This document shows positions 1 to 64,000 of a stretch of 64,000 bases of DNA, piece after piece; positions within the stretch are counted from its first letter, which is position 1; every line of letters begins with the position of its first letter. A program made the translations under genes and the position numbers. The stretch covers positions 1,736,001-1,800,000 of the forward strand of contig NZ_CP061304.1 in assembly GCF_018687735.1 (NCBI RefSeq), read 5' to 3'. The notes beneath the pieces were generated by a model that did no database searches, was not told the DNA's origin, and was given only the letters and a program-made list of their open reading frames with translations. Source of the stretch: Polynucleobacter sp. MG-5-Ahmo-C2 (GTDB lineage Bacteria > Pseudomonadota > Gammaproteobacteria > Burkholderiales > Burkholderiaceae).

Positions 1-360
1 AACCTGCATATGGCTCTGCAAACTGCCAGCATTTAGTGGTGAATTTGAACTAGCGCGATCATACTCAAATATGGATGCGCTATTCACTAGGCAATGCAAG
101 TTTCCAAATTGTTTAACGACTGCAGCAAAGAGCTTGTTGATAGCGGTCTCATCTGCCAAATCCGCCTGAAAAGCCTGAGATTTAACTCCCATCATCTCGA
201 TTTCTGTGACGGTTTCATTGGCCTCGTGCTCAGATCGCCCATAATGAACAGCCACATCCCATCCTTGGCGTGCAAACTCCAAAGCAATTTCCCGACCCAG
301 GCGCTTAGCGGCGCCGGTCACTAAAACTGCTTTCTGTTTCCGGGATGAGGGTGAGTTCAA
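1..360 (-). CDS. Short-chain dehydrogenase/reductase, pteridine-reductase-like (3' end beyond window)
   Basis: Reading the minus strand from position 360 gives about 120 residues of an SDR oxidoreductase. The cofactor loop VTGAAKRLGREIA lies near residue 12 and the NSAS strand, equivalent to the SDR NNAG motif, near residue 96. The gene runs off the left edge, so the catalytic YxxxK is not visible. The likely start is TTG at 360, directly after an in-frame TAA and about 7 bases downstream of AAGAGA; no ATG precedes the Rossmann motif. It is divergent from the methyltransferase gene at 386, with about 25 bp between them. The pteridine-reductase subgroup is inferred from the TGAAKRLG loop; another SDR substrate is possible. 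Confidence 0.75.
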   Translation of the reverse strand, partial: MNSPSSRKQKAVLVTGAAKRLGREIALEFARQGWDVAVHYGRSEHEANETVTEIEMMGVKSQAFQADLADETAINKLFAAVVKQFGNLHCLVNSASIFEYDRASSNSPLNAGSLQSHMQV

Positions 361-385
361 TTAAATTCTCTTAGACTAGCGAGCT

Positions 386-1573
386 ATGGATATTACCTTG
401 ACCAGCCTTGAAGCGGAGCATAGTGAGCTCCTCAAGGACAAAATAGCGTCTCAGATTGCCTCTCAGGGTGGCTGGTTGCCATTCTCTAGGTATATGGAGA
501 TAGCTTTATATGAGCCTGGAATGGGCTATTACAGCGCTGGGGCGCACAAATTGGGTGCTGGCGGCGACTTCACCACAGCCCCCGAATTAAGCCCCCTCTT
601 TGGGGCTGCCATTTGCTCCACCCTATTGCCGATTCTTGAGGGTCTCAAAGATAAAGGGCTTCCGACCCAAATTCTCGAATTTGGTGCTGGCACCGGTAAG
701 CTTGCCAGCTCCATTTTGAGCCGCCTGCATGATCTCAACTTTAGCCTTGATCGCTATGACATGATCGAAATTTCTCCAGATTTAGCTCAGCGCCAACAAG
801 AACGTATTAGTGGCCTTGTTCAAGAATTGAAGCTCTCCACAAAATGTCATTGGCTTAGCGAATTACCAACGGGTTTCAAAGGCGTCATTCTTGCTAATGA
901 AGTAATCGACGCCATTCCTTGCGACGCCATCATTTACCAAAATGGATTTTGGTACTGGCATGGGGTTGGCTTTGAAAATGGCAAGCTCCACTGGAAAACG
1001 GGTTTGCCAGTGGAACAAGGGCTCTTACCTGAAAGCCTCTTAAGTGAACATTTTTCTGAAGGCTACGTCACTGAACTACATATGACTGCTGATGCCTGGA
1101 TACGCCAAATTGCAAAGCAATTAGATACTGGCCTATTTTTGACCTTGGACTATGGCTTTCCAGAAAGCGAGTACTACCACCCACAAAGACTCGAAGGCAC
1201 ATTGATGGCGCACCACCGCCATCACGCGATTCAAGATCCTTTCCATCTGCCAGGTCTTTGTGACTTAACAACGCACGTAGAGTGGTCACAAATTGCTCGT
1301 AGTGCGCTCGCTGAAAATGCAGATGATGTTTATCTCACAAATCAAGCGGCTTTCTTACTAGATGCCGGCATTGGAGATATTGCCCTAGAGATTGGCAATC
1401 CGAGTGATCCAGCCACTTTTTTGCCGATTTCAAATTCATTACAAAAACTGCTCTCTGAAGCCGAGATGGGTGAGCTTTTCAAGGCTTTTGCATTTTCTAA
1501 AAATCTAAAGGATTTACTACCTGAGCATTCTTTGGAAGACCTACCCGGACTGCGTGGCAGAAGTAGACTCTAA
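386..1573 (+). CDS. MidA/NDUFAF7-family SAM-dependent methyltransferase
   Basis: A 395-residue protein of the class I methyltransferase family COG1565 (DUF185), whose eukaryotic members methylate an arginine of a respiratory complex I subunit. The family signature GDFTTAPELSPLFG is at residues 60-73 and the SAM-binding loop LEFGAGTGKL at 98-107. NEVIDAIP near 170 and a TLDYGFPE segment near 253 are also typical. Length matches the family. It is convergent with cca, 9 bp apart. The bacterial substrate is unknown. A complex-I-related NDUFA9-like protein is encoded two genes away, which is suggestive but not proof of a link. Confidence 0.85.
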   Translation: MDITLTSLEAEHSELLKDKIASQIASQGGWLPFSRYMEIALYEPGMGYYSAGAHKLGAGGDFTTAPELSPLFGAAICSTLLPILEGLKDKGLPTQILEFGAGTGKLASSILSRLHDLNFSLDRYDMIEISPDLAQRQQERISGLVQELKLSTKCHWLSELPTGFKGVILANEVIDAIPCDAIIYQNGFWYWHGVGFENGKLHWKTGLPVEQGLLPESLLSEHFSEGYVTELHMTADAWIRQIAKQLDTGLFLTLDYGFPESEYYHPQRLEGTLMAHHRHHAIQDPFHLPGLCDLTTHVEWSQIARSALAENADDVYLTNQAAFLLDAGIGDIALEIGNPSDPATFLPISNSLQKLLSEAEMGELFKAFAFSKNLKDLLPEHSLEDLPGLRGRSRL

Positions 1574-1582
1574 AGCCTAGGA

Positions 1583-2707
1583 CTAAAGAGCTGCAGTAAT
1601 TGCGGCTAGCCTTGCAGACTCAAATGCGCTGCCAATGCGCTCACCATTAGATCGGTCTTGCGCTTCAATGCCAGCAATAATCTCTGCTGTATTCAACGCT
1701 TGTGCATTACGCATTGCCGTCGTCAACACAGAAACATTAAATCCGATTTTGTCAGCAAGATTTAGCAAGGCCTGACTGCGATCTGGTTTACGCCAAACAT
1801 CAGCACGATTAAACCAAGCCAAGATATCAACTGCTTGATACCTAGTTTCTGCGTACTGATTAATCAATGACCTCAGCCCACTAAAAATCTCAGCAAAGTC
1901 ACGCACTTCAATGGGCATACGCACACATTCAGCCCAAGAGCGAATTTCAGATGCAGGTAAATCCATCAAGGTAATGGCACAACGCTCTTCAAGGCTATCG
2001 CCAGTTGCATCGTAATGGTCAATTAATTGCTCGCGAAATGATTCTGCTGCAAGCTTGGTAGTAAGCGTGCTTGGTAGTAAGATTTTTGCGGCATCCGTAT
2101 TCAGTAGCACCTGAAACAAATGCATAGGCTTGGCAGCAATTAAGCCCCTTGCCAGTTCTTGCCAGATCCGCTCGACGGATAGCGCATTTAATTCGCCAGA
2201 TTGAACGATTGCCTTTAATGCTGCCATCGTCCCATCGGCAACACTGAATTCAGGAAAACGTGCAGCGAATCGCGCAATGCGCAATAAACGAAGAGGGTCT
2301 TCTGCAAATGCATCGGACACATGACGGAATACTTTGGCAGCCAAATCCTCTTGACCGTTAAAGGGGTCAATGATCGGGCCGAATTGTTTTCCATCTGCAC
2401 CAATTTCTTGGGCCATGGCATTAATCGTTAAATCACGGCGTTCCAAATCTTGCTCCAGAGTAACTGAAGGGTCTGCGTAAAAATGAAAGCCTTTATAGCC
2501 TTGACCTGTTTTGCGCTCAGTACGAGCTAGCGCATACTCAGCTTGAGTTTCTGGATGTAGAAAGACTGGAAAATCCTTGCCCACAGGACGAAATCCTTTA
2601 GCAATCATTTCATCAACACTGGAACCAACGACTACGTAGTCGATGTCGTGTACAGGCAAACCCATCAGAGTGTCCCGTATTGCGCCACCAACTGCATAGA
2701 TCTTCAT
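1583..2707 (-). CDS. cca: CCA tRNA nucleotidyltransferase
   Basis: This enzyme adds or repairs the 3' CCA of tRNAs using CTP and ATP. The N-terminal class II nucleotidyltransferase motif GGAIRD is at residues 7-12 and the metal-binding DxD appears as DIDYVV at about 21-26. The nucleotide-selecting RRDLTINAMA segment is near residue 113. At 374 residues it is shorter than E. coli Cca (about 412), and I see no clear HD phosphohydrolase motif, so it may lack that domain. Its ATG overlaps the stop of the upstream epimerase-like gene by one base (TAATG), so the two are probably translationally coupled. Confidence 0.93.
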   Translation of the reverse strand: MKIYAVGGAIRDTLMGLPVHDIDYVVVGSSVDEMIAKGFRPVGKDFPVFLHPETQAEYALARTERKTGQGYKGFHFYADPSVTLEQDLERRDLTINAMAQEIGADGKQFGPIIDPFNGQEDLAAKVFRHVSDAFAEDPLRLLRIARFAARFPEFSVADGTMAALKAIVQSGELNALSVERIWQELARGLIAAKPMHLFQVLLNTDAAKILLPSTLTTKLAAESFREQLIDHYDATGDSLEERCAITLMDLPASEIRSWAECVRMPIEVRDFAEIFSGLRSLINQYAETRYQAVDILAWFNRADVWRKPDRSQALLNLADKIGFNVSVLTTAMRNAQALNTAEIIAGIEAQDRSNGERIGSAFESARLAAITAAL

Positions 2708-3615
2708 TACTTCATGCCCTCCAGGCTTCGCCGACTGATTTTGAATACTTCACTTAATGCGTCCCGTCCATTCGCTGGCAACACATTAGGCAATTGCATT
2801 GAAGCAATATTGTCACGCGACATTAAAGTGGGTCCCGGCAAAAATTCAAATGCCAATGCTTGCAAATAACCTACAAAGGCGGGCACTGGAATAATGGCGC
2901 ATGATGTTTTGGCCTTGCGTGCAGCAAACTCCACAATCTCTTTCATGGTGTAAACGGTAGGCCCAACTAAATCATAAGATTGATGAATGGTCTGTGGCAT
3001 TTTTAATGTCATCACAAACGCACTGGCAACATCATCCACGCTCACCGGTTGAAACTTCGCCTGATAATTTGCCAATGGCATTGCTGGAAATAGTTTAGTT
3101 AACTTGGCAAATAAATTAATAAATTGATCTTGGGGCCCAAAGATCACTGATGGTCTAAAAATAGTCCAATCTAAATCGCTCGCTTGCACTGCCACCTCAC
3201 CATCACCTTTGCTGCGCTGATACATAGACGGCCCCTTGGAATCTGCCCCTAAGGCACTCATGTGCAGATACCGCTTAAGCCCATGTAATTGCATCGCGGT
3301 AATAATGTTTTTTGGCAGGTCGACATGTGCCGCCTTAAATATCTTGCCATAAGGCATCGCTGGTTTATCGTGCAAGACGCCAACTAAATTCATCACGGCT
3401 CCATGAGGCTTAATGCGTGCGCACAAAGACTGTAGTTCATCAAAATCATGCACATCAGCATCCTCTATATGCACCTTAGGCAACATGCGTAACTCACGAC
3501 CAGCGGCTAGATGGCTCGTGGGCAAGAGAACTGAATAACCCGCAGCTTGCAATTGCGCAGCCAATACACGACCAACAAATCCATTGCCACCGATGAGAAG
3601 GATGTCGTATTTCAT
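2707..3615 (-). CDS. NAD(P)-binding epimerase-like protein of the NDUFA9 family
   Basis: A 302-residue extended SDR. The N-terminal Rossmann loop LIGGNGFVGRVLA (residues 6-18) and the pattern HMSALGADSKGPSMYQRSK near 118-136 place it in the complex I NDUFA9 subunit family, which often lacks real dehydrogenase activity. YQRSK takes the place of YxxxK. It stands directly upstream of cca and overlaps it by one base. In betaproteobacteria such proteins are thought to be structural or quinone-related; the exact substrate is unknown. The ATG at 3615 is the first in frame and gives a normal N-terminus. Confidence 0.8.
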   Translation of the reverse strand: MKYDILLIGGNGFVGRVLAAQLQAAGYSVLLPTSHLAAGRELRMLPKVHIEDADVHDFDELQSLCARIKPHGAVMNLVGVLHDKPAMPYGKIFKAAHVDLPKNIITAMQLHGLKRYLHMSALGADSKGPSMYQRSKGDGEVAVQASDLDWTIFRPSVIFGPQDQFINLFAKLTKLFPAMPLANYQAKFQPVSVDDVASAFVMTLKMPQTIHQSYDLVGPTVYTMKEIVEFAARKAKTSCAIIPVPAFVGYLQALAFEFLPGPTLMSRDNIASMQLPNVLPANGRDALSEVFKISRRSLEGMK

Positions 3616-3640
3616 AGGCTCTCTTATTAATAAATACTAG

Positions 3641-5608
3641 TTAGGGTAATTCAGATTGAGTGGCTGCCTTAGGAGTAATCACGCCCAAGCGTTGCTTCAA
3701 GGATTGTGCTTGACCATTCATCACGGATGAATAGTAATTCGCATTGGAAAGTACATTCTTTACATACGTACGAGTCTCATTAAAGGGAATAGTCTCCGCA
3801 AAGATTGCGCCTTCAGTGGGGCCAGTCAATTTCTCGCGCCAAGCTTTTGAGCGTGAAGGGCCGGCATTATAAGCAGCAGACGCAAGCACCCAAGAGCCAT
3901 CCAGGTCAATCAAAACCATATTTAAGTAATTGCTACCTAATGTTAAATTGGTATTGGCATCACTTAACTTGTCATTGGTATAGTTAAGCATGCCAATCTT
4001 TTTAGCAACATACTTTGCAGTATTAGGCATCACCTGCATCAAGCCTGAAGCACCAACCGAGGAAGATGCATTCATAATGAAGCGCGACTCTTGGCGAATA
4101 AGCCCATAAGCCCAAGCAAGATTCAAATCAATTTGTCTTGCAATTGGAGAAAGCTCTTCACGATAAGGCGTGGGATAACGCAAGCTAAAGTCATGCTCTT
4201 GTTTTGTGCGATCGGCAGTATTCACCACGCGGTCATATAAATTAACGCGCTTCGCGTATTCAGCAGCAGCGAGTAACTGCTTGTCTGTCATATTGCGCAA
4301 TTCCCAATTCCACTCGCGATTGCCTTCAAAACGCAAATTCATAGCGTACAAGCGCTCGCCTCTTATAAAACCCTTGCGATTAGCCATCGCATCAATCTCT
4401 TGCTCTGTAACTTTAGTGCGAGCTGGAGCATGATTTGATTTTCCTAATTCTTCGCGCGCTAACTGGCCATAAAAGTTATATTGCTCAGCAATCAACTCAA
4501 AACTCTCTTTAGCTTTTGCGTCCTGACCTTCTGCTTTTAAAGCGCGTCCGTACCAATAAGCCCAAGCAGGATCTTTGCTGCGCACTATGGGATTCATGCC
4601 CTCGACAGCATTTTTTACCAAGACCCAATCTTTGGCGCGCAATCCTGCGCGCACCTTCCACTCCTGCGACTCAACCGAGAGCAATTCGTTATAGCCCAGC
4701 TCTTGCTGCAAGCGATAAGCGTCATCTGCATTGGAATCTAATTTCTTGGCTAAAAATTGGCCAATCACACCCCAAGCAACAGCCTGATTCTCTTTGCTAT
4801 AGCGTGATGAGGTTTGTAGAAAATCTCGATATGCTTTTGATGGATCCGTCTTGGCAGTCTTCACAACGTCTGCAATTGGATCTTCGCCACCCAAACGACG
4901 GGCCATGGTGTCAAAACCTCTTTCACTAGCGGCGCGGCCAATTGCTTTTGCCTCACTTGGGGTCATACCACCAGCAGCAACCAGCGCAGGCACCAACTCT
5001 TGGCAGGCTTGCCCGAAATAGCTAGGGTCTAGCAGCACTGAACGAGAATCAATTGCTAGCTTGGTTGGATTTTCCCCTTGAGATAATTTTGATAGCAAGG
5101 AATAGCACTTCACCTGCGTATCATCATCCAAAACAAACTTGGCATACTCAGCATCGAAGCGTGCCCAGTCTTTTCTCTTACCCAACACCAATAACCAATC
5201 ATTGCGCATGCGATCAGCCAAGGCGGTTCCTTGATACTGGTTTAAAAATGCAATGACCTGGGTGTCAGCGCTGTAATCGCTGCGCGGTCCACCACCACTA
5301 TCAAATAATTGCGGCTTAATTCGAAAGTAGGTCACATAGTCATCAAATTGGTAACTTGCTAGGTTAGATGAAAGCTGTTGCGTACGAAAGACATCATTTT
5401 TTCTAGCAGCTTCACGCAGGTCGATAAACATACGATCTGTATCGGTGATCTCAACCGGGATGGCTTTGCTCTCATAAGACTTGGGCAGACTTGGTTTTTT
5501 GCTCTTTTCTGCAAAAGCGCTTGGCATGGCCAAGACTAGCCCTAGGATCAAAATCTTGGTCCAGTGGAGCTGATTACTTTTGAGAATTACAAACTTCTTT
5601 TTCACCAT
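3641..5608 (-). CDS. slt: Soluble lytic murein transglycosylase
   Basis: A 655-residue exported protein of the Slt70 type that cleaves peptidoglycan glycan strands to leave 1,6-anhydromuramyl ends. The start carries a basic segment, a hydrophobic core and an AFA-type cleavage site around residue 33. A long helical superhelix region follows. The GH23 catalytic domain near the C-terminus has the catalytic glutamate in LIRQESRF (E507), then SSVGASGLMQVMPNTAK and SAAYNAGPSR. It is codirectional with the downstream NDUFA9-like gene. AmpG at 14.4 kb would import its anhydro-muropeptide products. Confidence 0.93.
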   Translation of the reverse strand: MVKKKFVILKSNQLHWTKILILGLVLAMPSAFAEKSKKPSLPKSYESKAIPVEITDTDRMFIDLREAARKNDVFRTQQLSSNLASYQFDDYVTYFRIKPQLFDSGGGPRSDYSADTQVIAFLNQYQGTALADRMRNDWLLVLGKRKDWARFDAEYAKFVLDDDTQVKCYSLLSKLSQGENPTKLAIDSRSVLLDPSYFGQACQELVPALVAAGGMTPSEAKAIGRAASERGFDTMARRLGGEDPIADVVKTAKTDPSKAYRDFLQTSSRYSKENQAVAWGVIGQFLAKKLDSNADDAYRLQQELGYNELLSVESQEWKVRAGLRAKDWVLVKNAVEGMNPIVRSKDPAWAYWYGRALKAEGQDAKAKESFELIAEQYNFYGQLAREELGKSNHAPARTKVTEQEIDAMANRKGFIRGERLYAMNLRFEGNREWNWELRNMTDKQLLAAAEYAKRVNLYDRVVNTADRTKQEHDFSLRYPTPYREELSPIARQIDLNLAWAYGLIRQESRFIMNASSSVGASGLMQVMPNTAKYVAKKIGMLNYTNDKLSDANTNLTLGSNYLNMVLIDLDGSWVLASAAYNAGPSRSKAWREKLTGPTEGAIFAETIPFNETRTYVKNVLSNANYYSSVMNGQAQSLKQRLGVITPKAATQSELP

Positions 5609-5682
5609 CTAGCCCCGTATATATTTGCTAGGATTCACCTGAAATCAACTTGATTACGATATGTTCTAATTTTCGCCTGATA

Positions 5683-6309
5683 ATGGACGATATGCACGGT
5701 AATTCGCCAAAAACTCTTCGTCAAGATTTGTTAAAGCAACGCAAAGAATTTGCTGCTAGGCAAAACTACACTCCAGTCCAAGATCAACTCATTGCCGGCC
5801 TAAATCATTTTTTAGCTCAAGATGGTAATTCCCTCAGGGTAATAGCACTTTATTGGCCTATTCAAGATGAAATTGATTTATTCCCAAGCTTAATTGCCTG
5901 GGCAAGTCAAAACTCAGGGCGAAGCCTTGCGCTTCCATATGCTCGGGCCGATAAGCACCTTGAATTCTATCAATGGCAAGTTGGTGATCTATTAATTCCC
6001 AGCCAACACGGCGTGCCCGAACCAAGCCCCAATAACTCCTCAAGACCAGCAGTCAATCCTGACTGCATCCTCATTCCCTGCGTAGGTTGGTCAAACTCTA
6101 TTGAGGATGGCAAACCTCATTACTGGCGACTAGGCTACGGCGGCGGTTACTTTGATCGAACCCTGGTTGAGCTCAGAAAACACAATCCCAAGCTTATCTG
6201 CATTGGAATTGGTTTTGATTGGCAAAAGCTAAATGATGAGCAGTGGACGGCTCAAGCACACGATGAGCCTTTAGACATGATGCTTACGGAGTCTGGCTTA
6301 CTTCGTTAA
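5683..6309 (+). CDS. 5-formyltetrahydrofolate cyclo-ligase
   Basis: This enzyme converts 5-formyl-THF to 5,10-methenyl-THF using ATP. The family signature near the C-terminus is visible: RLGYGGGYFDRTL, with the ATP-binding RKEFAARQ helix at the N-terminus. The reading frame opens at a TTG at 5650, but ATG at 5683 (or 5692) gives the usual N-terminal length of about 205-208 residues and is preferred. Its 3' end overlaps the convergent metF by 12 bp. Folate salvage here and metF next door act on the same one-carbon pool. Confidence 0.88.
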   Translation: MDDMHGNSPKTLRQDLLKQRKEFAARQNYTPVQDQLIAGLNHFLAQDGNSLRVIALYWPIQDEIDLFPSLIAWASQNSGRSLALPYARADKHLEFYQWQVGDLLIPSQHGVPEPSPNNSSRPAVNPDCILIPCVGWSNSIEDGKPHYWRLGYGGGYFDRTLVELRKHNPKLICIGIGFDWQKLNDEQWTAQAHDEPLDMMLTESGLLR

Positions 6310-7128
6310 ATCTAAGTTATCAGCAATTGCTAAAACAGCATCCGCTTGATTCAAAGAGTAAAAATGTAATCCTGGCGCACCAGCAGTTAATAGCTGGTCA
6401 CAGAGATCGGTTACCACCTCTTCTCCAAATGCACGAATAGAAGCAATATCATCGCCATAAGATTGAAGACGCAAACGAATCCAGCGAGGAATCTCGGCAC
6501 CACAAGCATCTGAGAAACGCAGCAATTGGGTGCTATTTGTAATCGGCATGATGCCCGCAATGATGGGTTGAGCTACGCCTAAGTCATAGGCTTCATCTAC
6601 AAAACGAAAGTAAGCATCACTATTATAGAAATACTGGGTCACAGCAGAATTGGCGCCCGCCTTCATTTTTTGTACAAAGAAATCGATATCACTTGCAGGA
6701 GACTTTGCCTGCGGATGTGTCTCTGGATAAGCAGCCACATCGATATGAAACCAATCACCGGTTTCTGAACGAATAAACTCCACCAGCTCATTGGCATGAT
6801 GAAATTCTCCATACTGGCCCATGCCAGATGGCAAGTCGCCACGCAAAGCAACAATGCGTTTAACGCCTAAATCTTGATACTGCTTGAGCATCTCACGCAC
6901 GCTCTCCCGCGAGCTACCAACACAAGATAAGTGAGGAGCAACTACTGCACCAGCAGCGTGAATGTCGCTCACCACTTTTAATGTGCCAGACTGCGTAGAA
7001 CCGCCGGCACCAAAAGTCACAGAATAAAACGATGGCTTGAGCGTTTCAGAAAAACGCTCTCGCACAAGATGCAGCTTACTCTCACCTTCAGGTGTTTTTG
7101 GAGGAAAGAATTCGACGCTTAATTCCAT
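6298..7128 (-). CDS. metF: 5,10-methylenetetrahydrofolate reductase
   Basis: A 276-residue FAD-dependent TIM-barrel enzyme that makes 5-methyl-THF for methionine synthesis. Visible signatures are SVEFFPPKTPEG (residues 3-14), the TFGAGGS loop near 40, ALRGD near 95 and the AGANSAVTQYFYN segment near 157. The size is typical. It lies 34 bp downstream of ahcY on the same strand with no obvious terminator between them, so it is probably co-transcribed and shares the SAH riboswitch. Confidence 0.95.
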   Translation of the reverse strand: MELSVEFFPPKTPEGESKLHLVRERFSETLKPSFYSVTFGAGGSTQSGTLKVVSDIHAAGAVVAPHLSCVGSSRESVREMLKQYQDLGVKRIVALRGDLPSGMGQYGEFHHANELVEFIRSETGDWFHIDVAAYPETHPQAKSPASDIDFFVQKMKAGANSAVTQYFYNSDAYFRFVDEAYDLGVAQPIIAGIMPITNSTQLLRFSDACGAEIPRWIRLRLQSYGDDIASIRAFGEEVVTDLCDQLLTAGAPGLHFYSLNQADAVLAIADNLDLTK

Positions 7129-7162
7129 GATTTCGGGCCTAGGTATCTATTAAACAAGTGAA

Positions 7163-8608
7163 TTAATAACGGTAGTGGTCAGCCTTGTATGGGCCTTCCT
7201 TCATGACATTAATGTAGGCAGCTTGCTGATCAGACAACACAGTAAGTTCAGCATTTAAAGTCTTGAGCTGCAAACGCGCAACTTTTTCGTCCAAATGCTT
7301 AGGCAAGGTATATACGCCAACTGGGTATTTATCTGTACCGACCGCATTCCACAATTCGATTTGCGCAATCACTTGATTAGCAAATGATGAGCTCATCACG
7401 TAGGAAGGGTGACCCGTACCGCAACCAAGGTTAACCAAACGACCTTTGGCCAAAATAATGATGCGCTTTTCAGGCTTGCCATTGGCGGCTGGAAAAATCA
7501 CATGGTCAACTTGTGGCTTGATCTCTTCCCACTTGTATTTTTCAATACCTGCAACGTCGATCTCATTATCAAAGTGACCGATGTTACAAACGATAGCTTG
7601 ATTCTTCATCTTTGCCATGTGGTCATGGGTAATCACATGATAGTTACCGGTTGCAGATACGAAAATATCTGCCTTATCAGCAGCGTAATCCATCGTTACA
7701 ACACGATAGCCTTCCATTGCTGCTTGCAATGCACAGATTGGATCTACTTCAGTAACCCAAACTTGAGCAGACAAGGCACGCAATGCCTGAGCTGAGCCTT
7801 TGCCCACATCACCGTAACCGCAGACCACCGCAACCTTACCTGCCACCATCACATCCGTAGCTCTCTTGATCGCATCAACTAAAGATTCACGGCAACCATA
7901 GAGGTTATCGAACTTGCTCTTGGTAACAGAATCATTCACGTTAATCGCTGGGAACTTCAATTCCCCTTTAGCAAACATCTGATACAAACGATGAACACCC
8001 GTAGTGGTTTCTTCTGTAACGCCTTTTACTTTTTCTAAACGTATGGAATACCACGTTGGGTCTTGTGCTAATTTTTTCTTGATAGCTGCGAATAAAATAG
8101 TTTCTTCCTCGCTCGTTGGATGATTCAAGCAAGCTTGATCTTTTTCAGCGCGCGCACCAAGGTGTAGCAATAAAGTAGCATCGCCACCGTCATCCAAAAT
8201 CATATTGGTATAACCGCCATCCGCCCATTCAAAAATACGGTGGGTAAAGTCCCAGTACTGCTCAAGCGTTTCGCCTTTGATAGCAAATACTGGTGTGCCA
8301 TTTGCAGCAATAGCTGCAGCAGCGTGATCCTGTGTTGAGAAAATATTGCATGAGGCCCATTGCACTTCTGCACCAAGTGCCTCAAGGGTTTCAATCAACA
8401 CTGCCGTTTGAATGGTCATGTGTAATGAGCCCGTAATACGAGCGCCGCGTAATGGTTGTTGTGTGGCAAATTCATCACGAATAGCAATGAGTCCAGGCAT
8501 CTCAGTTTCAGCAATCGCAATTTCTTTGCGGCCAAAGTCGGCCAAAGAAATGTCAGCAATTGCGCAGCGAGTTGCAACAAAGTTATTTAAATCAGCAACG
8601 GTATTCAT
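7163..8608 (-). CDS. ahcY: S-adenosylhomocysteine hydrolase
   Basis: This NAD-dependent enzyme splits SAH into homocysteine and adenosine and so relieves product inhibition of methyltransferases. NAD-binding [17 protein letters not shown] and the C-terminal KADHYRY ending are plain. The reading frame extends upstream to 8668, but the ATG at 8606-8608 is preferred. It is preceded by GCTGGAG at the right distance and gives 481 residues, the normal length with the betaproteobacterial insertion. The extra 20 codons would lie inside the riboswitch expression platform. It is the first gene of an apparent ahcY-metF unit. Confidence 0.96.
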
Positions 8609-8613
8609 GAATG

Positions 8614-8642
8614 CTCCAGCTAAATAAGATCCAATGCTGGAG
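8614..8642 (-). promoter_or_regulatory. Hairpin masking the ahcY ribosome-binding site
   Basis: A perfect 7-bp stem, CTCCAGC against GCTGGAG on the minus strand, with a 15-base loop. The 3' arm contains the GGAG Shine-Dalgarno sequence six bases before the ahcY ATG. When folded it would hide the ribosome-binding site, so it fits the output stage of the adjacent SAH riboswitch. It is the part of the leader that points to translational control. Confidence 0.65.
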
Positions 8643-8648
8643 TAGAAA

Positions 8649-8785
8649 CTCGCTAGCCATTGAATCATGGGTTAGCGAGCGCAGTTGCAATTAGCAAACT
8701 CCGGGGGTAGCCTCAGAATCCACTCCCTTCAAGCCTGGGGAAATGCTGGGTCTCAGCATTCCTTGCAACGCTCCTTGAAGGTATG
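8649..8785 (-). promoter_or_regulatory. SAH riboswitch with expression platform
   Basis: On the minus strand the conserved GGAGCGTTGCAA core follows the P1 5' strand CCTTCAAG (8774-8781), which pairs with CTTGAAGG (8726-8733) just after the conserved CAGG. P2 is GGAATGCTG against CAGCATTTCC. The pseudoknot strand GCGCTC (8677-8682) can pair with GAGCG of the core. Downstream, CTCGCTA/TAGCGAG (arms 8673-8679 and 8649-8655, with an inner CCAT/ATGG stem) forms an alternative hairpin that shares three bases with the pseudoknot strand. SAH riboswitches activate ahcY when SAH is high, and this one sits directly before ahcY. Confidence 0.88.
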
Positions 8786-8810
8786 GCGTAATTGTAAACA
8801 ATTACGCCAT
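8783..8810. repeat. Perfect 12-bp inverted repeat between metK and the SAH riboswitch
   Basis: ATGGCGTAATTG and its exact complement are separated by a four-base TAAA spacer. It lies 40 bp past the metK stop and directly before P1 of the riboswitch. There is no T-tract after it on the minus strand, so a classic intrinsic terminator is unlikely. An operator for the ahcY promoter, or a processed hairpin at the metK 3' end, are the alternatives. Confidence 0.6.
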
Positions 8811-8849
8811 ATTTCGCCTTAATACATCTACAAACTGCTTTTTTCCTTC

Positions 8850-10016
8850 TTACAAGCCTGCGGCTGCACGTAATGCCGCTGCTTTGTCTGTTTGCTCCCA
8901 AGTAAATTCTGGCTCTTCACGACCGAAGTGGCCATAAGCAGCAGTCTTACGATAAATAGGACGCAAGAGATTGAGCATTTTCACAATCCCTTTTGGACGC
9001 AAGTCAAAGTGCTCAGATACCAATTGCGCAATCTTTTCATCAGAGAGCTTGCCAGTACCGAACGTGCTCACCATTACCGAAGTTGGTTTGGCAACGCCAA
9101 TCGCGTAAGAAATCTGAATTAAGCACTTGCTTGCCAAACCAGCGGCAACCACGTTTTTCGCTACATAACGACCAGCATATGCAGCAGAGCGGTCAACCTT
9201 AGAGGGATCTTTGCCAGAGAATGCGCCGCCACCGTGAGGAGCTGCACCACCGTAGGTATCCACAATAATTTTGCGTCCAGTTAAGCCGCAATCGCCCTGC
9301 GGGCCACCGATAACAAAACGGCCCGTTGGATTTACCAGAAAATTTATTGCGCCTTTGATTAAATGCTGAGGCAATACTGGTTTGATAATTTCTTCGATGA
9401 CGGCTTCACGCAATTTGTCGAGAGAAATCTCTTCATCATGCTGAGTAGATAGCACAACGGTATCAATGGAGTCGGGCTTGCCATCTACATAACGTAAAGT
9501 CACTTGTGACTTCGCATCAGGACGCAACCAGTTCAAGCGGCCGTCACGACGCAATTGTGATTGGCGCTCCACTAAACGATGTGACAAATGAATTGGTAAA
9601 GGCATGAGCTCTGAAGTCTCGTCACAGGCGTAACCAAACATTAAGCCTTGGTCGCCAGCGCCTTGATCTAGGCCATCATCATGCGCCTTATCAACACCCT
9701 GAGCAATATCAGGGCTTTGCTTATCGTAAGCAACCAATACCGCACAACCTTTGTAATCAATACCGTAAGCAGTGTTGTCGTAACCAATTTCGCGCAAGGT
9801 ATTGCGCGCAACCTGAATATAATCAACGTTAGCGTTAGTAGTTATTTCACCAGCAAGCACCACTAAGCCGGTATTACACAAAGTTTCTGCCGCAACGCGT
9901 GCTGTTGGATCTTGAGCCAAGATGGCATCTAAGATTGCATCAGAAATTTGGTCTGCTACTTTATCGGGATGACCTTCAGAGACTGACTCTGAGGTGAAGA
10001 AGTAATCATTTGCCAT
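8850..10016 (-). CDS. metK: S-adenosylmethionine synthetase
   Basis: This enzyme makes SAM from methionine and ATP. The 388-residue protein begins with [19 protein letters not shown] (residues 9-27). It carries the [12 protein letters not shown] hexapeptide region near 117 and the [19 protein letters not shown] loop near 260. The ATG is preceded by AAAGGAA. It is divergent from the acyltransferase gene at 10100. Together with ahcY, metF, metX and metW it accounts for most of the SAM cycle within 17 kb. Confidence 0.97.
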
Positions 10017-10099
10017 TGCATATTCCTTTAAAAATTAACACGATCTTTGGGACAACTCGACGTGCCAGGAACCACAACGGCGACGCTTTAGCAGAATTT

Positions 10100-11080
10100 A
10101 TGAATCGCCCTGCAAGTTGTCTTAACTCAGCGATAAGTGCCATTCTATCCGAAAAGGGCTTGTCCCATCAAGGCGAACTTAAATTTGGCCCTGATCGCCG
10201 CATTGAATATCATTGGGGGGTGCGAAAACCTCTTCTTAAGCTCAGCCTCACTATCATTGCCGCGCTTCCTCTTGCTTTAGTGCAAGTGATTGGGGCCTGT
10301 ATGGGCCTAGTGGCTTATGTTGGCTCACAACAATACCGATCGCTCTTTCGCCCGCAATATGAAGCTGTAGTTAGCGCTCACAAACTACCCTTCAAACTAT
10401 GGAGGGCTGTAAGGGCCTCTGGAATGCTGTTCTCAGACAGCTTGTGGATTTGGCGCAACCCTCAGAAAGCACTGAAATTGGTTGAGGTGCATAACTGGGA
10501 TGTGGTGGAGGTAGCCATAAACGAGGGTCATGGCTTAGTGATGTTGACTCCCCACCTTGGCGGCTTTGAAATCATCCCGCGTGTATTGGCACAACATTTC
10601 CCTGCAACGATTTTGTATAGGCCATCACGTCAAGATTGGCTCAATGAAGTGGTTGAAGAAGGTCGCGCCTATCCCAATATGCACTTTGTTCCCACCAATC
10701 TCCATGGCGTTCGACAAATGACTAGAGCACTCAACCGTGGTGAGGCGATTGGGATTCTTCCAGATCAAGTGCCCAGTGGTGGCGAAGGCGTGTGGGTACC
10801 ATTTTTTGGGCGCCCCGCTTACACCACTCCACTACCTGCGCGCTTAGCCAACCGCAACAATACCCCGGTCGTGATGTTTACCGCGAAACGTAAAGGCATT
10901 GGTGAAGGCTGGGTAATGCAAGCCACTCGGCTAGCGCCCTTATCTGAAGATGCCAATATCGCAGCCGCCGAACTCAATGTCGCCATTGAAAATGCTGTTC
11001 TTGTTGCTCCCGAACAATTTATTTGGTCTTACAACCGCTATAAGCATCCAGCCGGTGCAGAATTGCCGCCTAGAAATTAG
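10100..11080 (+). CDS. Lauroyl/myristoyl (LpxL/HtrB-family) acyltransferase
   Basis: An inner-membrane lysophospholipid acyltransferase-family protein of about 326 residues, likely to add a secondary acyl chain to lipid A. The family HxxxxE dyad appears in TPHLGGFEI, followed by LYRPSRQDWLN and the ILPDQVPSGGEGVWVPFFG block. One hydrophobic N-terminal segment anchors it. The frame is open from 10010, but the extra 30 codons overlap the metK start region, so the ATG at 10100 is used. It is 15 bp upstream of a second LpxL-family gene. Confidence 0.85.
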   Translation: MNRPASCLNSAISAILSEKGLSHQGELKFGPDRRIEYHWGVRKPLLKLSLTIIAALPLALVQVIGACMGLVAYVGSQQYRSLFRPQYEAVVSAHKLPFKLWRAVRASGMLFSDSLWIWRNPQKALKLVEVHNWDVVEVAINEGHGLVMLTPHLGGFEIIPRVLAQHFPATILYRPSRQDWLNEVVEEGRAYPNMHFVPTNLHGVRQMTRALNRGEAIGILPDQVPSGGEGVWVPFFGRPAYTTPLPARLANRNNTPVVMFTAKRKGIGEGWVMQATRLAPLSEDANIAAAELNVAIENAVLVAPEQFIWSYNRYKHPAGAELPPRN

Positions 11081-11095
11081 TTATAAACTTTTGAA

Positions 11096-11995
11096 ATGAC
11101 CTGGTTACACAACCTCTTCAATTTCCTGGCGCTTAATTTCTTGCGCCTCTTTGCTTTCCTCCCATACACCATTACCGTCCATGTTGGCTATGGCCTCGGC
11201 TGGCTTGCAGCCCATATACCTAATGGCCGTACGGATGTCGTCAGAACCAATCTACGGCTATGTTTTCCTCATCTGAGCGAGGAAGAAATCGATGTATTGG
11301 CTACTGAACACTGGAAATTACTCGGTCGGAGCGTTTTAGAGAGAAGCCGCATTTGGCTTGGTAGCGGCAAGCAAATTACTGACATTGTCTCCATCGACTC
11401 TGCAATTACCTTGGGTGATCGCAAGCCGCGCTTACTGATCAATCCACACTTCGTAGGCCTTGAGGGCGGCTTTATGGCTCTGTCTGTTTTAGCCAGCCAA
11501 CACAACTGGCCGCGCGGCGCAGGCCTTTATCAAAATATGAAGAATCCTTTTTTTAATCAAAAGATGATTGAATGGAGGAATCGCTTTGGTGGCAAGTCCA
11601 TCGAGAGGCAAAGCCGCCTTCGCGACCTCATTCGTGAAATTCAAACCGGCAACTTTATCTTTATTGCTCCCGATATTGATTTGGGTCCACGTGACTCTGT
11701 TTTTGTGCCTTTCTTTGGCGTTCAAACCAATACCATTACATCGGTTTCTCGCTTGGCCAAATTAAGTGGCGCAGAAGTCTGCTTGATGACCACCACATTA
11801 AATCAAGATCGTAAAGCCTACACCTGCCATATTAGCGAGCCGCTGCCAAACTTTCCGAGTGATGATGTCGAAAAAGATACGGCTCGTTTAAATCACTACA
11901 TTGAAGAGCTTGTCCGAGAAAGACCGGCAGAGTACTATTGGGTACATAAACGCTTTAAACATCGGCCGCCTGGTGAGCCGAGCCTTTACGATTAA
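11096..11995 (+). CDS. LpxL/HtrB-family acyltransferase, second copy
   Basis: A 299-residue member of the same family with the dyad in [10 protein letters not shown] and the acceptor-side block [21 protein letters not shown] membrane-anchoring N-terminal helix is present. It is much closer to the third copy at 34223 (shared [19 protein letters not shown], APDIDLG and [11 protein letters not shown] segments) than to its neighbour at 10100. It sits in a likely operon of lpxL-like, lpxL-like and dapF, with dapF starting 10 bp after its stop. Confidence 0.87.
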
Positions 11996-12005
11996 CGAGA
12001 TACTC

Positions 12006-12908
12006 TTGAGCACATCTTCAAACAATTCTGGACGCAAAATTCGCTTCACCAAAATGCATGGGGCTGGCAATGATTTTATTGTGCTCAACGGCATTGATCA
12101 AGAGCTGGGCTTTATTACACGCGAGCAATGGCAAGCATTAGCGCATCGTCAATTTGGCATTGGCGCAGATCAAATTCTGATTGTTGAAAAAGCTACTCGT
12201 CCAGATGCAGATTTTCGCTACCGGATTTTTAATGCCGATGGTGGCGAAGTGGAGCAGTGCGGTAATGGTTCACGTTGCTTCGTACGCTTTGTATTGGATC
12301 AAGGTCTATCGAGCAAAAATCCATTGCGTGTCGAGGTTGCACATACCGTCCTTACCCTAAAGTCTCATCCTGATGGTCAGGTAGAAGTTGATATGGGTGC
12401 GCCTATTTTTGAGCACAGTCAAATTCCGTTTAATGCAAGCGGTCTAGCAAGCATGCAAGAGTTTCAGGAGGTCCTTTATGCACTTCCTTTAGATCACCCC
12501 GCTATGCACGATAGCTTTGTTGGCGTGCTTTCGATGGGTAATCCGCATGCCGTTCAAGTGGTTGCCGATCTTAAGAGCGCACCTGTACTTGAAGAGGGCC
12601 CAGAAATTGAAAAATATTCGGCCTTTCCAAAAAAAGTAAACGCCGGCTATATGCAAGTCATGAATCGGAATGAAATCCAGTTACGCGTATACGAGCGTGG
12701 CGCAGGAGAGACTTTGGCCTGTGGCACTGGTGCTTGTGCGGCGGTAGTTTCCGGGATTCGCCGAGGTCTACTAGACTCTCCAGTAAAAGTGCATACCCGT
12801 GGTGGCGATCTACAAATTGCTTGGGGTGGAATTGCAAACAATATTATTCAGTCGGTCATCATGACGGGTCCAGCAGTGACTGTTTTTGAAGGCGAAGCTG
12901 AAATCTAA
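12006..12908 (+). CDS. dapF: Diaminopimelate epimerase
   Basis: Interconverts LL- and meso-diaminopimelate for lysine and peptidoglycan. The two catalytic cysteines lie in EQCGNGSRC and [11 protein letters not shown], and the start motif [12 protein letters not shown] is intact. The frame extends upstream to 11901 inside the acyltransferase gene. The only start that keeps the RFTK segment without a long overlap is TTG at 12006, giving 300 residues, slightly longer than E. coli DapF because of a short polar N-terminal extension. Confidence 0.93.
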
Positions 12909-12921
12909 ATAGAAATTTTTT

Positions 12922-13590
12922 TTAAATTCCGTATTTATCTCGATAGGTTTTTACCGCAGGCAAATAATTGCTTAGCTCAGTATCGCTAGATGCCGTTAAG
13001 AAGGACATCAAATCGGCTAAGTTGGCGATCGCAATCACTGGCAGGCCAAATTCTTGTTCAACCGCTTGCACTGCCGACTTTTCACCAATCTCAACTGCAT
13101 TGCCCGACCGCTCCATGCGATCTAATGCTATCAAAACCGCCGCTGGCTCAGCCCCTGCACCACGAATGAGTTCAACAGATTCTCGTACTGAAGTTCCTGC
13201 AGAAATCACGTCATCAATAATCACCACTTTGCCTTTGACGGGAGCGCCAACCAGTGACCCGCCTTCGCCATGATCTTTGGCCTCTTTGCGGTTATAAGCA
13301 TAGGGAACATTTAAACCTCCATCAGCCAAAGCAATAGCCGTTGCAGCCGCCAATGTGATGCCCTTATATGCGGGGCCATAAAGCATGTCGAAGGAAACCT
13401 TAGACTCTTGCAAGGCTTTAGCGTAGTAACGACCCAAAGCACTCAAACGTGCGCCGTCATTAAATCCACCCGCATTAAAGAAATAAGGCGAGAGTCTTCC
13501 CGCTTTAGTTTTAAACTCCCCGAAGGACAAAACCTTTGCCTCCAAGGCAAAATGAATAAAGTTATCTTGATTTGAATTATTTGAGCTCAT
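12922..13590 (-). CDS. pyrE: Orotate phosphoribosyltransferase
   Basis: Transfers PRPP onto orotate to form OMP in pyrimidine synthesis. The PRPP loop [14 protein letters not shown] is near residue 125, and [10 protein letters not shown] with [13 protein letters not shown] lies before it. Length (222) is normal. It is convergent with dapF, 13 bp apart, and divergent from xthA, 8 bp apart, so the two starts share a very short promoter region. Confidence 0.95.
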
Positions 13591-13598
13591 AGGTCTAT

Positions 13599-14381
13599 AT
13601 GTTACGCATCATTTCCGCGAACCTCAACGGTATCCGTTCTGCAGTCAAAAAAGGCTTTCTACCCTGGGCTATCAAACAAAATGCAGACTTTATCTGCATG
13701 CAAGAGCTCAAGGCCCAACGCGATGATTTAGAAGACGCCATTCTCAACCCCAATGGGATGCAAGGCTATTTTCACCATGCTGAGAAAAAAGGCTACAGCG
13801 GCTGCGGCATCTATACGCCACATAAGCCAGATGATGTCTTGTATGGTTATGGCAATGCGGAATTTGACTCTGAAGGGCGCTATGTCGAAGCGCGCTTTAA
13901 AGGGCTTTCAGTCATTTCGGTCTACATGCCCTCAGGCTCGAGCTCGCCCGAGCGCCAAGAGGCCAAATATCGTTATCTCGATAGCTTCTTACCCCACCTT
14001 ATCAAGCTTAAAAAGTCAGGGCGTGAAATTATCCTCTGTGGTGATGTCAATATCGCCCACCATGAAATTGACCTGAAGAACTGGAAGGGCAACCTCAAAA
14101 ACTCTGGATTCCTGCCAGAAGAGCGTGCATGGCTTACCAATCTTTTTGACAAAGTTGGTTACGTAGATGTGTATCGCAAACTCGAGCCTGAAGCTGGAGA
14201 GTCTTGTTACACCTGGTGGAGCAATAGAGGTCAGGCCTATGCCAAGAATGTCGGGTGGCGCATTGACTATCACATCAGTACACCAGGCATTGCTGATACA
14301 GCTCAGAAAACTTTCGTCTACAAGGATGAGCGTTTCTCTGATCATGCACCACTAGTAGTGGACTACGACTGGAATCTGTAA
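13599..14381 (+). CDS. xthA: Exodeoxyribonuclease III
   Basis: An AP endonuclease and 3'-5' exonuclease of base excision repair. The 260-residue protein has the family markers [10 protein letters not shown], the metal-binding CMQELK, the GDVNIAH loop and the C-terminal RIDYHISTP and [11 protein letters not shown] segments. All active-site positions of the exonuclease/endonuclease/phosphatase fold look intact. It is convergent with the MFS transporter gene, 13 bp apart. Confidence 0.94.
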
Positions 14382-14394
14382 CTTAAAAACTGTC

Positions 14395-15708
14395 TTAATC
14401 TTTTTTGATCTGAATGATCTTGAAATGAATGGTTGCCCAAATCAGCAGTAAAACTGGCGCACCAATAATCGCGGTACCACAGAAAAATGCTTGATAGCCA
14501 AAGTGATCAACAAAGACTCCAGAGAAGCCTGCTAACCACTTGGGCAGAAGTAACATCATCGAACTAAACAAAGCATATTGAGTTGCGGAATACCGAATGT
14601 TGGTAAGCGCAGATAGAAAGGCAATGAATGCCGCACTGGCAATGCCGGAACTTAAATTATCAGCGGAGATTACCCAAATCAAACCGTGTAAATCATGGCC
14701 CTGAGTGGCCAGCCAAGCAAACAGCAAATTGCTGGCTGCCGATAACACTGCCCCTAAAAACAAAATACGCAAGACACCAAAACGAAGTGTCAGAACGCCG
14801 CCAACAAAAGCACCAATCAAAGTCATCACAACACCGAATACCTTGCTCACTGCGGCCACTTCATCTTTGGTGTAACCCATATCGACATAAAAGGGGTTTG
14901 CCATAATACCCATCACCACATCACTAATTCGGTAAACGGCGATTAAAGACAAAATCAAAACCGCATGCCAACGATAGCGCGTGAGAAATTCAGCAAAGGG
15001 CTCGATCAAGGTTTGGTGTAGCCATGCTTTAGCATTACGAGCCTTAGGCAAATCAATTTTCACCGGCTCTTTACTTAATAAAGTAGTAATCACACCCACG
15101 CTGATTGATGCAGCCATGCATAAATATGCAAACTGCCAGGCGCCAGCATCATAGCCACCGCCTGTCTCTGCCCTTGCGGCTAACCACAATACTCCTGCTC
15201 CAGACCATATCAAGGCTAGGCGATAGCCCGTTTGATAGGTAGCCGCTAAAGCTGCCTGATGATCGCTATTGGCTGATTCAATTCGAAATGCATCCAATGC
15301 AATATCTTGCGTAGCTGAACCAAATGCCACTAATAGTGCGCACCAAACAACAGGGTTCAGAGCAAGCTTAGGATCAAGAGTAGACATTCCCACTAGACCC
15401 AAAATAATGAGTGCTTGCGCAAATATTAACCAACTACGGCGACGACCTAATAACTTTGTTAAAAGCGGAATTTGTAAACGATCAACTAGCGGAGCCCACA
15501 TCCACTTGAATGCATAAATTAAACCCACCCAGGTCAAATAGCCAATAGTACTGCGATCAACACCGGCCTCGCGCAACCAAAAGCTTAAAGTTCCCAGTAT
15601 GAGCAGGAGAGGTAGCCCAGCAGAGAAGCCAAGAAACAGCATTCGTAGACATGGCCATTCGAGATACACCCGACAATCAGCAAGCCACGACTGAACCGCC
15701 TTCTGCAC
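14395..15708 (-). CDS. AmpG-like MFS muropeptide permease
   Basis: An integral membrane protein with about 12 predicted segments and the AmpG-like opening MLFLGFSAGLPLLLILGTL followed by WLREAGVDRSTIG. AmpG imports anhydro-muropeptides for wall recycling, in line with slt at 3.6 kb. The start is uncertain. The frame reaches TTG at 15750, inside metW. GTG at 15708, just past the metW stop, is used here, and an internal ATG at 15642 would cut into the first membrane segment. It follows metW directly, so the two are probably co-transcribed. Confidence 0.82.
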   Translation of the reverse strand: MQKAVQSWLADCRVYLEWPCLRMLFLGFSAGLPLLLILGTLSFWLREAGVDRSTIGYLTWVGLIYAFKWMWAPLVDRLQIPLLTKLLGRRRSWLIFAQALIILGLVGMSTLDPKLALNPVVWCALLVAFGSATQDIALDAFRIESANSDHQAALAATYQTGYRLALIWSGAGVLWLAARAETGGGYDAGAWQFAYLCMAASISVGVITTLLSKEPVKIDLPKARNAKAWLHQTLIEPFAEFLTRYRWHAVLILSLIAVYRISDVVMGIMANPFYVDMGYTKDEVAAVSKVFGVVMTLIGAFVGGVLTLRFGVLRILFLGAVLSAASNLLFAWLATQGHDLHGLIWVISADNLSSGIASAAFIAFLSALTNIRYSATQYALFSSMMLLLPKWLAGFSGVFVDHFGYQAFFCGTAIIGAPVLLLIWATIHFKIIQIKKD

Positions 15709-15712
15709 GATT

Positions 15713-16306
15713 CTATGCGCTGCGCACGCGGAAGAGCGCCAAACTTCCAAAAAAATTAGGCATCAAGGTCACTTGTTTACCATCATGCAAGATACATTGA
15801 TCAATTACCTGGAGGCCAAGGCTGGAAGCCAGCTTCTCAAAATCATCCACAGTGAGTACGCGCACATTAGGTGTGTTGTACCACTGATAAGGCAAGCTCT
15901 TTGATACCGGCATCCGACCCAGCCCTACCGCCAAACGGTGCGACCAGTGACCAAAGTTTGGAAAGGACACAATTGATTCTTTACCAACACGCACAACTTC
16001 ACGCAAAATCTTTTCAGTCTGATGAATCGTTTGCAATGTTTGCGAGAGCACAACCATATCAAAACTATTGTCTTCAAAAAGCGCCAGGCCGCCTTCTAAA
16101 TCTTGCTGAATAACATTCAAACCTTTTTGTACGCAAGAAAGTACGCGCGCATCATCGATCTCTACACCATAGCTGTGAACAGGTTTTTGTTTTTGCAAGA
16201 ACTCCAAGAAACTGCCGTCGCCACAGCCTAGATCAAGCACCTGGCTGTTAGGGGAAATCCATTTGGCAATGGCTGCAAAGTCTGTACGCTTATTCATGGC
16301 GCTCAT
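15713..16306 (-). CDS. metW: Methionine biosynthesis protein MetW
   Basis: A 197-residue class I methyltransferase-fold protein with the loop [15 protein letters not shown] near residue 20 and the MetW-typical [12 protein letters not shown] near 115. In betaproteobacteria MetW forms a two-gene unit with metX and is required for efficient homoserine acetylation. Its ATG overlaps the metX stop by four bases (ATGA), indicating translational coupling. Confidence 0.94.
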
Positions 16307-17442
16307 GATTGAGCCTCCAACATTTGCGCAAAATAGGCTCTTACTAAATTGTGATAACGCTCATCGTCTAACAAGAATGCATCATGTCCATGAGGAGCAT
16401 CGATCTCTGCATAACTGACTTCGCTCTTATTGCTCAGCAAAGACTGCACAATTTCACGGCTACGATTCGGTGGGAAACGCCAATCCGTTGAGAAGCTCAC
16501 GACCAAGAACTTAGCTTGCACCTCTGCCAAAGCGCGGTTTAGACTGCCGTCATAGCGACGCGATGGATCAAAGTAATCTAGGGCGCGAGTGATCAACAGA
16601 TAAGTATTAGCATCAAAGTAAGTAGAAAACTTATCACCTTGGTGGCGTAGATAACTTTCTACCTCAAACTCCACATCAAAGCTAAAGCGATAGTCATTCG
16701 ATTCGCCATTAGGGCGCTGTAACTCACGCCCAAATTTTTCAGCCATGTCATCATCAGATAAATAGGTAATGTGACCAACCATACGAGCAAGGCGCAAGCC
16801 ACGTTTTGGTACTACGCCATGTTCGTAATAATTGCCCCCATGAAAATCGGGGTCTGACAAAATGGCATTACGCGCCACTTCATTAAACGCAATATTCTGT
16901 GCACTCAACTTTGGAGTAGATGCAATCACCACACAGTGATCTAAGCGCTTCGGAAACTGAATAGCCCAGGCCATTGCCTGCATGCCGCCTAAGCTACCGC
17001 CCATGACTGCAGCAAACTTTCGAATACCCAACTTATCTGCAAGGCGAGCCTGGGTATTCACCCAATCTTCAACAGTTACCACTGGGAAGTCGGCACCATA
17101 AGGCTTGCCAGTTTCTGGATTGGTACTCATTGGTCCAGTAGAACCAAAGCAAGAGCCCAAATTATTTACACCAATGACAAAGAAATGATTTGTATCTACA
17201 GGCTTACCTGGACCAATCATATTGTCCCACCAGCCAATATCCTCTGAATCATCAGGATCAGGGCCTGCTACATGATGCGATGCATTCAGTGCATGGCAAA
17301 TTAGGACAGCATTCGTTTTTTCGGCATTGAGCTTGCCATAAGTTTCGATCACTAAATTGTAGCCAGGTAACATGGCGCCACTCTGCAAAGGCAGGGGCTC
17401 GGCAAAATGGATGGTATTTCTAGAGAGGTATAGTTCGCTCAT
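16303..17442 (-). CDS. metX: Homoserine O-acyltransferase
   Basis: An alpha/beta hydrolase that acylates homoserine as the first committed step of methionine synthesis. The nucleophile serine is in [12 protein letters not shown] near residue 150. The [13 protein letters not shown] segment and the C-terminal histidine in DAPHGHDAF are present. Length (379) fits. Whether acetyl-CoA or succinyl-CoA is used cannot be read safely from these motifs. It overlaps both metW downstream and the slmA-like gene upstream by four bases, so the three form one tightly packed unit. Confidence 0.94.
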
Positions 17443-18089
17443 TCTGAGAGGAGTATGCGCAAACTAATATCAGATGCTTCAGTTGGCAACTTCTTAAAAC
17501 CGCTGCGGGCAAATCGATGCCAACGACCCAAAACAAAACTCATCAACATGGCAGCGCGAATACTGACTTCTTCTTGGCCAACTTGAGCCCATGCGCCGCC
17601 CTGGGATTGCGCAATCCGCAATGCCTGCTTCAGAGAGGCTTCAACACGATCTAAAACCTGGGTAATGCGCTCTTGCAAACGATCGTCCTCTTGCAACAAA
17701 GCATCGCCCAAAAGAACACGGGTCATGCCAGGATTTTTCTCGGCGAAGAACAACAGCATTTGCAAAATTCCACGGGCTTGCGCAAGGCCAGATTCTTCTT
17801 TTTGATTAATCTGATTAATCAAGCCAAAAACAGTTTGCTCAATAAAAGAAATTAGCCCCTCAAACATTTGCGCCTTACTAGCGAAATGACGGTAGAGCGC
17901 AGCTTCAGAAACTTGAATCTTGGCAGCCAAAGCCGCCGTTGTCACACGCTCGCCTTTGGGGTTTTGCAACATCTCCGCAAGCACTTGCAAAATCTGCAAG
18001 CGACGTTCGCCAGGGCGTGGACGCTTACGCGCCTTGCCAGCGTCAGCACTGCTGTTGTCGATATCTGCCGGCTCTAAAGGTTCGCGCAC
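17439..18089 (-). CDS. slmA: Nucleoid occlusion factor SlmA (TetR fold)
   Basis: A 216-residue TetR-family protein. The N-terminal helix-turn-helix is [22 protein letters not shown], about residues 48-69, preceded by a basic [10 protein letters not shown] stretch. The body resembles SlmA, which binds DNA over the chromosome and blocks FtsZ ring assembly. In E. coli slmA also neighbours pyrimidine genes; here pyrE is about 4 kb away. It overlaps metX by four bases and follows argB by seven, so it is part of the argB-slmA-metX-metW run. A local repressor role is the alternative. Confidence 0.85.
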
Positions 18090-18096
18090 GATTTAG

Positions 18097-18999
18097 TTAC
18101 CTTGAGCGAATCATCGTACCGAATGCTTGCTCGGTCAGAATTTCTAGCAATAAGGAGTGTTCAATGCGGCCATCAATGATGTGCACTGAATTCACTCCAC
18201 TCTTTGCTGCATCTAATGCAGAAGAAATCTTTGGCAACATACCACCAGAAATAGTGCCATCAGCAAACAAGGCATCGATTTCCCTTGCGGTTAAATCAGT
18301 GAGTAGCTGTCCATCTTTATCCATAACCCCAGGGATATTGGTCATCATGACCAATTTCTCAGCATGCAGAATTTCAGCCATCTTGCCAGCTACCAAATCT
18401 GCATTGATGTTGTAGGCTTGACCTTCTTCGCTAAAGCCAATCGGGGAGATCACCGGAATAAAGGCGTCGTCTTGCAAGGCTTTGACAACGGCTGGATTAA
18501 TAGCTTCAATTTCACCAACAAAACCGATGTCAACCATTTTGCCTGGCTCTTTCTCGCTAGGAATCATCATCTTCTTGGCATGAATGAGTCCCCCATCCTT
18601 ACCAGTCAAGCCAACTGCCTGACCGCCAAAGTGGTTGATGAGCATGACAATATCTTGCTGGACTTCACCGCCAAGAACCCACTCCACCACTTCCATGGTT
18701 TCATCATCGGTAACGCGCATACCCTGAATAAAGGTTCCGGTCTTGCCGATCTTTTTCAAAGCCTCATCAATTTGTGGTCCGCCACCATGAACAACAACAG
18801 GATTCATGCCAACCAATTTCAATAAGATCACGTCGCGCGCAAAACTTTCTTTAAGGCGCTCCTCAACCATCGCATTTCCGCCGTACTTAATAACAATAGT
18901 CTTACCGTGATAAGCGCGGATATAAGGTAAAGCTTCAGCAAGAATCTCCGCCTTTAATAAAGGAGAGATATCACTAAGAGTAGGCAAATGCTTGGTCAT
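18097..18999 (-). CDS. argB: Acetylglutamate kinase
   Basis: Phosphorylates N-acetylglutamate in arginine synthesis. The 300-residue amino acid kinase carries IKYGGNAM near residue 37, [10 protein letters not shown] near 70, the [12 protein letters not shown] segment near 197 and [17 protein letters not shown] near 250. The long N-terminal segment ([18 protein letters not shown]) resembles arginine-sensitive hexameric enzymes, so feedback inhibition is likely. It is 12 bp from dksA. Confidence 0.95.
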
Positions 19000-19011
19000 C
19001 GCAAAGAAAAT

Positions 19012-19500
19012 CTATTCGCCAAATAATTTTTGGCGGAGTTCGCGACGCTCTTGAGCCTCAAGAGATAAATTGGCTGTAGGCCTTGCAATTAAACGGTTCA
19101 AGCCGATTGGCTCACCAGTTTCTTCACACCAACCATAGTCACCAGACTCAATGCGCGCCAAAGCTTGCTCAACCTTCTTAAGCAACTTACGCTCACGATC
19201 ACGCGTGCGCAATTCCAATGCGTGCTCTTCTTCAATCGTTGCACGATCAGCCGGATCGGGAACCAAAATATTTTCACGAAGGTGTTCTGTGGTCTCCGAA
19301 GCATTCTTCAAAATGTCTTCTTTAAGGGTTAGCAATTTTTGACGGAAAAAATCTAACTGTGCTGCATTCATGTAGTCCTTGTCAGACATTTTGAGCAATT
19401 CAGCTTCAGTTAATGGCGCACCTTTTACAGTCTTAGTGCTCGCAGCCTTGCTACTAGCTTTAGCAGCAGTTGCTGGTTTTGTTACTGTTTTTACCGTCAT
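19012..19500 (-). CDS. dksA: RNA polymerase-binding transcription factor DksA, cysteine-poor type
   Basis: Acts in the RNA polymerase secondary channel with ppGpp to adjust transcription to nutrient supply. The 162-residue protein has an Ala/Lys/Thr-rich N-terminal extension of about 30 residues. A coiled coil with the DPADRATIEEE tip (about 80-92) follows, then the C-terminal YGWCEETGEPIGLNRL globular part. Only one of the four zinc-finger cysteines is kept; the others are replaced by Thr, Ser and Ala. Such single-Cys DksA proteins are known in proteobacteria and should be zinc-independent. Confidence 0.93.
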   Translation of the reverse strand: MTVKTVTKPATAAKASSKAASTKTVKGAPLTEAELLKMSDKDYMNAAQLDFFRQKLLTLKEDILKNASETTEHLRENILVPDPADRATIEEEHALELRTRDRERKLLKKVEQALARIESGDYGWCEETGEPIGLNRLIARPTANLSLEAQERRELRQKLFGE

Positions 19501-19612
19501 CTCATTCTTTCCTGGATTTGAAGCATTATTGCCTCATTCTGCCAAACTTTTATTACCCTTTAACCAATATTTGCCAATATTGACCGTGGCGGCGGATTGT
19601 ACCCGAAACTTT

Positions 19613-20677
19613 CTACGCCAAACATCCCTCAAGCCCTGCCAGCAGGGTGTCCTTAGGCAAATCAATCCCTATGAAGACCATGCGGGTTTGCTTGGGTTCG
19701 GAGCCCCATGGACCGGCTAAATCGCTACCCATCATCTGGTGAACCCCCTGGAACACGACTTTTCGGTTGCTGCCCTTCACATAGAGCACCCCTTTGTAGC
19801 GCAACATCTTCTCGCCAAAGACCTCTAGGATGCCCCCCAGAAAGTCTTCCAACTTTTGATGATCAAAGGGTTTATCACTACGAAAAACGAAAGATTGAAT
19901 GCGGTCTGTGTGCCCTGCATGACCGTGATGCTGGTGGTCATGGCTATGGTCGTGCCCACAGGTACTATGGTCATGATCCTGACTGTGGTCGTGCCCACAA
20001 TGCTCATGATCGTGATCATCCTGCTCCAAAAAATGTGGGTCAATATCTAGCTTGGCATTCAGATTGAAGCCCTTAAGGTCTAAAACCGCATGAAGAGGCA
20101 CTACACCCTTTGAAATGCCAGCAATAGGCGCCCTAGGGTTCATATGCATCAGGCGGTTACGCAGAGCATCAACTTCAGCTGGCGTTACAAGATCAGTCTT
20201 AGTAATAAAAATCTGATCGGCAAAACCTACCTGACGTTGCGCCTCCTCATGCTCAGTTAGCTGATGTGGGCCATGTTTGGCATCCACGAGGGTAACAACA
20301 GCATCTAAGACGTAATGGTCGGCAACATCGTCATCCATGAAAAAGGTCTGCGCCACTGGGCCAGGGTTAGCGACACCAGTCGTTTCAATCACAACACGAT
20401 CAAAACTAATTTTCTTATCTTTGCGCTGCTCCCAAAGCGCATTCAAAGCCTCAACGAGATCGCCACGAATCGTGCAGCAAATGCAACCATTGCTCATTTG
20501 GACGATGTTTTCTTCGTGATCTTGAACCAAAATATCGTTATCAATATTCTCCTCGCCAAACTCGTTCTCAATCACAGCAATTTTTTTGCCGTGGTCTTCG
20601 ATGAGGATGTGTTTGAGCAAAGTGGTTTTGCCGCTTCCTAAGAAGCCAGTCAAAATAGTTACCGGGATTAATGCCAT
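19613..20677 (-). CDS. CobW/ZigA-family GTP-binding metal chaperone
   Basis: A COG0523 G3E GTPase with a P-loop in [14 protein letters not shown] (about residues 9-22), the metal-binding CxCC motif in [12 protein letters not shown], and a linker very rich in histidine and aspartate at about residues 209-252. CobW domain 2 follows. These features fit a zinc insertase. The start ATG at 20677 (MALIPVT) is preferred over 20692 because family members begin just before the P-loop strand. It lies 112 bp upstream of dksA, a known pairing in zinc-limitation loci, though this DksA itself has few cysteines. Confidence 0.87.
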
Positions 20678-20746
20678 GAATGATCCAATCAAAATCTAGA
20701 AGTAATACATTTCCCAAGCGAGAAACCCACTATCTTACCCAGTTCC

Positions 20747-21748
20747 TTAATCTTTACCAGCCTTTGCGCGGGGATGTGCTTTATCGTATGCCTGGGCGAG
20801 GTGCTGAAAATCTAATGACGTATAAATCTGGGTACTAGCAATACTGGCGTGCCCCAACATTTCTTGTACAGCCCGTAAATCTTGGGAAGATTGCAAGACA
20901 TGGCTAGCAAAGGTGTGTCGCATCATGTGGGGATGTACATGGGTGGGCAAGCCAGCACGCATTGCTAAATTACGTAGACGGGCCTGAACTGTACGCGGTG
21001 ATAAACGCTTTCCGGTTGCCGACAGAAAAAGTGCATTGGATTGCTCGGTAAAGCTACTCACATTCCGAATTTGCCGCCACGCATTGAGCGAGTGCATTGC
21101 AGGACCCCCAACCGGTACCGAGCGTCTCTTGCCACCCTTACCCAAGACAGTGACTTCGGCAGCATCCCAATCCAACCAACCTGCAGATTCATGTTGGCGA
21201 TCTTTGCTTTGCATCACATCAATACCCAATAGTTCTGAAAGACGTAAACCTGAGGAGTAGAGCAAATCAATAATCGCTGCATCCCGAGTGGATTCCAAAT
21301 CTTTTTTCTCTTGCGCCTCTCTGACAGCCTGGTTGACTAGGGCCAGCGCTTGCTCAACCGATAGGGCTTTAGGTAGGGACTTTAAGCGTTTAGGGGCCTT
21401 CACATCATCAACTGGATTGGCCACTAAATTACTGGCCACCTTACCAGCATGCGCATCTCGCCTGGCATCTTTCTCTGTTAACCAGTTGTACCAACCACGC
21501 CATGCCGAAAGTGCTCTGGCAATACTTCTAGATGACTTGCCTTTGGAATGCAAACGACCAGCCCAACGACGAACATGGCCATTACTAACCTTTAGTAACT
21601 CAATAGAGTCTTCAAGAGCAAAATTTTGTAGATCGCTTAGATCCATGACGTACGCTTTGAGCGTATGTGGTGAGAGTTGACGCAACACATGTAGCTCGTG
21701 CAAATACTCTTGCACGAGGGGATGAAGATCAGCCGCCTGGAATGTCAT
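20747..21748 (-). CDS. xerC: Tyrosine recombinase XerC
   Basis: A 333-residue tyrosine recombinase that resolves chromosome dimers with XerD at dif. An N-terminal SAM-like core-binding domain is followed by the catalytic domain with Arg in SSGLRLSELL, HMMRH (HxxR), LGHAS and the nucleophile Tyr in IYTSLDF. It overlaps the DUF484 gene by 20 bp, as in other proteobacteria where DUF484 and xerC are adjacent. That conserved context marks it as the housekeeping enzyme, not an island integrase. Confidence 0.93.
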   Translation of the reverse strand: MTFQAADLHPLVQEYLHELHVLRQLSPHTLKAYVMDLSDLQNFALEDSIELLKVSNGHVRRWAGRLHSKGKSSRSIARALSAWRGWYNWLTEKDARRDAHAGKVASNLVANPVDDVKAPKRLKSLPKALSVEQALALVNQAVREAQEKKDLESTRDAAIIDLLYSSGLRLSELLGIDVMQSKDRQHESAGWLDWDAAEVTVLGKGGKRRSVPVGGPAMHSLNAWRQIRNVSSFTEQSNALFLSATGKRLSPRTVQARLRNLAMRAGLPTHVHPHMMRHTFASHVLQSSQDLRAVQEMLGHASIASTQIYTSLDFQHLAQAYDKAHPRAKAGKD

Positions 21749-22406
21749 AAGCCTGGATACGATCCAAAGCTGCGGCAGTTAGTTCTGCAATCTGACGCAA
21801 ATAGAAAGCGCCCATATCTGCTGTGAAACGGGTTTCGTCTTTGCTGGCCAATAACAGTACTGCAGGCGATTGATTTGCGCCAATACTCTTACCCAGTGGC
21901 AAACCGATGGCTACCATGCTTTGCCACTCTGGATCAATGGTGGTTTGACACGCCAGCAAATCTACACTCGCCGCCGCAAGCTCTTTAGCTGAACCGCAAA
22001 GCGGTGTATCAATCCAAGGGCCAAATGCAGAATTAGGCGATAACAATTGCGCCGATTCAACTTCAAATACCTCAGCCAACCCAGAAATGATCGCAGTCTC
22101 AACGTCGGACTTATTGTTAGCCTTCATTAAACGTAGTAGCCAAGCAACTAAGCTCTGCTGGGTTTTATCGTTACGGCTACCAAAGTGCAACATCTCACTC
22201 AAACGACGATTGAGTTCTTGATTTTGAGTGCGCAACACGGTCATCTGCCGTTCTTGCAATGAGATCGTACGATCTTCATGTGGATGCTTAATGCGAATCT
22301 CATTAAAGAGGTCTGCGTAGCGATCAAAGAAGCCGGGGGTTGCCTTCAACCACTCGGCAACCAACTCTTCTTGCTCGACCTGTTTTGGATCTATTGCACT
22401 CATCAA
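21729..22406 (-). CDS. DUF484 family protein (GAF-like)
   Basis: A 225-residue cytoplasmic protein of COG3159. It opens with a helical segment (WLKATPGFFDRYADLFNEI), a short coiled coil around 50-75 with LQERQMTVLRTQNQELNRRL, and a GAF-like sensor domain. It has no catalytic motif and no established function. Its conserved placement just upstream of xerC, overlapping it by 20 bp here, suggests a role tied to chromosome maintenance. Either of two adjacent ATGs at 22404-22406 or 22401-22403 may be used. Confidence 0.85.
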   Translation of the reverse strand: MMSAIDPKQVEQEELVAEWLKATPGFFDRYADLFNEIRIKHPHEDRTISLQERQMTVLRTQNQELNRRLSEMLHFGSRNDKTQQSLVAWLLRLMKANNKSDVETAIISGLAEVFEVESAQLLSPNSAFGPWIDTPLCGSAKELAAASVDLLACQTTIDPEWQSMVAIGLPLGKSIGANQSPAVLLLASKDETRFTADMGAFYLRQIAELTAAALDRIQAYDIPGG

Positions 22407-22414
22407 TGTCTTTC

Positions 22415-23887
22415 TTAACTTAGTTTTTTACGCAAGAGTTCATTTACCTGAGTAGGGTTCGCCTTGCCTTGCGATGCCTTCATAATCTGACCAACAAGTG
22501 CATTGAACGCCCTCTCTTTGCCAGAGCGGAACTCTTCGACTGACTTTTGATTGGTTGCAATCACTTGATCAATGATGGCCTCAATAGCTCCACCATCACT
22601 AATCTGTTTGAGGCCCTTAGCATCAATCACTTGATCAACAGTGCTTATTGCCTTGCCAGCAACAGCCTCGTCCCACAAAATTGCAAAGATATCCTTAGCG
22701 ATCTTATTAGAGATAGTGCCGTCTGACACACGGGTGAGTAATGGGGCTAGATGCTCAGCCTTCAGTGGCGCATCAGCAGTTGCAATCCCCGCACGATTTA
22801 GGGAAGAGGCAAATTCACCAGCAATGAAGTTTGCAGCGGCTTTGGCTAAAGGCTTACCCACAATCGTCAATAGCTCCACAAATACTTTTGCAGTATCGCG
22901 ATCTTGTGTCAGTAATTGGGTGTCATAAGCGCTCAAACCATAGTCTGCTTGCCATTGCTCGCGAAGCTGCGCAGGAAGCGCTGGCATCTTGCTGCGCACT
23001 TCTGCAATCCACGCATCATCAATCATGACCGGCAGTAAATCAGGGTCTGGGAAATAGCGATAATCGTTAGCATCCTCCTTGCTGCGCATACTACGTGTTT
23101 CACCACGATCAGGATCGTATAAACGAGTCTCCTGAACAACTGTCCCGCCATCTTCGATCAACTCAATCTGGCGACGCACTTCGTATTCGATTGCCTCTTC
23201 CAAGAAGCGGAAAGAATTCAAATTCTTAATCTCGCAACGCGTACCAAATTCTTTTTGCCCCATTGGACGTACAGAAACGTTGGCATCACACCGGAAGGAG
23301 CCTTCCTGCATATTGCCGTCACATACCCCTAACCACACTACTAGGCTATGCAGAGCTTTTGCATAGGCAACTGCCTCTGCAGCGCTACGCATGACAGGCT
23401 CTGTAACGATTTCTAAAAGTGGGGTGCCAGCACGATTCAAGTCAATGCCGCTGGAGGGCTCGCCATGAGGCCCAAGAAAACCCTCTTCATGAACAGATTT
23501 ACCTGCATCTTCTTCCATATGGGCGCGCGTTAATTCAACAATCTTTATTTCGTCATCAACCAAGATTTCAAGATGGCCGCCCACCACCACCGGAATTTCC
23601 ATCTGGCTAATTTGATATCCCTTGGGTAGGTCTGGATAGAAGTAATTTTTACGCGCAAAGATACTTGCTGGTGAAATCTTTGCCCCTACTGCCAATCCAA
23701 AACAAATCGCGTGCTCAACGGCCTGGCGATTAAGCACGGGCAACACTCCTGGCAAAGCTAAATCCACTGCGCATGCTTGTGTGTTCGGCTCTGCGCCAAA
23801 GCGCGTACTAGCACCACTAAATATTTTTGAGTTGGTTTTTAGTTGAGCGTGGGTCTCAAGACCAATAACGACTTCCCATTGCATCAT
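22415..23887 (-). CDS. gatB: Aspartyl/glutamyl-tRNA amidotransferase subunit B
   Basis: The kinase and tRNA-binding subunit of GatCAB, which activates Glu-tRNA(Gln) or Asp-tRNA(Asn) for amidation. The 490-residue protein has the family opening [12 protein letters not shown], the [12 protein letters not shown] block and [14 protein letters not shown]. The C-terminal YqeY-like domain ends in [13 protein letters not shown]. It overlaps gatA by four bases and is third in the gatC-gatA-gatB operon. Confidence 0.96.
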
Positions 23888-25401
23888 GCCACCCCACTAG
23901 CTTGTCGCAAATGCCAATCGGTGGCTTGTTGATATTGATGCGCCACTTGTAACAGGCGCGCCTCAGAAAAGTAATTACCAATCAGCTGCATACCGATTGG
24001 TAAATTATTTACATTAAATCCGCAAGGCGCACTCATTGCTGGTAGTCCCGCTAAATTAGTTGAGAGCGTATAAATATCTTCTAAATACATTTGCACTGGA
24101 TCTTTTGACTTTTCGCCTAAGCGCCAAGCTACATCAGGTGCAACGGGCCCTAGAATCACATCACACTCTTTAAATGCTGCCTGAAAATCAGCTGCAATAA
24201 TGCGACGAATTTTTTGTGCCTGCAGGTAGTAAGCATCATAGTAGCCGTGGCACAGCACATAAGTGCCAATCAAGATACGGCGCTTGACTTCCGCACCAAA
24301 GCCTTCGGTACGAGACTTCTGATACATATCACCAAGATCTTTGTATTCACTGGCACGATGGCCATAGCGCACACCATCAAAACGGCTCAAGTTACTCGAC
24401 GCTTCTGCTGGCGCTAATACGTAATAGACTGGTATAGATAATTTTGTTTTAGGCAAGCTAACTTCAACTAATTTTGCACCCAAGCCTTCTAGAGCCTTCG
24501 CAGCTTCATTGACAGACTTCGCAACATCGCTTGCTAAGCCTTCGGCGAAAAATTCTTTTGGCAAACCAATCCGCAACCCTTCTAACGGTTTCGCAGAATT
24601 TGTGCTGCTCTCTTGCCAACTTTGATTGAGATAACGACCATAGTCTTCACCTGAATCCGCGAGGGATGTCGAGTCGCGTTGATCATGCGATGACATTGCA
24701 GATAGCACCAGAGCACAATCCTCGGCAGATTTGCCCATAGGGCCAGCCTGATCCAAAGAGGAGGCGTAGGCAATCATGCCGTAACGAGATACGCGCCCAT
24801 AACTAGGCTTAATGCCCGTAAGACCACAAAATGCTGCTGGTTGACGGATGGAGCCGCCAGTATCGGTGCCGGTAGCAATCGGCGCTAAGCCAGCTGCAAC
24901 GGCAGCAGCAGAGCCGCCCGAAGATCCACCAGCAACATGGGCTGCATTCCAAGGATTTAATACAGGGCCATAGGCGGAGTTTTCGTTCGAAGAACCCATG
25001 GCAAATTCATCCATATTGGTCTTGCCAAGGCAAACCATGCCAGCACCATGGGGATTGCTTTCATCAGGGATGCCAAGATTAGCAACCACCGTAGCATCAA
25101 AGGGGCTTTGATAGTCAGCCAGGATTTTGGAGGCAGCAGTCGTGTTCCAACCGCGAGTTACAAAGACATCTTTGTGCGCTATTGGAATGCCAGTCAACTT
25201 GCCACCTTTGCCAGATGAAATTAACTTATCTGCCTTATATGCTTGTTCTAAACTTAAGTGAGCATTCACATCTAAATATGCATTCCACTGCTTTCCAGCC
25301 TGAATACGGTCTAAAAAGTACTGGGTTAATTCGGCACTAGAAATCTCTTTAGCGGCCAGAGCTTTTGCCATGAGCACGATGGGGGTGTTGTGCCAACTCA
25401 T
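23884..25401 (-). CDS. gatA: Aspartyl/glutamyl-tRNA amidotransferase subunit A
   Basis: The amidase subunit, which frees ammonia from glutamine. The Ser-Ser-Lys machinery of the amidase signature family is present: the lysine in PIAHKDVF, the glycine/serine-rich [15 protein letters not shown] segment, and [14 protein letters not shown] with the nucleophile serine. Length (505) is usual. Its start and stop each overlap the neighbouring gat genes by four bases. Confidence 0.96.
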
Positions 25402-25691
25402 TCAATCACCCTCGGAACTAGGAAGTAGCCATCCTGCTGGGCCGGGGCTGACTTCATATTCTCCGCACGGCAATCAGGCTCACTTACTTGATCCTCCCGC
25501 ATTGGTTGTGCCAAGTCACGCAAAAAGAGGATGGGGTGGGCAAGGGGCTCCAGCCCGGTGGTATCGACAGCCTGCATTTCCTCTACCAGCGAAAAAATAG
25601 CCTGCAACTGAGGTAAAACTGCCTCAGCTTCTGCCTGATTTAACTCAAGCCTAGAAAGGTGCGCAATGCGCTGGACATCATCAAGATTCAT
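25398..25691 (-). CDS. gatC: Aspartyl/glutamyl-tRNA amidotransferase subunit C
   Basis: The small stabilising subunit of GatCAB. The N-terminal helix [17 protein letters not shown] and the middle [18 protein letters not shown] segment are typical. The frame extends to an ATG at 25724, but the ATG at 25691 matches where the family starts and gives 97 residues. It is divergent from mreB, with about 60 bp between. Confidence 0.92.
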
Positions 25692-25730
25692 GGGGCGTAG
25701 AGTATCATTCCGATATATTTTCATTAATAA

Positions 25731-26795
<1,065 letters not shown>

Positions 26796-26819
26796 GCGAC
26801 ATACACGTCGATCAGGGCA

Positions 26820-27755
26820 TTGCAACATAGCGCTCCTCCACTTTTTAGACAGGGCATTCCAGCCTTACTTAAACTGATTGTCTGTCTATCGGTCGGCATT
26901 GCTTTGATGCTGATCGACTTTCGCTTTAAAGCACTCGATCCCATCCGCAATCATGCGAATTGGGTATTGCGTCCACTTGAATACATCATGATGGCCCCAC
27001 GTAATGCTTATGAGGTAACTTCAGAATATTTCACCACTCGCTCAACGCTTGAACAAGAGAATCAGACAATGAAAGTTCGCCAAGCCGAACTTTCATTGCT
27101 GGCGAATCAATCCGAATTCTTGCTGATTGAGAATCAAAATTTACGCGAGCTGATGTCCCTGCAAAAACAAGTTTCATTCGAAACCTTGCCTGTTGAAATT
27201 CTGTTTAATCCACCCAATCCCATTTCACAGCGCATTGTGATTAATCGCGGCAGCAATGATGGTTTAAAGCTAGGCAACCCAATTGCTAATGACGCCGGCA
27301 TACTCGGGCAGGTAGTTCGGCTATATGAGCGTTCAGCCGAAGTATCGCTATTGGAAGACCGTGACTTTGCAGTTCCGGTACAAGTTGCCCGAAATGGACT
27401 TAGAGCAGCCGTTTTTGGTGCTGGCCGGGGCAATCCATTGGAGTTGCGCTACTTACCTGTTGCTAGCGATTTAGAGGTTGGTGATATCTTACTCACCTCT
27501 GGTATTGATGGCGTTTACCCACCAGGTTTTGCAGTAGCGGTTATTAGCAAAATTGAGCGTAACGCTGACAAAAACTCCTCTAACGTATTTTGCATGCCAG
27601 TGGCAGCAGTCAATCGTTATCGTCAAGCACTAGCCTTTTTATACGACCCGCAATTTGATGCTAAGGCCCCAATAGTTAGCAATAAACCCTCATCAGGTAC
27701 GCCCTTAACCAATAATCCAGGTCGTCGTCAAACTCGGGCGCGAGGAATGCAATGA
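26820..27755 (+). CDS. mreC: Rod shape-determining protein MreC
   Basis: A 311-residue bitopic inner-membrane protein of the elongasome. It has one membrane segment at about residues 15-35, a coiled coil at about 70-105 and the beta-rich periplasmic domain with VVINRGSNDGLKLGNPIAN and LTSGIDGVYPPGFAV. The start is probably TTG at 26820; no in-frame ATG precedes the membrane segment. Its stop overlaps the mreD start by four bases. Confidence 0.92.
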   Translation: MQHSAPPLFRQGIPALLKLIVCLSVGIALMLIDFRFKALDPIRNHANWVLRPLEYIMMAPRNAYEVTSEYFTTRSTLEQENQTMKVRQAELSLLANQSEFLLIENQNLRELMSLQKQVSFETLPVEILFNPPNPISQRIVINRGSNDGLKLGNPIANDAGILGQVVRLYERSAEVSLLEDRDFAVPVQVARNGLRAAVFGAGRGNPLELRYLPVASDLEVGDILLTSGIDGVYPPGFAVAVISKIERNADKNSSNVFCMPVAAVNRYRQALAFLYDPQFDAKAPIVSNKPSSGTPLTNNPGRRQTRARGMQ

Positions 27756-28276
27756 TTGATATTCAAAGCGGTTATATCCTTCGCCCAGTAAGCCCGGTGT
27801 TTATTTATTTCAGCTTGTTTTGTGCGCTATTGCTCAATTTTTTGCCGCTTGGAAACTTCGGCTGGGTGCCAGATTGGCTAATCATCTGCATCATATTTTG
27901 GAATATTCATCAGCACCGCTATGTCAGCGTATTCTCGGCATTCTTCTTGGGCTTGATGATGGATGTACACAATTCCGATTTATTAGGATTGCACGCCTTT
28001 AGTTATTCACTAGTCGCTTACATCGCCATTTCTTGGCATCGACGCATTATTACGCTCCCTCTATTATCACAAGCTCTGCATCTTCTACCGATATTCCTGC
28101 TGGTTTCATTGTTTCCCGTATTGGTGCACTGGCTACTGAGCGGGGAGTTATATTGGTGGGCCTTAACGGGCGCTATTCAAGCCATCGTCGAAGCACTACT
28201 TTGGCCACTAGCAACTCACGTCTTATTGGCGCCCCAGCGAAGACCGATTGATGTTGATCATAATCGGCCACTCTAA
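27752..28276 (+). CDS. mreD: Rod shape-determining protein MreD
   Basis: A small polytopic protein of 174 residues with about five hydrophobic segments and the family features NFLPLGNFGWVPDWLIICIIFW and LGLMMDVHNSDLLG in shortened form. It links MreC to the rest of the elongasome. It overlaps mreC by four bases and lies 8 bp before mrdA. Confidence 0.92.
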   Translation: MIDIQSGYILRPVSPVFIYFSLFCALLLNFLPLGNFGWVPDWLIICIIFWNIHQHRYVSVFSAFFLGLMMDVHNSDLLGLHAFSYSLVAYIAISWHRRIITLPLLSQALHLLPIFLLVSLFPVLVHWLLSGELYWWALTGAIQAIVEALLWPLATHVLLAPQRRPIDVDHNRPL

Positions 28277-28284
28277 GAGCTTGT

Positions 28285-30192
28285 ATGGTTTCTTTTAAAA
28301 AACCGGACCTCGATTCGTTTCAAGAACGTATTCATATTGCCGCTTTATTTGTAACATTTTGTTTCTTACTTTTAGTAACTCGCCTAGTGTGGCTGCAGCT
28401 CATCAGTCACGGTAAATATGCCTTGTTGGCCGAAAGCAATCGCATCGCTCTAGTCCCGGCCCCAGCAAATCGCGGCTTAATTATTGACCGTAATGGCATT
28501 GTGATTGGCCGAAACTATTCGGCCCTCACTTTAGATGTGAACGCAGAGGAAGCTAGGGAGAATATAGATCAGCTCATTAATAGCCTTTCTGAAATTATTG
28601 ATATCTCCCCTAGAGATCGCCGTAACTTCAAGCGCTCTCTGGAAGATTCCAGAAATATGGGCACATTTCCCTTACGCTCCATGCTGAATGAGGCTGAAAC
28701 TGCTCGTTTTATGGCTAATCGCTACCGCTTTCCAGGGGTTGAGATCCGGGCCAGGAGCTTTCGCGAGTATCCCTATAACGAATTAGCATCCCATTTAATT
28801 GGCTATATCGGTCGTGTTTCCCAGCGCGACAAAGAACGTATGCAGGCTGAGATTGAGAGCTCTAAAGTAGATGACTCTGACGCTCTTCAAACCTCTTTTT
28901 TACCCGGCATTCAGTACGTTGGAAAGATTGGTCTAGAGCAAAGCTATGAGAGTGTTTTACGTGGTGTCCCTGGTTACGATCAAGTGGAAATTACAGCGGG
29001 TGGCAAACCGGTAAGAACGCTTTCTAACTCTCCATCTGTACCAGGTAAAAACATTGTGCTCTCGGTTGATATCAAATTGCAATACTTGGTAGAGCAACTC
29101 TATGGCAATTTCCGTGGTGCATTTGTTGCTATCGAGCCAGAAACCGGCGATGTCCTAGCCTTCGCTTCTAAGCCCAACTTTAATCCAAATGATTTCGTTG
29201 AGGGCATTGATTCGGTAACCTGGAAAGAGCTTAATGACTCCCCACAAAAACCGCTCTATAACCGCCCGCTTAAAGGAATTTATCCGCCAGGCTCAACCTA
29301 TAAACCTTTTATGGCGCTTGCTGCTCTAGAAAACAAAAAGCGTACGCCCTCACAATCTATTTTTGATCCAGGTTATTTCGACTTTGGTAATCACACCTTC
29401 CGCGACGACAAAAAAGGTGGTCACGGCACCGTAGATATGCAAAAGTCAATTGTTGAGTCTTGTGACACGTATTACTATATGCTCGCTCGCGATATGGGTG
29501 TAAACATGATGCATGACTTCATGAAGCCACTCGGGTTTGGTCAAATTACCGGCATTGATTTGCAAGGCGAAGCTAAAGGTGTACTACCCTCAACTGAGTG
29601 GAAGAAAAATACCTTCAAAAAACCTGAACAGCAGAAATGGTACGAAGGTGAAACGATTTCTTTAGGTATTGGTCAAGGCTATAACGCGTTCACTATTCTG
29701 CAATTAGCGCATGCAATGGCCAACGTAGCTAATAACGGTATTGTGATGAAGCCGCACCTAGTAAAAGCAATTGAAGATCCATTTACTCGTAACAGGGTTT
29801 TAACAACACCAAAAGAAAGCTATCGCATTGACCTGAACCAAGAAAATATTGAGATCGTCAAAAAAGCGATGGTCGAAGTAAATAACTCTGGAACATCTGC
29901 AGCTGCCTTCAAAGGGGCTGGATATCAGGTTGGCGGCAAAACCGGTACTGCGCAAGTTTTTAGTTTAAATTCAAAAGACTATAAACATGGATCTACTGCA
30001 GAATTTCTGCGAGACCACGCTTTATATATTGCATTTGCTCCTGCAGATAAACCCACCATCGTGATTGCAATGGTGGTTGAGAACGCAGGTTTTGGTGCGC
30101 AATATGCAGCGCCGATTGCGCGAAAGGCGCTTGACTACTACATTGAGGGCAAGTGGCCTAAGGAGATTCCTGAATGGAAAAGAGCCCCTTAA
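28285..30192 (+). CDS. mrdA: Penicillin-binding protein 2 (peptidoglycan transpeptidase)
   Basis: The class B PBP of lateral wall synthesis. The 635-residue protein has an N-terminal membrane anchor, a dimerisation/pedestal domain and the transpeptidase domain. The active-site serine is in GSTYKPF (S337). The second motif is SCDTYYY and the third KTGTA near residue 550. It overlaps rodA by 19 bp, in keeping with the obligate PBP2-RodA pairing. Confidence 0.96.
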   Translation: MVSFKKPDLDSFQERIHIAALFVTFCFLLLVTRLVWLQLISHGKYALLAESNRIALVPAPANRGLIIDRNGIVIGRNYSALTLDVNAEEARENIDQLINSLSEIIDISPRDRRNFKRSLEDSRNMGTFPLRSMLNEAETARFMANRYRFPGVEIRARSFREYPYNELASHLIGYIGRVSQRDKERMQAEIESSKVDDSDALQTSFLPGIQYVGKIGLEQSYESVLRGVPGYDQVEITAGGKPVRTLSNSPSVPGKNIVLSVDIKLQYLVEQLYGNFRGAFVAIEPETGDVLAFASKPNFNPNDFVEGIDSVTWKELNDSPQKPLYNRPLKGIYPPGSTYKPFMALAALENKKRTPSQSIFDPGYFDFGNHTFRDDKKGGHGTVDMQKSIVESCDTYYYMLARDMGVNMMHDFMKPLGFGQITGIDLQGEAKGVLPSTEWKKNTFKKPEQQKWYEGETISLGIGQGYNAFTILQLAHAMANVANNGIVMKPHLVKAIEDPFTRNRVLTTPKESYRIDLNQENIEIVKKAMVEVNNSGTSAAAFKGAGYQVGGKTGTAQVFSLNSKDYKHGSTAEFLRDHALYIAFAPADKPTIVIAMVVENAGFGAQYAAPIARKALDYYIEGKWPKEIPEWKRAP

Positions 30193-31325
30193 TCAAAATA
30201 AAAAGTTTTTTCTTTGGCATATTTGCTGGGCTTGATCGCCAGCTAGGCCTTATTCTGCTTGGCTTGGCAATGGTTGGCTTTTTTACATTTCTATCTGCGA
30301 GTCAAAATACGCCCGTACAAATCGCAGATGAGTTGCGCAATCTTGCACTCTCATTTGTGGTGATGTGGATCGTCTCTCGCATTCCACCAAAGTGGTTAGA
30401 AATGGGTGCCGTTTGGATCTATGGCTTTGGTGTTGCATTACTTGTCGCAGTTGCTGCATTTGGCTTAATTAAAAAAGGTGCGCGTCGTTGGTTAAATATT
30501 GGCATTGTTATTCAGCCATCTGAAATCATGAAAATTGCGATGCCACTCATGCTCGCTTGGTACTTCCAAAAGCGCGAAGGCATTCAGAAGACTTGGGACT
30601 ACGCTGTAGCATTAATTATTTTGGCTATTCCCGTTTTTCTAATTGCTCGTCAACCCGACTTAGGGACAGCACTCCTTGTCTCTGCCGCAGGACTCTACGT
30701 GATCATTCTGGCCGGTTTGCCATGGAAATGGATTTTGCCTTTTGTTGGTATCGGCGTTTTTGGAATTCTGCTCATTATTATTTTTGGCAGCACAATTTGT
30801 GCGCAAGATATAGTCTGGCCCCTGGTACACAACTACCAAAAGCACCGTATTTGTACCTTGCTAGATCCCAGCAGTGATCCGCTTGGAAAAGGCTTTCATA
30901 CCATTCAATCCATGATTGCCATTGGCTCAGGCGGCTTTTTCGGCAAAGGCTGGTTTCAGGGAACTCAAGCCCATTTGGAATTCATTCCAGAAAAACATAC
31001 TGACTTTGTATTTGCAGTCTTCTCGGAAGAATTTGGCTTGCTTGGCAATCTCATATTGATTGCCCTTTTCTTTGCCCTTATCAAGAGAGGTTTAGCAATC
31101 TCGGCAAGTGCGCCCAACCTATTTACTCGTTTATTGGGCGCCTCAGTAACACTCATTTTCTTTACTTATGCATTTGTCAATATTGGCATGGTGAGTGGCC
31201 TACTTCCGGTTGTCGGAGTTCCACTACCGTTTATTAGCTATGGTGGAACGGCCCTAGTGACCCTTGGATTTGGTGCTGGCATATTGATGAGCATTCATCG
31301 CCATCGCCGCCTTGTGCAAAGTTAA
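30174..31325 (+). CDS. rodA: Rod shape-determining glycosyltransferase RodA
   Basis: The SEDS-family peptidoglycan polymerase partner of PBP2, 383 residues with about ten membrane segments. Family motifs include GARRWLNIGIVIQPSEIMKI in shortened form near 100, ARQPDLGTALL near 160, the large periplasmic loop with QSMIAIGSGGFFGKGW, and PEKHTDFVFAVFSEEFG near 275. It is the last gene of the mre operon, followed by a terminator about 45 bp downstream. Confidence 0.96.
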   Translation: MEKSPLIKIKSFFFGIFAGLDRQLGLILLGLAMVGFFTFLSASQNTPVQIADELRNLALSFVVMWIVSRIPPKWLEMGAVWIYGFGVALLVAVAAFGLIKKGARRWLNIGIVIQPSEIMKIAMPLMLAWYFQKREGIQKTWDYAVALIILAIPVFLIARQPDLGTALLVSAAGLYVIILAGLPWKWILPFVGIGVFGILLIIIFGSTICAQDIVWPLVHNYQKHRICTLLDPSSDPLGKGFHTIQSMIAIGSGGFFGKGWFQGTQAHLEFIPEKHTDFVFAVFSEEFGLLGNLILIALFFALIKRGLAISASAPNLFTRLLGASVTLIFFTYAFVNIGMVSGLLPVVGVPLPFISYGGTALVTLGFGAGILMSIHRHRRLVQS

Positions 31326-31365
31326 TTTAAAAATAGTTAGCTTGATTTTTTGAATTCTTGAAGGA

Positions 31366-31396
31366 ATAAAAAAGCCCGGCATGCCGGGCTTTTTTA
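31366..31396. terminator. Bidirectional intrinsic terminator between rodA and hupB
   Basis: The stem AGCCCGGC/GCCGGGCT has a two-base AT loop, an A-run before it and a T-run after it. It therefore works on both strands and serves rodA (plus) and hupB (minus), which converge on it. Confidence 0.95.
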
Positions 31397-31411
31397 TCAA
31401 GCAAGGAAGAA

Positions 31412-31696
31412 TTACTTCTTGCGCTTGTTAACTGAATCCTTAAATGCTTTACCAGCAGAAAACTTCACTGTTTTAGCTGCAGCGATTTTGAGTGGCTCAC
31501 CAGTTTTTGGATTACGGCCCATACGAGCTGCACGCTTGCCAGATGCAAATGTACCGAAACCGATCAGTTGTACTGAATCGCCCTTGGTAACAGCTTTGAT
31601 GATGTTCTCAATTGCTGAATTCAATGCAAATTCAGCTTTTGCTTTAGAGATCTCCGCGTCGTCAGCAATCGCTGCGATTAGTTCGGCTTTGTTCAA
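31412..31696 (-). CDS. hupB: DNA-binding protein HU
   Basis: A 94-residue histone-like nucleoid protein. The start [16 protein letters not shown] and the beta-arm [23 protein letters not shown] in shortened form are diagnostic, with a lysine-rich KRKK tail. The frame is open to 31732, but TTG at 31696 encodes the family N-terminus MNKAEL and follows AAGGAG at 7 bases, so TTG is almost certainly the true start. It converges on rodA at the shared terminator. Confidence 0.93.
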
Positions 31697-31809
31697 GTGA
31701 AGCTCCTTATAGATATTGATGTCAGCGCACATTACGCTTACATGATTTTAACCACAAAAAATTACAAAAATAAAGCTTCGTTGCAGCAATTTTTTAATTC
31801 CACTACAAA

Positions 31810-32175
31810 TTACTCATCCAAAACAACTATATCGGAAACAAAATATTCTGTGTCGCCAAAACAATTTGTAGGCAAGCCAATATGCTGTTCATATTTTAGG
31901 GCTACCTTTTTTCCTAAGTTAGCATTTATTTTTTGCGCTACGGCATCTTCACGCACCGTAAAGAGGAATTTTTCTGACATAGTGCCAGGCATGGAAACCA
32001 TCGCCAACTCACCTTCCCAAGTTTTACATATGTAGCCACGATTCGAAAATTTCTGCACATATCCTGCACGCTCGCCACTTCCATAGCTCCAAGTGAGCAT
32101 CACCCATGTGTATGCCGAAACACCCACTAGGCCAATTAAAACAAGGCTTAAGAGCCCCTTTATAAACCTATTCAT
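31810..32175 (-). CDS. Hypothetical single-pass membrane protein
   Basis: About 121 residues with one N-terminal membrane segment (residues 5-27) and a small extracytoplasmic domain containing two cysteines (NRGYICKTWEG and GLPTNCFGD) that could form a disulfide. The ATG at 32175 follows AAGGATG at a good distance, and the ten upstream codons in frame are not needed. I do not recognise a characterised family. It stands alone between hupB and the LpxO-like gene. Confidence 0.7.
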   Translation of the reverse strand: MNRFIKGLLSLVLIGLVGVSAYTWVMLTWSYGSGERAGYVQKFSNRGYICKTWEGELAMVSMPGTMSEKFLFTVREDAVAQKINANLGKKVALKYEQHIGLPTNCFGDTEYFVSDIVVLDE

Positions 32176-32327
32176 ACGATCATCCTTAGTCAATGTCCAC
32201 ATAAACCCTAACTGGGCGCCGGAAACTATCTTCTTTCAGTATATGAGCATCCCCCGATAAGAAATAGTCCATCAAGAGCCTACAGACAAATTAAAATGTT
32301 GCCAGTTACCTCACATTGGCAATCTCC

Positions 32328-33230
32328 ATGCAAATTCGACACATTGTGTTTTTTATTTTTGTAGCCTCAGCTATTTATGTTTATTTTAGAGGCAAAGTTC
32401 GCTTTGGGATCGTGAGATCACTTATGGACTACCAGGTGCTTTTAGCTCCCGTCAATACGCTTTTATATTTATTTTCCAAAGTAAAAGCAAGTGCTTTTAT
32501 TCCAGTAAGCCAATTTCCAGAAATGAAGCTTTTACAAGATAACTGGGAAATGATTCGCCAAGAGGCGCTCTCATTAAATGCAGATGGCGCTATTGCAGCA
32601 GCAACCGGCTATAACGACATTGGCTTTAACTCCTTCTTTAGGACAGGTTGGAAGCGTTTTCACCTCTATTGGTACGGAAAAGACTTACCCTCTGCGCAAG
32701 CGAACTGCCCTAATACAGTGGCGCTCCTCAAGTCCATACCAAGCGTTAAAGCAGCGATGTTTGCCTCTTTGCCCCCAGGGGCAACACTGGTGCGCCATCG
32801 CGACCCCTACGCAGGATCTTTGCGCTATCACATTGGCCTTGTTACGCCAAATGATCCCAAGTGCTTTATTGAGGTTGATGGGGAGCGCTATTTTTGGAAA
32901 GATGGCGAACCTGTCATGTTTGATGAAACCTACATTCACTTCGCTGCAAATGAAACTGATCATCAACGCATCGTTTTATTCTGCGATGTTGAGCGCCCCG
33001 TTTATACGAAAGTAGTGCGATGGATTAATCATTGGTTTGGTCGCTATGTTATGAGCGCAGCAGCATCCCAAAATGTTGCAGGTGAAAAAGTTGGATTTGT
33101 AAATGTCGCATTTAAATACTTCTATCACCTCAGAGCGCAAGCCAAAAAGCTGAAAGCTTCACATCGCAGCGTTTATTACATTGGCAAATGGGTCTTAATT
33201 TTGGGAATCTTGTGGGCGATCTTTTGGTAG
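32328..33230 (+). CDS. LpxO-like aspartyl/asparaginyl beta-hydroxylase family protein
   Basis: An Fe(II)/2-oxoglutarate dioxygenase of about 300 residues with membrane segments at both ends. The iron ligands lie in HRDPYAGSLRYHIGL, with the distal histidine in FAANETDHQRIVLFCD. LpxO hydroxylates a secondary acyl chain of lipid A. The presence of LpxL-type acyltransferases nearby fits, but peptide substrates are possible for this family. The first in-frame codon is TTG at 32316; ATG at 32328 is preferred. Confidence 0.82.
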   Translation: MQIRHIVFFIFVASAIYVYFRGKVRFGIVRSLMDYQVLLAPVNTLLYLFSKVKASAFIPVSQFPEMKLLQDNWEMIRQEALSLNADGAIAAATGYNDIGFNSFFRTGWKRFHLYWYGKDLPSAQANCPNTVALLKSIPSVKAAMFASLPPGATLVRHRDPYAGSLRYHIGLVTPNDPKCFIEVDGERYFWKDGEPVMFDETYIHFAANETDHQRIVLFCDVERPVYTKVVRWINHWFGRYVMSAAASQNVAGEKVGFVNVAFKYFYHLRAQAKKLKASHRSVYYIGKWVLILGILWAIFW

Positions 33231-33527
33231 CTAAGGTTTAAGTGTCTCAATAATCTGCTCAAGACTAATCGGCGCCCAGATTTCCACCCGCTTCTTTCGG
33301 CTATTTTGCCCAGAGATAAATTGAATTTGTTTTTGAGGAATCTTGAGTTGCTTCGAAAGCCAGGCCAACAGAAGCTCGTTAGCCTTATTTTCTAGGGCGG
33401 GTGCTTGAAGAGAAATTTTTAGACAGCCATCGTGTAAACCCGCCACTTTGGTGAGCTTTGCCCCTGGCTGACAATGCAGATTTAACGTAATTCCGTTAGG
33501 GGTTTGTTTTAGCCAAATAGGAGTCAT
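33231..33527 (-). CDS. DUF167 (YggU) family protein
   Basis: A 98-residue small alpha/beta protein with the family core LHCQPGAKLTKVAGLHDG, LKISLQAPALENKANELLL and the ending QIQFISGQNSRKKRVEI, shown as separate short segments. Function is not established in any species. It ends one base after the LpxO-like gene on the opposite strand and is divergent from the carbonic anhydrase gene. Confidence 0.85.
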   Translation of the reverse strand: MTPIWLKQTPNGITLNLHCQPGAKLTKVAGLHDGCLKISLQAPALENKANELLLAWLSKQLKIPQKQIQFISGQNSRKKRVEIWAPISLEQIIETLKP

Positions 33528-33549
33528 TAAAGTACTTTAAACTTAAACC

Positions 33550-34215
33550 ATGATTATGAAGAGCTCTAAAACATTAGATCACCTATTTGCTAACAATCGC
33601 GCATGGGCTGAAGGGATGATCGCCAAAGACCCCGATTTCTTTAAGCGCCTAGTAAACCAACAAGCCCCAGAATACCTTTGGATTGGCTGTGCCGATAGTC
33701 GCGTACCCGCCAATGAAATTGTTGATCTTTTGCCAGGTGAGCTATTTGTTCATCGCAATGTAGCCAACGTGGTTGTTCATACAGACTTAAATTGTTTATC
33801 TGTAATTCAATTCGCAATTGACTTATTGAAAGTCAAACATATCTTGGTAGTTGGGCACTATGGTTGCGCTGGTGTACATGCCGCACTGAGTGATCGTCGT
33901 GTAGGTCTTGCTGATAACTGGTTGCGTCATGTTAAGGATGTGCACCAAAAACATGAGCGCTACTTGGGTGAAGTTTTACCAACACCCAAACGTCAGGATC
34001 GTTTATGTGAGCTCAATGTGATTGAACAAGTCGTCAATGTATGCGAAACCACTATCGTTCTAGATGCTTGGGCCCGCGGCCAAGATCTTACTGTGCATGG
34101 CTGGGCTTATCGTCTTGATACAGGGCTTGTAAAAGATTTAGGAATGTCTTGTAGCTCTACTGAAGAGATGGAAGTTCGCTACAAAAAAACTTTAACCCGT
34201 TACGACTCCGAATAA
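33550..34215 (+). CDS. can: Beta-class carbonic anhydrase
   Basis: Interconverts CO2 and bicarbonate. Zinc ligands lie in CADSRVPANE and GHYGCAG, with the Asp/Arg pair in CADSR. Length (221) and the SDRRVGLADNWLRHV helix match the Can subgroup. Start ATG at 33550 or at the third codon. It is 7 bp upstream of an LpxL-type gene and may be co-transcribed with it. Confidence 0.94.
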   Translation: MIMKSSKTLDHLFANNRAWAEGMIAKDPDFFKRLVNQQAPEYLWIGCADSRVPANEIVDLLPGELFVHRNVANVVVHTDLNCLSVIQFAIDLLKVKHILVVGHYGCAGVHAALSDRRVGLADNWLRHVKDVHQKHERYLGEVLPTPKRQDRLCELNVIEQVVNVCETTIVLDAWARGQDLTVHGWAYRLDTGLVKDLGMSCSSTEEMEVRYKKTLTRYDSE

Positions 34216-34222
34216 TCCGCAT

Positions 34223-35122
34223 TTGCTCAAATCATTTTCTAATTACGCAGTAGTTGCTTTTCTGAAGCTCCTTTCCCTGTTGCCCTATAGACTTTTGGTG
34301 TCGATTGGCTATGGCCTTGGTTACATTGCTGCCCGCATTCCGGGGGATCGAAATCAGGTTGTAAAGACAAACCTGCAGCTGTGTTTTCCCAAATTGAATA
34401 ATGTGGAGATTGATCTGTTGCGCAAAAAACATTGGCGCCTACTTGGTCGAAGCCTGGTTGAGAAAAGTATTATTTGGTTGGGCAGCAAGCAACAGCTGGC
34501 CGATATGATTGAAGTGAAATCAGCCGTAGACCTAGCGAGTAAAAAACCCCGGATTTTAGTTAACATGCATTTCACCGGCATTGAGGGCAGCATTATTTTG
34601 AGCGCTCTTGCAAAGCAAAATCATTGGCCACGCACTTCTGGGTTTTTTCAAAGAATGAAAAGCCCCTTCTTCAATCAGAAAATTATTGAATGGCGTAATC
34701 GTTTTGGTGGCAATTCAATTGATCGGCAAGGGAACTCAAAAGAAATTATTCGGGAGATTCGTAATGGCGACTTCATTATCATTGCGCCAGATATTGACCT
34801 TGGTACAAAAGATTCCGAATTCGTTCCTTTTTTTGGCATTGAAACCAATACCATTACTGCGGTATCACGTCTAGCCAAAATTACCGGGGCTGATGTTTGT
34901 CTGATGACAACCACTTTAAAGTCAGATGAATCTGGCTACCTTTGTGAAATCAGCAAACCCTTGGAAGATTTTCCGGGGCCCGATCCCAAATCAGATACTG
35001 CTCGCCTAAACCAATATTTTGAAAAAGAAATTCGCCTGCGCCCTGCTGAATACTATTGGGTTCATAAGCGCTTTAAAAATCCTCCTGGCAACGAAGCCAA
35101 TCCCTATAAGCCTTCTATCTAA
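34223..35122 (+). CDS. LpxL/HtrB-family acyltransferase, third copy
   Basis: A 299-residue lipid A acyltransferase-like protein with the dyad in NMHFTGIEGS and the block [20 protein letters not shown]. It is a close paralogue of the gene at 11096, the same length and alignable without gaps over most of it, and more distant from that at 10100. The apparent start is TTG at 34223; no ATG or GTG gives a full N-terminal membrane helix. It follows can by 7 bp. Confidence 0.86.
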   Translation: MLKSFSNYAVVAFLKLLSLLPYRLLVSIGYGLGYIAARIPGDRNQVVKTNLQLCFPKLNNVEIDLLRKKHWRLLGRSLVEKSIIWLGSKQQLADMIEVKSAVDLASKKPRILVNMHFTGIEGSIILSALAKQNHWPRTSGFFQRMKSPFFNQKIIEWRNRFGGNSIDRQGNSKEIIREIRNGDFIIIAPDIDLGTKDSEFVPFFGIETNTITAVSRLAKITGADVCLMTTTLKSDESGYLCEISKPLEDFPGPDPKSDTARLNQYFEKEIRLRPAEYYWVHKRFKNPPGNEANPYKPSI

Positions 35123-35147
35123 AGGTCTTTTAACCTATCATTGAGGG

Positions 35148-35900
35148 ATGAGTGAGCGTATTGGGCTATTTGCCGACCTTCATAGCAATCTAGAGGCTTA
35201 CGAGGCCTGCATGGCCAGGGCTGAAGAACTTGGCGTAACCCGCATGGTCTTTTTGGGAGATATTGTTGGGTATAACGCTGATCCCGTAGCCATCATTGAT
35301 CGCATTGCCGAATTGGTAGAGGCGAAAAAAGCAATTGCTGTATTGGGCAACCATGATGAGGCCATCTATAAAGATAGTCACAAGCAAATGAATGCCAGCG
35401 CAAATACCGCCATCGAATGGACTAAGACTCAGCTAAAAGAAAATCATATTGAATTTCTGAAAAATTTACCGCTGATAGTGAACGAGGAAAAAATTTGTTT
35501 TGTGCATGCTTCTGCTCAAAATCCTGCCGATTGGAACTACGTCACCGATAGCATGAGCGCCTGGCATTGTGCCCAACACTCCGGCAAAAACTATACCTTT
35601 GTAGGGCATGCGCATGAACAGGCTCTTTTTTATCAAAGTGCCGTTGGGAAATTAATTCGATTTGCACCCCATCCCGGTGATGAAATTCCAGTCTTACAAC
35701 ATCGCCAATGGGTTGGGGTTGTTGGTTCCCTTGGTCAACCAAGAGATGGAAATCCAGAAGCCTGCTTTGCAGTTTTTGAGCCCGAAACTGAAGTGCTGAC
35801 ATTTCATCGCACTCCGTATGATCATTTTTCTGCTGCAGAAAAAGTTCGCCGTGCTGGACTTCCGGAAGACTTAGCCAATCGCTTAATTACTGGCAAATAA
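35148..35900 (+). CDS. Calcineurin-like metallophosphoesterase
   Basis: A 250-residue protein of the YfcE/MJ0936-like phosphoesterase family. The metal-binding motifs are FADLHSN, FLGDIVGYNADP, LGNHDEA and VGHAHE, in the right order. The substrate is unknown; relatives hydrolyse phosphodiesters or act on phosphoproteins and nucleotides. It is followed four bases later by a protein kinase gene, so a paired kinase/phosphatase function is possible, though this fold is not the usual PPM partner. Confidence 0.85.
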   Translation: MSERIGLFADLHSNLEAYEACMARAEELGVTRMVFLGDIVGYNADPVAIIDRIAELVEAKKAIAVLGNHDEAIYKDSHKQMNASANTAIEWTKTQLKENHIEFLKNLPLIVNEEKICFVHASAQNPADWNYVTDSMSAWHCAQHSGKNYTFVGHAHEQALFYQSAVGKLIRFAPHPGDEIPVLQHRQWVGVVGSLGQPRDGNPEACFAVFEPETEVLTFHRTPYDHFSAAEKVRRAGLPEDLANRLITGK

Positions 35901-35904
35901 ATCA

Positions 35905-37323
35905 ATGCCAATCAACACAGATATTGAAGCAGTAGATGACATATTTCAAGAGGGTAAAGTAGTTGATGGCTTTGTATTGGGAAAAGAAGTTCATAGAGGT
36001 GGTATGGCGAGTCTTTTCTCGGCCACGAAAGAAGGAATTAATGGCCCCATCCTAATTAAGATACCTCGAGTAGGAAAAGATCAGCCAGTTGAGAGCTTAA
36101 TTGGTTTTGAAACAGAGCTGACCATTCTGCGCTCGCTGAAAAGCCCCTATGTTCCAAAGTTTTTAGGTGCGGGAAATATGGCAACTCGCCCTTACATCGC
36201 CATGGAAAGGGTTGAGGGTCGGCCACTAGAAGACCTCATTCAGGAGGGCAAAGTTTTTACGATTGATGAAGTGGTTCGCATTGGCGCCGATCTCGCACAA
36301 GCGGTTCAATCACTGCATTCGCAAGATGCAATCCATTTAGATATCAAGCCAGAAAATATCCTGATTGATGCCAAAGGTAAATTAACGCTGATTGATTTTG
36401 GTCTATCGCATCATGAGCGCTATCCAGATTTACTTGCAGAGGAAATGCGCAAGGGAATTGGCTCTGCGCCCTATATCTCTCCCGAACAAGTAGCTGGCGT
36501 ACGGTCTGACTCACGCAGTGATATTTATTCCATTGGTGTGATTATGTATGAACTACTCACTGGTGAATTGCCTTTTGGCAACCCTCAAACCATGAGTGGC
36601 CTCAGAAGACGTATGTGGGCAGAGCCCTTTCCGCCACGCGCGATTCGTCGAGAAATTCCCCGCTGGCTACAAGAGGTAGTTTTGAGATGTCTAGAGCCGC
36701 AAGCTGCGGGTCGTTATCAAAGCGCTACCCAACTACGACAAGTATTACGAGATCCTGAGGGCATCAGAATTACAGAACGTGGTGAGCGAGTAGAGCCGCC
36801 CAGCTTTTGGCAAAACCTGAAGGGCATCTTTAGAGCAGCGGGCTACGAACCCTCCCCAAGTCCTCGTCCTAGCATGGGTAACTACGATGCCCAGTTGATC
36901 ATTGCCGCAATTGATACCCGTCAATCTGATCAAGACTTACGAGAACGCATGCAAGTCACCGCCAAAAACGTATTGCTTGCCTATCCCGAAGGTCGTTTAA
37001 TTTGCCTGAGTACTATCGCAAGCACCCCGACCTATGAGGGCAATCATGAAAGCGAAACTGCAAGCGGTATCGTGCGGGGACACTTAGTTCAGCTAATGGA
37101 GTGGGCTAAACCCCTCAAGCTTCCTCCAGAAAGAATTTCTTATCACGTTCTGGAAGCGCTTGATCCTGCCGCACGGATTGTGGAGTTTGCGAAAGACAAT
37201 GATGCGTCTCTCATTTTGATTGGTGCATCACACAAACCCCCTAATAAGGTCACGCCCTGGAGAACCTCCATGACAAAGATTGTTGAAGAGGCGCCTTGTA
37301 GCGTTCATATTGTCCGCACCTAA
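35905..37323 (+). CDS. Fused Ser/Thr protein kinase and universal stress protein
   Basis: A 472-residue two-domain protein. Residues about 20-285 form a Hanks-type kinase: the ATP-anchoring lysine is in ILIKIPR (K52), the catalytic loop HLDIKPEN has D146 but Leu instead of the usual Arg, and the metal-binding DFG is at D164. An APYISPEQ activation segment end follows. Residues about 325-472 form a UspA domain, ending in LILIGAS and SVHIVRT. There is no membrane segment. The missing HRD arginine suggests activity that does not need activation-loop phosphorylation. Confidence 0.9.
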   Translation: MPINTDIEAVDDIFQEGKVVDGFVLGKEVHRGGMASLFSATKEGINGPILIKIPRVGKDQPVESLIGFETELTILRSLKSPYVPKFLGAGNMATRPYIAMERVEGRPLEDLIQEGKVFTIDEVVRIGADLAQAVQSLHSQDAIHLDIKPENILIDAKGKLTLIDFGLSHHERYPDLLAEEMRKGIGSAPYISPEQVAGVRSDSRSDIYSIGVIMYELLTGELPFGNPQTMSGLRRRMWAEPFPPRAIRREIPRWLQEVVLRCLEPQAAGRYQSATQLRQVLRDPEGIRITERGERVEPPSFWQNLKGIFRAAGYEPSPSPRPSMGNYDAQLIIAAIDTRQSDQDLRERMQVTAKNVLLAYPEGRLICLSTIASTPTYEGNHESETASGIVRGHLVQLMEWAKPLKLPPERISYHVLEALDPAARIVEFAKDNDASLILIGASHKPPNKVTPWRTSMTKIVEEAPCSVHIVRT

Positions 37324-37370
37324 AAATCTGCTTTAGCGCCTGGTGCGAGTAATTACCGGATAATGGAGAT

Positions 37371-38108
37371 ATGGAAGAAAAAGTACGGGTTTCTAAACTG
37401 CTGTCAGAGTTGGGCTTATGTTCACGTCGTGAAGCAGACTCCTATATAGAGCAAGGCTTAGTCACTATTGATGGCGAAGTAGTCAATGAGTTAGGAGTTC
37501 GCGCTTATCGGCATCAAAAAATTGAATTGCAATCTGGTGCTAAAGCACAACAAGCTTCTCGCATTACTGTAATTCTGAATAAACCTGTTGGCTATATCTC
37601 TCACTATGATGATGAGCAAGAATACCAACCAGCAGCCTCCTTAATCACGCCTGATAATTACTTTGCCAGCCCACTTGATAGAGGCCGCAACCCTCGCTTT
37701 AACACTAAAGGTCTAGCGCCTGCAGGTAGGCTCGACATTGACTCAACTGGGATGCTGGTACTAACCCAAGACGGCCGCATCGCCAAGCTATTGATTGGTG
37801 AAAACAGTCCAATTGAAAAAGAATATTTAGTTCGCGTTGAAGGCGCGCTTTCCTTTGAAGACTTAGATCGGCTGAAACATGGCTTGTCTCTAGACGGTGT
37901 TGCGCTCAAGCCAGCACAAGTGAGCTGGCAAAATGAAGATCAACTCCGATTTGTATTGCGCGAAGGTCGTAAGCGCCAGATTCGTAGAATGTGTGAAATG
38001 GTTGGGCTCAAGGTTATTGGCCTAAAGCGCGTCAGAATGGGACGCATTTCACTGGGGCCGCTGCCCCCAGGTCAATGGCGATTTATAAGGCCTGAAGAGC
38101 AATTCTAG
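37371..38108 (+). CDS. 23S rRNA pseudouridine synthase, RsuA/RluF type
   Basis: A 245-residue enzyme with an N-terminal S4 RNA-binding domain (VRVSKLLSELGLCSRREAD, residues 4-22) and the catalytic aspartate in AGRLDIDSTGMLVLTQDG. An insertion around residues 85-118 resembles RluF. RluF modifies position 2604 of 23S rRNA; RluB or RluE are alternatives. AATGGAG precedes the ATG. prfC begins within about 100 bp downstream. Confidence 0.88.
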   Translation: MEEKVRVSKLLSELGLCSRREADSYIEQGLVTIDGEVVNELGVRAYRHQKIELQSGAKAQQASRITVILNKPVGYISHYDDEQEYQPAASLITPDNYFASPLDRGRNPRFNTKGLAPAGRLDIDSTGMLVLTQDGRIAKLLIGENSPIEKEYLVRVEGALSFEDLDRLKHGLSLDGVALKPAQVSWQNEDQLRFVLREGRKRQIRRMCEMVGLKVIGLKRVRMGRISLGPLPPGQWRFIRPEEQF

Positions 38109-38202
38109 GCAGCCTAGCGCGCTTATAATTGCCTCCAAACTAGATAATAAGCACGGAATTACCATCGATACCACTACCTCCAGCACTCCGGCCGCAGAAG
38201 TA

Positions 38203-39792
38203 TTGCGTCGTCGCAGCTTTGCCATCATCTCCCACCCAGATGCCGGCAAGACAACGCTTACTGAAAAATTATTGCTATATGCAGGCGCCATCCAAATCGC
38301 AGGAAGCGTTAAAGCACGCAAAGCCAGTCGACATGCAACATCTGACTGGATGGAAATTGAAAAGCAGCGCGGCATTTCTGTAGCAAGCTCGGTCATGCAA
38401 ATGGAATATCGCGACTGCATCATTAATCTTTTAGATACGCCAGGTCACCAAGATTTTTCCGAGGACACCTACCGTGTGCTAACGGCGGTAGATTCCGCTT
38501 TGATGGTAATTGATGCTGCCAATGGCGTCGAATCGCAAACCTTACGCCTACTTGAGGTATGCCGCGCTCGCAATACGCCTATCGTTACCTTCATTAATAA
38601 AATGGATCGCGAGGTTAAGCCTCCGATGGAATTAATGGATGAGATCGAAACTGCCTTAGGTATTGAGGTGGTTCCGTTTACCTGGCCCGTTGGTATGGGC
38701 AAATCTTTTGCAGGCGTGATTGATATCGCTAATATGCGTATGCGCATGTTTAAGGCGGGTGAAGATCGCGTTACAGAAGACTCACATGCCGTAGTCGATG
38801 TGAATGACCCAGTACTCAAAGACCGACTTGGAGCAGATTTAGAAAATGCCCTGGCAGAAGTAGCGCTTATCAAAGAAGCCATGCCTGCCTTTGATCGAGA
38901 AGCATTCTTGGCGGGTCGCCAATCCCCAGTATTTTTTGGCTCAGCCATCAATAATTTTGGCGTGCGAGAAATTTTAAATACGCTTGTTGAATTAGCGCCA
39001 TCGCCAGGATCACGCAAAGCACTACAACGCGAAGTAAGTCCTGCTGAAAATAAATTCTCTGCAGTAGTCTTTAAGATTCAAGCCAATATGGATCCAGCGC
39101 ATCGTGACCGCGTAGCTTTTTTACGTATCTGCTCAGGACACTTTCAGCGAGGCATGAAATTAAAGATTTGTCGTAATAACAAAGAGGTGCGCACCAACAA
39201 TGCATTGTCTTTTCTTTCACAAAGACGCGACATTTTGGATGAGGCATTTCCAGGTGACATTATTGGATTACCCAATCATGGCCTGTTACGGCTGGGCGAC
39301 ACCCTTACTGAAGGTGAGCAATTGCAATTTACTGGCCTGCCTTTTTTTGCCCCAGAAATTTTTCGCATGGTTGAATCTGCAGATCCCTTGCGCTCTAAAC
39401 AGCTCAGAACTGGCCTCATGCAACTCGGCGAAGAAGGCGCTATTCAGGTATTCCGTCCCATGGCTGGCGGCATCATGCTCCTAGGAGCCTTCGGTCAGCT
39501 GCAATTTGAAGTCGTAAGTCATCGCTTACAAACTGAGTATGGCGCTGAAGTGCGCTTGCTACCTGCTCGTTATAACTTAGCGCGCTGGGTTAGCTCAGAT
39601 GATCCCGTTGCTTTGAAAAAATTTATTCAAGAAAATATCCATCGGATGGCAGAAGATGTTGTAGGTGCATCTGTTTTTCTTGCCTCGCACAAATCAGAAC
39701 TGGATGTGGCCCAACAACGTTGGGAATCCATTCAATTCCATGCGCTGAGAGAACATGCCGGTCTCATTTATCAATCAGACCTAGCTGGTTGA
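38203..39792 (+). CDS. prfC: Peptide chain release factor 3
   Basis: A translational GTPase that recycles RF1/RF2. G1 is HPDAGKTTLT, G3 DTPGHQDF and G4 NKMD, and the C-terminal domain is complete. The first ATG/GTG/TTG in the frame is TTG at 38203, which leaves only one residue before the conserved RRRSFAIISHP and has no good ribosome-binding site. The frame is open upstream to the previous gene, with ATT at 38158 as a possible non-canonical start that would give the normal N-terminal length. A TATAAT sequence lies at 38124-38129. Confidence 0.92.
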   Translation: MRRRSFAIISHPDAGKTTLTEKLLLYAGAIQIAGSVKARKASRHATSDWMEIEKQRGISVASSVMQMEYRDCIINLLDTPGHQDFSEDTYRVLTAVDSALMVIDAANGVESQTLRLLEVCRARNTPIVTFINKMDREVKPPMELMDEIETALGIEVVPFTWPVGMGKSFAGVIDIANMRMRMFKAGEDRVTEDSHAVVDVNDPVLKDRLGADLENALAEVALIKEAMPAFDREAFLAGRQSPVFFGSAINNFGVREILNTLVELAPSPGSRKALQREVSPAENKFSAVVFKIQANMDPAHRDRVAFLRICSGHFQRGMKLKICRNNKEVRTNNALSFLSQRRDILDEAFPGDIIGLPNHGLLRLGDTLTEGEQLQFTGLPFFAPEIFRMVESADPLRSKQLRTGLMQLGEEGAIQVFRPMAGGIMLLGAFGQLQFEVVSHRLQTEYGAEVRLLPARYNLARWVSSDDPVALKKFIQENIHRMAEDVVGASVFLASHKSELDVAQQRWESIQFHALREHAGLIYQSDLAG

Positions 39793-40038
39793 TTATTTAT
39801 TTTTGACCTGCGCTAGCTTACAGTCAAAAACTGCAACCAGTTGCGTATCGCTATTTCTAAAAGAGGCAATCTTGCCATATTGCGCACAGTAGTCAGCCGC
39901 CTTTTTTGTCAATTGCTCCATGGTCTCGCCGCTACTGTTTAAAAAGGTAACGTGATTTGCATCAGATGCATCCGTGTACACGGCTGCACACGCACTCAAA
40001 GCCAATAGGCAAAATACAGTAGGGAAATAAAGCTTCAT
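39793..40038 (-). CDS. Small lipoprotein, hypothetical
   Basis: About 81 residues with a lipoprotein signal (MKLYFPTVFCLLALSAC; the lipobox is LSAC, Cys near residue 17). The remaining 65 residues are polar with two further cysteines (ADYCAQYG and VFDCKLA) that could form a disulfide. ATG at 40038 is preferred over 40047 because it starts right at the signal peptide. The family is unrecognised. It abuts prfC convergently. Confidence 0.7.
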   Translation of the reverse strand: MKLYFPTVFCLLALSACAAVYTDASDANHVTFLNSSGETMEQLTKKAADYCAQYGKIASFRNSDTQLVAVFDCKLAQVKNK

Positions 40039-40063
40039 ATATATCATTCCTTATTTTTAAGTG

Positions 40064-40294
40064 CTATTTGGACATAATCTTCTCAACCAGTAAGGCGGTT
40101 ATCTTGGTGGCAAGTGGTCTATAAATCAAAATGCAAACAATGGCGACGGGATAGGCCACCGACCATACCTCAAGCCATACTAGAAAGAAATTAGCAGCAG
40201 GCCCAACGCGCAAAAAGGTGGTTGCGAGCGTGATGCTTAATGACATCAAACACCCCATAACCAAGGCAAAGATGATATTTGGAAGATTAATCAT
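40064..40294 (-). CDS. DUF2798 family small membrane protein
   Basis: 76 residues with two hydrophobic segments (about 7-25 and 35-58) and the family pattern of an IIFALVMGCLMS opening with a VWSVAYPVAI second helix. The function is unknown. It is codirectional with the lipoprotein gene, 25 bp upstream of it. Confidence 0.75.
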   Translation of the reverse strand: MINLPNIIFALVMGCLMSLSITLATTFLRVGPAANFFLVWLEVWSVAYPVAIVCILIYRPLATKITALLVEKIMSK

Positions 40295-40421
40295 GCCCTC
40301 ATCATAGCGCCTGAACTTTTAAGCTGTTATTCTGAACTGTGATCACTATTGTGCGCCCTAGATAGGGGGATCTCTTGAGCATCTCTCTTGAATTCATCAT
40401 TTCATTACCCTAGGAAAACTC

Positions 40422-40601
40422 ATGGCTGTAGGCCAAAATCAAAGAAACAGAAAAAATGACCCCATGCTCACAAAAACAGGCAAACCACGCCTTGGGCCAC
40501 TAAACGCTACTCAGCTCAATAAACTACTCGAGGCCAGCAATAAGCCAAAAGAGAAAAGCAAAATTTTGCGCGCAATTAGTAAACAGGCAGCTGCTGCATA
40601 A
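40422..40601 (+). CDS. Small basic protein (59 aa), hypothetical
   Basis: A short frame that begins MAVGQNQRNRKNDP and ends KQAAAA. It is rich in Lys, Arg, Asn and Gln, with no hydrophobic segment. AGGA stands seven bases before the ATG and a strong intrinsic terminator begins seven bases after the stop, so it is very likely an expressed single-gene unit. Its charge suggests nucleic acid or ribosome binding; that is inference. I do not recognise the family. Confidence 0.72.
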   Translation: MAVGQNQRNRKNDPMLTKTGKPRLGPLNATQLNKLLEASNKPKEKSKILRAISKQAAAA

Positions 40602-40607
40602 ATACCA

Positions 40608-40633
40608 AGCCCCGATATTTCGGGGCTTTTTTT
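40608..40633 (+). terminator. Intrinsic terminator of the 59-aa gene
   Basis: Stem AGCCCCGA/TCGGGGCT with a TATT loop followed by a run of seven T. Confidence 0.95.
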
Positions 40634-40680
40634 GATTTGAATGTTTATCATGGGCAATCAACTCTCCTAAAAGGAATCGG

Positions 40681-41076
40681 ATGATTAGCTACCGAGTCAA
40701 TGCCAACATCACTACAGAGCAAGCCATCGACCTCTACACTCATTCAACATTAGGAGAGCGAAGGCCCATTAATAACATCAATACTTTTGAGTCCATGCTC
40801 AAAAATGCAAACCTCACTATTACGGCATGGGATGGTGACAAGTTAGTCGGCATATCGCGCTCATTGACTGATTTTGCTTATATTGCCTACTTGGCTGACT
40901 TAGCAGTGGACCAAGAATATCAACGCACAGGAATCGGCAAGCAATTGATCGAGGAAACCCAAAATCATCTGGGCCAAGATTGCATGATCGTCCTGCTGGC
41001 TGCGCCAAAAGCACATGAATACTACGAACACTTAGGGTTTGAACATCACCCACGAGCCTGGACTCTCAAGAAATAA
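40681..41076 (+). CDS. GNAT-family N-acetyltransferase
   Basis: A 131-residue acetyltransferase of the small YhbS/ElaA-like sort. The acetyl-CoA loop appears as DQEYQRTGIGKQLIEE (about residues 79-94), and the C-terminal HEYYEHLGFEHH is typical. AAAAGGAA precedes the ATG. The substrate is unknown. It lies between the terminated 59-aa gene and a histidine phosphatase gene, 20 bp before the latter. Confidence 0.85.
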   Translation: MISYRVNANITTEQAIDLYTHSTLGERRPINNINTFESMLKNANLTITAWDGDKLVGISRSLTDFAYIAYLADLAVDQEYQRTGIGKQLIEETQNHLGQDCMIVLLAAPKAHEYYEHLGFEHHPRAWTLKK

Positions 41077-41096
41077 TTAGCCCTTATTATTGCTAC

Positions 41097-41741
41097 ATGA
41101 CTACAACACGCTTTTGCTTAGTGCGCCATGGAGAAACCGATTGGAATGCCGAGCGCCGCCTGCAGGGCCACACTGATATTGAGCTAAATACTCGCGGCTT
41201 AGCCCAGGCAACTCAGATGGCCAGAGCTCTGAAGAACATGAATTTTGAATTTGATGTTCTCTACACCAGTGACTTACAAAGAGCTCGGCAAACCGCTAAA
41301 GCCATCGAAAGCTTGTACTCGGTTTCGGCTATTGGCCACAGTGCCCTGAGAGAACGTAATCTTGGTGCTTTGCAGGGTCTCACCCTGAATGAGGCGCCCC
41401 ACATTGAGCCAGATCTCTGGCAAGCTCACCTGAGCAGAGATATTCACCAAGAGATGCGTGGCGGAGAAAGTATCCTGCAATTTTCAAGTCGGATCAAATT
41501 TGCGCTTGATGAAATTCAAAAAAGTCATGCTGGCAAAACTATTTTGCTAGTAAGTCATGGCGGAGCCTTAGACATGATGTATCGAATAGCAAGTAATCAA
41601 GCGCTTGATTCAGAAAAAGTAGTAGCCGTTCCAAATGCATCGCTCAACTGGATTAGCCATGATGGATTGGGCTGGAAAGTCGAAAACTGGGCAGACACTA
41701 GCCATCTTGATAGCTTGGCCCTGGATAACTTGGACCTCTAA
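41097..41741 (+). CDS. Histidine phosphatase family protein
   Basis: A 214-residue cytoplasmic phosphatase of the phosphoglycerate mutase/CobC branch. The phosphohistidine is in LVRHGETDWN (residues 7-16), with SDLQRARQTA near 60 and the second histidine in LVSHGGALDMM. The substrate (alpha-ribazole phosphate, phosphoglycerate or another phosphoester) cannot be told from the sequence. It may be co-transcribed with the MipA-family gene 10 bp downstream. Confidence 0.85.
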   Translation: MTTTRFCLVRHGETDWNAERRLQGHTDIELNTRGLAQATQMARALKNMNFEFDVLYTSDLQRARQTAKAIESLYSVSAIGHSALRERNLGALQGLTLNEAPHIEPDLWQAHLSRDIHQEMRGGESILQFSSRIKFALDEIQKSHAGKTILLVSHGGALDMMYRIASNQALDSEKVVAVPNASLNWISHDGLGWKVENWADTSHLDSLALDNLDL

Positions 41742-41751
41742 AGTAGTGAAC

Positions 41752-42522
41752 ATGAAACTATTCCTAAAAGCCCCTGCTTATCTGCTGCTTGTCCTTCTAT
41801 CGACACCACTGTATGCCATGGACGATGTTCCAGATAGCCTCCCAGATCATATAGTCGGCGATATTGGTGCAGCGGTCTACACCTCCAACCTGCGCATTGG
41901 AACTGAAGGAACGCAATCTCTAGCATTGCCCTATGCCTTTTTTGACTATCAGCGTTTTTTTGTGCGCATTGATGAGGTAGGCATTAAAACCGTCAAGATG
42001 GGTTATGGTTACTTAGAAGTCATCGGCAAAATTAATCTGGATTCCTATAAAGTGAAGTCGCCATTTAATGGCACCTCGATTAATCGTAGCGATCCAATAC
42101 CTCTTGGTATAGGAAGCTTTCAAGAAACTCCCATTGGTGGATTCTTTGTGAACGCCTATCATGATTTTGGAAAATCCAAGGGTGCTCTTTATGAGTTTCT
42201 TTATTTTGCTGAACTAGAAACCTATCAGAAAATTATTGTTTATCCACAAGTGGGAGTAGAGAGGCAATCAAGCCAGTATGCCAATTACTACTACGGCATC
42301 AATCCTGGAGAGTCCCAACTCACAGGCTATAGCGCCTACTCGGCACCGGCTACTAACAACCTACTAGCAGGTGTAATGGTTGAGATACCTGTAGTCGATA
42401 ACTGGTATGTGAATGTATATGGCAAGCGCAAATGGATGGGTAATGGGGTTAACAATAGCCCAGTGATGAATCGCTCTTTTCAAGACAATCTATTTGTTGC
42501 CCTGGCTTATCGCTTTAAATAA
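41752..42522 (+). CDS. MipA/OmpV-family outer membrane protein
   Basis: About 256 residues with a signal peptide (cleavage after LYA near residue 22) and alternating beta-strand patterns ending in a terminal aromatic motif (FVALAYRFK). This fits an outer-membrane barrel of the MipA/OmpV family, some members of which scaffold murein synthesis. A longer frame opens at 41635 inside the upstream gene; the ATG at 41752 begins at the signal peptide. Its 3' end overlaps the TauE gene by 8 bp. Confidence 0.83.
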   Translation: MKLFLKAPAYLLLVLLSTPLYAMDDVPDSLPDHIVGDIGAAVYTSNLRIGTEGTQSLALPYAFFDYQRFFVRIDEVGIKTVKMGYGYLEVIGKINLDSYKVKSPFNGTSINRSDPIPLGIGSFQETPIGGFFVNAYHDFGKSKGALYEFLYFAELETYQKIIVYPQVGVERQSSQYANYYYGINPGESQLTGYSAYSAPATNNLLAGVMVEIPVVDNWYVNVYGKRKWMGNGVNNSPVMNRSFQDNLFVALAYRFK

Positions 42523-43288
42523 GACGCAAACGATTTACTAATGCCCCTAAAAAAGACATCGCCAAGATAGAGGCTCCTGAGATCAGCATAACTAGCTCCA
42601 TCAGCAATAAAAACTTCTCTTCTGGTAAAGCTAAAACAATTCGTTTAGAAAAAATTGAGCCTATCAAGACAAAGCCGCCAATCAATAGACCCTGCACAAT
42701 TGCAGCGGCATTTAAAAAACCAAGCTGATGAAAAGTAATCCCCTTGGTCAATAAAATGGATAAGGTGCTTGCAGCCTCAGTGCCCAAGAAGGCGCCCTTC
42801 GTTAAACCAAATGCCAAGAAGAATGGTGTATTAATGGCGCCTGTCGTCGCCACTATTCCAGTGAGATAGCCAATTCCAGCACCCACCAAACTCATTTGCC
42901 ATAGCTTCAAATAAAAATTCTTTTTTCGCATCCATCTACGAATCGGAATAAGGAAAATGAGAAAAAGCCCAAGGGTAATTTCAACAAGACGATCGTTAAG
43001 AGCAACCAAAGTATTCACGCCTAATATCACTGCGGGTATTGCAGTGATACTGTAGACAAAACATACCTTCCAGTTGATCGCGCCCCACCACAAAAAGATA
43101 CGAGATAAATTTGCGACTGTGGCAACCAGTGCAATCACGGGTATTGCTTGAATTGGCCCGTAAAAATACACTAGGGCTGGCATTAAGATAATCGTAGTAC
43201 CGAATCCTATAACGCCCCCCAAAACCCCAGCGCCCAGACCCAGGAAGCCCAGTACTAAGGCCTGAATCAGTAGGTCTGGAAAAATCAT
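42515..43288 (-). CDS. TauE/SafE-family sulfite exporter-like membrane protein
   Basis: 257 residues with about eight hydrophobic segments and the family repeat VLGGVIGFGTTIILMPALVYF at the N-terminus with the IGYLTGIVATTGAINTPFFL repeat in the middle, given here as short diagnostic stretches. It probably exports small anions or organosulfur compounds. It is convergent with MipA and 15 bp downstream of the secreted lipase gene. Confidence 0.83.
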   Translation of the reverse strand: MIFPDLLIQALVLGFLGLGAGVLGGVIGFGTTIILMPALVYFYGPIQAIPVIALVATVANLSRIFLWWGAINWKVCFVYSITAIPAVILGVNTLVALNDRLVEITLGLFLIFLIPIRRWMRKKNFYLKLWQMSLVGAGIGYLTGIVATTGAINTPFFLAFGLTKGAFLGTEAASTLSILLTKGITFHQLGFLNAAAIVQGLLIGGFVLIGSIFSKRIVLALPEEKFLLLMELVMLISGASILAMSFLGALVNRLRLI

Positions 43289-43303
43289 ACTATTAAATTA
43301 CCG

Positions 43304-44605
43304 TCAATTTTGTGGGCAGGCATTCGCTAAAGTTTTTCCTGCAATACGATCCTTTACCCAAGGTAAATATAAAGGTGCGGCGGTGCCTGGCGTAGAAAAA
43401 TGGGTTTGTTCTCCCGGCAATTGAACTCTATCAATATTGCCGCCCAGCTTACACATCTGTTTTTGATAAAGCTCGCCCATCACGGGGGGTACAACCGTGT
43501 CTTTTGTGCCCCAGTAAATAACTACGGGGGCCAATGGCTTAACTGGATTAACACTTCCCCTCAAAAACGCTTGGGCCCACGCCAAAGTATTCTGCGCCTG
43601 AGGCTTTAAGAGATTTTTATATTCTGAACCATAGGCATAGTTCAAGGTATCGGCTGATGCATGAATACACTTATTAGAATAAATTGTATCGATTGCTTTA
43701 GCGCCATCATCGCTTAATAAATCCGTTAATTGAAGATTTGGAAAGGCTGCCTGTGTACCCCATAGGGTCATCGAAAAATGTGCAAAGTTAAAAACATTAT
43801 CTGAGAAACTTGCCGTTAACTCACTAATCATTTTTTCTGATATCGCTTGATCAAGCCTAGTTCCAGGCATTGTTACCGCAACATCATAGGGAGCTAGTGC
43901 CACGAAACCTACTGGCTGAATATCGTCAAATGCCGTTCCTTTTTTGGAGACGTAATCTGGCATGCTGGCGGCAGCAATAGTAGTTCCACCACCTTGTGAC
44001 CAGCCATAAATGATTGCCTTCTTGCCCGCGCCGGTTTCTGGCATAGAACCAACCGCTCTAATTGAGTCAATCGTATCTTTGGCCTGAGTAATTGCTACTG
44101 CGTATTGATGCTTGCCCCCGCCGCCCTGACCCTGATAGTCAGTGCCAACAACTACATAGCCTTCTTTAATAAAGGCCTCTACGCTTGGAAGTCCATAATC
44201 TGTCCAAGAGTTTCCATTCAATAAGAAATATTCATTTAGTGGAACAGCGGGATTGGTTAATTGGGACGGCCCACAGTTTTGCGCCGTTCCTGTAGTGCCA
44301 TGTGCCCATGCCATTACCGGCCTACCCTTTGCTGGGGCCTTACCAATCGGCGCAACAATGAGTGCAGTAGAAATGGTTTTTCTATCGCTCACATCTGAAG
44401 AGATGTATGCAATTCGCCATGCTTGTGCTCCAGAAATGGGTGTTGGTATTTGTTCTTTTTTGATGACTTGTCCCAATTTACCCTCTGGAGTCATTTTGCT
44501 CACAGCCTGATAAAAAGGAGGAATCGATGGTTCTGCGTGAGAGACTGCCGCATACAGACTAAAGCCAATAGATATAGCAACAACTTTGCATAAGATCTGT
44601 TTCAT
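43304..44605 (-). CDS. Secreted lipase-like alpha/beta hydrolase
   Basis: About 433 residues with an N-terminal signal peptide (SHA-EPS cleavage near residue 25). The nucleophile elbow is in YGWSQGGGTT, AHGTTGTAQNCGPS forms the oxyanion region, and the catalytic-triad partners are probably in WGTKDTVVPP and QTHFSTP. It resembles the secretory lipase (LIP) family. ATG at 44605 is preferred over 44620 because it begins the signal peptide. It may be co-transcribed with the TauE-type exporter. Confidence 0.82.
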   Translation of the reverse strand: MKQILCKVVAISIGFSLYAAVSHAEPSIPPFYQAVSKMTPEGKLGQVIKKEQIPTPISGAQAWRIAYISSDVSDRKTISTALIVAPIGKAPAKGRPVMAWAHGTTGTAQNCGPSQLTNPAVPLNEYFLLNGNSWTDYGLPSVEAFIKEGYVVVGTDYQGQGGGGKHQYAVAITQAKDTIDSIRAVGSMPETGAGKKAIIYGWSQGGGTTIAAASMPDYVSKKGTAFDDIQPVGFVALAPYDVAVTMPGTRLDQAISEKMISELTASFSDNVFNFAHFSMTLWGTQAAFPNLQLTDLLSDDGAKAIDTIYSNKCIHASADTLNYAYGSEYKNLLKPQAQNTLAWAQAFLRGSVNPVKPLAPVVIYWGTKDTVVPPVMGELYQKQMCKLGGNIDRVQLPGEQTHFSTPGTAAPLYLPWVKDRIAGKTLANACPQN

Positions 44606-44684
44606 TCTGGCTGACCCCAACGTAAATTAATAAAATTATTCTAGCGAAGCTTTTATATTCCAGACTGGAGGGCGAGAGTGTTGA

Positions 44685-45239
44685 CTAACGCTTTTTTAAA
44701 TAATCTACAACCCAAGCTGCGTCGCTGTCGCTCGGAAAGATTGGATAGTGAACAGCTTCGATCACGCCATGATTCGCTATCAGAGTAACTCGCTTCAGCA
44801 ATGTCATACCTGCCGCAATAAAAGTTGGCATATCCAGTGCTTTTTGAAACTCATAATTTGCATCACTTACAACCGGAAATGGTAAGTGCAGTCTATCAAC
44901 CATCTCTTGTTGATAATCTGTGGTTTGAACGCTTAAGCCCATTACATCAGCGCCAAGAGCCTGTAACTCTTGATAGTGATCTCTAAATGCACAGCTCTGT
45001 GGCGTGCAGCCTCGAGCACCAGGAATCTGATCCCAGCCATCAGGCAAAGCCACATTAGGCTGCCCCGTCATTGGGTAACAATAAATCACCAACCTTCCCT
45101 TAACGCCCCCGATTTCAATCAACTGGCCATTGGTGGCCCGCAATGAAAGGTTGGGAAGCCTCATGCCTTGTAGATGATCCGTAGAGCCATCATCCTGCGG
45201 AATAGGAAGATCGGCAGGGAGTTCGCTAAAGTTTGTCAT
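44685..45239 (-). CDS. Peroxiredoxin (AhpC/TSA superfamily)
   Basis: 184 residues with the peroxidatic cysteine in GARGCTPQSCAFRDHY (CxxxxC), and a thioredoxin-fold core (LVIYCYPMTGQP). It likely reduces peroxides with thiol donors. The second cysteine five residues later resembles BCP-type enzymes. The ATG is followed by an acidic, proline-rich leader without a signal peptide. Confidence 0.8.
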   Translation of the reverse strand: MTNFSELPADLPIPQDDGSTDHLQGMRLPNLSLRATNGQLIEIGGVKGRLVIYCYPMTGQPNVALPDGWDQIPGARGCTPQSCAFRDHYQELQALGADVMGLSVQTTDYQQEMVDRLHLPFPVVSDANYEFQKALDMPTFIAAGMTLLKRVTLIANHGVIEAVHYPIFPSDSDAAWVVDYLKKR

Positions 45240-45254
45240 ATGTAATGAAGGGGA

Positions 45255-45407
45255 TTATCTGCCCTGACAAACAAGCGGCCGCTCCCAGATTGGCTTTTCT
45301 TCACTAGGGCCGCAATTGACCCCTACCGATGAGTCGGTACTAGCAAGGCAACCCCCTAGAAGCGCAACAAATAAAAGCAAGGAAACTAGTTTGAATATTT
45401 GCTTCAT
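45255..45407 (-). CDS. Small lipoprotein (50 aa), hypothetical
   Basis: A short minus-strand frame. MKQIFKLVSLLLFVALLGGC is a full lipoprotein signal with lipobox LGGC at Cys20, followed by 30 residues with two more cysteines (VNCGPSEE and LVCQGR). The frame ends 16 bp before the peroxiredoxin start codon at 45239, so the two may form a unit. The family is unrecognised. The downstream 280 bp up to 45687 holds no clear gene, only a short open stretch at 45465-45560 and an inverted repeat at 45660. Confidence 0.6.
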   Translation of the reverse strand: MKQIFKLVSLLLFVALLGGCLASTDSSVGVNCGPSEEKPIWERPLVCQGR

Positions 45408-45659
45408 ATAAAGACATCCATCAATTTATATGATGACATTCTCTCATGTGCCGCGAAGCGGTAACCAGGCCAAGAAATTACCTGAGGGTGGCTTTAATGC
45501 GCCTCAGTGACGTGGGGCGTAGCTGAATGGAGCGACCATCCACTTCTAGACCGCCTTTTTTAGTGGAAGGTCAAATAAATAACCTCCAAAACCTCAAGTT
45601 TCTCTTAAGTTTTCCGTTATTTGATATGTAAAGGCACGGTTTTATGCAAAATTTATGGT

Positions 45660-45680
45660 TAAATGACAGTAGGTCATTTA
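45660..45680. promoter_or_regulatory. 8-bp inverted repeat before the flagellin-like gene
   Basis: TAAATGAC and GTCATTTA flank a five-base spacer, ending seven bases before the likely GTG start at 45688. It could be an operator or a leader hairpin controlling that gene. Confidence 0.5.
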
Positions 45681-45687
45681 TATATGG

Positions 45688-46530
45688 GTGCCTCGAGTGT
45701 CTTCCTTAATTTCCAAGCTTTCCCCCACATTATCTAATGCGATAAACACCGTTCAGAGTAAAGTCGCAACTGTGCAAACTACATTAGCAACTAATGTAAA
45801 TCCAGATTTAAGTGCGGCAAGCGCGAGCGCTATTTTGACCCTCACCTCAGACTTGAGCACCTGGGATACAAGAGCGACTAATCTAAAGACAGTAAAAGAT
45901 ATTGTTGACGTTGCACAGACGGGGCTTACATCAATCTCTAGCCTGATGTACCAAATGAAGACTTTAGCTAACTTAGCCGATTCGTTAGATCCAACAAGCT
46001 CAACTTATGACACTGAACTCAATAGCCTTTGGGCTAGTTATATCACTCTTGCAAACCAAATTACCAACACCGCTAGCAGTGCGTACATCAATAGTAATAG
46101 TAACAATCTACTAACAAGCGACGACGGAATCACTATTTATCCGGCACTCAGCTCAGACACAAACTCAACTATTGCCCTTACGAATAATTACGAGGATATT
46201 GGCAATCTATTTTCAGATTACAGCTGGACTGAAGGTGATACAGACTATCTCAGCCCCGGGGTTACATATGATGAGCTAACAACATACATAAGCAAACTCT
46301 CAGCAGACCAATCGGCTTTAACAGGATACGGCACCCTATTAAGCTCAGCCATTAGCAATATTACTGGGATCGAGAGTGGGATTAATTCTTATATCAGTAA
46401 TTTGCAGGATATTGATACAACAGCCCTACAAGCAGACTTACAGTCATATAACAATCAACTAAGTATTGATTATTATTTAGTAGGCCAAATGAATGCGGCG
46501 GCCTCTTCTGAATTGGCGATCTTTCACTAA
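45688..46530 (+). CDS. Flagellin-like helical protein, orphan
   Basis: A 280-residue protein, low in charge and very rich in Ser, Thr, Asn and Leu. The middle (about 90-145: LMYQMKTLANLADS, then LWASYITLANQI, then a run ending NNLL) follows the heptad spacing of flagellin D0/D1 helices and the NLL turn. The C-terminus (IESGINSYISNLQDID to LVGQMNAAASSELAIF) resembles the returning flagellin helix. No flagellar gene is in the window. Starts are GTG at 45688 or 45697. It could be an exported filament subunit; this is inference from pattern only. Confidence 0.6.
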   Translation: MPRVSSLISKLSPTLSNAINTVQSKVATVQTTLATNVNPDLSAASASAILTLTSDLSTWDTRATNLKTVKDIVDVAQTGLTSISSLMYQMKTLANLADSLDPTSSTYDTELNSLWASYITLANQITNTASSAYINSNSNNLLTSDDGITIYPALSSDTNSTIALTNNYEDIGNLFSDYSWTEGDTDYLSPGVTYDELTTYISKLSADQSALTGYGTLLSSAISNITGIESGINSYISNLQDIDTTALQADLQSYNNQLSIDYYLVGQMNAAASSELAIFH

Positions 46531-46543
46531 AAGTGGGTTGTAA

Positions 46544-47143
46544 TCATTTAGAGGCATCAGCTAGTTCCCGACTAGGATATATTGTGTGGGAAAGATATCC
46601 TCCATCTTTATTTACCCTCACCAAAACCATATCACCCTGACTGATATTTTTCCCCATAAAGGCTCGAATATTGACATGATGTGTGACCAGAATAATGGGG
46701 GCGTTAGCTTGCTTATCTAATGTACCTTTAATAAATTGCGTTAGTTCTTTTGTTTTCTTTTGCTCCAAGCTCATATCATCAAAAAAAGAGCTTAGTGACA
46801 ACTCTGTTTTTACAGGGCCCAAATTCAGCAGCCGAGCCGTATCAGAGCATCTGCACCAAGGGCTACTGAAAATTCGAGCATTCTCGATACCTTGCCTGCT
46901 TAGCCAATCGCCAATCGCTTTGGCTTGCTTTTTCCCATAATCACCTAAGTTGCGTTGGGTTGAACACTGGCCAATTACATAGCCAGCTGGGTCTCCATAG
47001 CCGGGAGCATCAGCATGTCGCATCAATAAAACATGCTGGCCATCTTTTAGATCGTCTGCTAGGCCAGCGTTTACTTGCGAAGCAAAAAGTAGGGTGCTGA
47101 ATACAAAAATTAAAGTAAGAATTTTTTGATTAAAGCGGCTCAT
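46544..47143 (-). CDS. Exported histidine phosphatase family protein
   Basis: About 199 residues with a signal peptide (cleaved after VNA near residue 27). The phosphohistidine is in LLMRHADAPGYGDP, with the FSSPWCRCSDTARL and VTHHVNIRA motifs. The extracellular or periplasmic substrate is unknown. ATG at 47143 is used because it starts the signal peptide; the frame is open to 47182. It is convergent with the flagellin-like gene. Confidence 0.8.
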   Translation of the reverse strand: MSRFNQKILTLIFVFSTLLFASQVNAGLADDLKDGQHVLLMRHADAPGYGDPAGYVIGQCSTQRNLGDYGKKQAKAIGDWLSRQGIENARIFSSPWCRCSDTARLLNLGPVKTELSLSSFFDDMSLEQKKTKELTQFIKGTLDKQANAPIILVTHHVNIRAFMGKNISQGDMVLVRVNKDGGYLSHTIYPSRELADASK

Positions 47144-47215
47144 TTGAATAGGATTATTTGGTAGTTGAAATAAGAGCCCCATCCTAATCTAAGGTGCGAA
47201 ATTCTGCCAGATCAA

Positions 47216-47238
47216 AATAAAAAACCGCCCTAAGGCGG
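47216..47238 (-). terminator. Intrinsic terminator for the MarR-like gene
   Basis: On the minus strand GCCGCC/GGCGGT with a four-base loop is followed by a T-run. It lies about 45 bp past the MarR-like stop. Confidence 0.85.
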
Positions 47239-47284
47239 CTTTATTGCTTCTTGATAACCCAAGGCATAAAAAGGACTATCCCAC

Positions 47285-47638
47285 CTAACTACTTTTTAGC
47301 GCCTTCTCTAAACAAGCAGATAAATCCTCATAATGCTTCATTGCTTTTACTGTAGGAACCACTTGCTTTCTACGAGCATCGGCCTTGTCCTCATTGAGCT
47401 TTACGTAACCCATTGCGACTAAATTCTGAATGCGCCCATGGAGCGTCGCTTGTGAACCAAGTTCACGCAAGGAAATCAAATCGCTAACCAGCAGCACACT
47501 GCCTTGTGAGGCTCCCAAGGCAATGCGGTTAAGGAGTTGCTCTTCGGTTGCATCTAGTTTCTTACCTGGACTGATTCGATCTAGGCCATCCATAAAATTC
47601 AAAAAACGAATATAGGCTGAAGGTTTAATAGCTTTCAT
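47285..47638 (-). CDS. MarR-like winged-helix regulator
   Basis: About 117 residues with a winged helix: LLVSDLISLRELGSQATLHGRIQNLVAMGYVKL spans roughly residues 48-80 (cited here in parts: helix 2 SLRELGS, recognition helix QATLHGRIQNLV, wing KADARRKQV). No sensor domain. ATG at 47638 is chosen because the 32 upstream codons in frame cross a poly-C tract and a likely operator. It is divergent from the MASE1-like membrane protein gene. Confidence 0.75.
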   Translation of the reverse strand: MKAIKPSAYIRFLNFMDGLDRISPGKKLDATEEQLLNRIALGASQGSVLLVSDLISLRELGSQATLHGRIQNLVAMGYVKLNEDKADARRKQVVPTVKAMKHYEDLSACLEKALKSS

Positions 47639-47646
47639 GGCCGAGA

Positions 47647-47668
47647 TTTTACCCCCCCCGTGGTAAAA
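47647..47668. promoter_or_regulatory. Probable operator between the MarR-like and MASE1-like genes
   Basis: TTTTACC and GGTAAAA form a perfect inverted repeat around an eight-base centre that contains most of a run of eight C. It lies nine bases before the MarR-like start and 40 bp before the divergent gene. This is the usual place for MarR autoregulation. Confidence 0.5.
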
Positions 47669-47707
47669 ACCAGTATGCTGTGCACTAATAAAGCTCATAA
47701 TTATTGA

Positions 47708-48280
47708 ATGCCTATTTTCAAAGCCTTTGGCCAATCCCTCGTCGAAGTCGCCCTTAGTATCACGCTTTATATGGGATTCTTTTACGTCAATAAATTCATT
47801 ACTGCGCCACTTGAAGATGCTAGAGGGGTTAATTGGATTTTCCTGCCTGCGGGCATCCGTATTTTTCTGACGCTGATATTCGATTACTCCGGCGCCATCG
47901 GCTTAGCCATCGCCTCTTTGTTCATTAACTATATTGGCTACTATTACGCCGACCCAATGACAACCCTGGGCATTGCGATTATCTGTGCGGCGGCACCTCT
48001 ACTGGGTAGGCATTTTGTAATTCACAACCTTCGAGTTCGACCGGATTTGAGCAATATTTCCTTCAAACAGCTTTTGGGGTCAATCCTTGCATACTCTTTA
48101 TTGAGCTCGGGATTTCATCAGTTATGGTTTGTGACAAGGGGCCTAGATTCGGGCAGCTTAAATCACTTCATTGCCATGTTCTGCGGAGATGTGATGGGGT
48201 CAATCTTATTCGTAGCCACAATCAAATATGGTATCGATCTTGTAAAAGGCAAGCGAGGTAGAGATCATTTGATTGAGTAA
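47708..48280 (+). CDS. MASE1-like integral membrane protein without output domain
   Basis: 190 residues with about five hydrophobic segments. The WIFLPAGIRIFLTLIF opening and the following SLFINYIGYYY segment resemble the MASE1 sensor domain. No GGDEF, kinase or other output domain follows, since the protein stops soon after the last helix in a basic GKRGRDHLIE tail. Function is unknown. It may be controlled by the divergent MarR-like gene. Confidence 0.65.
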   Translation: MPIFKAFGQSLVEVALSITLYMGFFYVNKFITAPLEDARGVNWIFLPAGIRIFLTLIFDYSGAIGLAIASLFINYIGYYYADPMTTLGIAIICAAAPLLGRHFVIHNLRVRPDLSNISFKQLLGSILAYSLLSSGFHQLWFVTRGLDSGSLNHFIAMFCGDVMGSILFVATIKYGIDLVKGKRGRDHLIE

Positions 48281-48311
48281 TGCTGTTTTTCATGGACGGT
48301 CTAGTCACAGG

Positions 48312-48428
48312 GAGGATTGAAAATCCTTGAGAAATGGAATCTAACCAAGCCGAGCCTCAAGAGAAAATGGCCTGTTTACTGGGCTATCTTGATTCTTGGT
48401 GACCTAGGTCCAGGAGGCTTAATCCTAT
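48312..48428 (-). repeat. Degenerate tRNA-tail boundary element, leftmost of the array
   Basis: Positions 48366-48428 align with the terminator and tRNA-tail unit at 54563-54620. A weak stem ATGGCC/GGGCTAT is followed by GATTCTTGGTGACC, matching GATTCTTGGTGGCC, then a decayed tail. On the plus strand at 48315-48328 there is also GGATTGAAAATCC, the tRNA-Phe anticodon arm. The rest of the 150 bp between the flanking genes shows nothing else. Confidence 0.45.
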
Positions 48429-48430
48429 CG

Positions 48431-49078
48431 CTAAGACTGCCGCTTTGAATGACAAAACAATACTAGCATCACCAATGCCGCCAGCACTTCAAAAAGCGCA
48501 AATCCGAAAACATCATTCGGGGCGATTCCAACAAATGTATTTGTCAAACTTCTTGCTAGGGCAACGGCAGGATTGGCAAAAAATGTTGAAGAAGTAAACC
48601 AATAGCCTGCTGTGACAGTTAGGGCTACAAGCATGGGTACTCTATCTTTAGCCTCTTTGTCACCAATACGAATTACCGCGAGTAATGCGAGGGTTGATAC
48701 AAATTCACTTACCCAAATACCTGGGCCTGCTCTGACCTTGGTAGATTCTTGAATTATGGACAGACTGTACATTAAATGGGTCAGCCATATTCCAGCAATA
48801 GCGCCACTGAACTGACAAACCCAGTAGCCCAACATTTTTTTCAAATCGAGATGGCCCAACTTCCAAAACATCAATGTAACGACTGGATTGAAATGCGCAC
48901 CAGAAATGGGTCCAAGCAAAGTAATTAGCACATATAAGCCTGCTCCGGTGGCAATGCTGTTTCCTAGAAGCGCGACTGCAGCATTACCAGCCCCCAATGT
49001 CTCGCCCATAATTCCCGAGCCGGTAACGATTGCTAGTAGCAGGGCTGTGCCAATAAATTCAGAGAGGTAAGATTTCAT
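48431..49078 (-). CDS. aqpS: Aquaporin-family channel (AqpS type) of the ars operon
   Basis: A 215-residue MIP-family channel with six hydrophobic segments and the two half-helix motifs HFNPVVTLMF and FANPAVALAR. Its ATG overlaps the arsC stop by four bases. In rhizobial ars operons an aquaglyceroporin called AqpS replaces the ArsB pump and lets arsenite, made by ArsC, leave the cell down its gradient. No arsB or acr3 is seen here, so the same role is likely. Confidence 0.86.
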   Translation of the reverse strand: MKSYLSEFIGTALLLAIVTGSGIMGETLGAGNAAVALLGNSIATGAGLYVLITLLGPISGAHFNPVVTLMFWKLGHLDLKKMLGYWVCQFSGAIAGIWLTHLMYSLSIIQESTKVRAGPGIWVSEFVSTLALLAVIRIGDKEAKDRVPMLVALTVTAGYWFTSSTFFANPAVALARSLTNTFVGIAPNDVFGFALFEVLAALVMLVLFCHSKRQS

Positions 49079-49554
49079 GCTTTTGTGTGAATCTCTTTTA
49101 GGCTCATTGAATCTAGTTTATCCAATGGCATTGCGGCAAGAATGTTAATTCGCTTTTCAAGTCCATTCATAACGCTTACGAAAGCGGCTTTCTTTTCTAA
49201 GTCTGTACCCTGAACTTGTGATTGATCTGGAAAGCCCCAGTGAGCAGTCACAGGCTGGCCCGGCCAATAAGGGCATTGCTCGCCAGCAGCTTGATCACAA
49301 ACAGTAATGATGAAATCCATCTTAGGAGCATCAGGCAGCCCATAGACATCCCAACTTTTGCTTTTGAGCTTGGCTGAGTCATAGCCCATTTCTTTTGCGA
49401 GGTCGGCTGCAATGGGATTAACAGAAGTGCCTGGACTAGAACCCGCTGAATAACCAACAAACTTGCCACTTGGGTGAGTAGAAGAAAGTGCCTCACCAAT
49501 AATTGAGCGGGCTGAGTTATGGGTGCATAAAAATAGAATGTTGTATTGTTTCAT
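49075..49554 (-). CDS. arsC: Arsenate reductase, thioredoxin-coupled low-molecular-weight phosphatase fold
   Basis: A 159-residue protein with the CX5R loop CTHNSARS (Cys10 to Arg16) at the N-terminus and further cysteines in ITVCDQAAGEQCPYWPG that can relay a disulfide. It reduces arsenate to arsenite. It is the second gene of arsR-arsC-aqpS, overlapping both partners by four bases. Confidence 0.9.
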   Translation of the reverse strand: MKQYNILFLCTHNSARSIIGEALSSTHPSGKFVGYSAGSSPGTSVNPIAADLAKEMGYDSAKLKSKSWDVYGLPDAPKMDFIITVCDQAAGEQCPYWPGQPVTAHWGFPDQSQVQGTDLEKKAAFVSVMNGLEKRINILAAMPLDKLDSMSLKEIHTKA

Positions 49555-49880
49555 TTGGCCTTGGCTTTCTGAAGAGGTTGAACGAGGCTACACGGTTTAC
49601 CACCACAGCAGTTATCTAATAAAAACTCACTTAACTTTAGTACCTGTTCTGCATTTGGGCGATAAATCAAATTACGGCTTTGACGCTCAACCAACAAGAG
49701 TTCGGCATCAAGCAAATCTTTTAGGTGAAAACTAAGCGTGGCATTAGGAATGCCTAGTTTTTCAATAATCTCGCTCGGAGTTAATCCCTTATCACCACGC
49801 TGAACAATGAGGCGAAATACATTAAGCCGGGTTTCTTGCCCTAGTGCGAGAAATGCTGAAATAACTTGAGTATTTTTCAT
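49551..49880 (-). CDS. arsR: ArsR/SmtB-family arsenic-responsive repressor
   Basis: A 109-residue winged-helix repressor. The helix-turn-helix is LTPSEIIEKLGIPNATLSFHL (given from about residue 33 on, in which GIPNATLSFHL is the recognition helix). The canonical ELCVC metal site is missing. A cysteine cluster, NCCGGKPC, is placed near residue 90-97 at the C-terminal side, close to the arrangement reported for some ArsR proteins with C-terminal arsenite sites. It heads the ars operon. Confidence 0.88.
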   Translation of the reverse strand: MKNTQVISAFLALGQETRLNVFRLIVQRGDKGLTPSEIIEKLGIPNATLSFHLKDLLDAELLLVERQSRNLIYRPNAEQVLKLSEFLLDNCCGGKPCSLVQPLQKAKAK

Positions 49881-49902
49881 ATTTCCAATTATATGGAAAT
49901 AT
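49879..49902. promoter_or_regulatory. ArsR operator candidate
   Basis: ATATTTCCA and TGGAAATAT flank a six-base AT-only spacer. The repeat overlaps the arsR start codon by two bases, so the bound repressor would block its own operon. Confidence 0.6.
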
Positions 49903-49926
49903 ATATTTCATGATTGTGACAACTAA

Positions 49927-49990
49927 TATCGTTTCAGACGATAGTAAGCAGCATCAGGATGTCTAGTGGATAAGTTCTTTTAAGGACAAA
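49927..49990. repeat. Palindromic repeat cluster E (diverged)
   Basis: TATCGT/ACGATA around TTCAG at 49927-49943, then CAGGATGTC, then TTCTTTTAAGGAC at 49976-49988 followed by AAATCATCATTC. The order and the flanking words match cluster A at 54427-54525, with more changes. Confidence 0.5.
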
Positions 49991-50026
49991 TCATCATTCG
50001 AACAAATAGGCGAGAGATACCGCCTC

Positions 50027-50542
50027 TTACTTGCGATAGCTATCAAATTTTTGACTCAGCGCCTCTACGGCCTTTGTTAAGGCGAACAGCTCTTTCTCTT
50101 TCATCATATCTATTTTTTGATGGAGCAATTCAATTTCCAGCTCTGCCTTTACATTAACCTCAAAATCATTATTAGCCTGTTGCCGATCAATTTCTGAGAG
50201 TCGATTTTGGCTCATCATAATTGCCGGTGCGGTATAGGCAGCCTGAAATGACAGCATTAGATTTAAAAGAATAAAGGGGTACGGATCCCAAGTATTGCTG
50301 TTGCTTATTGAGTTATAAACAATCCAAGTAGAGATACATACACTTTGGATAATGATGAACTTCCAAGATCCCACGGTCTTTGCTACCACATCTGATATTT
50401 TTTGCCCGATAGTTAATGATCCGATGGGCTGTTCTATGTGCGCAGAACTTTGAAGGGGAAGACCGGCGCGGTGCTTTCTTCTGTGGGCACGCAGAGCCTC
50501 TAAAACTTGTAGCTCTTGATTGGTGGGCGTAGCTATTGTCAT
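50027..50542 (-). CDS. DUF1003 family membrane protein
   Basis: 171 residues. The family core is visible: the GSWKFIIIQSVCISTWIVYN first helix, WDPYPFILLNLMLSFQAAYT second helix and MMSQNRLSEIDRQQANNDFEVN loop, given here as landmarks. Two membrane segments are followed by a coiled-coil tail (about 125-170). Function is unknown. It shares the first module of the array with the ars operon but is separated from it by palindrome cluster E. Confidence 0.85.
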   Translation of the reverse strand: MTIATPTNQELQVLEALRAHRRKHRAGLPLQSSAHIEQPIGSLTIGQKISDVVAKTVGSWKFIIIQSVCISTWIVYNSISNSNTWDPYPFILLNLMLSFQAAYTAPAIMMSQNRLSEIDRQQANNDFEVNVKAELEIELLHQKIDMMKEKELFALTKAVEALSQKFDSYRK

Positions 50543-50572
50543 GTGGCTCTCCTAATAAACTTCACTCTACAC

Positions 50573-50618
50573 CCTATAAACAATAAAACCACCCGTAGGT
50601 AGTTTTATTGTTTATAGG
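50573..50618 (-). terminator. 46-base near-perfect hairpin attached to a tRNA tail
   Basis: Arms 50573-50593 and 50598-50618 are each 21 bases with one G-U-type mismatch and a four-base CGTA loop. The arm ends inside the CCACC of the tRNA-tail repeat. It is far longer than the other terminators in the array. It would end transcripts coming from the glycosyltransferase gene. Confidence 0.7.
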
Positions 50619-50650
50619 TGGCCCGGGGAGAAGTTGACCTGGGTTCTAGC
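50617..50650 (-). repeat. tRNA 3' tail fragment, copy 2
   Basis: On the minus strand it ends CCCCGGGCCACC, preceded by a decayed T-arm (GGTCAACTTC in place of GGTTCGATTCC). It lies three bases beyond the stop of the glycosyltransferase gene. Confidence 0.6.
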
Positions 50651-50652
50651 CA

Positions 50653-51318
50653 TTATTCAAAGTCGTAACTTTTCTCTAACTCCGGTATCTGGAAAATTTC
50701 ATGAGAGTATTTCAAAAAATTTTCTCGGTGCCTTCTATAGAATAAAAGTCCCTCTTTGATACTAGCTACAGAGGCACCTTGTTCAAGCATCTTATCCCAA
50801 AGGTTCCAATCCTCTTGGGGGTGGGCACCATCTTCATATCTCTTTTTATAGCCGATTTTTTGACCCAAGGCTGTTCTATACATCATGGATCCGTGATGCT
50901 GTTCTTGACGATTCCAATATAAATCACCTTGATGGGGAAACGCTTGGATGGGTATCCGCATTAAGATGTCCTTCTTTAATTCTCCGGTAACAATAACGTC
51001 GTAAGTGACAATATCGGCACTGGCATTAGATAGCATTTCAATTGCGTCTGAGCGCAACCAATTATCAGCCCCTATAAATAAGACATACTCAGTATTTACT
51101 CTAGAAAGCATGTCTTGAAAGTTATCTACAACACCTAAATTTTCATCCCTCAGTACGTATTCAATATCAGGATATAAAGCTGGTAAATGATTGCAATCAA
51201 AGCCACCATCATCAACAAATAAAATTCTCGCAGGAGAAATCGTTTGGGAGAGCAGTGACTCGATGCAATGGGCGGCAAGGTGTCCATATCTATAAGAAGC
51301 AATAACGACAGTAATCAT
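50653..51318 (-). CDS. Family 2 glycosyltransferase
   Basis: About 221 residues with the GT-A start TVVIASYRYGHLAAHCIESLL, the FVDDGG acidic turn near residue 36 and a FIGADNWLR segment in place of the usual DxD line near residue 86. Cytoplasmic; it probably transfers a sugar in surface polysaccharide synthesis. ATG at 51318 begins the fold; the frame is open to 51351. No other glycan genes are close, which fits a transferred single-gene module. The gene ends at a tRNA tail. Confidence 0.8.
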   Translation of the reverse strand: MITVVIASYRYGHLAAHCIESLLSQTISPARILFVDDGGFDCNHLPALYPDIEYVLRDENLGVVDNFQDMLSRVNTEYVLFIGADNWLRSDAIEMLSNASADIVTYDVIVTGELKKDILMRIPIQAFPHQGDLYWNRQEQHHGSMMYRTALGQKIGYKKRYEDGAHPQEDWNLWDKMLEQGASVASIKEGLLFYRRHRENFLKYSHEIFQIPELEKSYDFE

Positions 51319-51503
51319 ATTGAGTGTCATTAGAGCATGAAACCATGACATTAATACTCATATAATTCGAACCGCCATTCCCCAGACCCCAAAGATGCTT
51401 TGAATATTTTTTGGCGTTGCAGAATCGATCAATTAAATACATGTAATGAGCAAGTAACAAAGAAATTGTAAATTCTTTGGTTTTCTTCCAACACTTAGGT
51501 TTC

Positions 51504-52007
51504 ATGCCACTAATTCGTAAAATTCTTTTGCTTCTTATTTTGATGGGGTCCTGCTTTGTTGCTCTGTCTTCTGAAGTAAAGTACGTAGTCCTACTTGAAA
51601 ATGGAGTCAAAGCAGGTCATCAAACCGTCAAACGTCATGGCAATAAAGTTGATGTTAATTTTGACTTTAAAGAAAATGGGCGAGGACCAACCCTAAAAGA
51701 GCACATAACGCTAGCCTCTGATGGGACCATGAAAAACTATCGCGTTTCGGGTATTTCTGAAATGGGTGGTGCAGTAAGAGAACAATTTACCATCAAACAT
51801 AGCCCCAAGAAATTAAATCAAGGCGGCTTTTATCTTCCCATGAATTCCTCTTGGGAGGTAAATTCGCTGATGATTACCGCCCTTAGTAAAAGTAAGAACA
51901 ATTACTTACCATTGCTCCCCTCGGGCGGAATCGACCACGGCTACAGGATGCCTACATCCGCACTTAGACTAATGCCTACTTTATTCGTAGTGAGTCCACA
52001 TTCTTAA
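51504..52007 (+). pseudogene. Truncated N-terminal part of an amidohydrolase-type exported protein
   Basis: A signal peptide (MPLIRKILLLLILMGSC) is followed by a domain with KYVVLLENGVKAGHQTV, FKENGRGPTLKEHITL and YLPLLPSGG. This resembles the N-terminal lead of large amidohydrolase-family proteins as I remember them, where LLPSGG is followed by the metal-dependent domain. Here the homology stops at about residue 140 and the frame runs into a tRNA-tail repeat (GGGCGGAATCGACC) and ends at 52007. It looks cut by the insertion or recombination that made the repeat. It is one of only two plus-strand genes in the array. Confidence 0.6.
51923..51955 (-). repeat. tRNA 3' tail fragment, copy 3
   Basis: Plus-strand GGGCGGAATCGACCACGG followed by CTACAGGATGCC matches the copies at 52595 and 63542 (GGGCGGAATCGACCAGGG and CTAGGATG). 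It forms the 3' part of the truncated gene. Confidence 0.6.
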
Positions 52008-52247
52008 GATTCGAACCGTCTTCTCCTTGCGGAAAATTTCATAAACTAAGCGATGCTGAATATTAATTCTGCGTGAGTAAGCCCCTTTTAGATCACCAAC
52101 TAACTTCTCATAAGGCGGTGGATTTTGTAGGGGATCTACTTCTAAAATATCCAATAAAGCCTGGGTTTTATCTTTAAGGCCAGCGGCAGATAGTTTTTTT
52201 GCATCCTTAATGGCATATTTGGAATAAGCTAAATTCCAAGTCACCAC
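51981..52247 (-). CDS. YoeB/RelE-type toxin
   Basis: An 88-residue ParE/RelE-fold mRNA interferase. The family pattern includes WNLAYSKYAIKDAKKL, the GDLKGAYSRRINIQHRLVYEI core with conserved Arg and His residues, and the C-terminal MWTHYE. It cleaves ribosome-bound mRNA unless bound by its antitoxin. It overlaps the antitoxin gene by seven bases. Its 3' end overlaps the truncated plus-strand gene by 27 bp. Confidence 0.88.
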   Translation of the reverse strand: MVTWNLAYSKYAIKDAKKLSAAGLKDKTQALLDILEVDPLQNPPPYEKLVGDLKGAYSRRINIQHRLVYEIFRKEKTVRILRMWTHYE

Positions 52248-52483
52248 TTCAATGCCCTTTTACTTTTAGCAATAGGCTCAGCCATAGCGTCTTTAATTGA
52301 TTCACGCATTCCTGGAATTGCCAATAGATACAGCGTCTCCTGAATAGCGCTCCAATCTTCTTCAGAAACTAAAACCGCATTTGCTCGCTTACCAGAAATA
52401 ACTACTGGCTTGTGTGACTCTGCTGTCTGATCAATCAACCGGTAGAGACCGGCGCGTGCTTCGCTTGCGGTTATTGTGGTCAT
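52241..52483 (-). CDS. YefM/Phd-type antitoxin
   Basis: About 80 residues starting TTITASEARAGLYRLIDQ, the typical Phd/YefM DNA-binding N-terminus, with KPVVISGKRANAVLVSEEDW next and an acidic/basic toxin-binding tail. ATG at 52483 follows AAAAGGAG and is preferred over 52531, which would lie inside the promoter. It represses its own promoter through GTAC-core palindromes. Confidence 0.88.
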   Translation of the reverse strand: MTTITASEARAGLYRLIDQTAESHKPVVISGKRANAVLVSEEDWSAIQETLYLLAIPGMRESIKDAMAEPIAKSKRALKW

Positions 52484-52502
52484 GATTTCACTCCTTTTGA
52501 AT

Positions 52503-52531
52503 ATAGTACGCAAAAGCGTACGCTTTGTCAA
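52503..52531 (-). promoter_or_regulatory. Promoter and operator of the yefM-yoeB-like pair
   Basis: On the minus strand TTGACA (52526-52531) and TACTAT (52503-52508) are 17 bases apart, close to the sigma-70 ideal. The spacer contains AGCGTACGCT, a perfect palindrome, and a second GCGTAC copy overlapping the -10 element. YefM-type antitoxins bind paired sites of this kind. Confidence 0.8.
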
Positions 52532-52562
52532 GTTGCCATCTCATGCGCCTGACCAAAAGAAA

Positions 52563-52585
52563 ATGCCCCGCATATAGCAGGGCAT
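52563..52585 (-). terminator. Intrinsic terminator after a tRNA tail, type 1
   Basis: ATGCCCCGC/GCAGGGCAT with an ATATA loop; on the minus strand the stem is followed by TTTTC. The same stem recurs at 61758-61780 with a different loop. Confidence 0.85.
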
Positions 52586-52594
52586 TATTAAGTT

Positions 52595-52634
52595 TGGTGG
52601 CCCGGGGCGGAATCGAACCAGGGCCTAGGATGCC
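52595..52634 (-). repeat. tRNA 3' tail fragment, copy 4
   Basis: The minus strand reads GGTTCGATTCCGCCCCGGG then CCACCA: a complete T-arm loop, acceptor strand and CCA. The sequence before it is CCTAGGCCCT in place of the tRNA-Phe variable region. It lies six bases beyond the stop of the sensor kinase gene. Confidence 0.8.
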
Positions 52635-52639
52635 TAACT

Positions 52640-54358
52640 CTAGCTATAGGCAGCAGATGGCAATTCAATGACAAACCGTGTACCACCGCCAACCAAATCC
52701 TCATGATGGATTGAGCCACTATATCTAGTAACAATATGCTTACAAAGCCATAAACCTAGACCCATACCAGTCTGCTTGGTTGTACTCAGGAGCTCAAAAA
52801 GCTGGGGTTTGAATTCAACGGGCACACCTGGCCCATTGTCAGAAACACTGAGACGGACGGACTGACCAACCTTAGTAGCCTCTAATGCTATACGATGCTG
52901 GAGCGTTCCTGACTTAGCCAAAGCCTGAATTGCGTTATTCAGTAGATTTAATATGACTTGCTCGATTTCAGATGGATTCACCATAATCACCAGATCATCA
53001 TCGACTCGAAGCTGAATTTGAATATTCTTGCTCTTAAGCTCTGGCTTGACAATCTCTAGAACGCTTGAAACCAAGTCGCCCAATTGAACTGCTTGAGTGT
53101 TGGATTCGCCATCTGTAAAGATTGATCTGAGGGATTTAACAATCGTCGCAGCCCTCGTATTATCTTGCTCAAGTGAATCCAAGATTTCTTTACCCAACTC
53201 AGGATTAAGAGCCCCATTTTCTAATTTCATTTTAAGAAACTGAATATTCAGATTCGATGCGCCAAGTGGTTGATTGAGTTCGTGCGCAATGGATGCCGAT
53301 AGGGCACCAGTCGCCGCGGTCTTATTGGCTTTTAGTAGTGAGCCAACCATAAAATCGCGTTCGTCTAATAACATTTGTATTTGTGCTTTTTCTTTTTTCA
53401 GCCTTTTATTCCAAGACCAAAAAAGAATGAGTCCCAGCAATAGCATCACCCCAAAGATGGATGCGTAAATTGCCACAATACGCCAATAACCATAATCAAA
53501 TCGTACTGAAAACCATTTTTCTTTTAGGCTTTGCTTTTCCTGCTCAGTTAATGTGTCGAGCACTTTGTTGGTTAAGGTGACTAACTCAGGCCAATCCTTT
53601 CTAACCATCATAGACTCACCCTGAATGGGAAAGTTTGTAGGGGCCGCTACTGTAAGATTCGAAAAACCATACTGAGCGATCATAAAAGTAGCATTGACTA
53701 AGTCCGCGACATAAGCATCGCCAACGCCCGATGAAATGGCTTGTAGCGCTTCATGTTGTGTCTTTTTTTCGATAAACTCAAAATCAGATACCTCTTTACG
53801 CACCAAGCCATTTACGACAAAGCCCTTAACGCCTACAATTTTTTTTCCAGACAGATCACCAAGCGAAATAATTCGCGCGCTATCGGTCCTAGTGATAATT
53901 ACCCATGGAGAGAAAAGGTACTGATTTGTATACAGCACATACTTCAGTCGTTCTGGTAAAAATCTGCCAGTCATGAACACATCTGGACCATTCGCTGTTC
54001 CTATAAAAGGGATTGCCTCAGAAAAAGAGCCAGAGAATTGATCTTTGAATTCGCAATTTAGCTTATATACCGCACATGTAATCTTGGCGTAATCTATTGC
54101 CAAGCCAACGGGCTGCTTTTTATCGTAAAAATATGGCGGGGCTTCAGCACTTACCCAAAATCTAATTTTATGATTGGCATCGATCCACTGTTTTTCAGAA
54201 TCCGATGGCTGAATTTTCCCAATCAAGCGATCTGAAATCGCTACAACATCTGGGCTAATAGCATCATCTTTTATCTGAGCCAACGCATTGGAAGTAAAGA
54301 TCCCAATAAAAAAGACAATATAAATATTGCTTAAATGGATTTTGGCAATATTTTTCAA
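52640..54358 (-). CDS. Sensor histidine kinase with periplasmic solute-binding domain
   Basis: A 572-residue membrane kinase. It has a signal peptide (about 1-27) and a bacterial solute-binding domain family 3 (about 65-290, with FWVSAEAPPYFYD and YVADLVNATF). One membrane helix (about 297-320) is followed by HisKA with His359 in IAHELNQPLG. The HATPase N box is NLLNNAIQA, G1 DNGPGVP and G2 GMGLGLWL. It should sense an amino acid-like or other small ligand. No response regulator is in the window. It fills one module alone. Confidence 0.9.
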   Translation of the reverse strand: MKNIAKIHLSNIYIVFFIGIFTSNALAQIKDDAISPDVVAISDRLIGKIQPSDSEKQWIDANHKIRFWVSAEAPPYFYDKKQPVGLAIDYAKITCAVYKLNCEFKDQFSGSFSEAIPFIGTANGPDVFMTGRFLPERLKYVLYTNQYLFSPWVIITRTDSARIISLGDLSGKKIVGVKGFVVNGLVRKEVSDFEFIEKKTQHEALQAISSGVGDAYVADLVNATFMIAQYGFSNLTVAAPTNFPIQGESMMVRKDWPELVTLTNKVLDTLTEQEKQSLKEKWFSVRFDYGYWRIVAIYASIFGVMLLLGLILFWSWNKRLKKEKAQIQMLLDERDFMVGSLLKANKTAATGALSASIAHELNQPLGASNLNIQFLKMKLENGALNPELGKEILDSLEQDNTRAATIVKSLRSIFTDGESNTQAVQLGDLVSSVLEIVKPELKSKNIQIQLRVDDDLVIMVNPSEIEQVILNLLNNAIQALAKSGTLQHRIALEATKVGQSVRLSVSDNGPGVPVEFKPQLFELLSTTKQTGMGLGLWLCKHIVTRYSGSIHHEDLVGGGTRFVIELPSAAYS

Positions 54359-54426
54359 AATGAATTTGTTGGCGCCTTTTTTTCTTAAATTCTATAGCAA
54401 TACTTTGGCAGAACATAGAGGTAATA

Positions 54427-54525
54427 AATGTCGTTTTAAACGACATTGAGAGTTAATGGACTCTTGACCGACACAGGGATGTTTAATTGACATGTCCTTT
54501 AAAAGGACAATTCATGATGAGGATA
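54427..54525. repeat. Palindromic repeat cluster A
   Basis: A 21-base palindrome at 54427-54447 (AATGTCGTTT, T, AAACGACATT), then CCGACACAGGGATGT at 54469-54483, then TGTCCTTTAAAAGGACA at 54493-54509, then ATTCATGATGAGGATATC. The same order of words occurs in cluster D. It lies 70-165 bp upstream of the sensor kinase start and could carry its promoter. Confidence 0.75.
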
Positions 54526-54567
54526 TCGGGCTCTAATGGTGGCTACCCCTACCAAGCCACTAAAGAA

Positions 54568-54590
54568 AATAGCCCAAAAAGTGGGCTATT
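54568..54590 (-). terminator. Intrinsic terminator after a tRNA tail, type 2
   Basis: Perfect nine-base stem AATAGCCCA/TGGGCTATT with a five-base loop; TTTTC follows on the minus strand. It differs in sequence from the type 1 stem but holds the same place relative to the tRNA tail. Confidence 0.9.
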
Positions 54591-54598
54591 GAGATTCT

Positions 54599-54643
54599 TG
54601 GTGGCCCGGGGCGGAATCGAACCACCGACACAAGGATTTTCAA
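54599..54643 (-). repeat. tRNA-Phe 3' half, copy 5 (best preserved)
   Basis: Minus strand: TTGAAAATCC (GAA anticodon loop and 3' stem), TTGTGTCGG variable region, TGGTTCGATTCC T-arm, GCCCCGGGCC acceptor and ACCA. About 45 bases match what a betaproteobacterial tRNA-Phe should read from anticodon to CCA. The 5' half is missing or unrecognisable, so this is a fragment and not a functional gene. Such 3' halves are the usual mark of integrase attachment sites. The 190 bp between it and 54833 hold no gene. Confidence 0.85.
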
Positions 54644-54832
54644 ATATCCTCCGATAGACCGCTTTCGCAAGCATTTCAAGGGCTTGAGTCACTAGTCTCG
54701 ACTTATCAAAAACTATACGTCCTTGTGCCGGTCAAATTTGGCAATGAAATCAGAATCTTGCGAGGGGCAATTTTTCTGTGCGCACAGATTGTGTTGCCAT
54801 ATCCTTCCACTCAACTGCCATAGTGTCTTGTA

Positions 54833-54851
54833 ATGTCGTTTAAAACGACAT
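54833..54851. repeat. TGTCG-type palindrome
   Basis: ATGTCGTTT, A, AAACGACAT: nine-base perfect arms. Identical in its core to 57746-57762 and 60641-60657. Confidence 0.85.
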
Positions 54852-54884
54852 CTATCGTTAATTATCGCGGCAACTTTTACTTTG

Positions 54885-54970
54885 ATAGCCTTATATGCGT
54901 ATATACGCATATATGAGATGTCTTTTTAAAGGACGTTTCAGTAAGCGTCTATTACATCGACGCTTAAATT
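54885..54970. repeat. Direct repeat B, on the 3' side of cydB
   Basis: Aligns with 57460-57544 over its full length. It begins ATAGCC and contains a perfect 22-bp palindrome at 54892-54913 (arm TATATGCGTAT). Then comes GATGTCTTTTTAAAGGACG, and it ends in a decayed GCGTC..GACGC pair. It lies six bases beyond the cydB stop. Its partner lies upstream of cydA in the same orientation. Confidence 0.85.
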
Positions 54971-54976
54971 GCTGTT

Positions 54977-55990
54977 TTAGTAATAACTAAGCGGCTCAGT
55001 TTTGCCCCAGAAGATTTTGTAGGAATAAATGGTGTATCCGATAATAGTTGGTAGCACAATTACAGCGCCCCAAAATATTACCCATAATGACTCTGTAGCG
55101 GAAGCCGCTTCCCAGATTGTCATTTTGTCCACGACGATATAAGGAAACATGCTGTAAGCAATTCCTAAAAAAGCCAGAACAAAGATGGCTACGCTTAGGG
55201 CAAAAGGAATCCAAACTGCCGCTGGCTTATCTCTTTGCATTTTTATCAAGTTCAAATCAATTAAGACAAAACACGCCAGGGTCAGAACTGGAAAAGGAAG
55301 TAAGAAAAAGATATTAGGAAGGTTAAACCACTTAGCCGCAATCGCTGAACTAAAGAATGGTGTCGCCACAGAAATAATCCCAACACCTAGCGCCGTTAAT
55401 AAGAGGCATTTTCTTGCCCAGCCAACAGCCTTAAGTTGTAACTCGCCAGACGTCTTCATAATCAGCCAGCTGGCTCCTAATAGAGCATATCCAGCAGGCA
55501 GACAAAGCGCCACGATGAAAGAAAATATCCAACCTAAGTAGCCCGAATCAAAACCAATCACCTCTCTACCAACCATCACACCTTGGGATGCCGCCGCCAA
55601 GAAACTACCAAAAAAGAATAAAAAATTCCAGACTGCCTTCTGGCTCAAATGTGCTTTTGCGCGAAAGTCAAAAGATACGCCTCGCAATATTAAGCCGGCC
55701 AACATGATGCCCACAGGCAAATAAAGCTCGGTCAGAATGATTCCATGTGCCATTGGAAAGGCAATCAAGAGTACGCCAACTCCAAGCACTAACCACGTTT
55801 CATTCGCATCCCAAAAAGGGCCGATTGATGAAATCATGATGTCTTTTTCAGAATCGCTTGCCTGATTTAATAAGATGCCAACGCCTAGGTCATATCCGTC
55901 CAGAACAACATAAGCGACCATAGCAATGCCCATTGCAACCAAAAAGAAAAGTGGCAACCAACCCGATGGTTCAGATAAATTAGGAATCAT
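54977..55990 (-). CDS. cydB: Cytochrome bd-type quinol oxidase subunit II
   Basis: 337 residues with about nine hydrophobic segments. The start AYVVLDGYDLGVGIL, GPFWDANETWLVLGVGVLLIAFP in parts, and the RGVSFDFRAKA motif are diagnostic. It pairs with CydA to reduce oxygen with quinol, at high affinity or with cyanide tolerance. It is two bases downstream of cydA. The cydAB pair is bracketed by direct repeats B and C. Confidence 0.94.
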   Translation of the reverse strand: MIPNLSEPSGWLPLFFLVAMGIAMVAYVVLDGYDLGVGILLNQASDSEKDIMISSIGPFWDANETWLVLGVGVLLIAFPMAHGIILTELYLPVGIMLAGLILRGVSFDFRAKAHLSQKAVWNFLFFFGSFLAAASQGVMVGREVIGFDSGYLGWIFSFIVALCLPAGYALLGASWLIMKTSGELQLKAVGWARKCLLLTALGVGIISVATPFFSSAIAAKWFNLPNIFFLLPFPVLTLACFVLIDLNLIKMQRDKPAAVWIPFALSVAIFVLAFLGIAYSMFPYIVVDKMTIWEAASATESLWVIFWGAVIVLPTIIGYTIYSYKIFWGKTEPLSYY

Positions 55991-55992
55991 GT

Positions 55993-57345
55993 TTATGCTC
56001 CGGCAATGCTGTTGGTCAAGCCTGATTTTTGCCCATCAATAATATGCACAGGATTAGTTTGTCTTGCCAAATAAAAAACCACCCAAATGTAAGAAACAAT
56101 GAGTCCCAAATAAAGTACTACGTACATCACCAAGGTTCCCAAAATCATATTAGTAGGCACTTTAGTAACTGCATCAGCCGTTTTTAGGACTCCACTAACA
56201 AGATAGGGCTGTCTACCAATTTCAGTCACGTACCAACCAGCAAGCACTCCTAGCCAACCAGAAAATGTCATAACGTTTAGAGCTTTTAAGAACCACCTTG
56301 GTAATTCTTTACTTTTTCTGGTCAGATAAAAGCCAATGCCTGCAGTAAAGAGCATCAACATACCAATGCCGACCATAATGCGAAAAGCAAAAAACACGGG
56401 CTTAACTGGTGGAGTAGCGCCAGGGAAGGCATCTAAACCTTTCACCTCTCCATCTAATGAGTGAGTCAAATATAAAGATGCCAGCTTTGGAATGGCTATT
56501 TCATATTGATTAGCTTTAAGGCTTTCATCGGGTATGGCAAACAAAACCGCAGGGGCACCTTTTGTTGTTTCCCAAATTCCCTCCATTGCCGCCACTTTTA
56601 CAGGCTGATACTCTAACGTATTTAGGCCATGCAAATCACCAAGCACAATTTGAAATGGTGTCAATACAACCGCTACAGACATTGCTAACTTAATCAGGGC
56701 TCGGTTGCCAGAAAGATTAATGCCCTTTAAATATCGATAAGCAGAAATGCCTGCAATTAAAAATGTTACCGTCAAAAATGAGGCTGTCATCATATGGAAC
56801 AAGCGATAGGGCATCGAAGGATTAAAGACAATCTCAATCCAACTGGTCGCATGTGCTTGTCCATTGATCATCACAAACCCTTGTGGAGTTTGCATCCATG
56901 AATCTAATGCAATGATCCAAAATGCTGAAAGCGAAGTACCGAAAGCAACTAGAAATGTGGCGACAGTATGAGCCCTTTGAGAGACTCGCTTAGAGCCAAA
57001 CAACATGATTCCTAAAAAAGTTGCCTCAAGAAAGAATGCGGATAAAACCTCATAACCCAGTAATGGCCCTGCGATATTGCCTACAGTCTCCATATATCCA
57101 GGCCAATTGGTTCCAAACTGAAAGCTCATCGTAATGCCACTAACAACACCCAGAGCAAAAGTTAAGGCAAATATCTTGACCCAGAATTGATAAGCATCAC
57201 TCCATATCGAATCGCCTGTTTTATTAAATTTAACTTTGAAATAGAAGAGTACCCACCCCAATGCAATGGATATCGTTGGGAAAAGAATATGAAAGGTCAT
57301 ATTCGAAGCAAATTGAATTCTGCTCAAAATAAGCGTATCAAGCAT
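55993..57345 (-). CDS. cydA: Cytochrome bd-type quinol oxidase subunit I (short Q-loop type)
   Basis: 450 residues. The haem-ligand histidines are in SNMTFHILFP (near residue 19) and YRLFHMMTAS. The quinol-site motif reads TEIGRQPYLV in place of GRQPW. The length is well below E. coli CydA (about 522), indicating a short Q-loop of the cyanide-insensitive oxidase (CioA) kind. cydX and cydDC are not seen nearby. The 115 bp upstream lead into direct repeat C, which may hold its promoter. Confidence 0.94.
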   Translation of the reverse strand: MLDTLILSRIQFASNMTFHILFPTISIALGWVLFYFKVKFNKTGDSIWSDAYQFWVKIFALTFALGVVSGITMSFQFGTNWPGYMETVGNIAGPLLGYEVLSAFFLEATFLGIMLFGSKRVSQRAHTVATFLVAFGTSLSAFWIIALDSWMQTPQGFVMINGQAHATSWIEIVFNPSMPYRLFHMMTASFLTVTFLIAGISAYRYLKGINLSGNRALIKLAMSVAVVLTPFQIVLGDLHGLNTLEYQPVKVAAMEGIWETTKGAPAVLFAIPDESLKANQYEIAIPKLASLYLTHSLDGEVKGLDAFPGATPPVKPVFFAFRIMVGIGMLMLFTAGIGFYLTRKSKELPRWFLKALNVMTFSGWLGVLAGWYVTEIGRQPYLVSGVLKTADAVTKVPTNMILGTLVMYVVLYLGLIVSYIWVVFYLARQTNPVHIIDGQKSGLTNSIAGA

Positions 57346-57459
57346 TTAATTACCTCTTATTGATAGATTACCTAAATTATTATGCTCTTTACTTTCATGG
57401 CTTGCTGAGCCTGACTTAATAGTCTTTTTCTCAACATGATGATTGAAATGAAAGTGCTA

Positions 57460-57544
57460 ATAGCCATATATGCGTATATACGCATATATAAGATGTCCTT
57501 TTAACGGACGCTCGAGTCTGCGTCGCTTAAATCGACACTTGAAG
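57460..57544. repeat. Direct repeat C, on the 5' side of cydA
   Basis: Begins ATAGCC and holds a perfect 24-bp palindrome at 57466-57489 (arm ATATATGCGTAT). Then come GTCCTTTTAACGGAC (57495-57509) and GTCGCTTAAATCGAC (57522-57536) with CACTTGA. The first 50 bases differ from repeat B at about five positions; the tail shares CGCTTAAATCGACACTTGA with cluster D. Confidence 0.85.
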
Positions 57545-57721
57545 TTAAAGCTCTTTATATTTCTTACCCAACTTCTCAGGATTGCCATTTCCATAAAGAC
57601 ACCACTGCTTAATTTCTTCGGTGAGCTGTTCAATATCCTTCATCTTCAGATTTCTAAAGTCTTCAAGCCCAATAGACCCAGTCTGTCTTAATTTCTCTAG
57701 AGCTTCTTTTAATGCCTTCAT
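57545..57721 (-). CDS. Small hypothetical protein (58 aa) between palindromes
   Basis: Begins MKALKEALEKLRQTGSIGLE and ends GKKYKEL. It is highly charged and probably helical, with one cysteine and no membrane segment. The ATG is not preceded by a strong ribosome-binding site. The frame fills the space between repeat C and the palindrome at 57746 almost exactly and reads toward cydA. The amino acid mix looks like a real protein. I do not recognise a family. Confidence 0.5.
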   Translation of the reverse strand: MKALKEALEKLRQTGSIGLEDFRNLKMKDIEQLTEEIKQWCLYGNGNPEKLGKKYKEL

Positions 57722-57745
57722 ATGAGTTTTAGATAATGCCGAATT

Positions 57746-57762
57746 TGTCGTTTAAAACGACA
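57746..57762. repeat. TGTCG-type palindrome
   Basis: TGTCGTTTAAAACGACA, identical to the cores at 54834 and 60641. It is 25 bases before the 58-aa frame and 50 bases past the stop of the YeeE-type gene. Confidence 0.85.
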
Positions 57763-57811
57763 TCGCGAGTTAAGGCGTAGCGAGAGCCAACTACAAAGCT
57801 CTCGCATACCT

Positions 57812-58342
57812 TCAAAGTCCTTTTTTCTCAAACCAGCGAAACATACCAAGAGTAATCAACGCGAATACTACGGCAACAACCCATTGATTAACGCCAAGAG
57901 TCTCGGGTAATCCAATCTTTCCTAAGTCGGCCCAAGCAAGCACCGTTGATTTAAAGAATGGATACATTTGGGCATAAATTCCTGCGCCTACAACCATACC
58001 AATCACGCCAAAGATTGCAGTCCAGCGACCTTCACCCACTGCGCCTACTGAGGTGCCAGGACAATAGCCCAAGACTGCCCAACCCACACCAAACAATGCG
58101 CCGCCCACCAAAATGCCACCGACATTCATTGCTTTAAGGCTCAATGTAATAAGCCCCATCTCATGCAAAGCTAAAACACCAAACATACCCACAACAATGG
58201 CTGAGAGCATGAACTTAAATATTGTCATGTCTTTTAATAGCAATGCGGCAACTTGCTTGTCATAGCGTAGAACACGCCCTTTTTGTAATAAGAAACCAAA
58301 GATAACGCCAGTTGCTAATCCTAATAGTTGATCTATAGACAT
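57812..58342 (-). CDS. YeeE/YedE-family transporter half, C-terminal type (DUF6691)
   Basis: 176 residues with about four hydrophobic segments and the sulfur-transport motif GWAVLGYCPGTSVGAVGEG, in which the cysteine is conserved for thiosulfate relay. It probably imports thiosulfate or a related sulfur species together with the other half encoded two bases upstream. Confidence 0.85.
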   Translation of the reverse strand: MSIDQLLGLATGVIFGFLLQKGRVLRYDKQVAALLLKDMTIFKFMLSAIVVGMFGVLALHEMGLITLSLKAMNVGGILVGGALFGVGWAVLGYCPGTSVGAVGEGRWTAIFGVIGMVVGAGIYAQMYPFFKSTVLAWADLGKIGLPETLGVNQWVVAVVFALITLGMFRWFEKKGL

Positions 58343-58344
58343 GA

Positions 58345-58899
58345 TTAGCTTGCCTTTCTGTACATGAAGCTTGCGACGATGACGCCAAAACCAAAGAACA
58401 TGGCTAATGCGACAAAAGAACTTACTGATAACTGCATCATGCCGCTCAGTCCATGTCCACTAGGACAGCCATCGGCTAAGCGAGCGCCAATCATTGCCAC
58501 GATGCCGCCAACAAAAGCAAATACAGCACGCTTTGGAACTGAAGAGCCAAAACGTTTTTCCCATAATGGTGGCAGGCTTTCTAACTTAAAACTGCCATCC
58601 ATTTTTGAGGAAAGCAATGCGCCAAAAAAGATGCCAATCACCATGAGAAATTGCCAATCAATAACAACTTTTTCTTTTGCGTAATAAACATTTTGTGCAA
58701 CATAGCTAGGGTCTACCACTTGAACTGCTAGACCTGCCGCGCGAACAAAAGTAGTTGATGCTCCTAAGTAGGTGGACTTGCCCATATAAACGGTAGTCAG
58801 ATAGACAGAAACGATAGCCAGCACTCCAACTAAGGCACCTGCCAAATAGGGACTCCAACCTTTAGAGCTAGATGCTCTGGTTTGTTCTGGATTGATCAT
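58345..58899 (-). CDS. YeeE/YedE-family transporter half, N-terminal type
   Basis: 184 residues with about four to five hydrophobic segments. The conserved cysteine motif is ARLADGCPSGHGLSGMMQL (near residues 140-158), and DWQFLMVIGIFFGALL precedes it. It complements the adjacent half to make a full YeeE-like channel, which in other bacteria is one chain. It is part of a three-gene unit with the DUF2892 gene, behind an FNR-type site. Confidence 0.87.
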   Translation of the reverse strand: MINPEQTRASSSKGWSPYLAGALVGVLAIVSVYLTTVYMGKSTYLGASTTFVRAAGLAVQVVDPSYVAQNVYYAKEKVVIDWQFLMVIGIFFGALLSSKMDGSFKLESLPPLWEKRFGSSVPKRAVFAFVGGIVAMIGARLADGCPSGHGLSGMMQLSVSSFVALAMFFGFGVIVASFMYRKAS

Positions 58900-58944
58900 C
58901 TTGGATCCTTATCAGTGATTTGCTTGTTAGCTGTTGGCAAAAGA

Positions 58945-59157
58945 TTACTTAGAACAACTGCCATTGCTACAGCCAGCGCCGCAAGAATTGATTCCCAAGA
59001 TTGGATACATTGGGCAGAACTTAAATAAGCCAGTTGCCAAAGGAATAATGCCAATCCAGCCCCATACGCCAACCACATTGCTTGCGGCTAAACCAACTAA
59101 GACCAGTCCAACAGAGATGCGTAGTACGCGATCGATACGGCCAACATTACATTTCAT
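58945..59157 (-). CDS. DUF2892 (YgaP-like transmembrane) protein
   Basis: 70 residues with two membrane helices and the family start MKCNVGRIDRVLRISVGLVL. It carries the FKFCPMYPILGINSC segment and a cysteine-rich tail (GAGCSNGSCSK). It is often linked to rhodanese and sulfur-handling genes. GGGGGTTAT precedes the ATG. It leads the unit with the two YeeE halves. Confidence 0.85.
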   Translation of the reverse strand: MKCNVGRIDRVLRISVGLVLVGLAASNVVGVWGWIGIIPLATGLFKFCPMYPILGINSCGAGCSNGSCSK

Positions 59158-59218
59158 ATAACCCCCATTAATTATTATTTTTGCTTTGTTAAGACTATGC
59201 TCATAAGCACCAAGCCAT

Positions 59219-59232
59219 TTGATCTATATCAA
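59219..59232. promoter_or_regulatory. FNR/ANR-type binding site upstream of the DUF2892-yeeE unit
   Basis: TTGATCTATATCAA matches the full TTGAT-N4-ATCAA consensus. It is centred about 68 bp before the DUF2892 start. A CATAGT/TAGTCT -10-like sequence sits about 30 bp downstream, the spacing of class II activation. Oxygen-responsive control of the sulfur genes is therefore likely. Confidence 0.75.
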
Positions 59233-59258
59233 TAACTTGTCTGCATTGAGCGGTGTTA

Positions 59259-59273
59259 CCACCCGAAGGTGGC
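59259..59273. terminator. Small hairpin after the Met-rich protein gene
   Basis: CCACC/GGTGG with a CGAA tetraloop, 22 bp past the stop of the Met-rich gene. No T-run follows, so it may be a weak or Rho-assisted terminator. Confidence 0.35.
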
Positions 59274-59294
59274 TTCTACCCACGCTCAACTGAT

Positions 59295-59654
59295 TTATCC
59301 GCAGTTTCTGCCCGACATCATTTGCGGGCCATGTCCTGCTGGCAAAGTAATGCCTTTTTCTTTGGCGCGCTTTTCCATCTCTGTATGTGTAGCTGTCATG
59401 ATTGCTTGCCGCTCTTCTACTGTCTTGGCATCAATCATCTTGTCCATCATGGCCAGTCTTTCGGCAGGAGTCATCAACTCACGCATAATTTTCATGTTGG
59501 CGTTTTGCCCCATCATCTGACCTTGCATCATTTGGCCACGCATCATGCCTGGGCCCATGCCATTACCCATTGGACCTGGCTGAGCATAGGCTACAGCCAA
59601 TCCAAGACCCATGACAGTGGCAACGCTAATTGCAATTTTGTTTACAGTTTTCAT
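59295..59654 (-). CDS. Exported methionine-rich protein
   Basis: About 119 residues: a signal peptide (cleavage after AYA near residue 24) and a Met/Gly/Gln-rich stretch (MGPGMMRGQMMQGQMMG, about 30-48) suited to Cu(I) binding. A helical region with MTPAERLAMMDKMIDAKT, like Spy/CpxP-type periplasmic proteins, follows. The ATG at 59654 has AGGAAA before it and is preferred over 59672. It is co-transcribed with the copper chaperone 22 bp upstream. Confidence 0.8.
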   Translation of the reverse strand: MKTVNKIAISVATVMGLGLAVAYAQPGPMGNGMGPGMMRGQMMQGQMMGQNANMKIMRELMTPAERLAMMDKMIDAKTVEERQAIMTATHTEMEKRAKEKGITLPAGHGPQMMSGRNCG

Positions 59655-59676
59655 TTTGAATTTCCTATTCATTTAG

Positions 59677-59955
59677 TTAGTTACAGCAACAACTTGTGCC
59701 ACTCTTACAAGAACCACTCTTAGCCTTTGCTTGAGGCGATGCATCAGAACTGATCTTTGCGGGATAACCATCCTCTTCTAATGCCGCAATAATCTCTTTT
59801 ACCTGTTGCGAGATATTGCCTTCAACCTTGACTGCGCCAGAGGCAAGATCTACCTCAACCTTTTGCACCCCAGCAATTGAATTAATGGCTTTTTCAACAT
59901 GCTTTACGCAAGCACCACAAGTCATTCCACTTACCGTTAAATTGATTGTTTCCAT
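59677..59955 (-). CDS. CopZ-like heavy-metal-associated copper chaperone
   Basis: 92 residues: one HMA domain with the metal site SGMTCGACVKH (Cys13 and Cys16) and the ferredoxin-like fold up to about residue 68. A linker follows, then an extra cysteine-rich tail (SGSCKSGTSCCCN) not found in ordinary CopZ. AAAGGAGG precedes the ATG. It probably binds Cu(I) and passes it on; the tail may raise capacity or sense metal. No copper ATPase is in the window. Confidence 0.88.
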   Translation of the reverse strand: METINLTVSGMTCGACVKHVEKAINSIAGVQKVEVDLASGAVKVEGNISQQVKEIIAALEEDGYPAKISSDASPQAKAKSGSCKSGTSCCCN

Positions 59956-60006
59956 ACCAACCTCCTTTGTATGAATTGATTATTCGCTCAATCATCCAAA
60001 GAGCGT

Positions 60007-60020
60007 ATGATTTAAATCAT
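60007..60020. promoter_or_regulatory. Crp/Fnr-type palindrome touching the crp-like start codon
   Basis: ATGATTTAAATCAT, a perfect palindrome with TGAT-N4-ATCA, lies immediately before the ATG at 60021. It suggests autoregulation of the Crp/Fnr gene, and perhaps control of the divergent copZ-like gene. Confidence 0.55.
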
Positions 60021-60626
60021 ATGGACATCTATATTCCTGAACTGCTAAAGGAGCTCCTGCCCAAAGGACTATTGGGGCAATGTCATGCCCATCACTTTGA
60101 AAAAGGTGATTACCTTTTCCATCAGGGCAAAAAACCTGAATACATGTTCTTTATTGTTTCGGGCGAAGCTGTTCTTACGAGAATCAGTAGCCATGGAGAG
60201 CCCACTACATTACAAAGATGTAAGGGTGGCTTTGTCAGTGAAGCCAGTTTGTTAGTAGATGCTTATCACTGTGATGCTATTGCGACTCACAATGGACAAG
60301 CGATCACGCTACCCATTAAATCTTTAAGAGAAGCACTCGCCGATAGCAAGTTCTCAATGAAATGGGTGCAGTTGCTTAGCAAAGAGATCATGCGCCTTCG
60401 AACACAATCTGAACGATTGGGACTTAAAGACATTCGCAGTAAATTAATTCATCTGATTGAGACCGAAGGCAAACAAGGCGTATTGACACTTCAGTCTGAT
60501 TTCAAATCCATGGCTTCAGAGATCGGCGTTACGCATGAGGCGTTATATAGGGCTATCGCCACATTAGAAAAAGAAGGTCTACTAGAAAAACATCCTGATT
60601 CCTTGGAATTGCTAAAGAAAAAATAA
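60021..60626 (+). CDS. Crp/Fnr-family transcriptional regulator
   Basis: About 201 residues: a cyclic-nucleotide-fold sensor domain (about 15-115, with FEKGDYLFHQGKKPEYMFFI), the long dimer helix, and a winged helix with MASEIGVTHEALYRAIATLE (about 165-184). The N-terminus has no FNR-like CxxCxxC iron-sulfur cluster, so the signal is different (redox, haem, NO or a nucleotide). The frame opens at TTG 59946, but ATG 60021 starts the family domain. No ribosome-binding site is visible, so the message may be leaderless. Confidence 0.87.
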   Translation: MDIYIPELLKELLPKGLLGQCHAHHFEKGDYLFHQGKKPEYMFFIVSGEAVLTRISSHGEPTTLQRCKGGFVSEASLLVDAYHCDAIATHNGQAITLPIKSLREALADSKFSMKWVQLLSKEIMRLRTQSERLGLKDIRSKLIHLIETEGKQGVLTLQSDFKSMASEIGVTHEALYRAIATLEKEGLLEKHPDSLELLKKK

Positions 60627-60639
60627 TACTCAAGAGGTA

Positions 60640-60775
60640 ATGTCGTTTAAAACGACATCTCAAGCACCGACCCTAGATGAGTGTCGCTTAAATCGACACT
60701 TGACCACTACAGGGATGTCAAATCCCCCGTTCATTAAGCGTCCTTTAAAAGGACGATTCAATATGGAGATATCTG
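60640..60775. repeat. Palindromic repeat cluster D (most complete)
   Basis: ATGTCGTTT/AAACGACAT at 60640-60658, AGTGTCG/CGACACT around CTTAAAT at 60680-60700, ACAGGGATGTCAAATCC at 60709-60725, and CGTCCTTT/AAAGGACG around A at 60739-60755. ATTCAATATGGAGATATC follows. It sits between the crp-like stop and a tRNA tail. The 275 bp here hold no gene. Confidence 0.85.
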
Positions 60776-60845
60776 GGAGAAATGGTGACTGACCGCGGCT
60801 GACACTAGAGATTCTATGGGCCAACTCTAATGCTTCAAGAATTCT

Positions 60846-60882
60846 TGGTGGCCCAGGGCGGAATCGACCAGGGCCTAAGGAG
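60846..60882 (-). repeat. tRNA 3' tail fragment, copy 6
   Basis: Minus strand TAGGCCCTGGTCGATTCC, GCCCTGGGCCACCAAGAATTC. One T of the T-loop is missing and one acceptor base differs. It closely matches copy 8 at 63542. Confidence 0.75.
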
Positions 60883-60901
60883 TTCTCATCCTATCTGAAA
60901 A

Positions 60902-61684
60902 CTACATCTGCCTTGCTTTCATTAGTTTAATTGTGTCAACAATCGCATCAGGCTGAATTGCCGTCTCCCCTAGGAATGGCTGATCAAAAATGAATACGAT
61001 GGCCAAGAGCGAGGCGAGCACCACCATCTGAACGCCCAAAGAAAATGACTCTTCACGGGAGGGCTTATAAGCTGAAGAAAGCAATGTCTTGGCCACAAAA
61101 AGAATGGCGATTGCCAGCCAATAAATATATGGGATTTGAATATGGGCAATCTCAATTCTTGAATCTCGTGACTCTGCTATAGATTCGGTTAATTTGACTA
61201 TTTCACCGTAAAGCATTTCTTCACGACCATTTGATGGCTTAATGCCCACAGCCGCTCGTGCTACAGGCAAAAATAGTTTTTGGGTTTTATCGCTTCCGTG
61301 CCCCTCATAAAGAGTGGGCCACTCATCTTTCACAATTGATTCGGTGTAAGCAAGTAGGTCTGATCTTATGACATCAAACTTATGGTCGCCATAGCGAGTC
61401 AATAACCGATCCAGATTGTTAATTTGGGTTGCCTCAAGCGAAACAATCGCGTCAGATTTTTGAAAATTGGTTAAGGCTTGAACCATTGAAAACGCGATGA
61501 TTGCCGCTAAGGCCGACACCATGGTGCTGTGGATACTGATTGATAGTTCTCGTTCCTCGCCCGGTATCAACTTATTTAAAATAGGCCTTAGAATGGCATG
61601 AAGTGAATACATCGCAATTAAGCAGGCTATTGAGAACAGCAGAATAATTAGCCAATCAGGCCATGAATTAAGTATCTTGATCAT
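60902..61684 (-). CDS. DUF4239 (bestrophin-like) membrane protein
   Basis: About 260 residues with two N-terminal membrane segments (about 10-30 and 48-68) and two C-terminal ones (about 195-215 and 220-240). The pattern SIHSTMVSALAAIIAFSMVQA and the LDRLLTRYGD helix follow DUF4239. Function is unknown. ATG at 61684 is preferred; the frame runs on to 61780 through a terminator hairpin, so the longer start cannot be right. It is a one-gene module. Confidence 0.8.
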   Translation of the reverse strand: MIKILNSWPDWLIILLFSIACLIAMYSLHAILRPILNKLIPGEERELSISIHSTMVSALAAIIAFSMVQALTNFQKSDAIVSLEATQINNLDRLLTRYGDHKFDVIRSDLLAYTESIVKDEWPTLYEGHGSDKTQKLFLPVARAAVGIKPSNGREEMLYGEIVKLTESIAESRDSRIEIAHIQIPYIYWLAIAILFVAKTLLSSAYKPSREESFSLGVQMVVLASLLAIVFIFDQPFLGETAIQPDAIVDTIKLMKARQM

Positions 61685-61757
61685 TATTGGGATCCTATTT
61701 TTTGTTTTTACTAAACCCTGCCAATTTAAACATTTTTCTGCGTCAGAGCAAATGAAA

Positions 61758-61780
61758 ATGCCCCGCACGAAGCAGGGCAT
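61758..61780 (-). terminator. Intrinsic terminator after a tRNA tail, type 1
   Basis: ATGCCCCGC/GCAGGGCAT with a five-base loop, followed by TTTTC on the minus strand. The same stem as at 52563-52585, at nearly the same distance from its tRNA tail. Confidence 0.85.
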
Positions 61781-61791
61781 TATTTAAATCT

Positions 61792-61823
61792 TGGTGGCCC
61801 GGGGCGGAATCGAACTCGCGATC
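61792..61823 (-). repeat. tRNA 3' tail fragment, copy 7
   Basis: Minus strand AGTTCGATTCCGCCCCGGG then CCACCA. T-loop and acceptor are intact; the upstream variable region differs (GATCGCG). It lies seven bases beyond the stop of the TAXI gene. Confidence 0.8.
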
Positions 61824-61829
61824 GACGGA

Positions 61830-63227
61830 TTAATATCTGGAATTAGATGCAATTTTACTTCTTACTAATTCAATCGCACTAAGGAGATTGAAGTATGAAT
61901 TTTCCATGCCAATGGGTACTCTTTCAGAGATAACCTGTTTATTTAATTTCTCTAGCCGCTGAAGAAGGTATTCAGCATCAGATTTAACTAATTGAGAAGC
62001 GGTGATCTTTCTCTCTATTGAGAGTAATTCCTCAAGATATGGACTTTGCCTGATTTCATAATTAATAGAACGCAACTTCATATTTAATTTTGCCAATGGA
62101 TACAGTAGCGCAAATGCGGTGAGCAAGAAAATCCATAATCTATTTGTAAATCCTGCTAAGAAAAAAGGAAGGTGACTAAATATTTGCGGCACACCTTGGT
62201 TATAAAATTTTCTAGCAACTGGGCTTATGGGTATAGAGGGGTCCATATATTTCGGAAATTCCCCTCTAGATGCAAAAAACAAACTTTTAAAATCTTGTAA
62301 ACAATCACGTACAGTTACAAGGAGTAAAGTTTGAACGTCTTCATTCAAATCCTTCTTAACAGCAAGCGTTGTAGTAGTAGCAATTAAAGAAATATCTTTA
62401 TCAGGTATTGATTTAGCAATATCAACAGAATGGGCTGGTAAGACAAGTTTTTCAAGGTATGGAACTGACATTTGATAAGCTTTTGCATCTGGTATACCCA
62501 TTAGTGCAATTTTTGGGTTTCTGAGTAGAAACTGAACTTTCCTATCATGATAGGGCATCACTTCAATTGTGCAATCTAATTTCGATTTGAGGAGATCTTC
62601 AAAGTCAGCCTCGTAAGAGCTGACTCTAAAATTATTTCGACTGGCAATCTCAATTCCATTCGCCTCAAAAAGGCGCTTTACTAAGGGGAGAGTGCCTCCC
62701 CCTGCTGGTCCTAAGCCTACGTTTAAATTAAGTCTTGCTAAATCTTTGAATTCTTGCGGCATTTTTACTAAATCTTTTCTACAGAAAATCCATACTGGCT
62801 CATAGGCAATGCTTCCGAGTGAGTAGAAATTTTGTGATTGCTCATTGCTTATGGCCCCACCTTGAATAAGAGCAACATTGACATCACTATTCGGATTCTC
62901 GAGCAGATTAGCATTTTCTATAGTGCCAGCTGTAGCAATTAAATCCACTTTTAAGCCATTTTCCTCAAGCGAATCTCTGAAGGCCTCCGCCAACCTGGTG
63001 TAAGCATACTCTGTGCTTTTATTTGTCGTTAAAGTGACTGAGCGTGGCGGGAATGGTTTAAGAAGCAATATGATAGCCAGCAAAATGGCTATGACTATGA
63101 TGAGGAATATTTTTCTCTCAATAAATAGTTCTTTGAGTGCTAGAAATTCATCGCGCAGAACTAACTTAATGTAGTTGAATCCTTGATTTTTCAAAGGTAT
63201 GACCTTTAATCGGAAATTGAGGGGCAA
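61830..63227 (-). CDS. TAXI-family (TRAP-associated) solute-binding protein, membrane-anchored
   Basis: 465 residues. A membrane anchor (about 38-57) is followed by a TAXI-type binding domain (about 65-330, with STEYAYTRLAEAFRD, NVALIQGGAIS and VGLGPAGGGTLPLVKRLFE). A second membrane helix (about 360-385) and a C-terminal coiled coil complete it. Normal TAXI receptors are free in the periplasm and pair with TRAP permease subunits; none are here. An anchored receptor with a cytoplasmic tail suggests sensing or a structural role. A one-gene module. Confidence 0.82.
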   Translation of the reverse strand: MPLNFRLKVIPLKNQGFNYIKLVLRDEFLALKELFIERKIFLIIVIAILLAIILLLKPFPPRSVTLTTNKSTEYAYTRLAEAFRDSLEENGLKVDLIATAGTIENANLLENPNSDVNVALIQGGAISNEQSQNFYSLGSIAYEPVWIFCRKDLVKMPQEFKDLARLNLNVGLGPAGGGTLPLVKRLFEANGIEIASRNNFRVSSYEADFEDLLKSKLDCTIEVMPYHDRKVQFLLRNPKIALMGIPDAKAYQMSVPYLEKLVLPAHSVDIAKSIPDKDISLIATTTTLAVKKDLNEDVQTLLLVTVRDCLQDFKSLFFASRGEFPKYMDPSIPISPVARKFYNQGVPQIFSHLPFFLAGFTNRLWIFLLTAFALLYPLAKLNMKLRSINYEIRQSPYLEELLSIERKITASQLVKSDAEYLLQRLEKLNKQVISERVPIGMENSYFNLLSAIELVRSKIASNSRY

Positions 63228-63408
63228 TCTTTCGGTATTGAGAATTATATGGCAATGAATGAAGGGTTTTTAGAATTCAATTTTTCTAAGTAATAGCCGT
63301 AAGCAACCCCTCAGACCACAATCTACTGGTATCGCCATTGAGAATGTGTAGTAATTGCCTAGATACTTTCCAGCATGCCCAGCATTACTTAAAGTAACGC
63401 CTAAAAGA

Positions 63409-63440
63409 CAAAACCCCCACCATTGCTGGTGAGGGTTTTG
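63409..63440. terminator. Hairpin with AAAACCC stem
   Basis: 13-base arms 63409-63421 and 63428-63440 (CAAAACCC.CACC against GGTGAGGGTTTTG) with a single mismatch. On the minus strand TTTTGTCTTTTAG follows. It probably ends transcripts from the phasin-like gene. The 400 bp from 63228 to 63625 otherwise contain a small CCGGT/ACCGG repeat at 63521-63534, a tRNA tail at 63542 and no convincing gene. Confidence 0.7.
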
Positions 63441-63541
63441 TACGACTCGACACATAGTTAACACTTTATGCCGTGGAATGAAAGTACGAAGATTGCTTAC
63501 TGCAGGTGTAAACCATGTGTCCGGTACGGACCGGTGTTTCT

Positions 63542-63587
63542 TGGTGGCCCAGGGCGGAATCGACCAGGGCCTAGGATGTCAAATCCT
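63542..63587 (-). repeat. tRNA 3' tail fragment, copy 8
   Basis: Minus strand GGATTTGACATCC (an anticodon-arm-like stem-loop), TAGGCCCTGGTCGATTCC and GCCCTGGGCCACCA. Like copy 6 it lacks one T in the T-loop. GGATGTCAAATCC also occurs in cluster D at 60713-60725. Confidence 0.78.
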
Positions 63588-63625
63588 TGAGGCATTAATG
63601 GGTATGCCCTGGCCTGACAACTTTT

Positions 63626-63967
63626 TTATATCTGACTGGCATCTTTATAAATCTGCTGATGCCCTTTATCCATTAGCTGAAAGAAGCTGTCCATAAATTG
63701 ATGATGTTGCTCAGCCATGGCGCTATAAATTGTTAGATTCGTTTGTCCAAATGCTTGACAGGCAATAGTCATGGCCGCCATAAATTCATTAGGCTTACTA
63801 TGATCAACCGCTTCAACTGCTCTATCAGTAACCCGCTCATTGGCTTCTTGCATTAACTCAATTAATTCTACGTGTAATTTTTTATGATTTTCAATAGAAT
63901 TACTCGTCATAGCCCAAATAGGCATCAGCAAACTATAAAATCCCTCCATAGTTTTCATGGGGTTCAT
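63626..63967 (-). CDS. Phasin-like protein
   Basis: 113 residues, all helical and without a signal peptide. The pattern MPIWAMTSNSIENHKKLHVELIEL, given here in part, and the MAAMTIACQAFGQTNLTIYSAM segment resemble short phasins that coat polyhydroxyalkanoate granules. AGGACAA precedes the ATG at 63967. The match is to fold pattern, so another small helical family is possible. No PHA genes are in the window. Confidence 0.6.
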   Translation of the reverse strand: MNPMKTMEGFYSLLMPIWAMTSNSIENHKKLHVELIELMQEANERVTDRAVEAVDHSKPNEFMAAMTIACQAFGQTNLTIYSAMAEQHHQFMDSFFQLMDKGHQQIYKDASQI

Positions 63968-64000
63968 TTGTCCTGATGTCTGTCCTGATCCACCAAAATG

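Follow-up and report, generated by a model that had tools for sequence, protein, structure and literature searches.

The question raised by this locus is how a row of tRNA-Phe 3' fragments, with small groups of genes between them, came to lie in one region of the window (the whole stretch of 64,000 nucleotides analysed here, from Polynucleobacter sp. MG-5-Ahmo-C2). The stack was very probably built by serial site-specific insertion of mobile units at tRNA-Phe by tyrosine integrases, which for the cassettes probably acted in trans.

Regarding the fragments themselves, a profile built from 291 junctions, all from other genomes, recovered the eight copies of the original prediction, all on the minus strand, with E values from 2.7e-21 to 1.4e-3; they are real and stand clear of chance, since the weakest scored 14.3 bits and the best of five shuffles 5.1 bits. 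The same profile added a site at 47212-47265, absent from those eight, which brings the stack to at least nine remnants, and a doubtful one at 45472-45519 (E 0.16). In a scan for CGATTCCGCCCCGGGCCACCA, the minus-strand copies were those listed in Table 1; 48397 fell below the 15/21 threshold, and the only other match was 15/21 at 25435. Over the whole genome, a 25-mer with up to three mismatches gave seven matches, six of which lie in the stack, the intact tRNA included, the seventh being in a different tRNA gene (1268359-1268440, RF00005); the reversed-pattern control gave none. The 11-mer of the original prediction, with up to two mismatches, had 15 matches against 12.5 expected, and so by itself would not reveal the array.

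Two other predicted traits hold in part. Terminators at a fixed distance exist at some of the sites: the strict scan was positive at 54599 and 47212, and imperfect terminator-like stems were recognised by eye at 52595, 61792 and 50616. As for the common direction of the genes, most ORFs judged to be genes in 48.4-63.6 kb are on the minus strand, with 51477-52007 and 59946-60626 on the plus strand.

Table 1. Parts of the stack in the window, from left to right.
Feature	Position	Strand	Remarks
Decayed remnant and terminator (perfect stem, T-run)	47212..47265	-	Profile E 5.3e-7; leftmost clear site of the stack
Decayed remnant	48356..48427	-	Profile E 0.0014 (48397)
Unit(s): aquaporin (MIP), low-molecular-weight phosphatase family protein, ArsR-type regulator, DUF1003 protein	48428..50615	-	
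Remnant, right half of core, and terminator-like stem	50575..50643	-	Profile E 2e-10 (50616); scan 16/21 at 50616, right half retained
Unit: family 2 glycosyltransferase (50653-51351, -) and short plus-strand ORF (51477-52007)	50644..51922	.	
Remnant: cassette-type arm and left core part, right part unmatched	51923..51956	-	Profile E 1.6e-4; scan 16/21 at 51913, left half retained
Cassette: YoeB/ParE-like toxin and Phd/YefM antitoxin	51934..52594	-	
Core 21/21, cassette-type arm	52595..52615	-	Scan and profile, E 2.8e-17
Cassette: sensor histidine kinase (SBP_bac_3, HisKA, HATPase_c)	52616..54598	-	
15-bp palindromes (GTCNYTTWAANSGAC), tail beyond core 54599	54430..54508	.	
Core 21/21, true tRNA arm, terminator	54599..54619	-	Scan and profile, E 2.7e-21
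Larger unit: cytochrome bd genes, two sulphur transport genes, HMA protein, Crp-type regulator	54620..60845	.	
Core 20/21, cassette-type arm	60846..60866	-	Scan and profile, E 1e-14
Cassette: Bestrophin-like protein	60867..61791	-	
Core 21/21, terminator-like stem	61792..61812	-	Scan and profile, E 3.3e-12
Cassette: NMT1-like protein	61813..63541	-	
Core 20/21, cassette-type arm	63542..63562	-	Scan and profile, E 1.4e-16
Start of unit adjoining intact tRNA-Phe: PHB-depolymerase-type gene and short companion gene	63563..64000	-	

Concerning the single units, the one with the aquaporin gene is perhaps two old units fused, because in four other arrays a gene of the DUF1003 type forms the principal gene of a unit. 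The glycosyltransferase part of the next unit has DNA relatives in L134, L089, L131 and L099, and 51400-51922 had no further copy, at the DNA level, among the loci compared; the plus-strand ORF of this unit extends across the following site. The toxin-antitoxin cassette has DNA relatives at 89-92% identity in L126, L146, L147, L094 and L104, the histidine kinase cassette has related main genes in four other arrays, and the cytochrome bd unit is, from core to core, 98.7% identical with another species (L131). No DNA relative longer than 200 nt was found among the loci compared for the Bestrophin-like and NMT1-like cassettes. Finally, the newest unit matches a unit of L115 at 99.6% identity, but only between 63609 and 65439; the ends of the two units thus differ, which speaks against serial insertion. 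As a side observation, the palindrome family of GTCNYTTWAANSGAC occurs also at 54835, 54920, 57495, 57522, 57747, 60642, 60683 and 60740, and palindromes of this type show a position bias across the genus.

The intact tRNA-Phe expected on the minus strand to the right is present (anticodon GAA, L008:2565-2640), 1.6 kb beyond the edge of the window; as for the tyrosine recombinase to be sought with it, no island integrase was found beside tRNA-Phe. The distance from tRNA-Phe to the TauE gene is 22.3 kb here versus 1.1 kb in L139, the locus of genome G105, which is devoid of remnants at 17/21, and the flanking genes match on both sides in L139, L142, L089 and L091.

Across the genus, all 292 cores in 53 stretches picked for holding cores followed the tRNA strand, and a single stretch contained as many as 13 units. 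Core-to-core segments common to two genomes numbered 72; 71 of them were exactly one unit and 59 had a different rank, and one cassette recurred in up to seven genomes with a nearly constant length. Of the query ends of 478 between-genome alignments, 36.0% fell at cores, against 3.7% with rotated cores (maximum of 200: 7.3%), and both alignment ends did so in 11.5%, against 0.17%; less favourable to serial insertion are the 362 near-full unit matches, of which 189 had both ends at cores, 121 one end and 52 neither. The farther a core lay from the tRNA, the more it had decayed (rho 0.40, 0/2000 permutations; rho 0.21, 7/2000 permutations, when the farthest core was left out). As anticipated for sister genomes, single units were present, absent or re-ranked with their edges at the fragments, the comparison being between species with one genome per species, and repeated insertion at a single tRNA-Phe gene is supported by the one-way cores, the core-to-core shared segments and the compact G105 locus. 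The insertion site, its direction, the unit edges, the sharing between species and the polarity of decay can be read from these sequence comparisons, and some of the same small units, often single-gene, appear to recur in altered order across species. Outside the genus, none of 259 genomes from 24 other genera of the family had more than four matches to the Polynucleobacter-type 3' end, a search that different tRNA 3' ends could escape.

Arm identity to the tRNA separated 38 units, whose end is the true tRNA half, from 206 small cassettes (median 1.0 kb), whose end is a different conserved arm, with eight units of intermediate identity (15-20 of 24). Relatives of the two queried island recombinases (424 and 188 aa), the only ones by which recombinase content was scored, occurred in 12 of the 38 and in one of the 206, which supports the claim that the short units mostly do without a recognised integrase. 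The longest ORF took up a median of 66% of the cassette length, and exactly one ORF of at least 70 aa was present in 111 of the 206. Crossover positions in tRNA genes have been the subject of prior work; here, mismatch was compared over 47 shared pairs. At the core on the tRNA side it was 0.30-0.79 between -30 and -4 and dropped to nearly 0 at -3 and beyond (0.53 at -2), the tail moved with the unit, and the tail at the far core differed. This pattern places the exchange point at about the T-loop (TTCGATT), located only to about -3 to +5 because the core is nearly invariant. The 199 distinct arm-core sequences are conserved in sequence; a hairpin in the cassette arm was considered and rejected, since mutual information gave no preference to the proposed stem and singled out no arm helix, and for this reason a folded attC-like site is not claimed.

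Terminators were found within 80 nt past the core in 181 of 244 units versus 6 of 956 control windows, which argues against read-through from the tRNA promoter as a general rule. Directly behind the intact tRNA-Phe, a terminator was present in 31 of 42 stretches (11 of the 53 do not start at the tRNA), and the genome studied here is among the 11 devoid of it, so that read-through from its tRNA-Phe is possible. The approximate crossover, the two classes and the carried terminators are, like the unit edges, features shown by the sequences themselves.

In the mechanism proposed, a tyrosine integrase would exchange strands at about the T-loop; each arriving unit would bring a tRNA 3' end and, usually, a fresh terminator, and the displaced copy, now at the distal end and with the arm of that unit upstream of the T-loop, would become the remnant closing the unit. 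One common site would serve the small cassettes as well as the larger islands, which have a true tRNA half; some of these islands encode a 424-aa integrase and a 188-aa recombinase that has little beyond the catalytic domain, and the small cassettes, with their own conserved arm, would probably be recombined in trans by the island integrases. We infer the enzyme acting on the cassettes, its action in trans and the route of the cassettes between cells.

As for the recombinases, no candidate island integrase was found in this genome, a point against the proposed mechanism; the only PF00589 matches there are XerC-type, XerD-type and a 339-aa recombinase at 324530. The tyrosine recombinase at 20747-21748 was rejected as island integrase: it is XerC-like (320 bits, cut-off 335) and was taken as a core gene because the XerC-type match is present in 26/26 genomes, about 19-75 kb from tRNA-Phe where both share a contig. 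The 339-aa recombinase was also set aside, being present in 23/121 genomes with no link to the arrays seen, and unmatched in several core-rich genomes such as G007 and G012. PF00589 alone was rejected as a screen, having missed the 424-aa integrase in G026, and the integrase was then sought as a protein. At least five cores occurred in 9/10 genomes of the closest integrase clade versus 33/111 others, an association uncorrected for relatedness and for an element that brings its own core, and weaker (9/12 versus 33/109) with the G076 and G114 fragments counted; moreover, 13 of 42 genomes with at least five cores had no relative of this integrase at E 1e-30. Regarding a phage or plasmid vehicle, such a candidate was discarded: the exact cassette-type 24-mer had no match in viral contigs and no free cassette was seen there, the tRNA-type 27-mer matched two viral contigs, searches with the 424-aa integrase gave no confirmed relative among viral contigs and no relative among phage records, and one 2-kb stretch of the window had no megablast match in plasmids.

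Other explanations must be weighed against serial insertion. The cassettes might be former integrase-bearing islands, decayed as CIMEs are and trimmed by deletion, with no separate class; this is unlikely, as the 206 units have a common arm consensus unlike the island arm and are filled largely by their longest ORF, often a single one, and as the same cassette can recur in up to seven genomes at near-constant length, even if 26 of the 38 true-arm units have no relatives of the two recombinases, the few intermediate arms and the more worn cores far from the tRNA would fit, and decay to CIMEs with later accretion is described in the excerpt of PMC5704250. Homologous recombination following transformation, shuffling units between the repeated sites with no integrase, draws on the frequent recombination of P. 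asymbioticus (r/m 7.4, from an excerpt of PMC5644125) and on the different ends of some shared units; it is nevertheless quite improbable, given a common core of only about 21 bp, breakpoints at about the T-loop, unidirectional cores in a polar stack, and integrase relatives encoded by islands at the same site.

An insertion of the cassettes by the host XerC/XerD or by the 339-aa recombinase would agree with these being the sole PF00589 matches here, but it is very improbable: G105 has XerC- and XerD-type matches only, yet no remnant at 17/21, and the 339-aa protein has the patchy distribution given above. Least probable, to the point of being hardly credible, is a regulatory role in which the repeats, as tRNA-like 3' ends of genes, would serve as terminators or processing elements and would not be insertion scars; terminators do lie behind many cores, but the terminator tail moves with the unit past the core while the arm before it stays, the shared segments stop at the cores, and the locus is compact in the genome lacking remnants at 17/21.

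If serial insertion is true, the units, the sites and the direction of a gene-cassette system could be read from sequence in a common freshwater genus, which would thus possess a second route beside integrons for gathering single genes, such as toxin-antitoxin pairs, transporters and enzymes, in one location. Tests would then be feasible of whether tRNA cassettes devoid of an integrase form a distinct class, with a site that differs from the one used by the islands potentially able to mobilise them, and of the reason why insertions spare an essential tRNA. In a further and tentative reading, with somewhat less than even chances, the locus would be a cassette-capture platform unrelated to IntI: tRNA-Phe would be the entry site for cassettes of about 1 kb with a dedicated joining site (diverged half-tRNA arm, T-loop core and terminator), a site recombined in trans by the integrases of those islands for which the undiverged tRNA half serves as site, and each insertion would renew the tRNA end and, usually, the terminator, so that the stack could grow with no harm to the tRNA-Phe gene.

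With regard to known systems, repeated tRNA ends occur in Prochlorococcus islands. The resemblance to integrons lies in the layout, because integrons and integrase-less cassette clusters also have one-way small units, often single-gene, toxin-antitoxin pairs included, sometimes far from an integrase (partly from an excerpt of PMC4119200); it does not extend to site and enzyme. The Polynucleobacter core is a tRNA 3' end, terminators lie between units, and no IntI-type protein was found with TIGR02249 (cut-off 265 bits), for which the 188-aa protein scored 46.3 and, in the genome studied here, the XerC-type protein 81.3 and the XerD-type 129.7, the 339-aa protein not being listed among the matches. 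The attC box of integrons, GTTRRRY, is absent from the consensus site as read by eye, and, as stated, a folded attC has no support. The terminators in 181/244 tails also argue against a shared promoter reading through the cassettes.

The original tycheposon paper reportedly presents tRNA-bordered cargo elements with a tyrosine recombinase. In the excerpt of PMC10872708 such elements span 4-200 kb and carry this enzyme, whereas the Polynucleobacter units are mostly about 1 kb with no recognised recombinase, relatives of the two queried ones being in 12/38 true-arm units and 1/206 cassettes. Similarly, the phage-transduced tmRNA islands of Pseudomonas, which lie next to a tRNA or tmRNA gene, have direct repeats and a tyrosine integrase and lack transfer genes, each carry their own integrase according to the part of PMC12595487 used here; most Polynucleobacter units do not. 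CIMEs, as partly described in PMC5704250, resemble the stack in being integrase-less units that retain a site on either side and stand in tandem, by accretion, with elements bearing an integrase. In the stack, relatives of the two queried recombinases were absent from 205/206 cassettes. Set against this partial description, the stack differs in its up to 13 units per stretch, its small class (median about 1 kb) and the separate arm class.

Finally, the view that this kind of array is undescribed was too strong. Additive flexible genomic islands of Alteromonas, Actinomarinales and Methylophilaceae, in the excerpts of PMC10872708, PMC4119200 and PMC7771536, have a constant site by a tRNA gene, gain and lose cassettes, and contain direct repeats of the tRNA end; in Methylopumilus, the last 20 nt of tRNA-Lys are repeated in varying number. 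No title on Polynucleobacter tRNA-Phe arrays appeared among the matches listed, and the Polynucleobacter island paper PMC5244307 may describe the locus. The stack shares with additive islands a tRNA gene as target, whose 3' end is repeated, the constant chromosomal position with variable length (1.1 kb in G105, 22.3 kb here) and cassettes gained or lost as units, seen between species in 71/72 shared segments. Additive islands that are anchored at a tRNA and contain repeats of its end are already published, and the Polynucleobacter stack is a variant of them, distinguished from their partial descriptions by the own conserved arm of the small units, the counts of carried terminators, the crossover at about the T-loop and the single units traced between species.

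The anchor foreseen by the original prediction, which read eight tRNA-Phe 3′ fragments as stacked insertion modules, is present: an intact tRNA-Phe (GAA) gene lies just past the right edge of the window (positions 1736001-1800000 of a single-contig genome of 1.82 Mb), and the gene on its far side finds its best matches in Polynucleobacter records. Copies of the tRNA-Phe 3′ end, without exception on the minus strand, follow one another to the left of this gene. Five window sites match the 21-nt core CGATTCCGCCCCGGGCCACCA at 20 or 21 positions, two match it at 16/21, each with one half preserved, and one further site is more degraded. A profile built on 291 junctions from other genomes only, with the window genome left out, recovered all eight predicted fragments, while the count itself had to be raised, the same search giving one more; the stack could extend further left, to a doubtful remnant. 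The distance from tRNA-Phe to the TauE gene is 22.3 kb here versus 1.1 kb in G105 (stretch L139), a genome with XerC-/XerD-type matches only and no remnants at 17/21; a YcaO gene, a response regulator and a histidine kinase are the neighbors on the other side of the locus from TauE.

Coordinates of the features (bare numbers, window; L-prefixed, fetched loci or viral contigs)
Feature	Position	Strand	Remark
Intact tRNA-Phe (GAA)	L008:2565-2640	minus	65565-65640 in window numbering
Eight predicted fragments	48366..63587	minus	all found by profile
Ninth profile match	47212-47265		
Doubtful remnant	45472-45519		profile E 0.16
Stretch with no clear core	43.3-47.2 kb		
ORF spanning site 51923	51477-52007	plus	
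Unit with counterpart in locus L131	54599-60846		98.7% identity, core to core
Filamentous-phage type viral contig	L202:1-13065		
tRNA-Phe 3′ pattern in second viral contig	L203:8267-8293		
Identical 15-bp palindromes between two tRNA genes	L151:3543-3617		near 901.5 kb of the window genome
339-aa tyrosine recombinase	L150:1027-2046		

As for its spread, the tRNA-Phe 3′ end is matched at least once in 114 of 121 Polynucleobacter genomes, at least twice in 93 and at least five times in 42, with a maximum of 13 per genome, part of these matches being probably other tRNAs; in 259 genomes from 24 other genera of the family, none had more than four. Sixty stretches of at most 20 kb, picked because their genome had matches among the matches listed, became 53 (1.02 Mb) once adjacent ones were merged and the window added. 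They hold 292 cores (≥17/21) on a single strand, that of the tRNA wherever tRNA-Phe is present, and none at this threshold on the opposite one. Between successive cores the median distance is 1230 bp (239 intervals, of which 158 are below 2 kb; maximum 17 kb). Arrays of tRNA-Phe-type cores also occur outside the main locus in several genomes (L098, L099, L111, L117, L093, L124 and L186).

The segments between successive cores, or units, fall into two classes according to the arm, the 24 nt upstream of the core, as compared with the tRNA (244 units, 46 genomes, two loci added). True-arm units (≥21/24) number 38, 35 of them at 24/24; the other 206, here called cassettes, mostly have 4-10/24 identity (eight are at 15-20) and share their own consensus before the core, about AG(G/A)(G/A)T(T/C)AG(A/G)CATCCT(C/A)GGCCCTGG(T)T in 199 distinct arm-core sequences, which recalls the tRNA anticodon arm with its loop altered. 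Median length is 4815 bp for true-arm units versus 1042 bp for cassettes. Counting only the two queried enzyme types, relatives of a 424-aa integrase or a 188-aa recombinase are found in 12 of the 38 true-arm units, two of these relatives partial or interrupted, and in one of 206 cassettes. Exactly one ORF of at least 70 aa is present in 111/206 cassettes, and the longest ORF is on the tRNA strand in 159/202; their longest proteins (≥80 aa, n = 197) form 109 clusters, 69 of them singletons, and one member of the largest (nine) matches the BrnT toxin family among the matches listed (25 of 164 families). At site 51923, a cassette-type arm is fused to unrelated DNA, possibly by a secondary-site event or a deletion.

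Regarding strand exchange, 47 shared segments (≥88% identity) were used to map the crossover. The end of the tRNA-side core and the tail after it go with the unit, unlike the arm that precedes this core; at the far-side core, the arm is more similar and the tail different. Therefore, each remnant combines the incoming unit's arm with the resident's core end and tail. Because the core is nearly invariant, the crossover is narrowed only to about -3..+5, an interval that covers the T-loop TTCGATT. The stack is polar: the farther a core lies from the tRNA, the more it is worn (rho 0.40, 0/2000 within-array permutations; 28 arrays, 185 cores), also with the farthest core dropped (rho 0.21, 7/2000).

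Between-genome alignments (≥250 nt, ≥80% identity) suggest that units move as wholes: 36.0% of query ends are at cores versus 3.7% for rotated cores (at most 7.3% in 200 rotations), and 72 of the 478 alignments lying inside both arrays have both ends at cores in each of the two genomes; 71 of these span exactly one unit and 59 differ in rank. These single-unit segments make 21 families, each in up to seven genomes. The toxin-antitoxin unit of the window has 89-92% DNA relatives starting at 51922/51923 (L126, L146, L147, L094) or 51964 (L104), and no DNA relative above 200 nt was found among the loci compared for the units at 60846 and 61792. Against a simple whole-unit picture speak the 362 near-full matches, with one end at a core in 121 and neither in 52, and the newest unit of the window genome, which has 1831 bp in common with L115 at 99.6% while the ends are not in common.

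Intrinsic terminators, scanned within 80 nt after the core with perfect stems required (imperfect ones escape), follow 160/206 cassettes and 21/38 true-arm units, versus 6/956 control windows. One directly follows the intact tRNA-Phe in 31 of 42 stretches by this perfect-stem scan; the window genome is among the 11 others, and thus read-through from the tRNA is possible there. The 15-bp palindromes of the window are concentrated 50-250 nt past the cores (142/287 in the stretches; three in flanks upstream of first cores) and may be arm-type integrase sites. Those at L151 suggest another small tRNA island.

Both candidate enzymes are encoded in array islands. The 424-aa integrase matches a PHROG integrase family (E 2.2e-31) and has relatives in 64/121 genomes (E 1e-30); the 188-aa recombinase, with its catalytic domain at residues 6-176, has them in 63/121 (E 1e-50), and the window genome has neither at these thresholds. 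At least five cores occur in 9/10 genomes of the closest integrase clade versus 33/111 others, or 9/12 versus 33/109 with the fragments of genomes G076 and G114 included (both uncorrected for relatedness), and in 29/64 genomes with any 424-aa relative versus 13/57 without. The two enzymes may act in trans on cassettes. The 339-aa recombinase has matches in 23/121 genomes, and its place on the chromosome is often similar among them. In L182, L189, L185, L193 and L100, relatives of the 424-aa integrase (42-48% identical) lie 5′ of tRNA-Phe, and three of these loci (L185, L189 and L193) also have additional tRNA 5′ half copies farther away, an arrangement that looks as though the tRNA were used from its other end too.

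The viral contig L202 has Zot-domain, secretin, G2P-like replication and Phage_integrase matches, and no relatives of the two island enzymes at E 1e-5. Its 51-nt terminal repeat equals the 3′ half of tRNA-Phe, after which comes a terminator-like hairpin; therefore, a second kind of element seems to use this site, although the contig may instead be broken at the repeat. L203 seems to hold a whole tRNA-Phe, then a terminator-like hairpin.

Finally, published work already describes additive islands whose cassettes are anchored at a tRNA and whose tRNA ends are repeated (PMC10872708, PMC4119200, PMC7771536; PMC5217437 likewise deals with additive islands). CIME accretion (PMC5704250) and a survey of tyrosine recombinases without the arm-binding domain (PMC8138268) are published as well. 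In the portions of this literature within the limited reach of the search, neither Polynucleobacter arrays nor a cassette site unlike the island site was found; therefore, the arrays would represent a variant of known systems.
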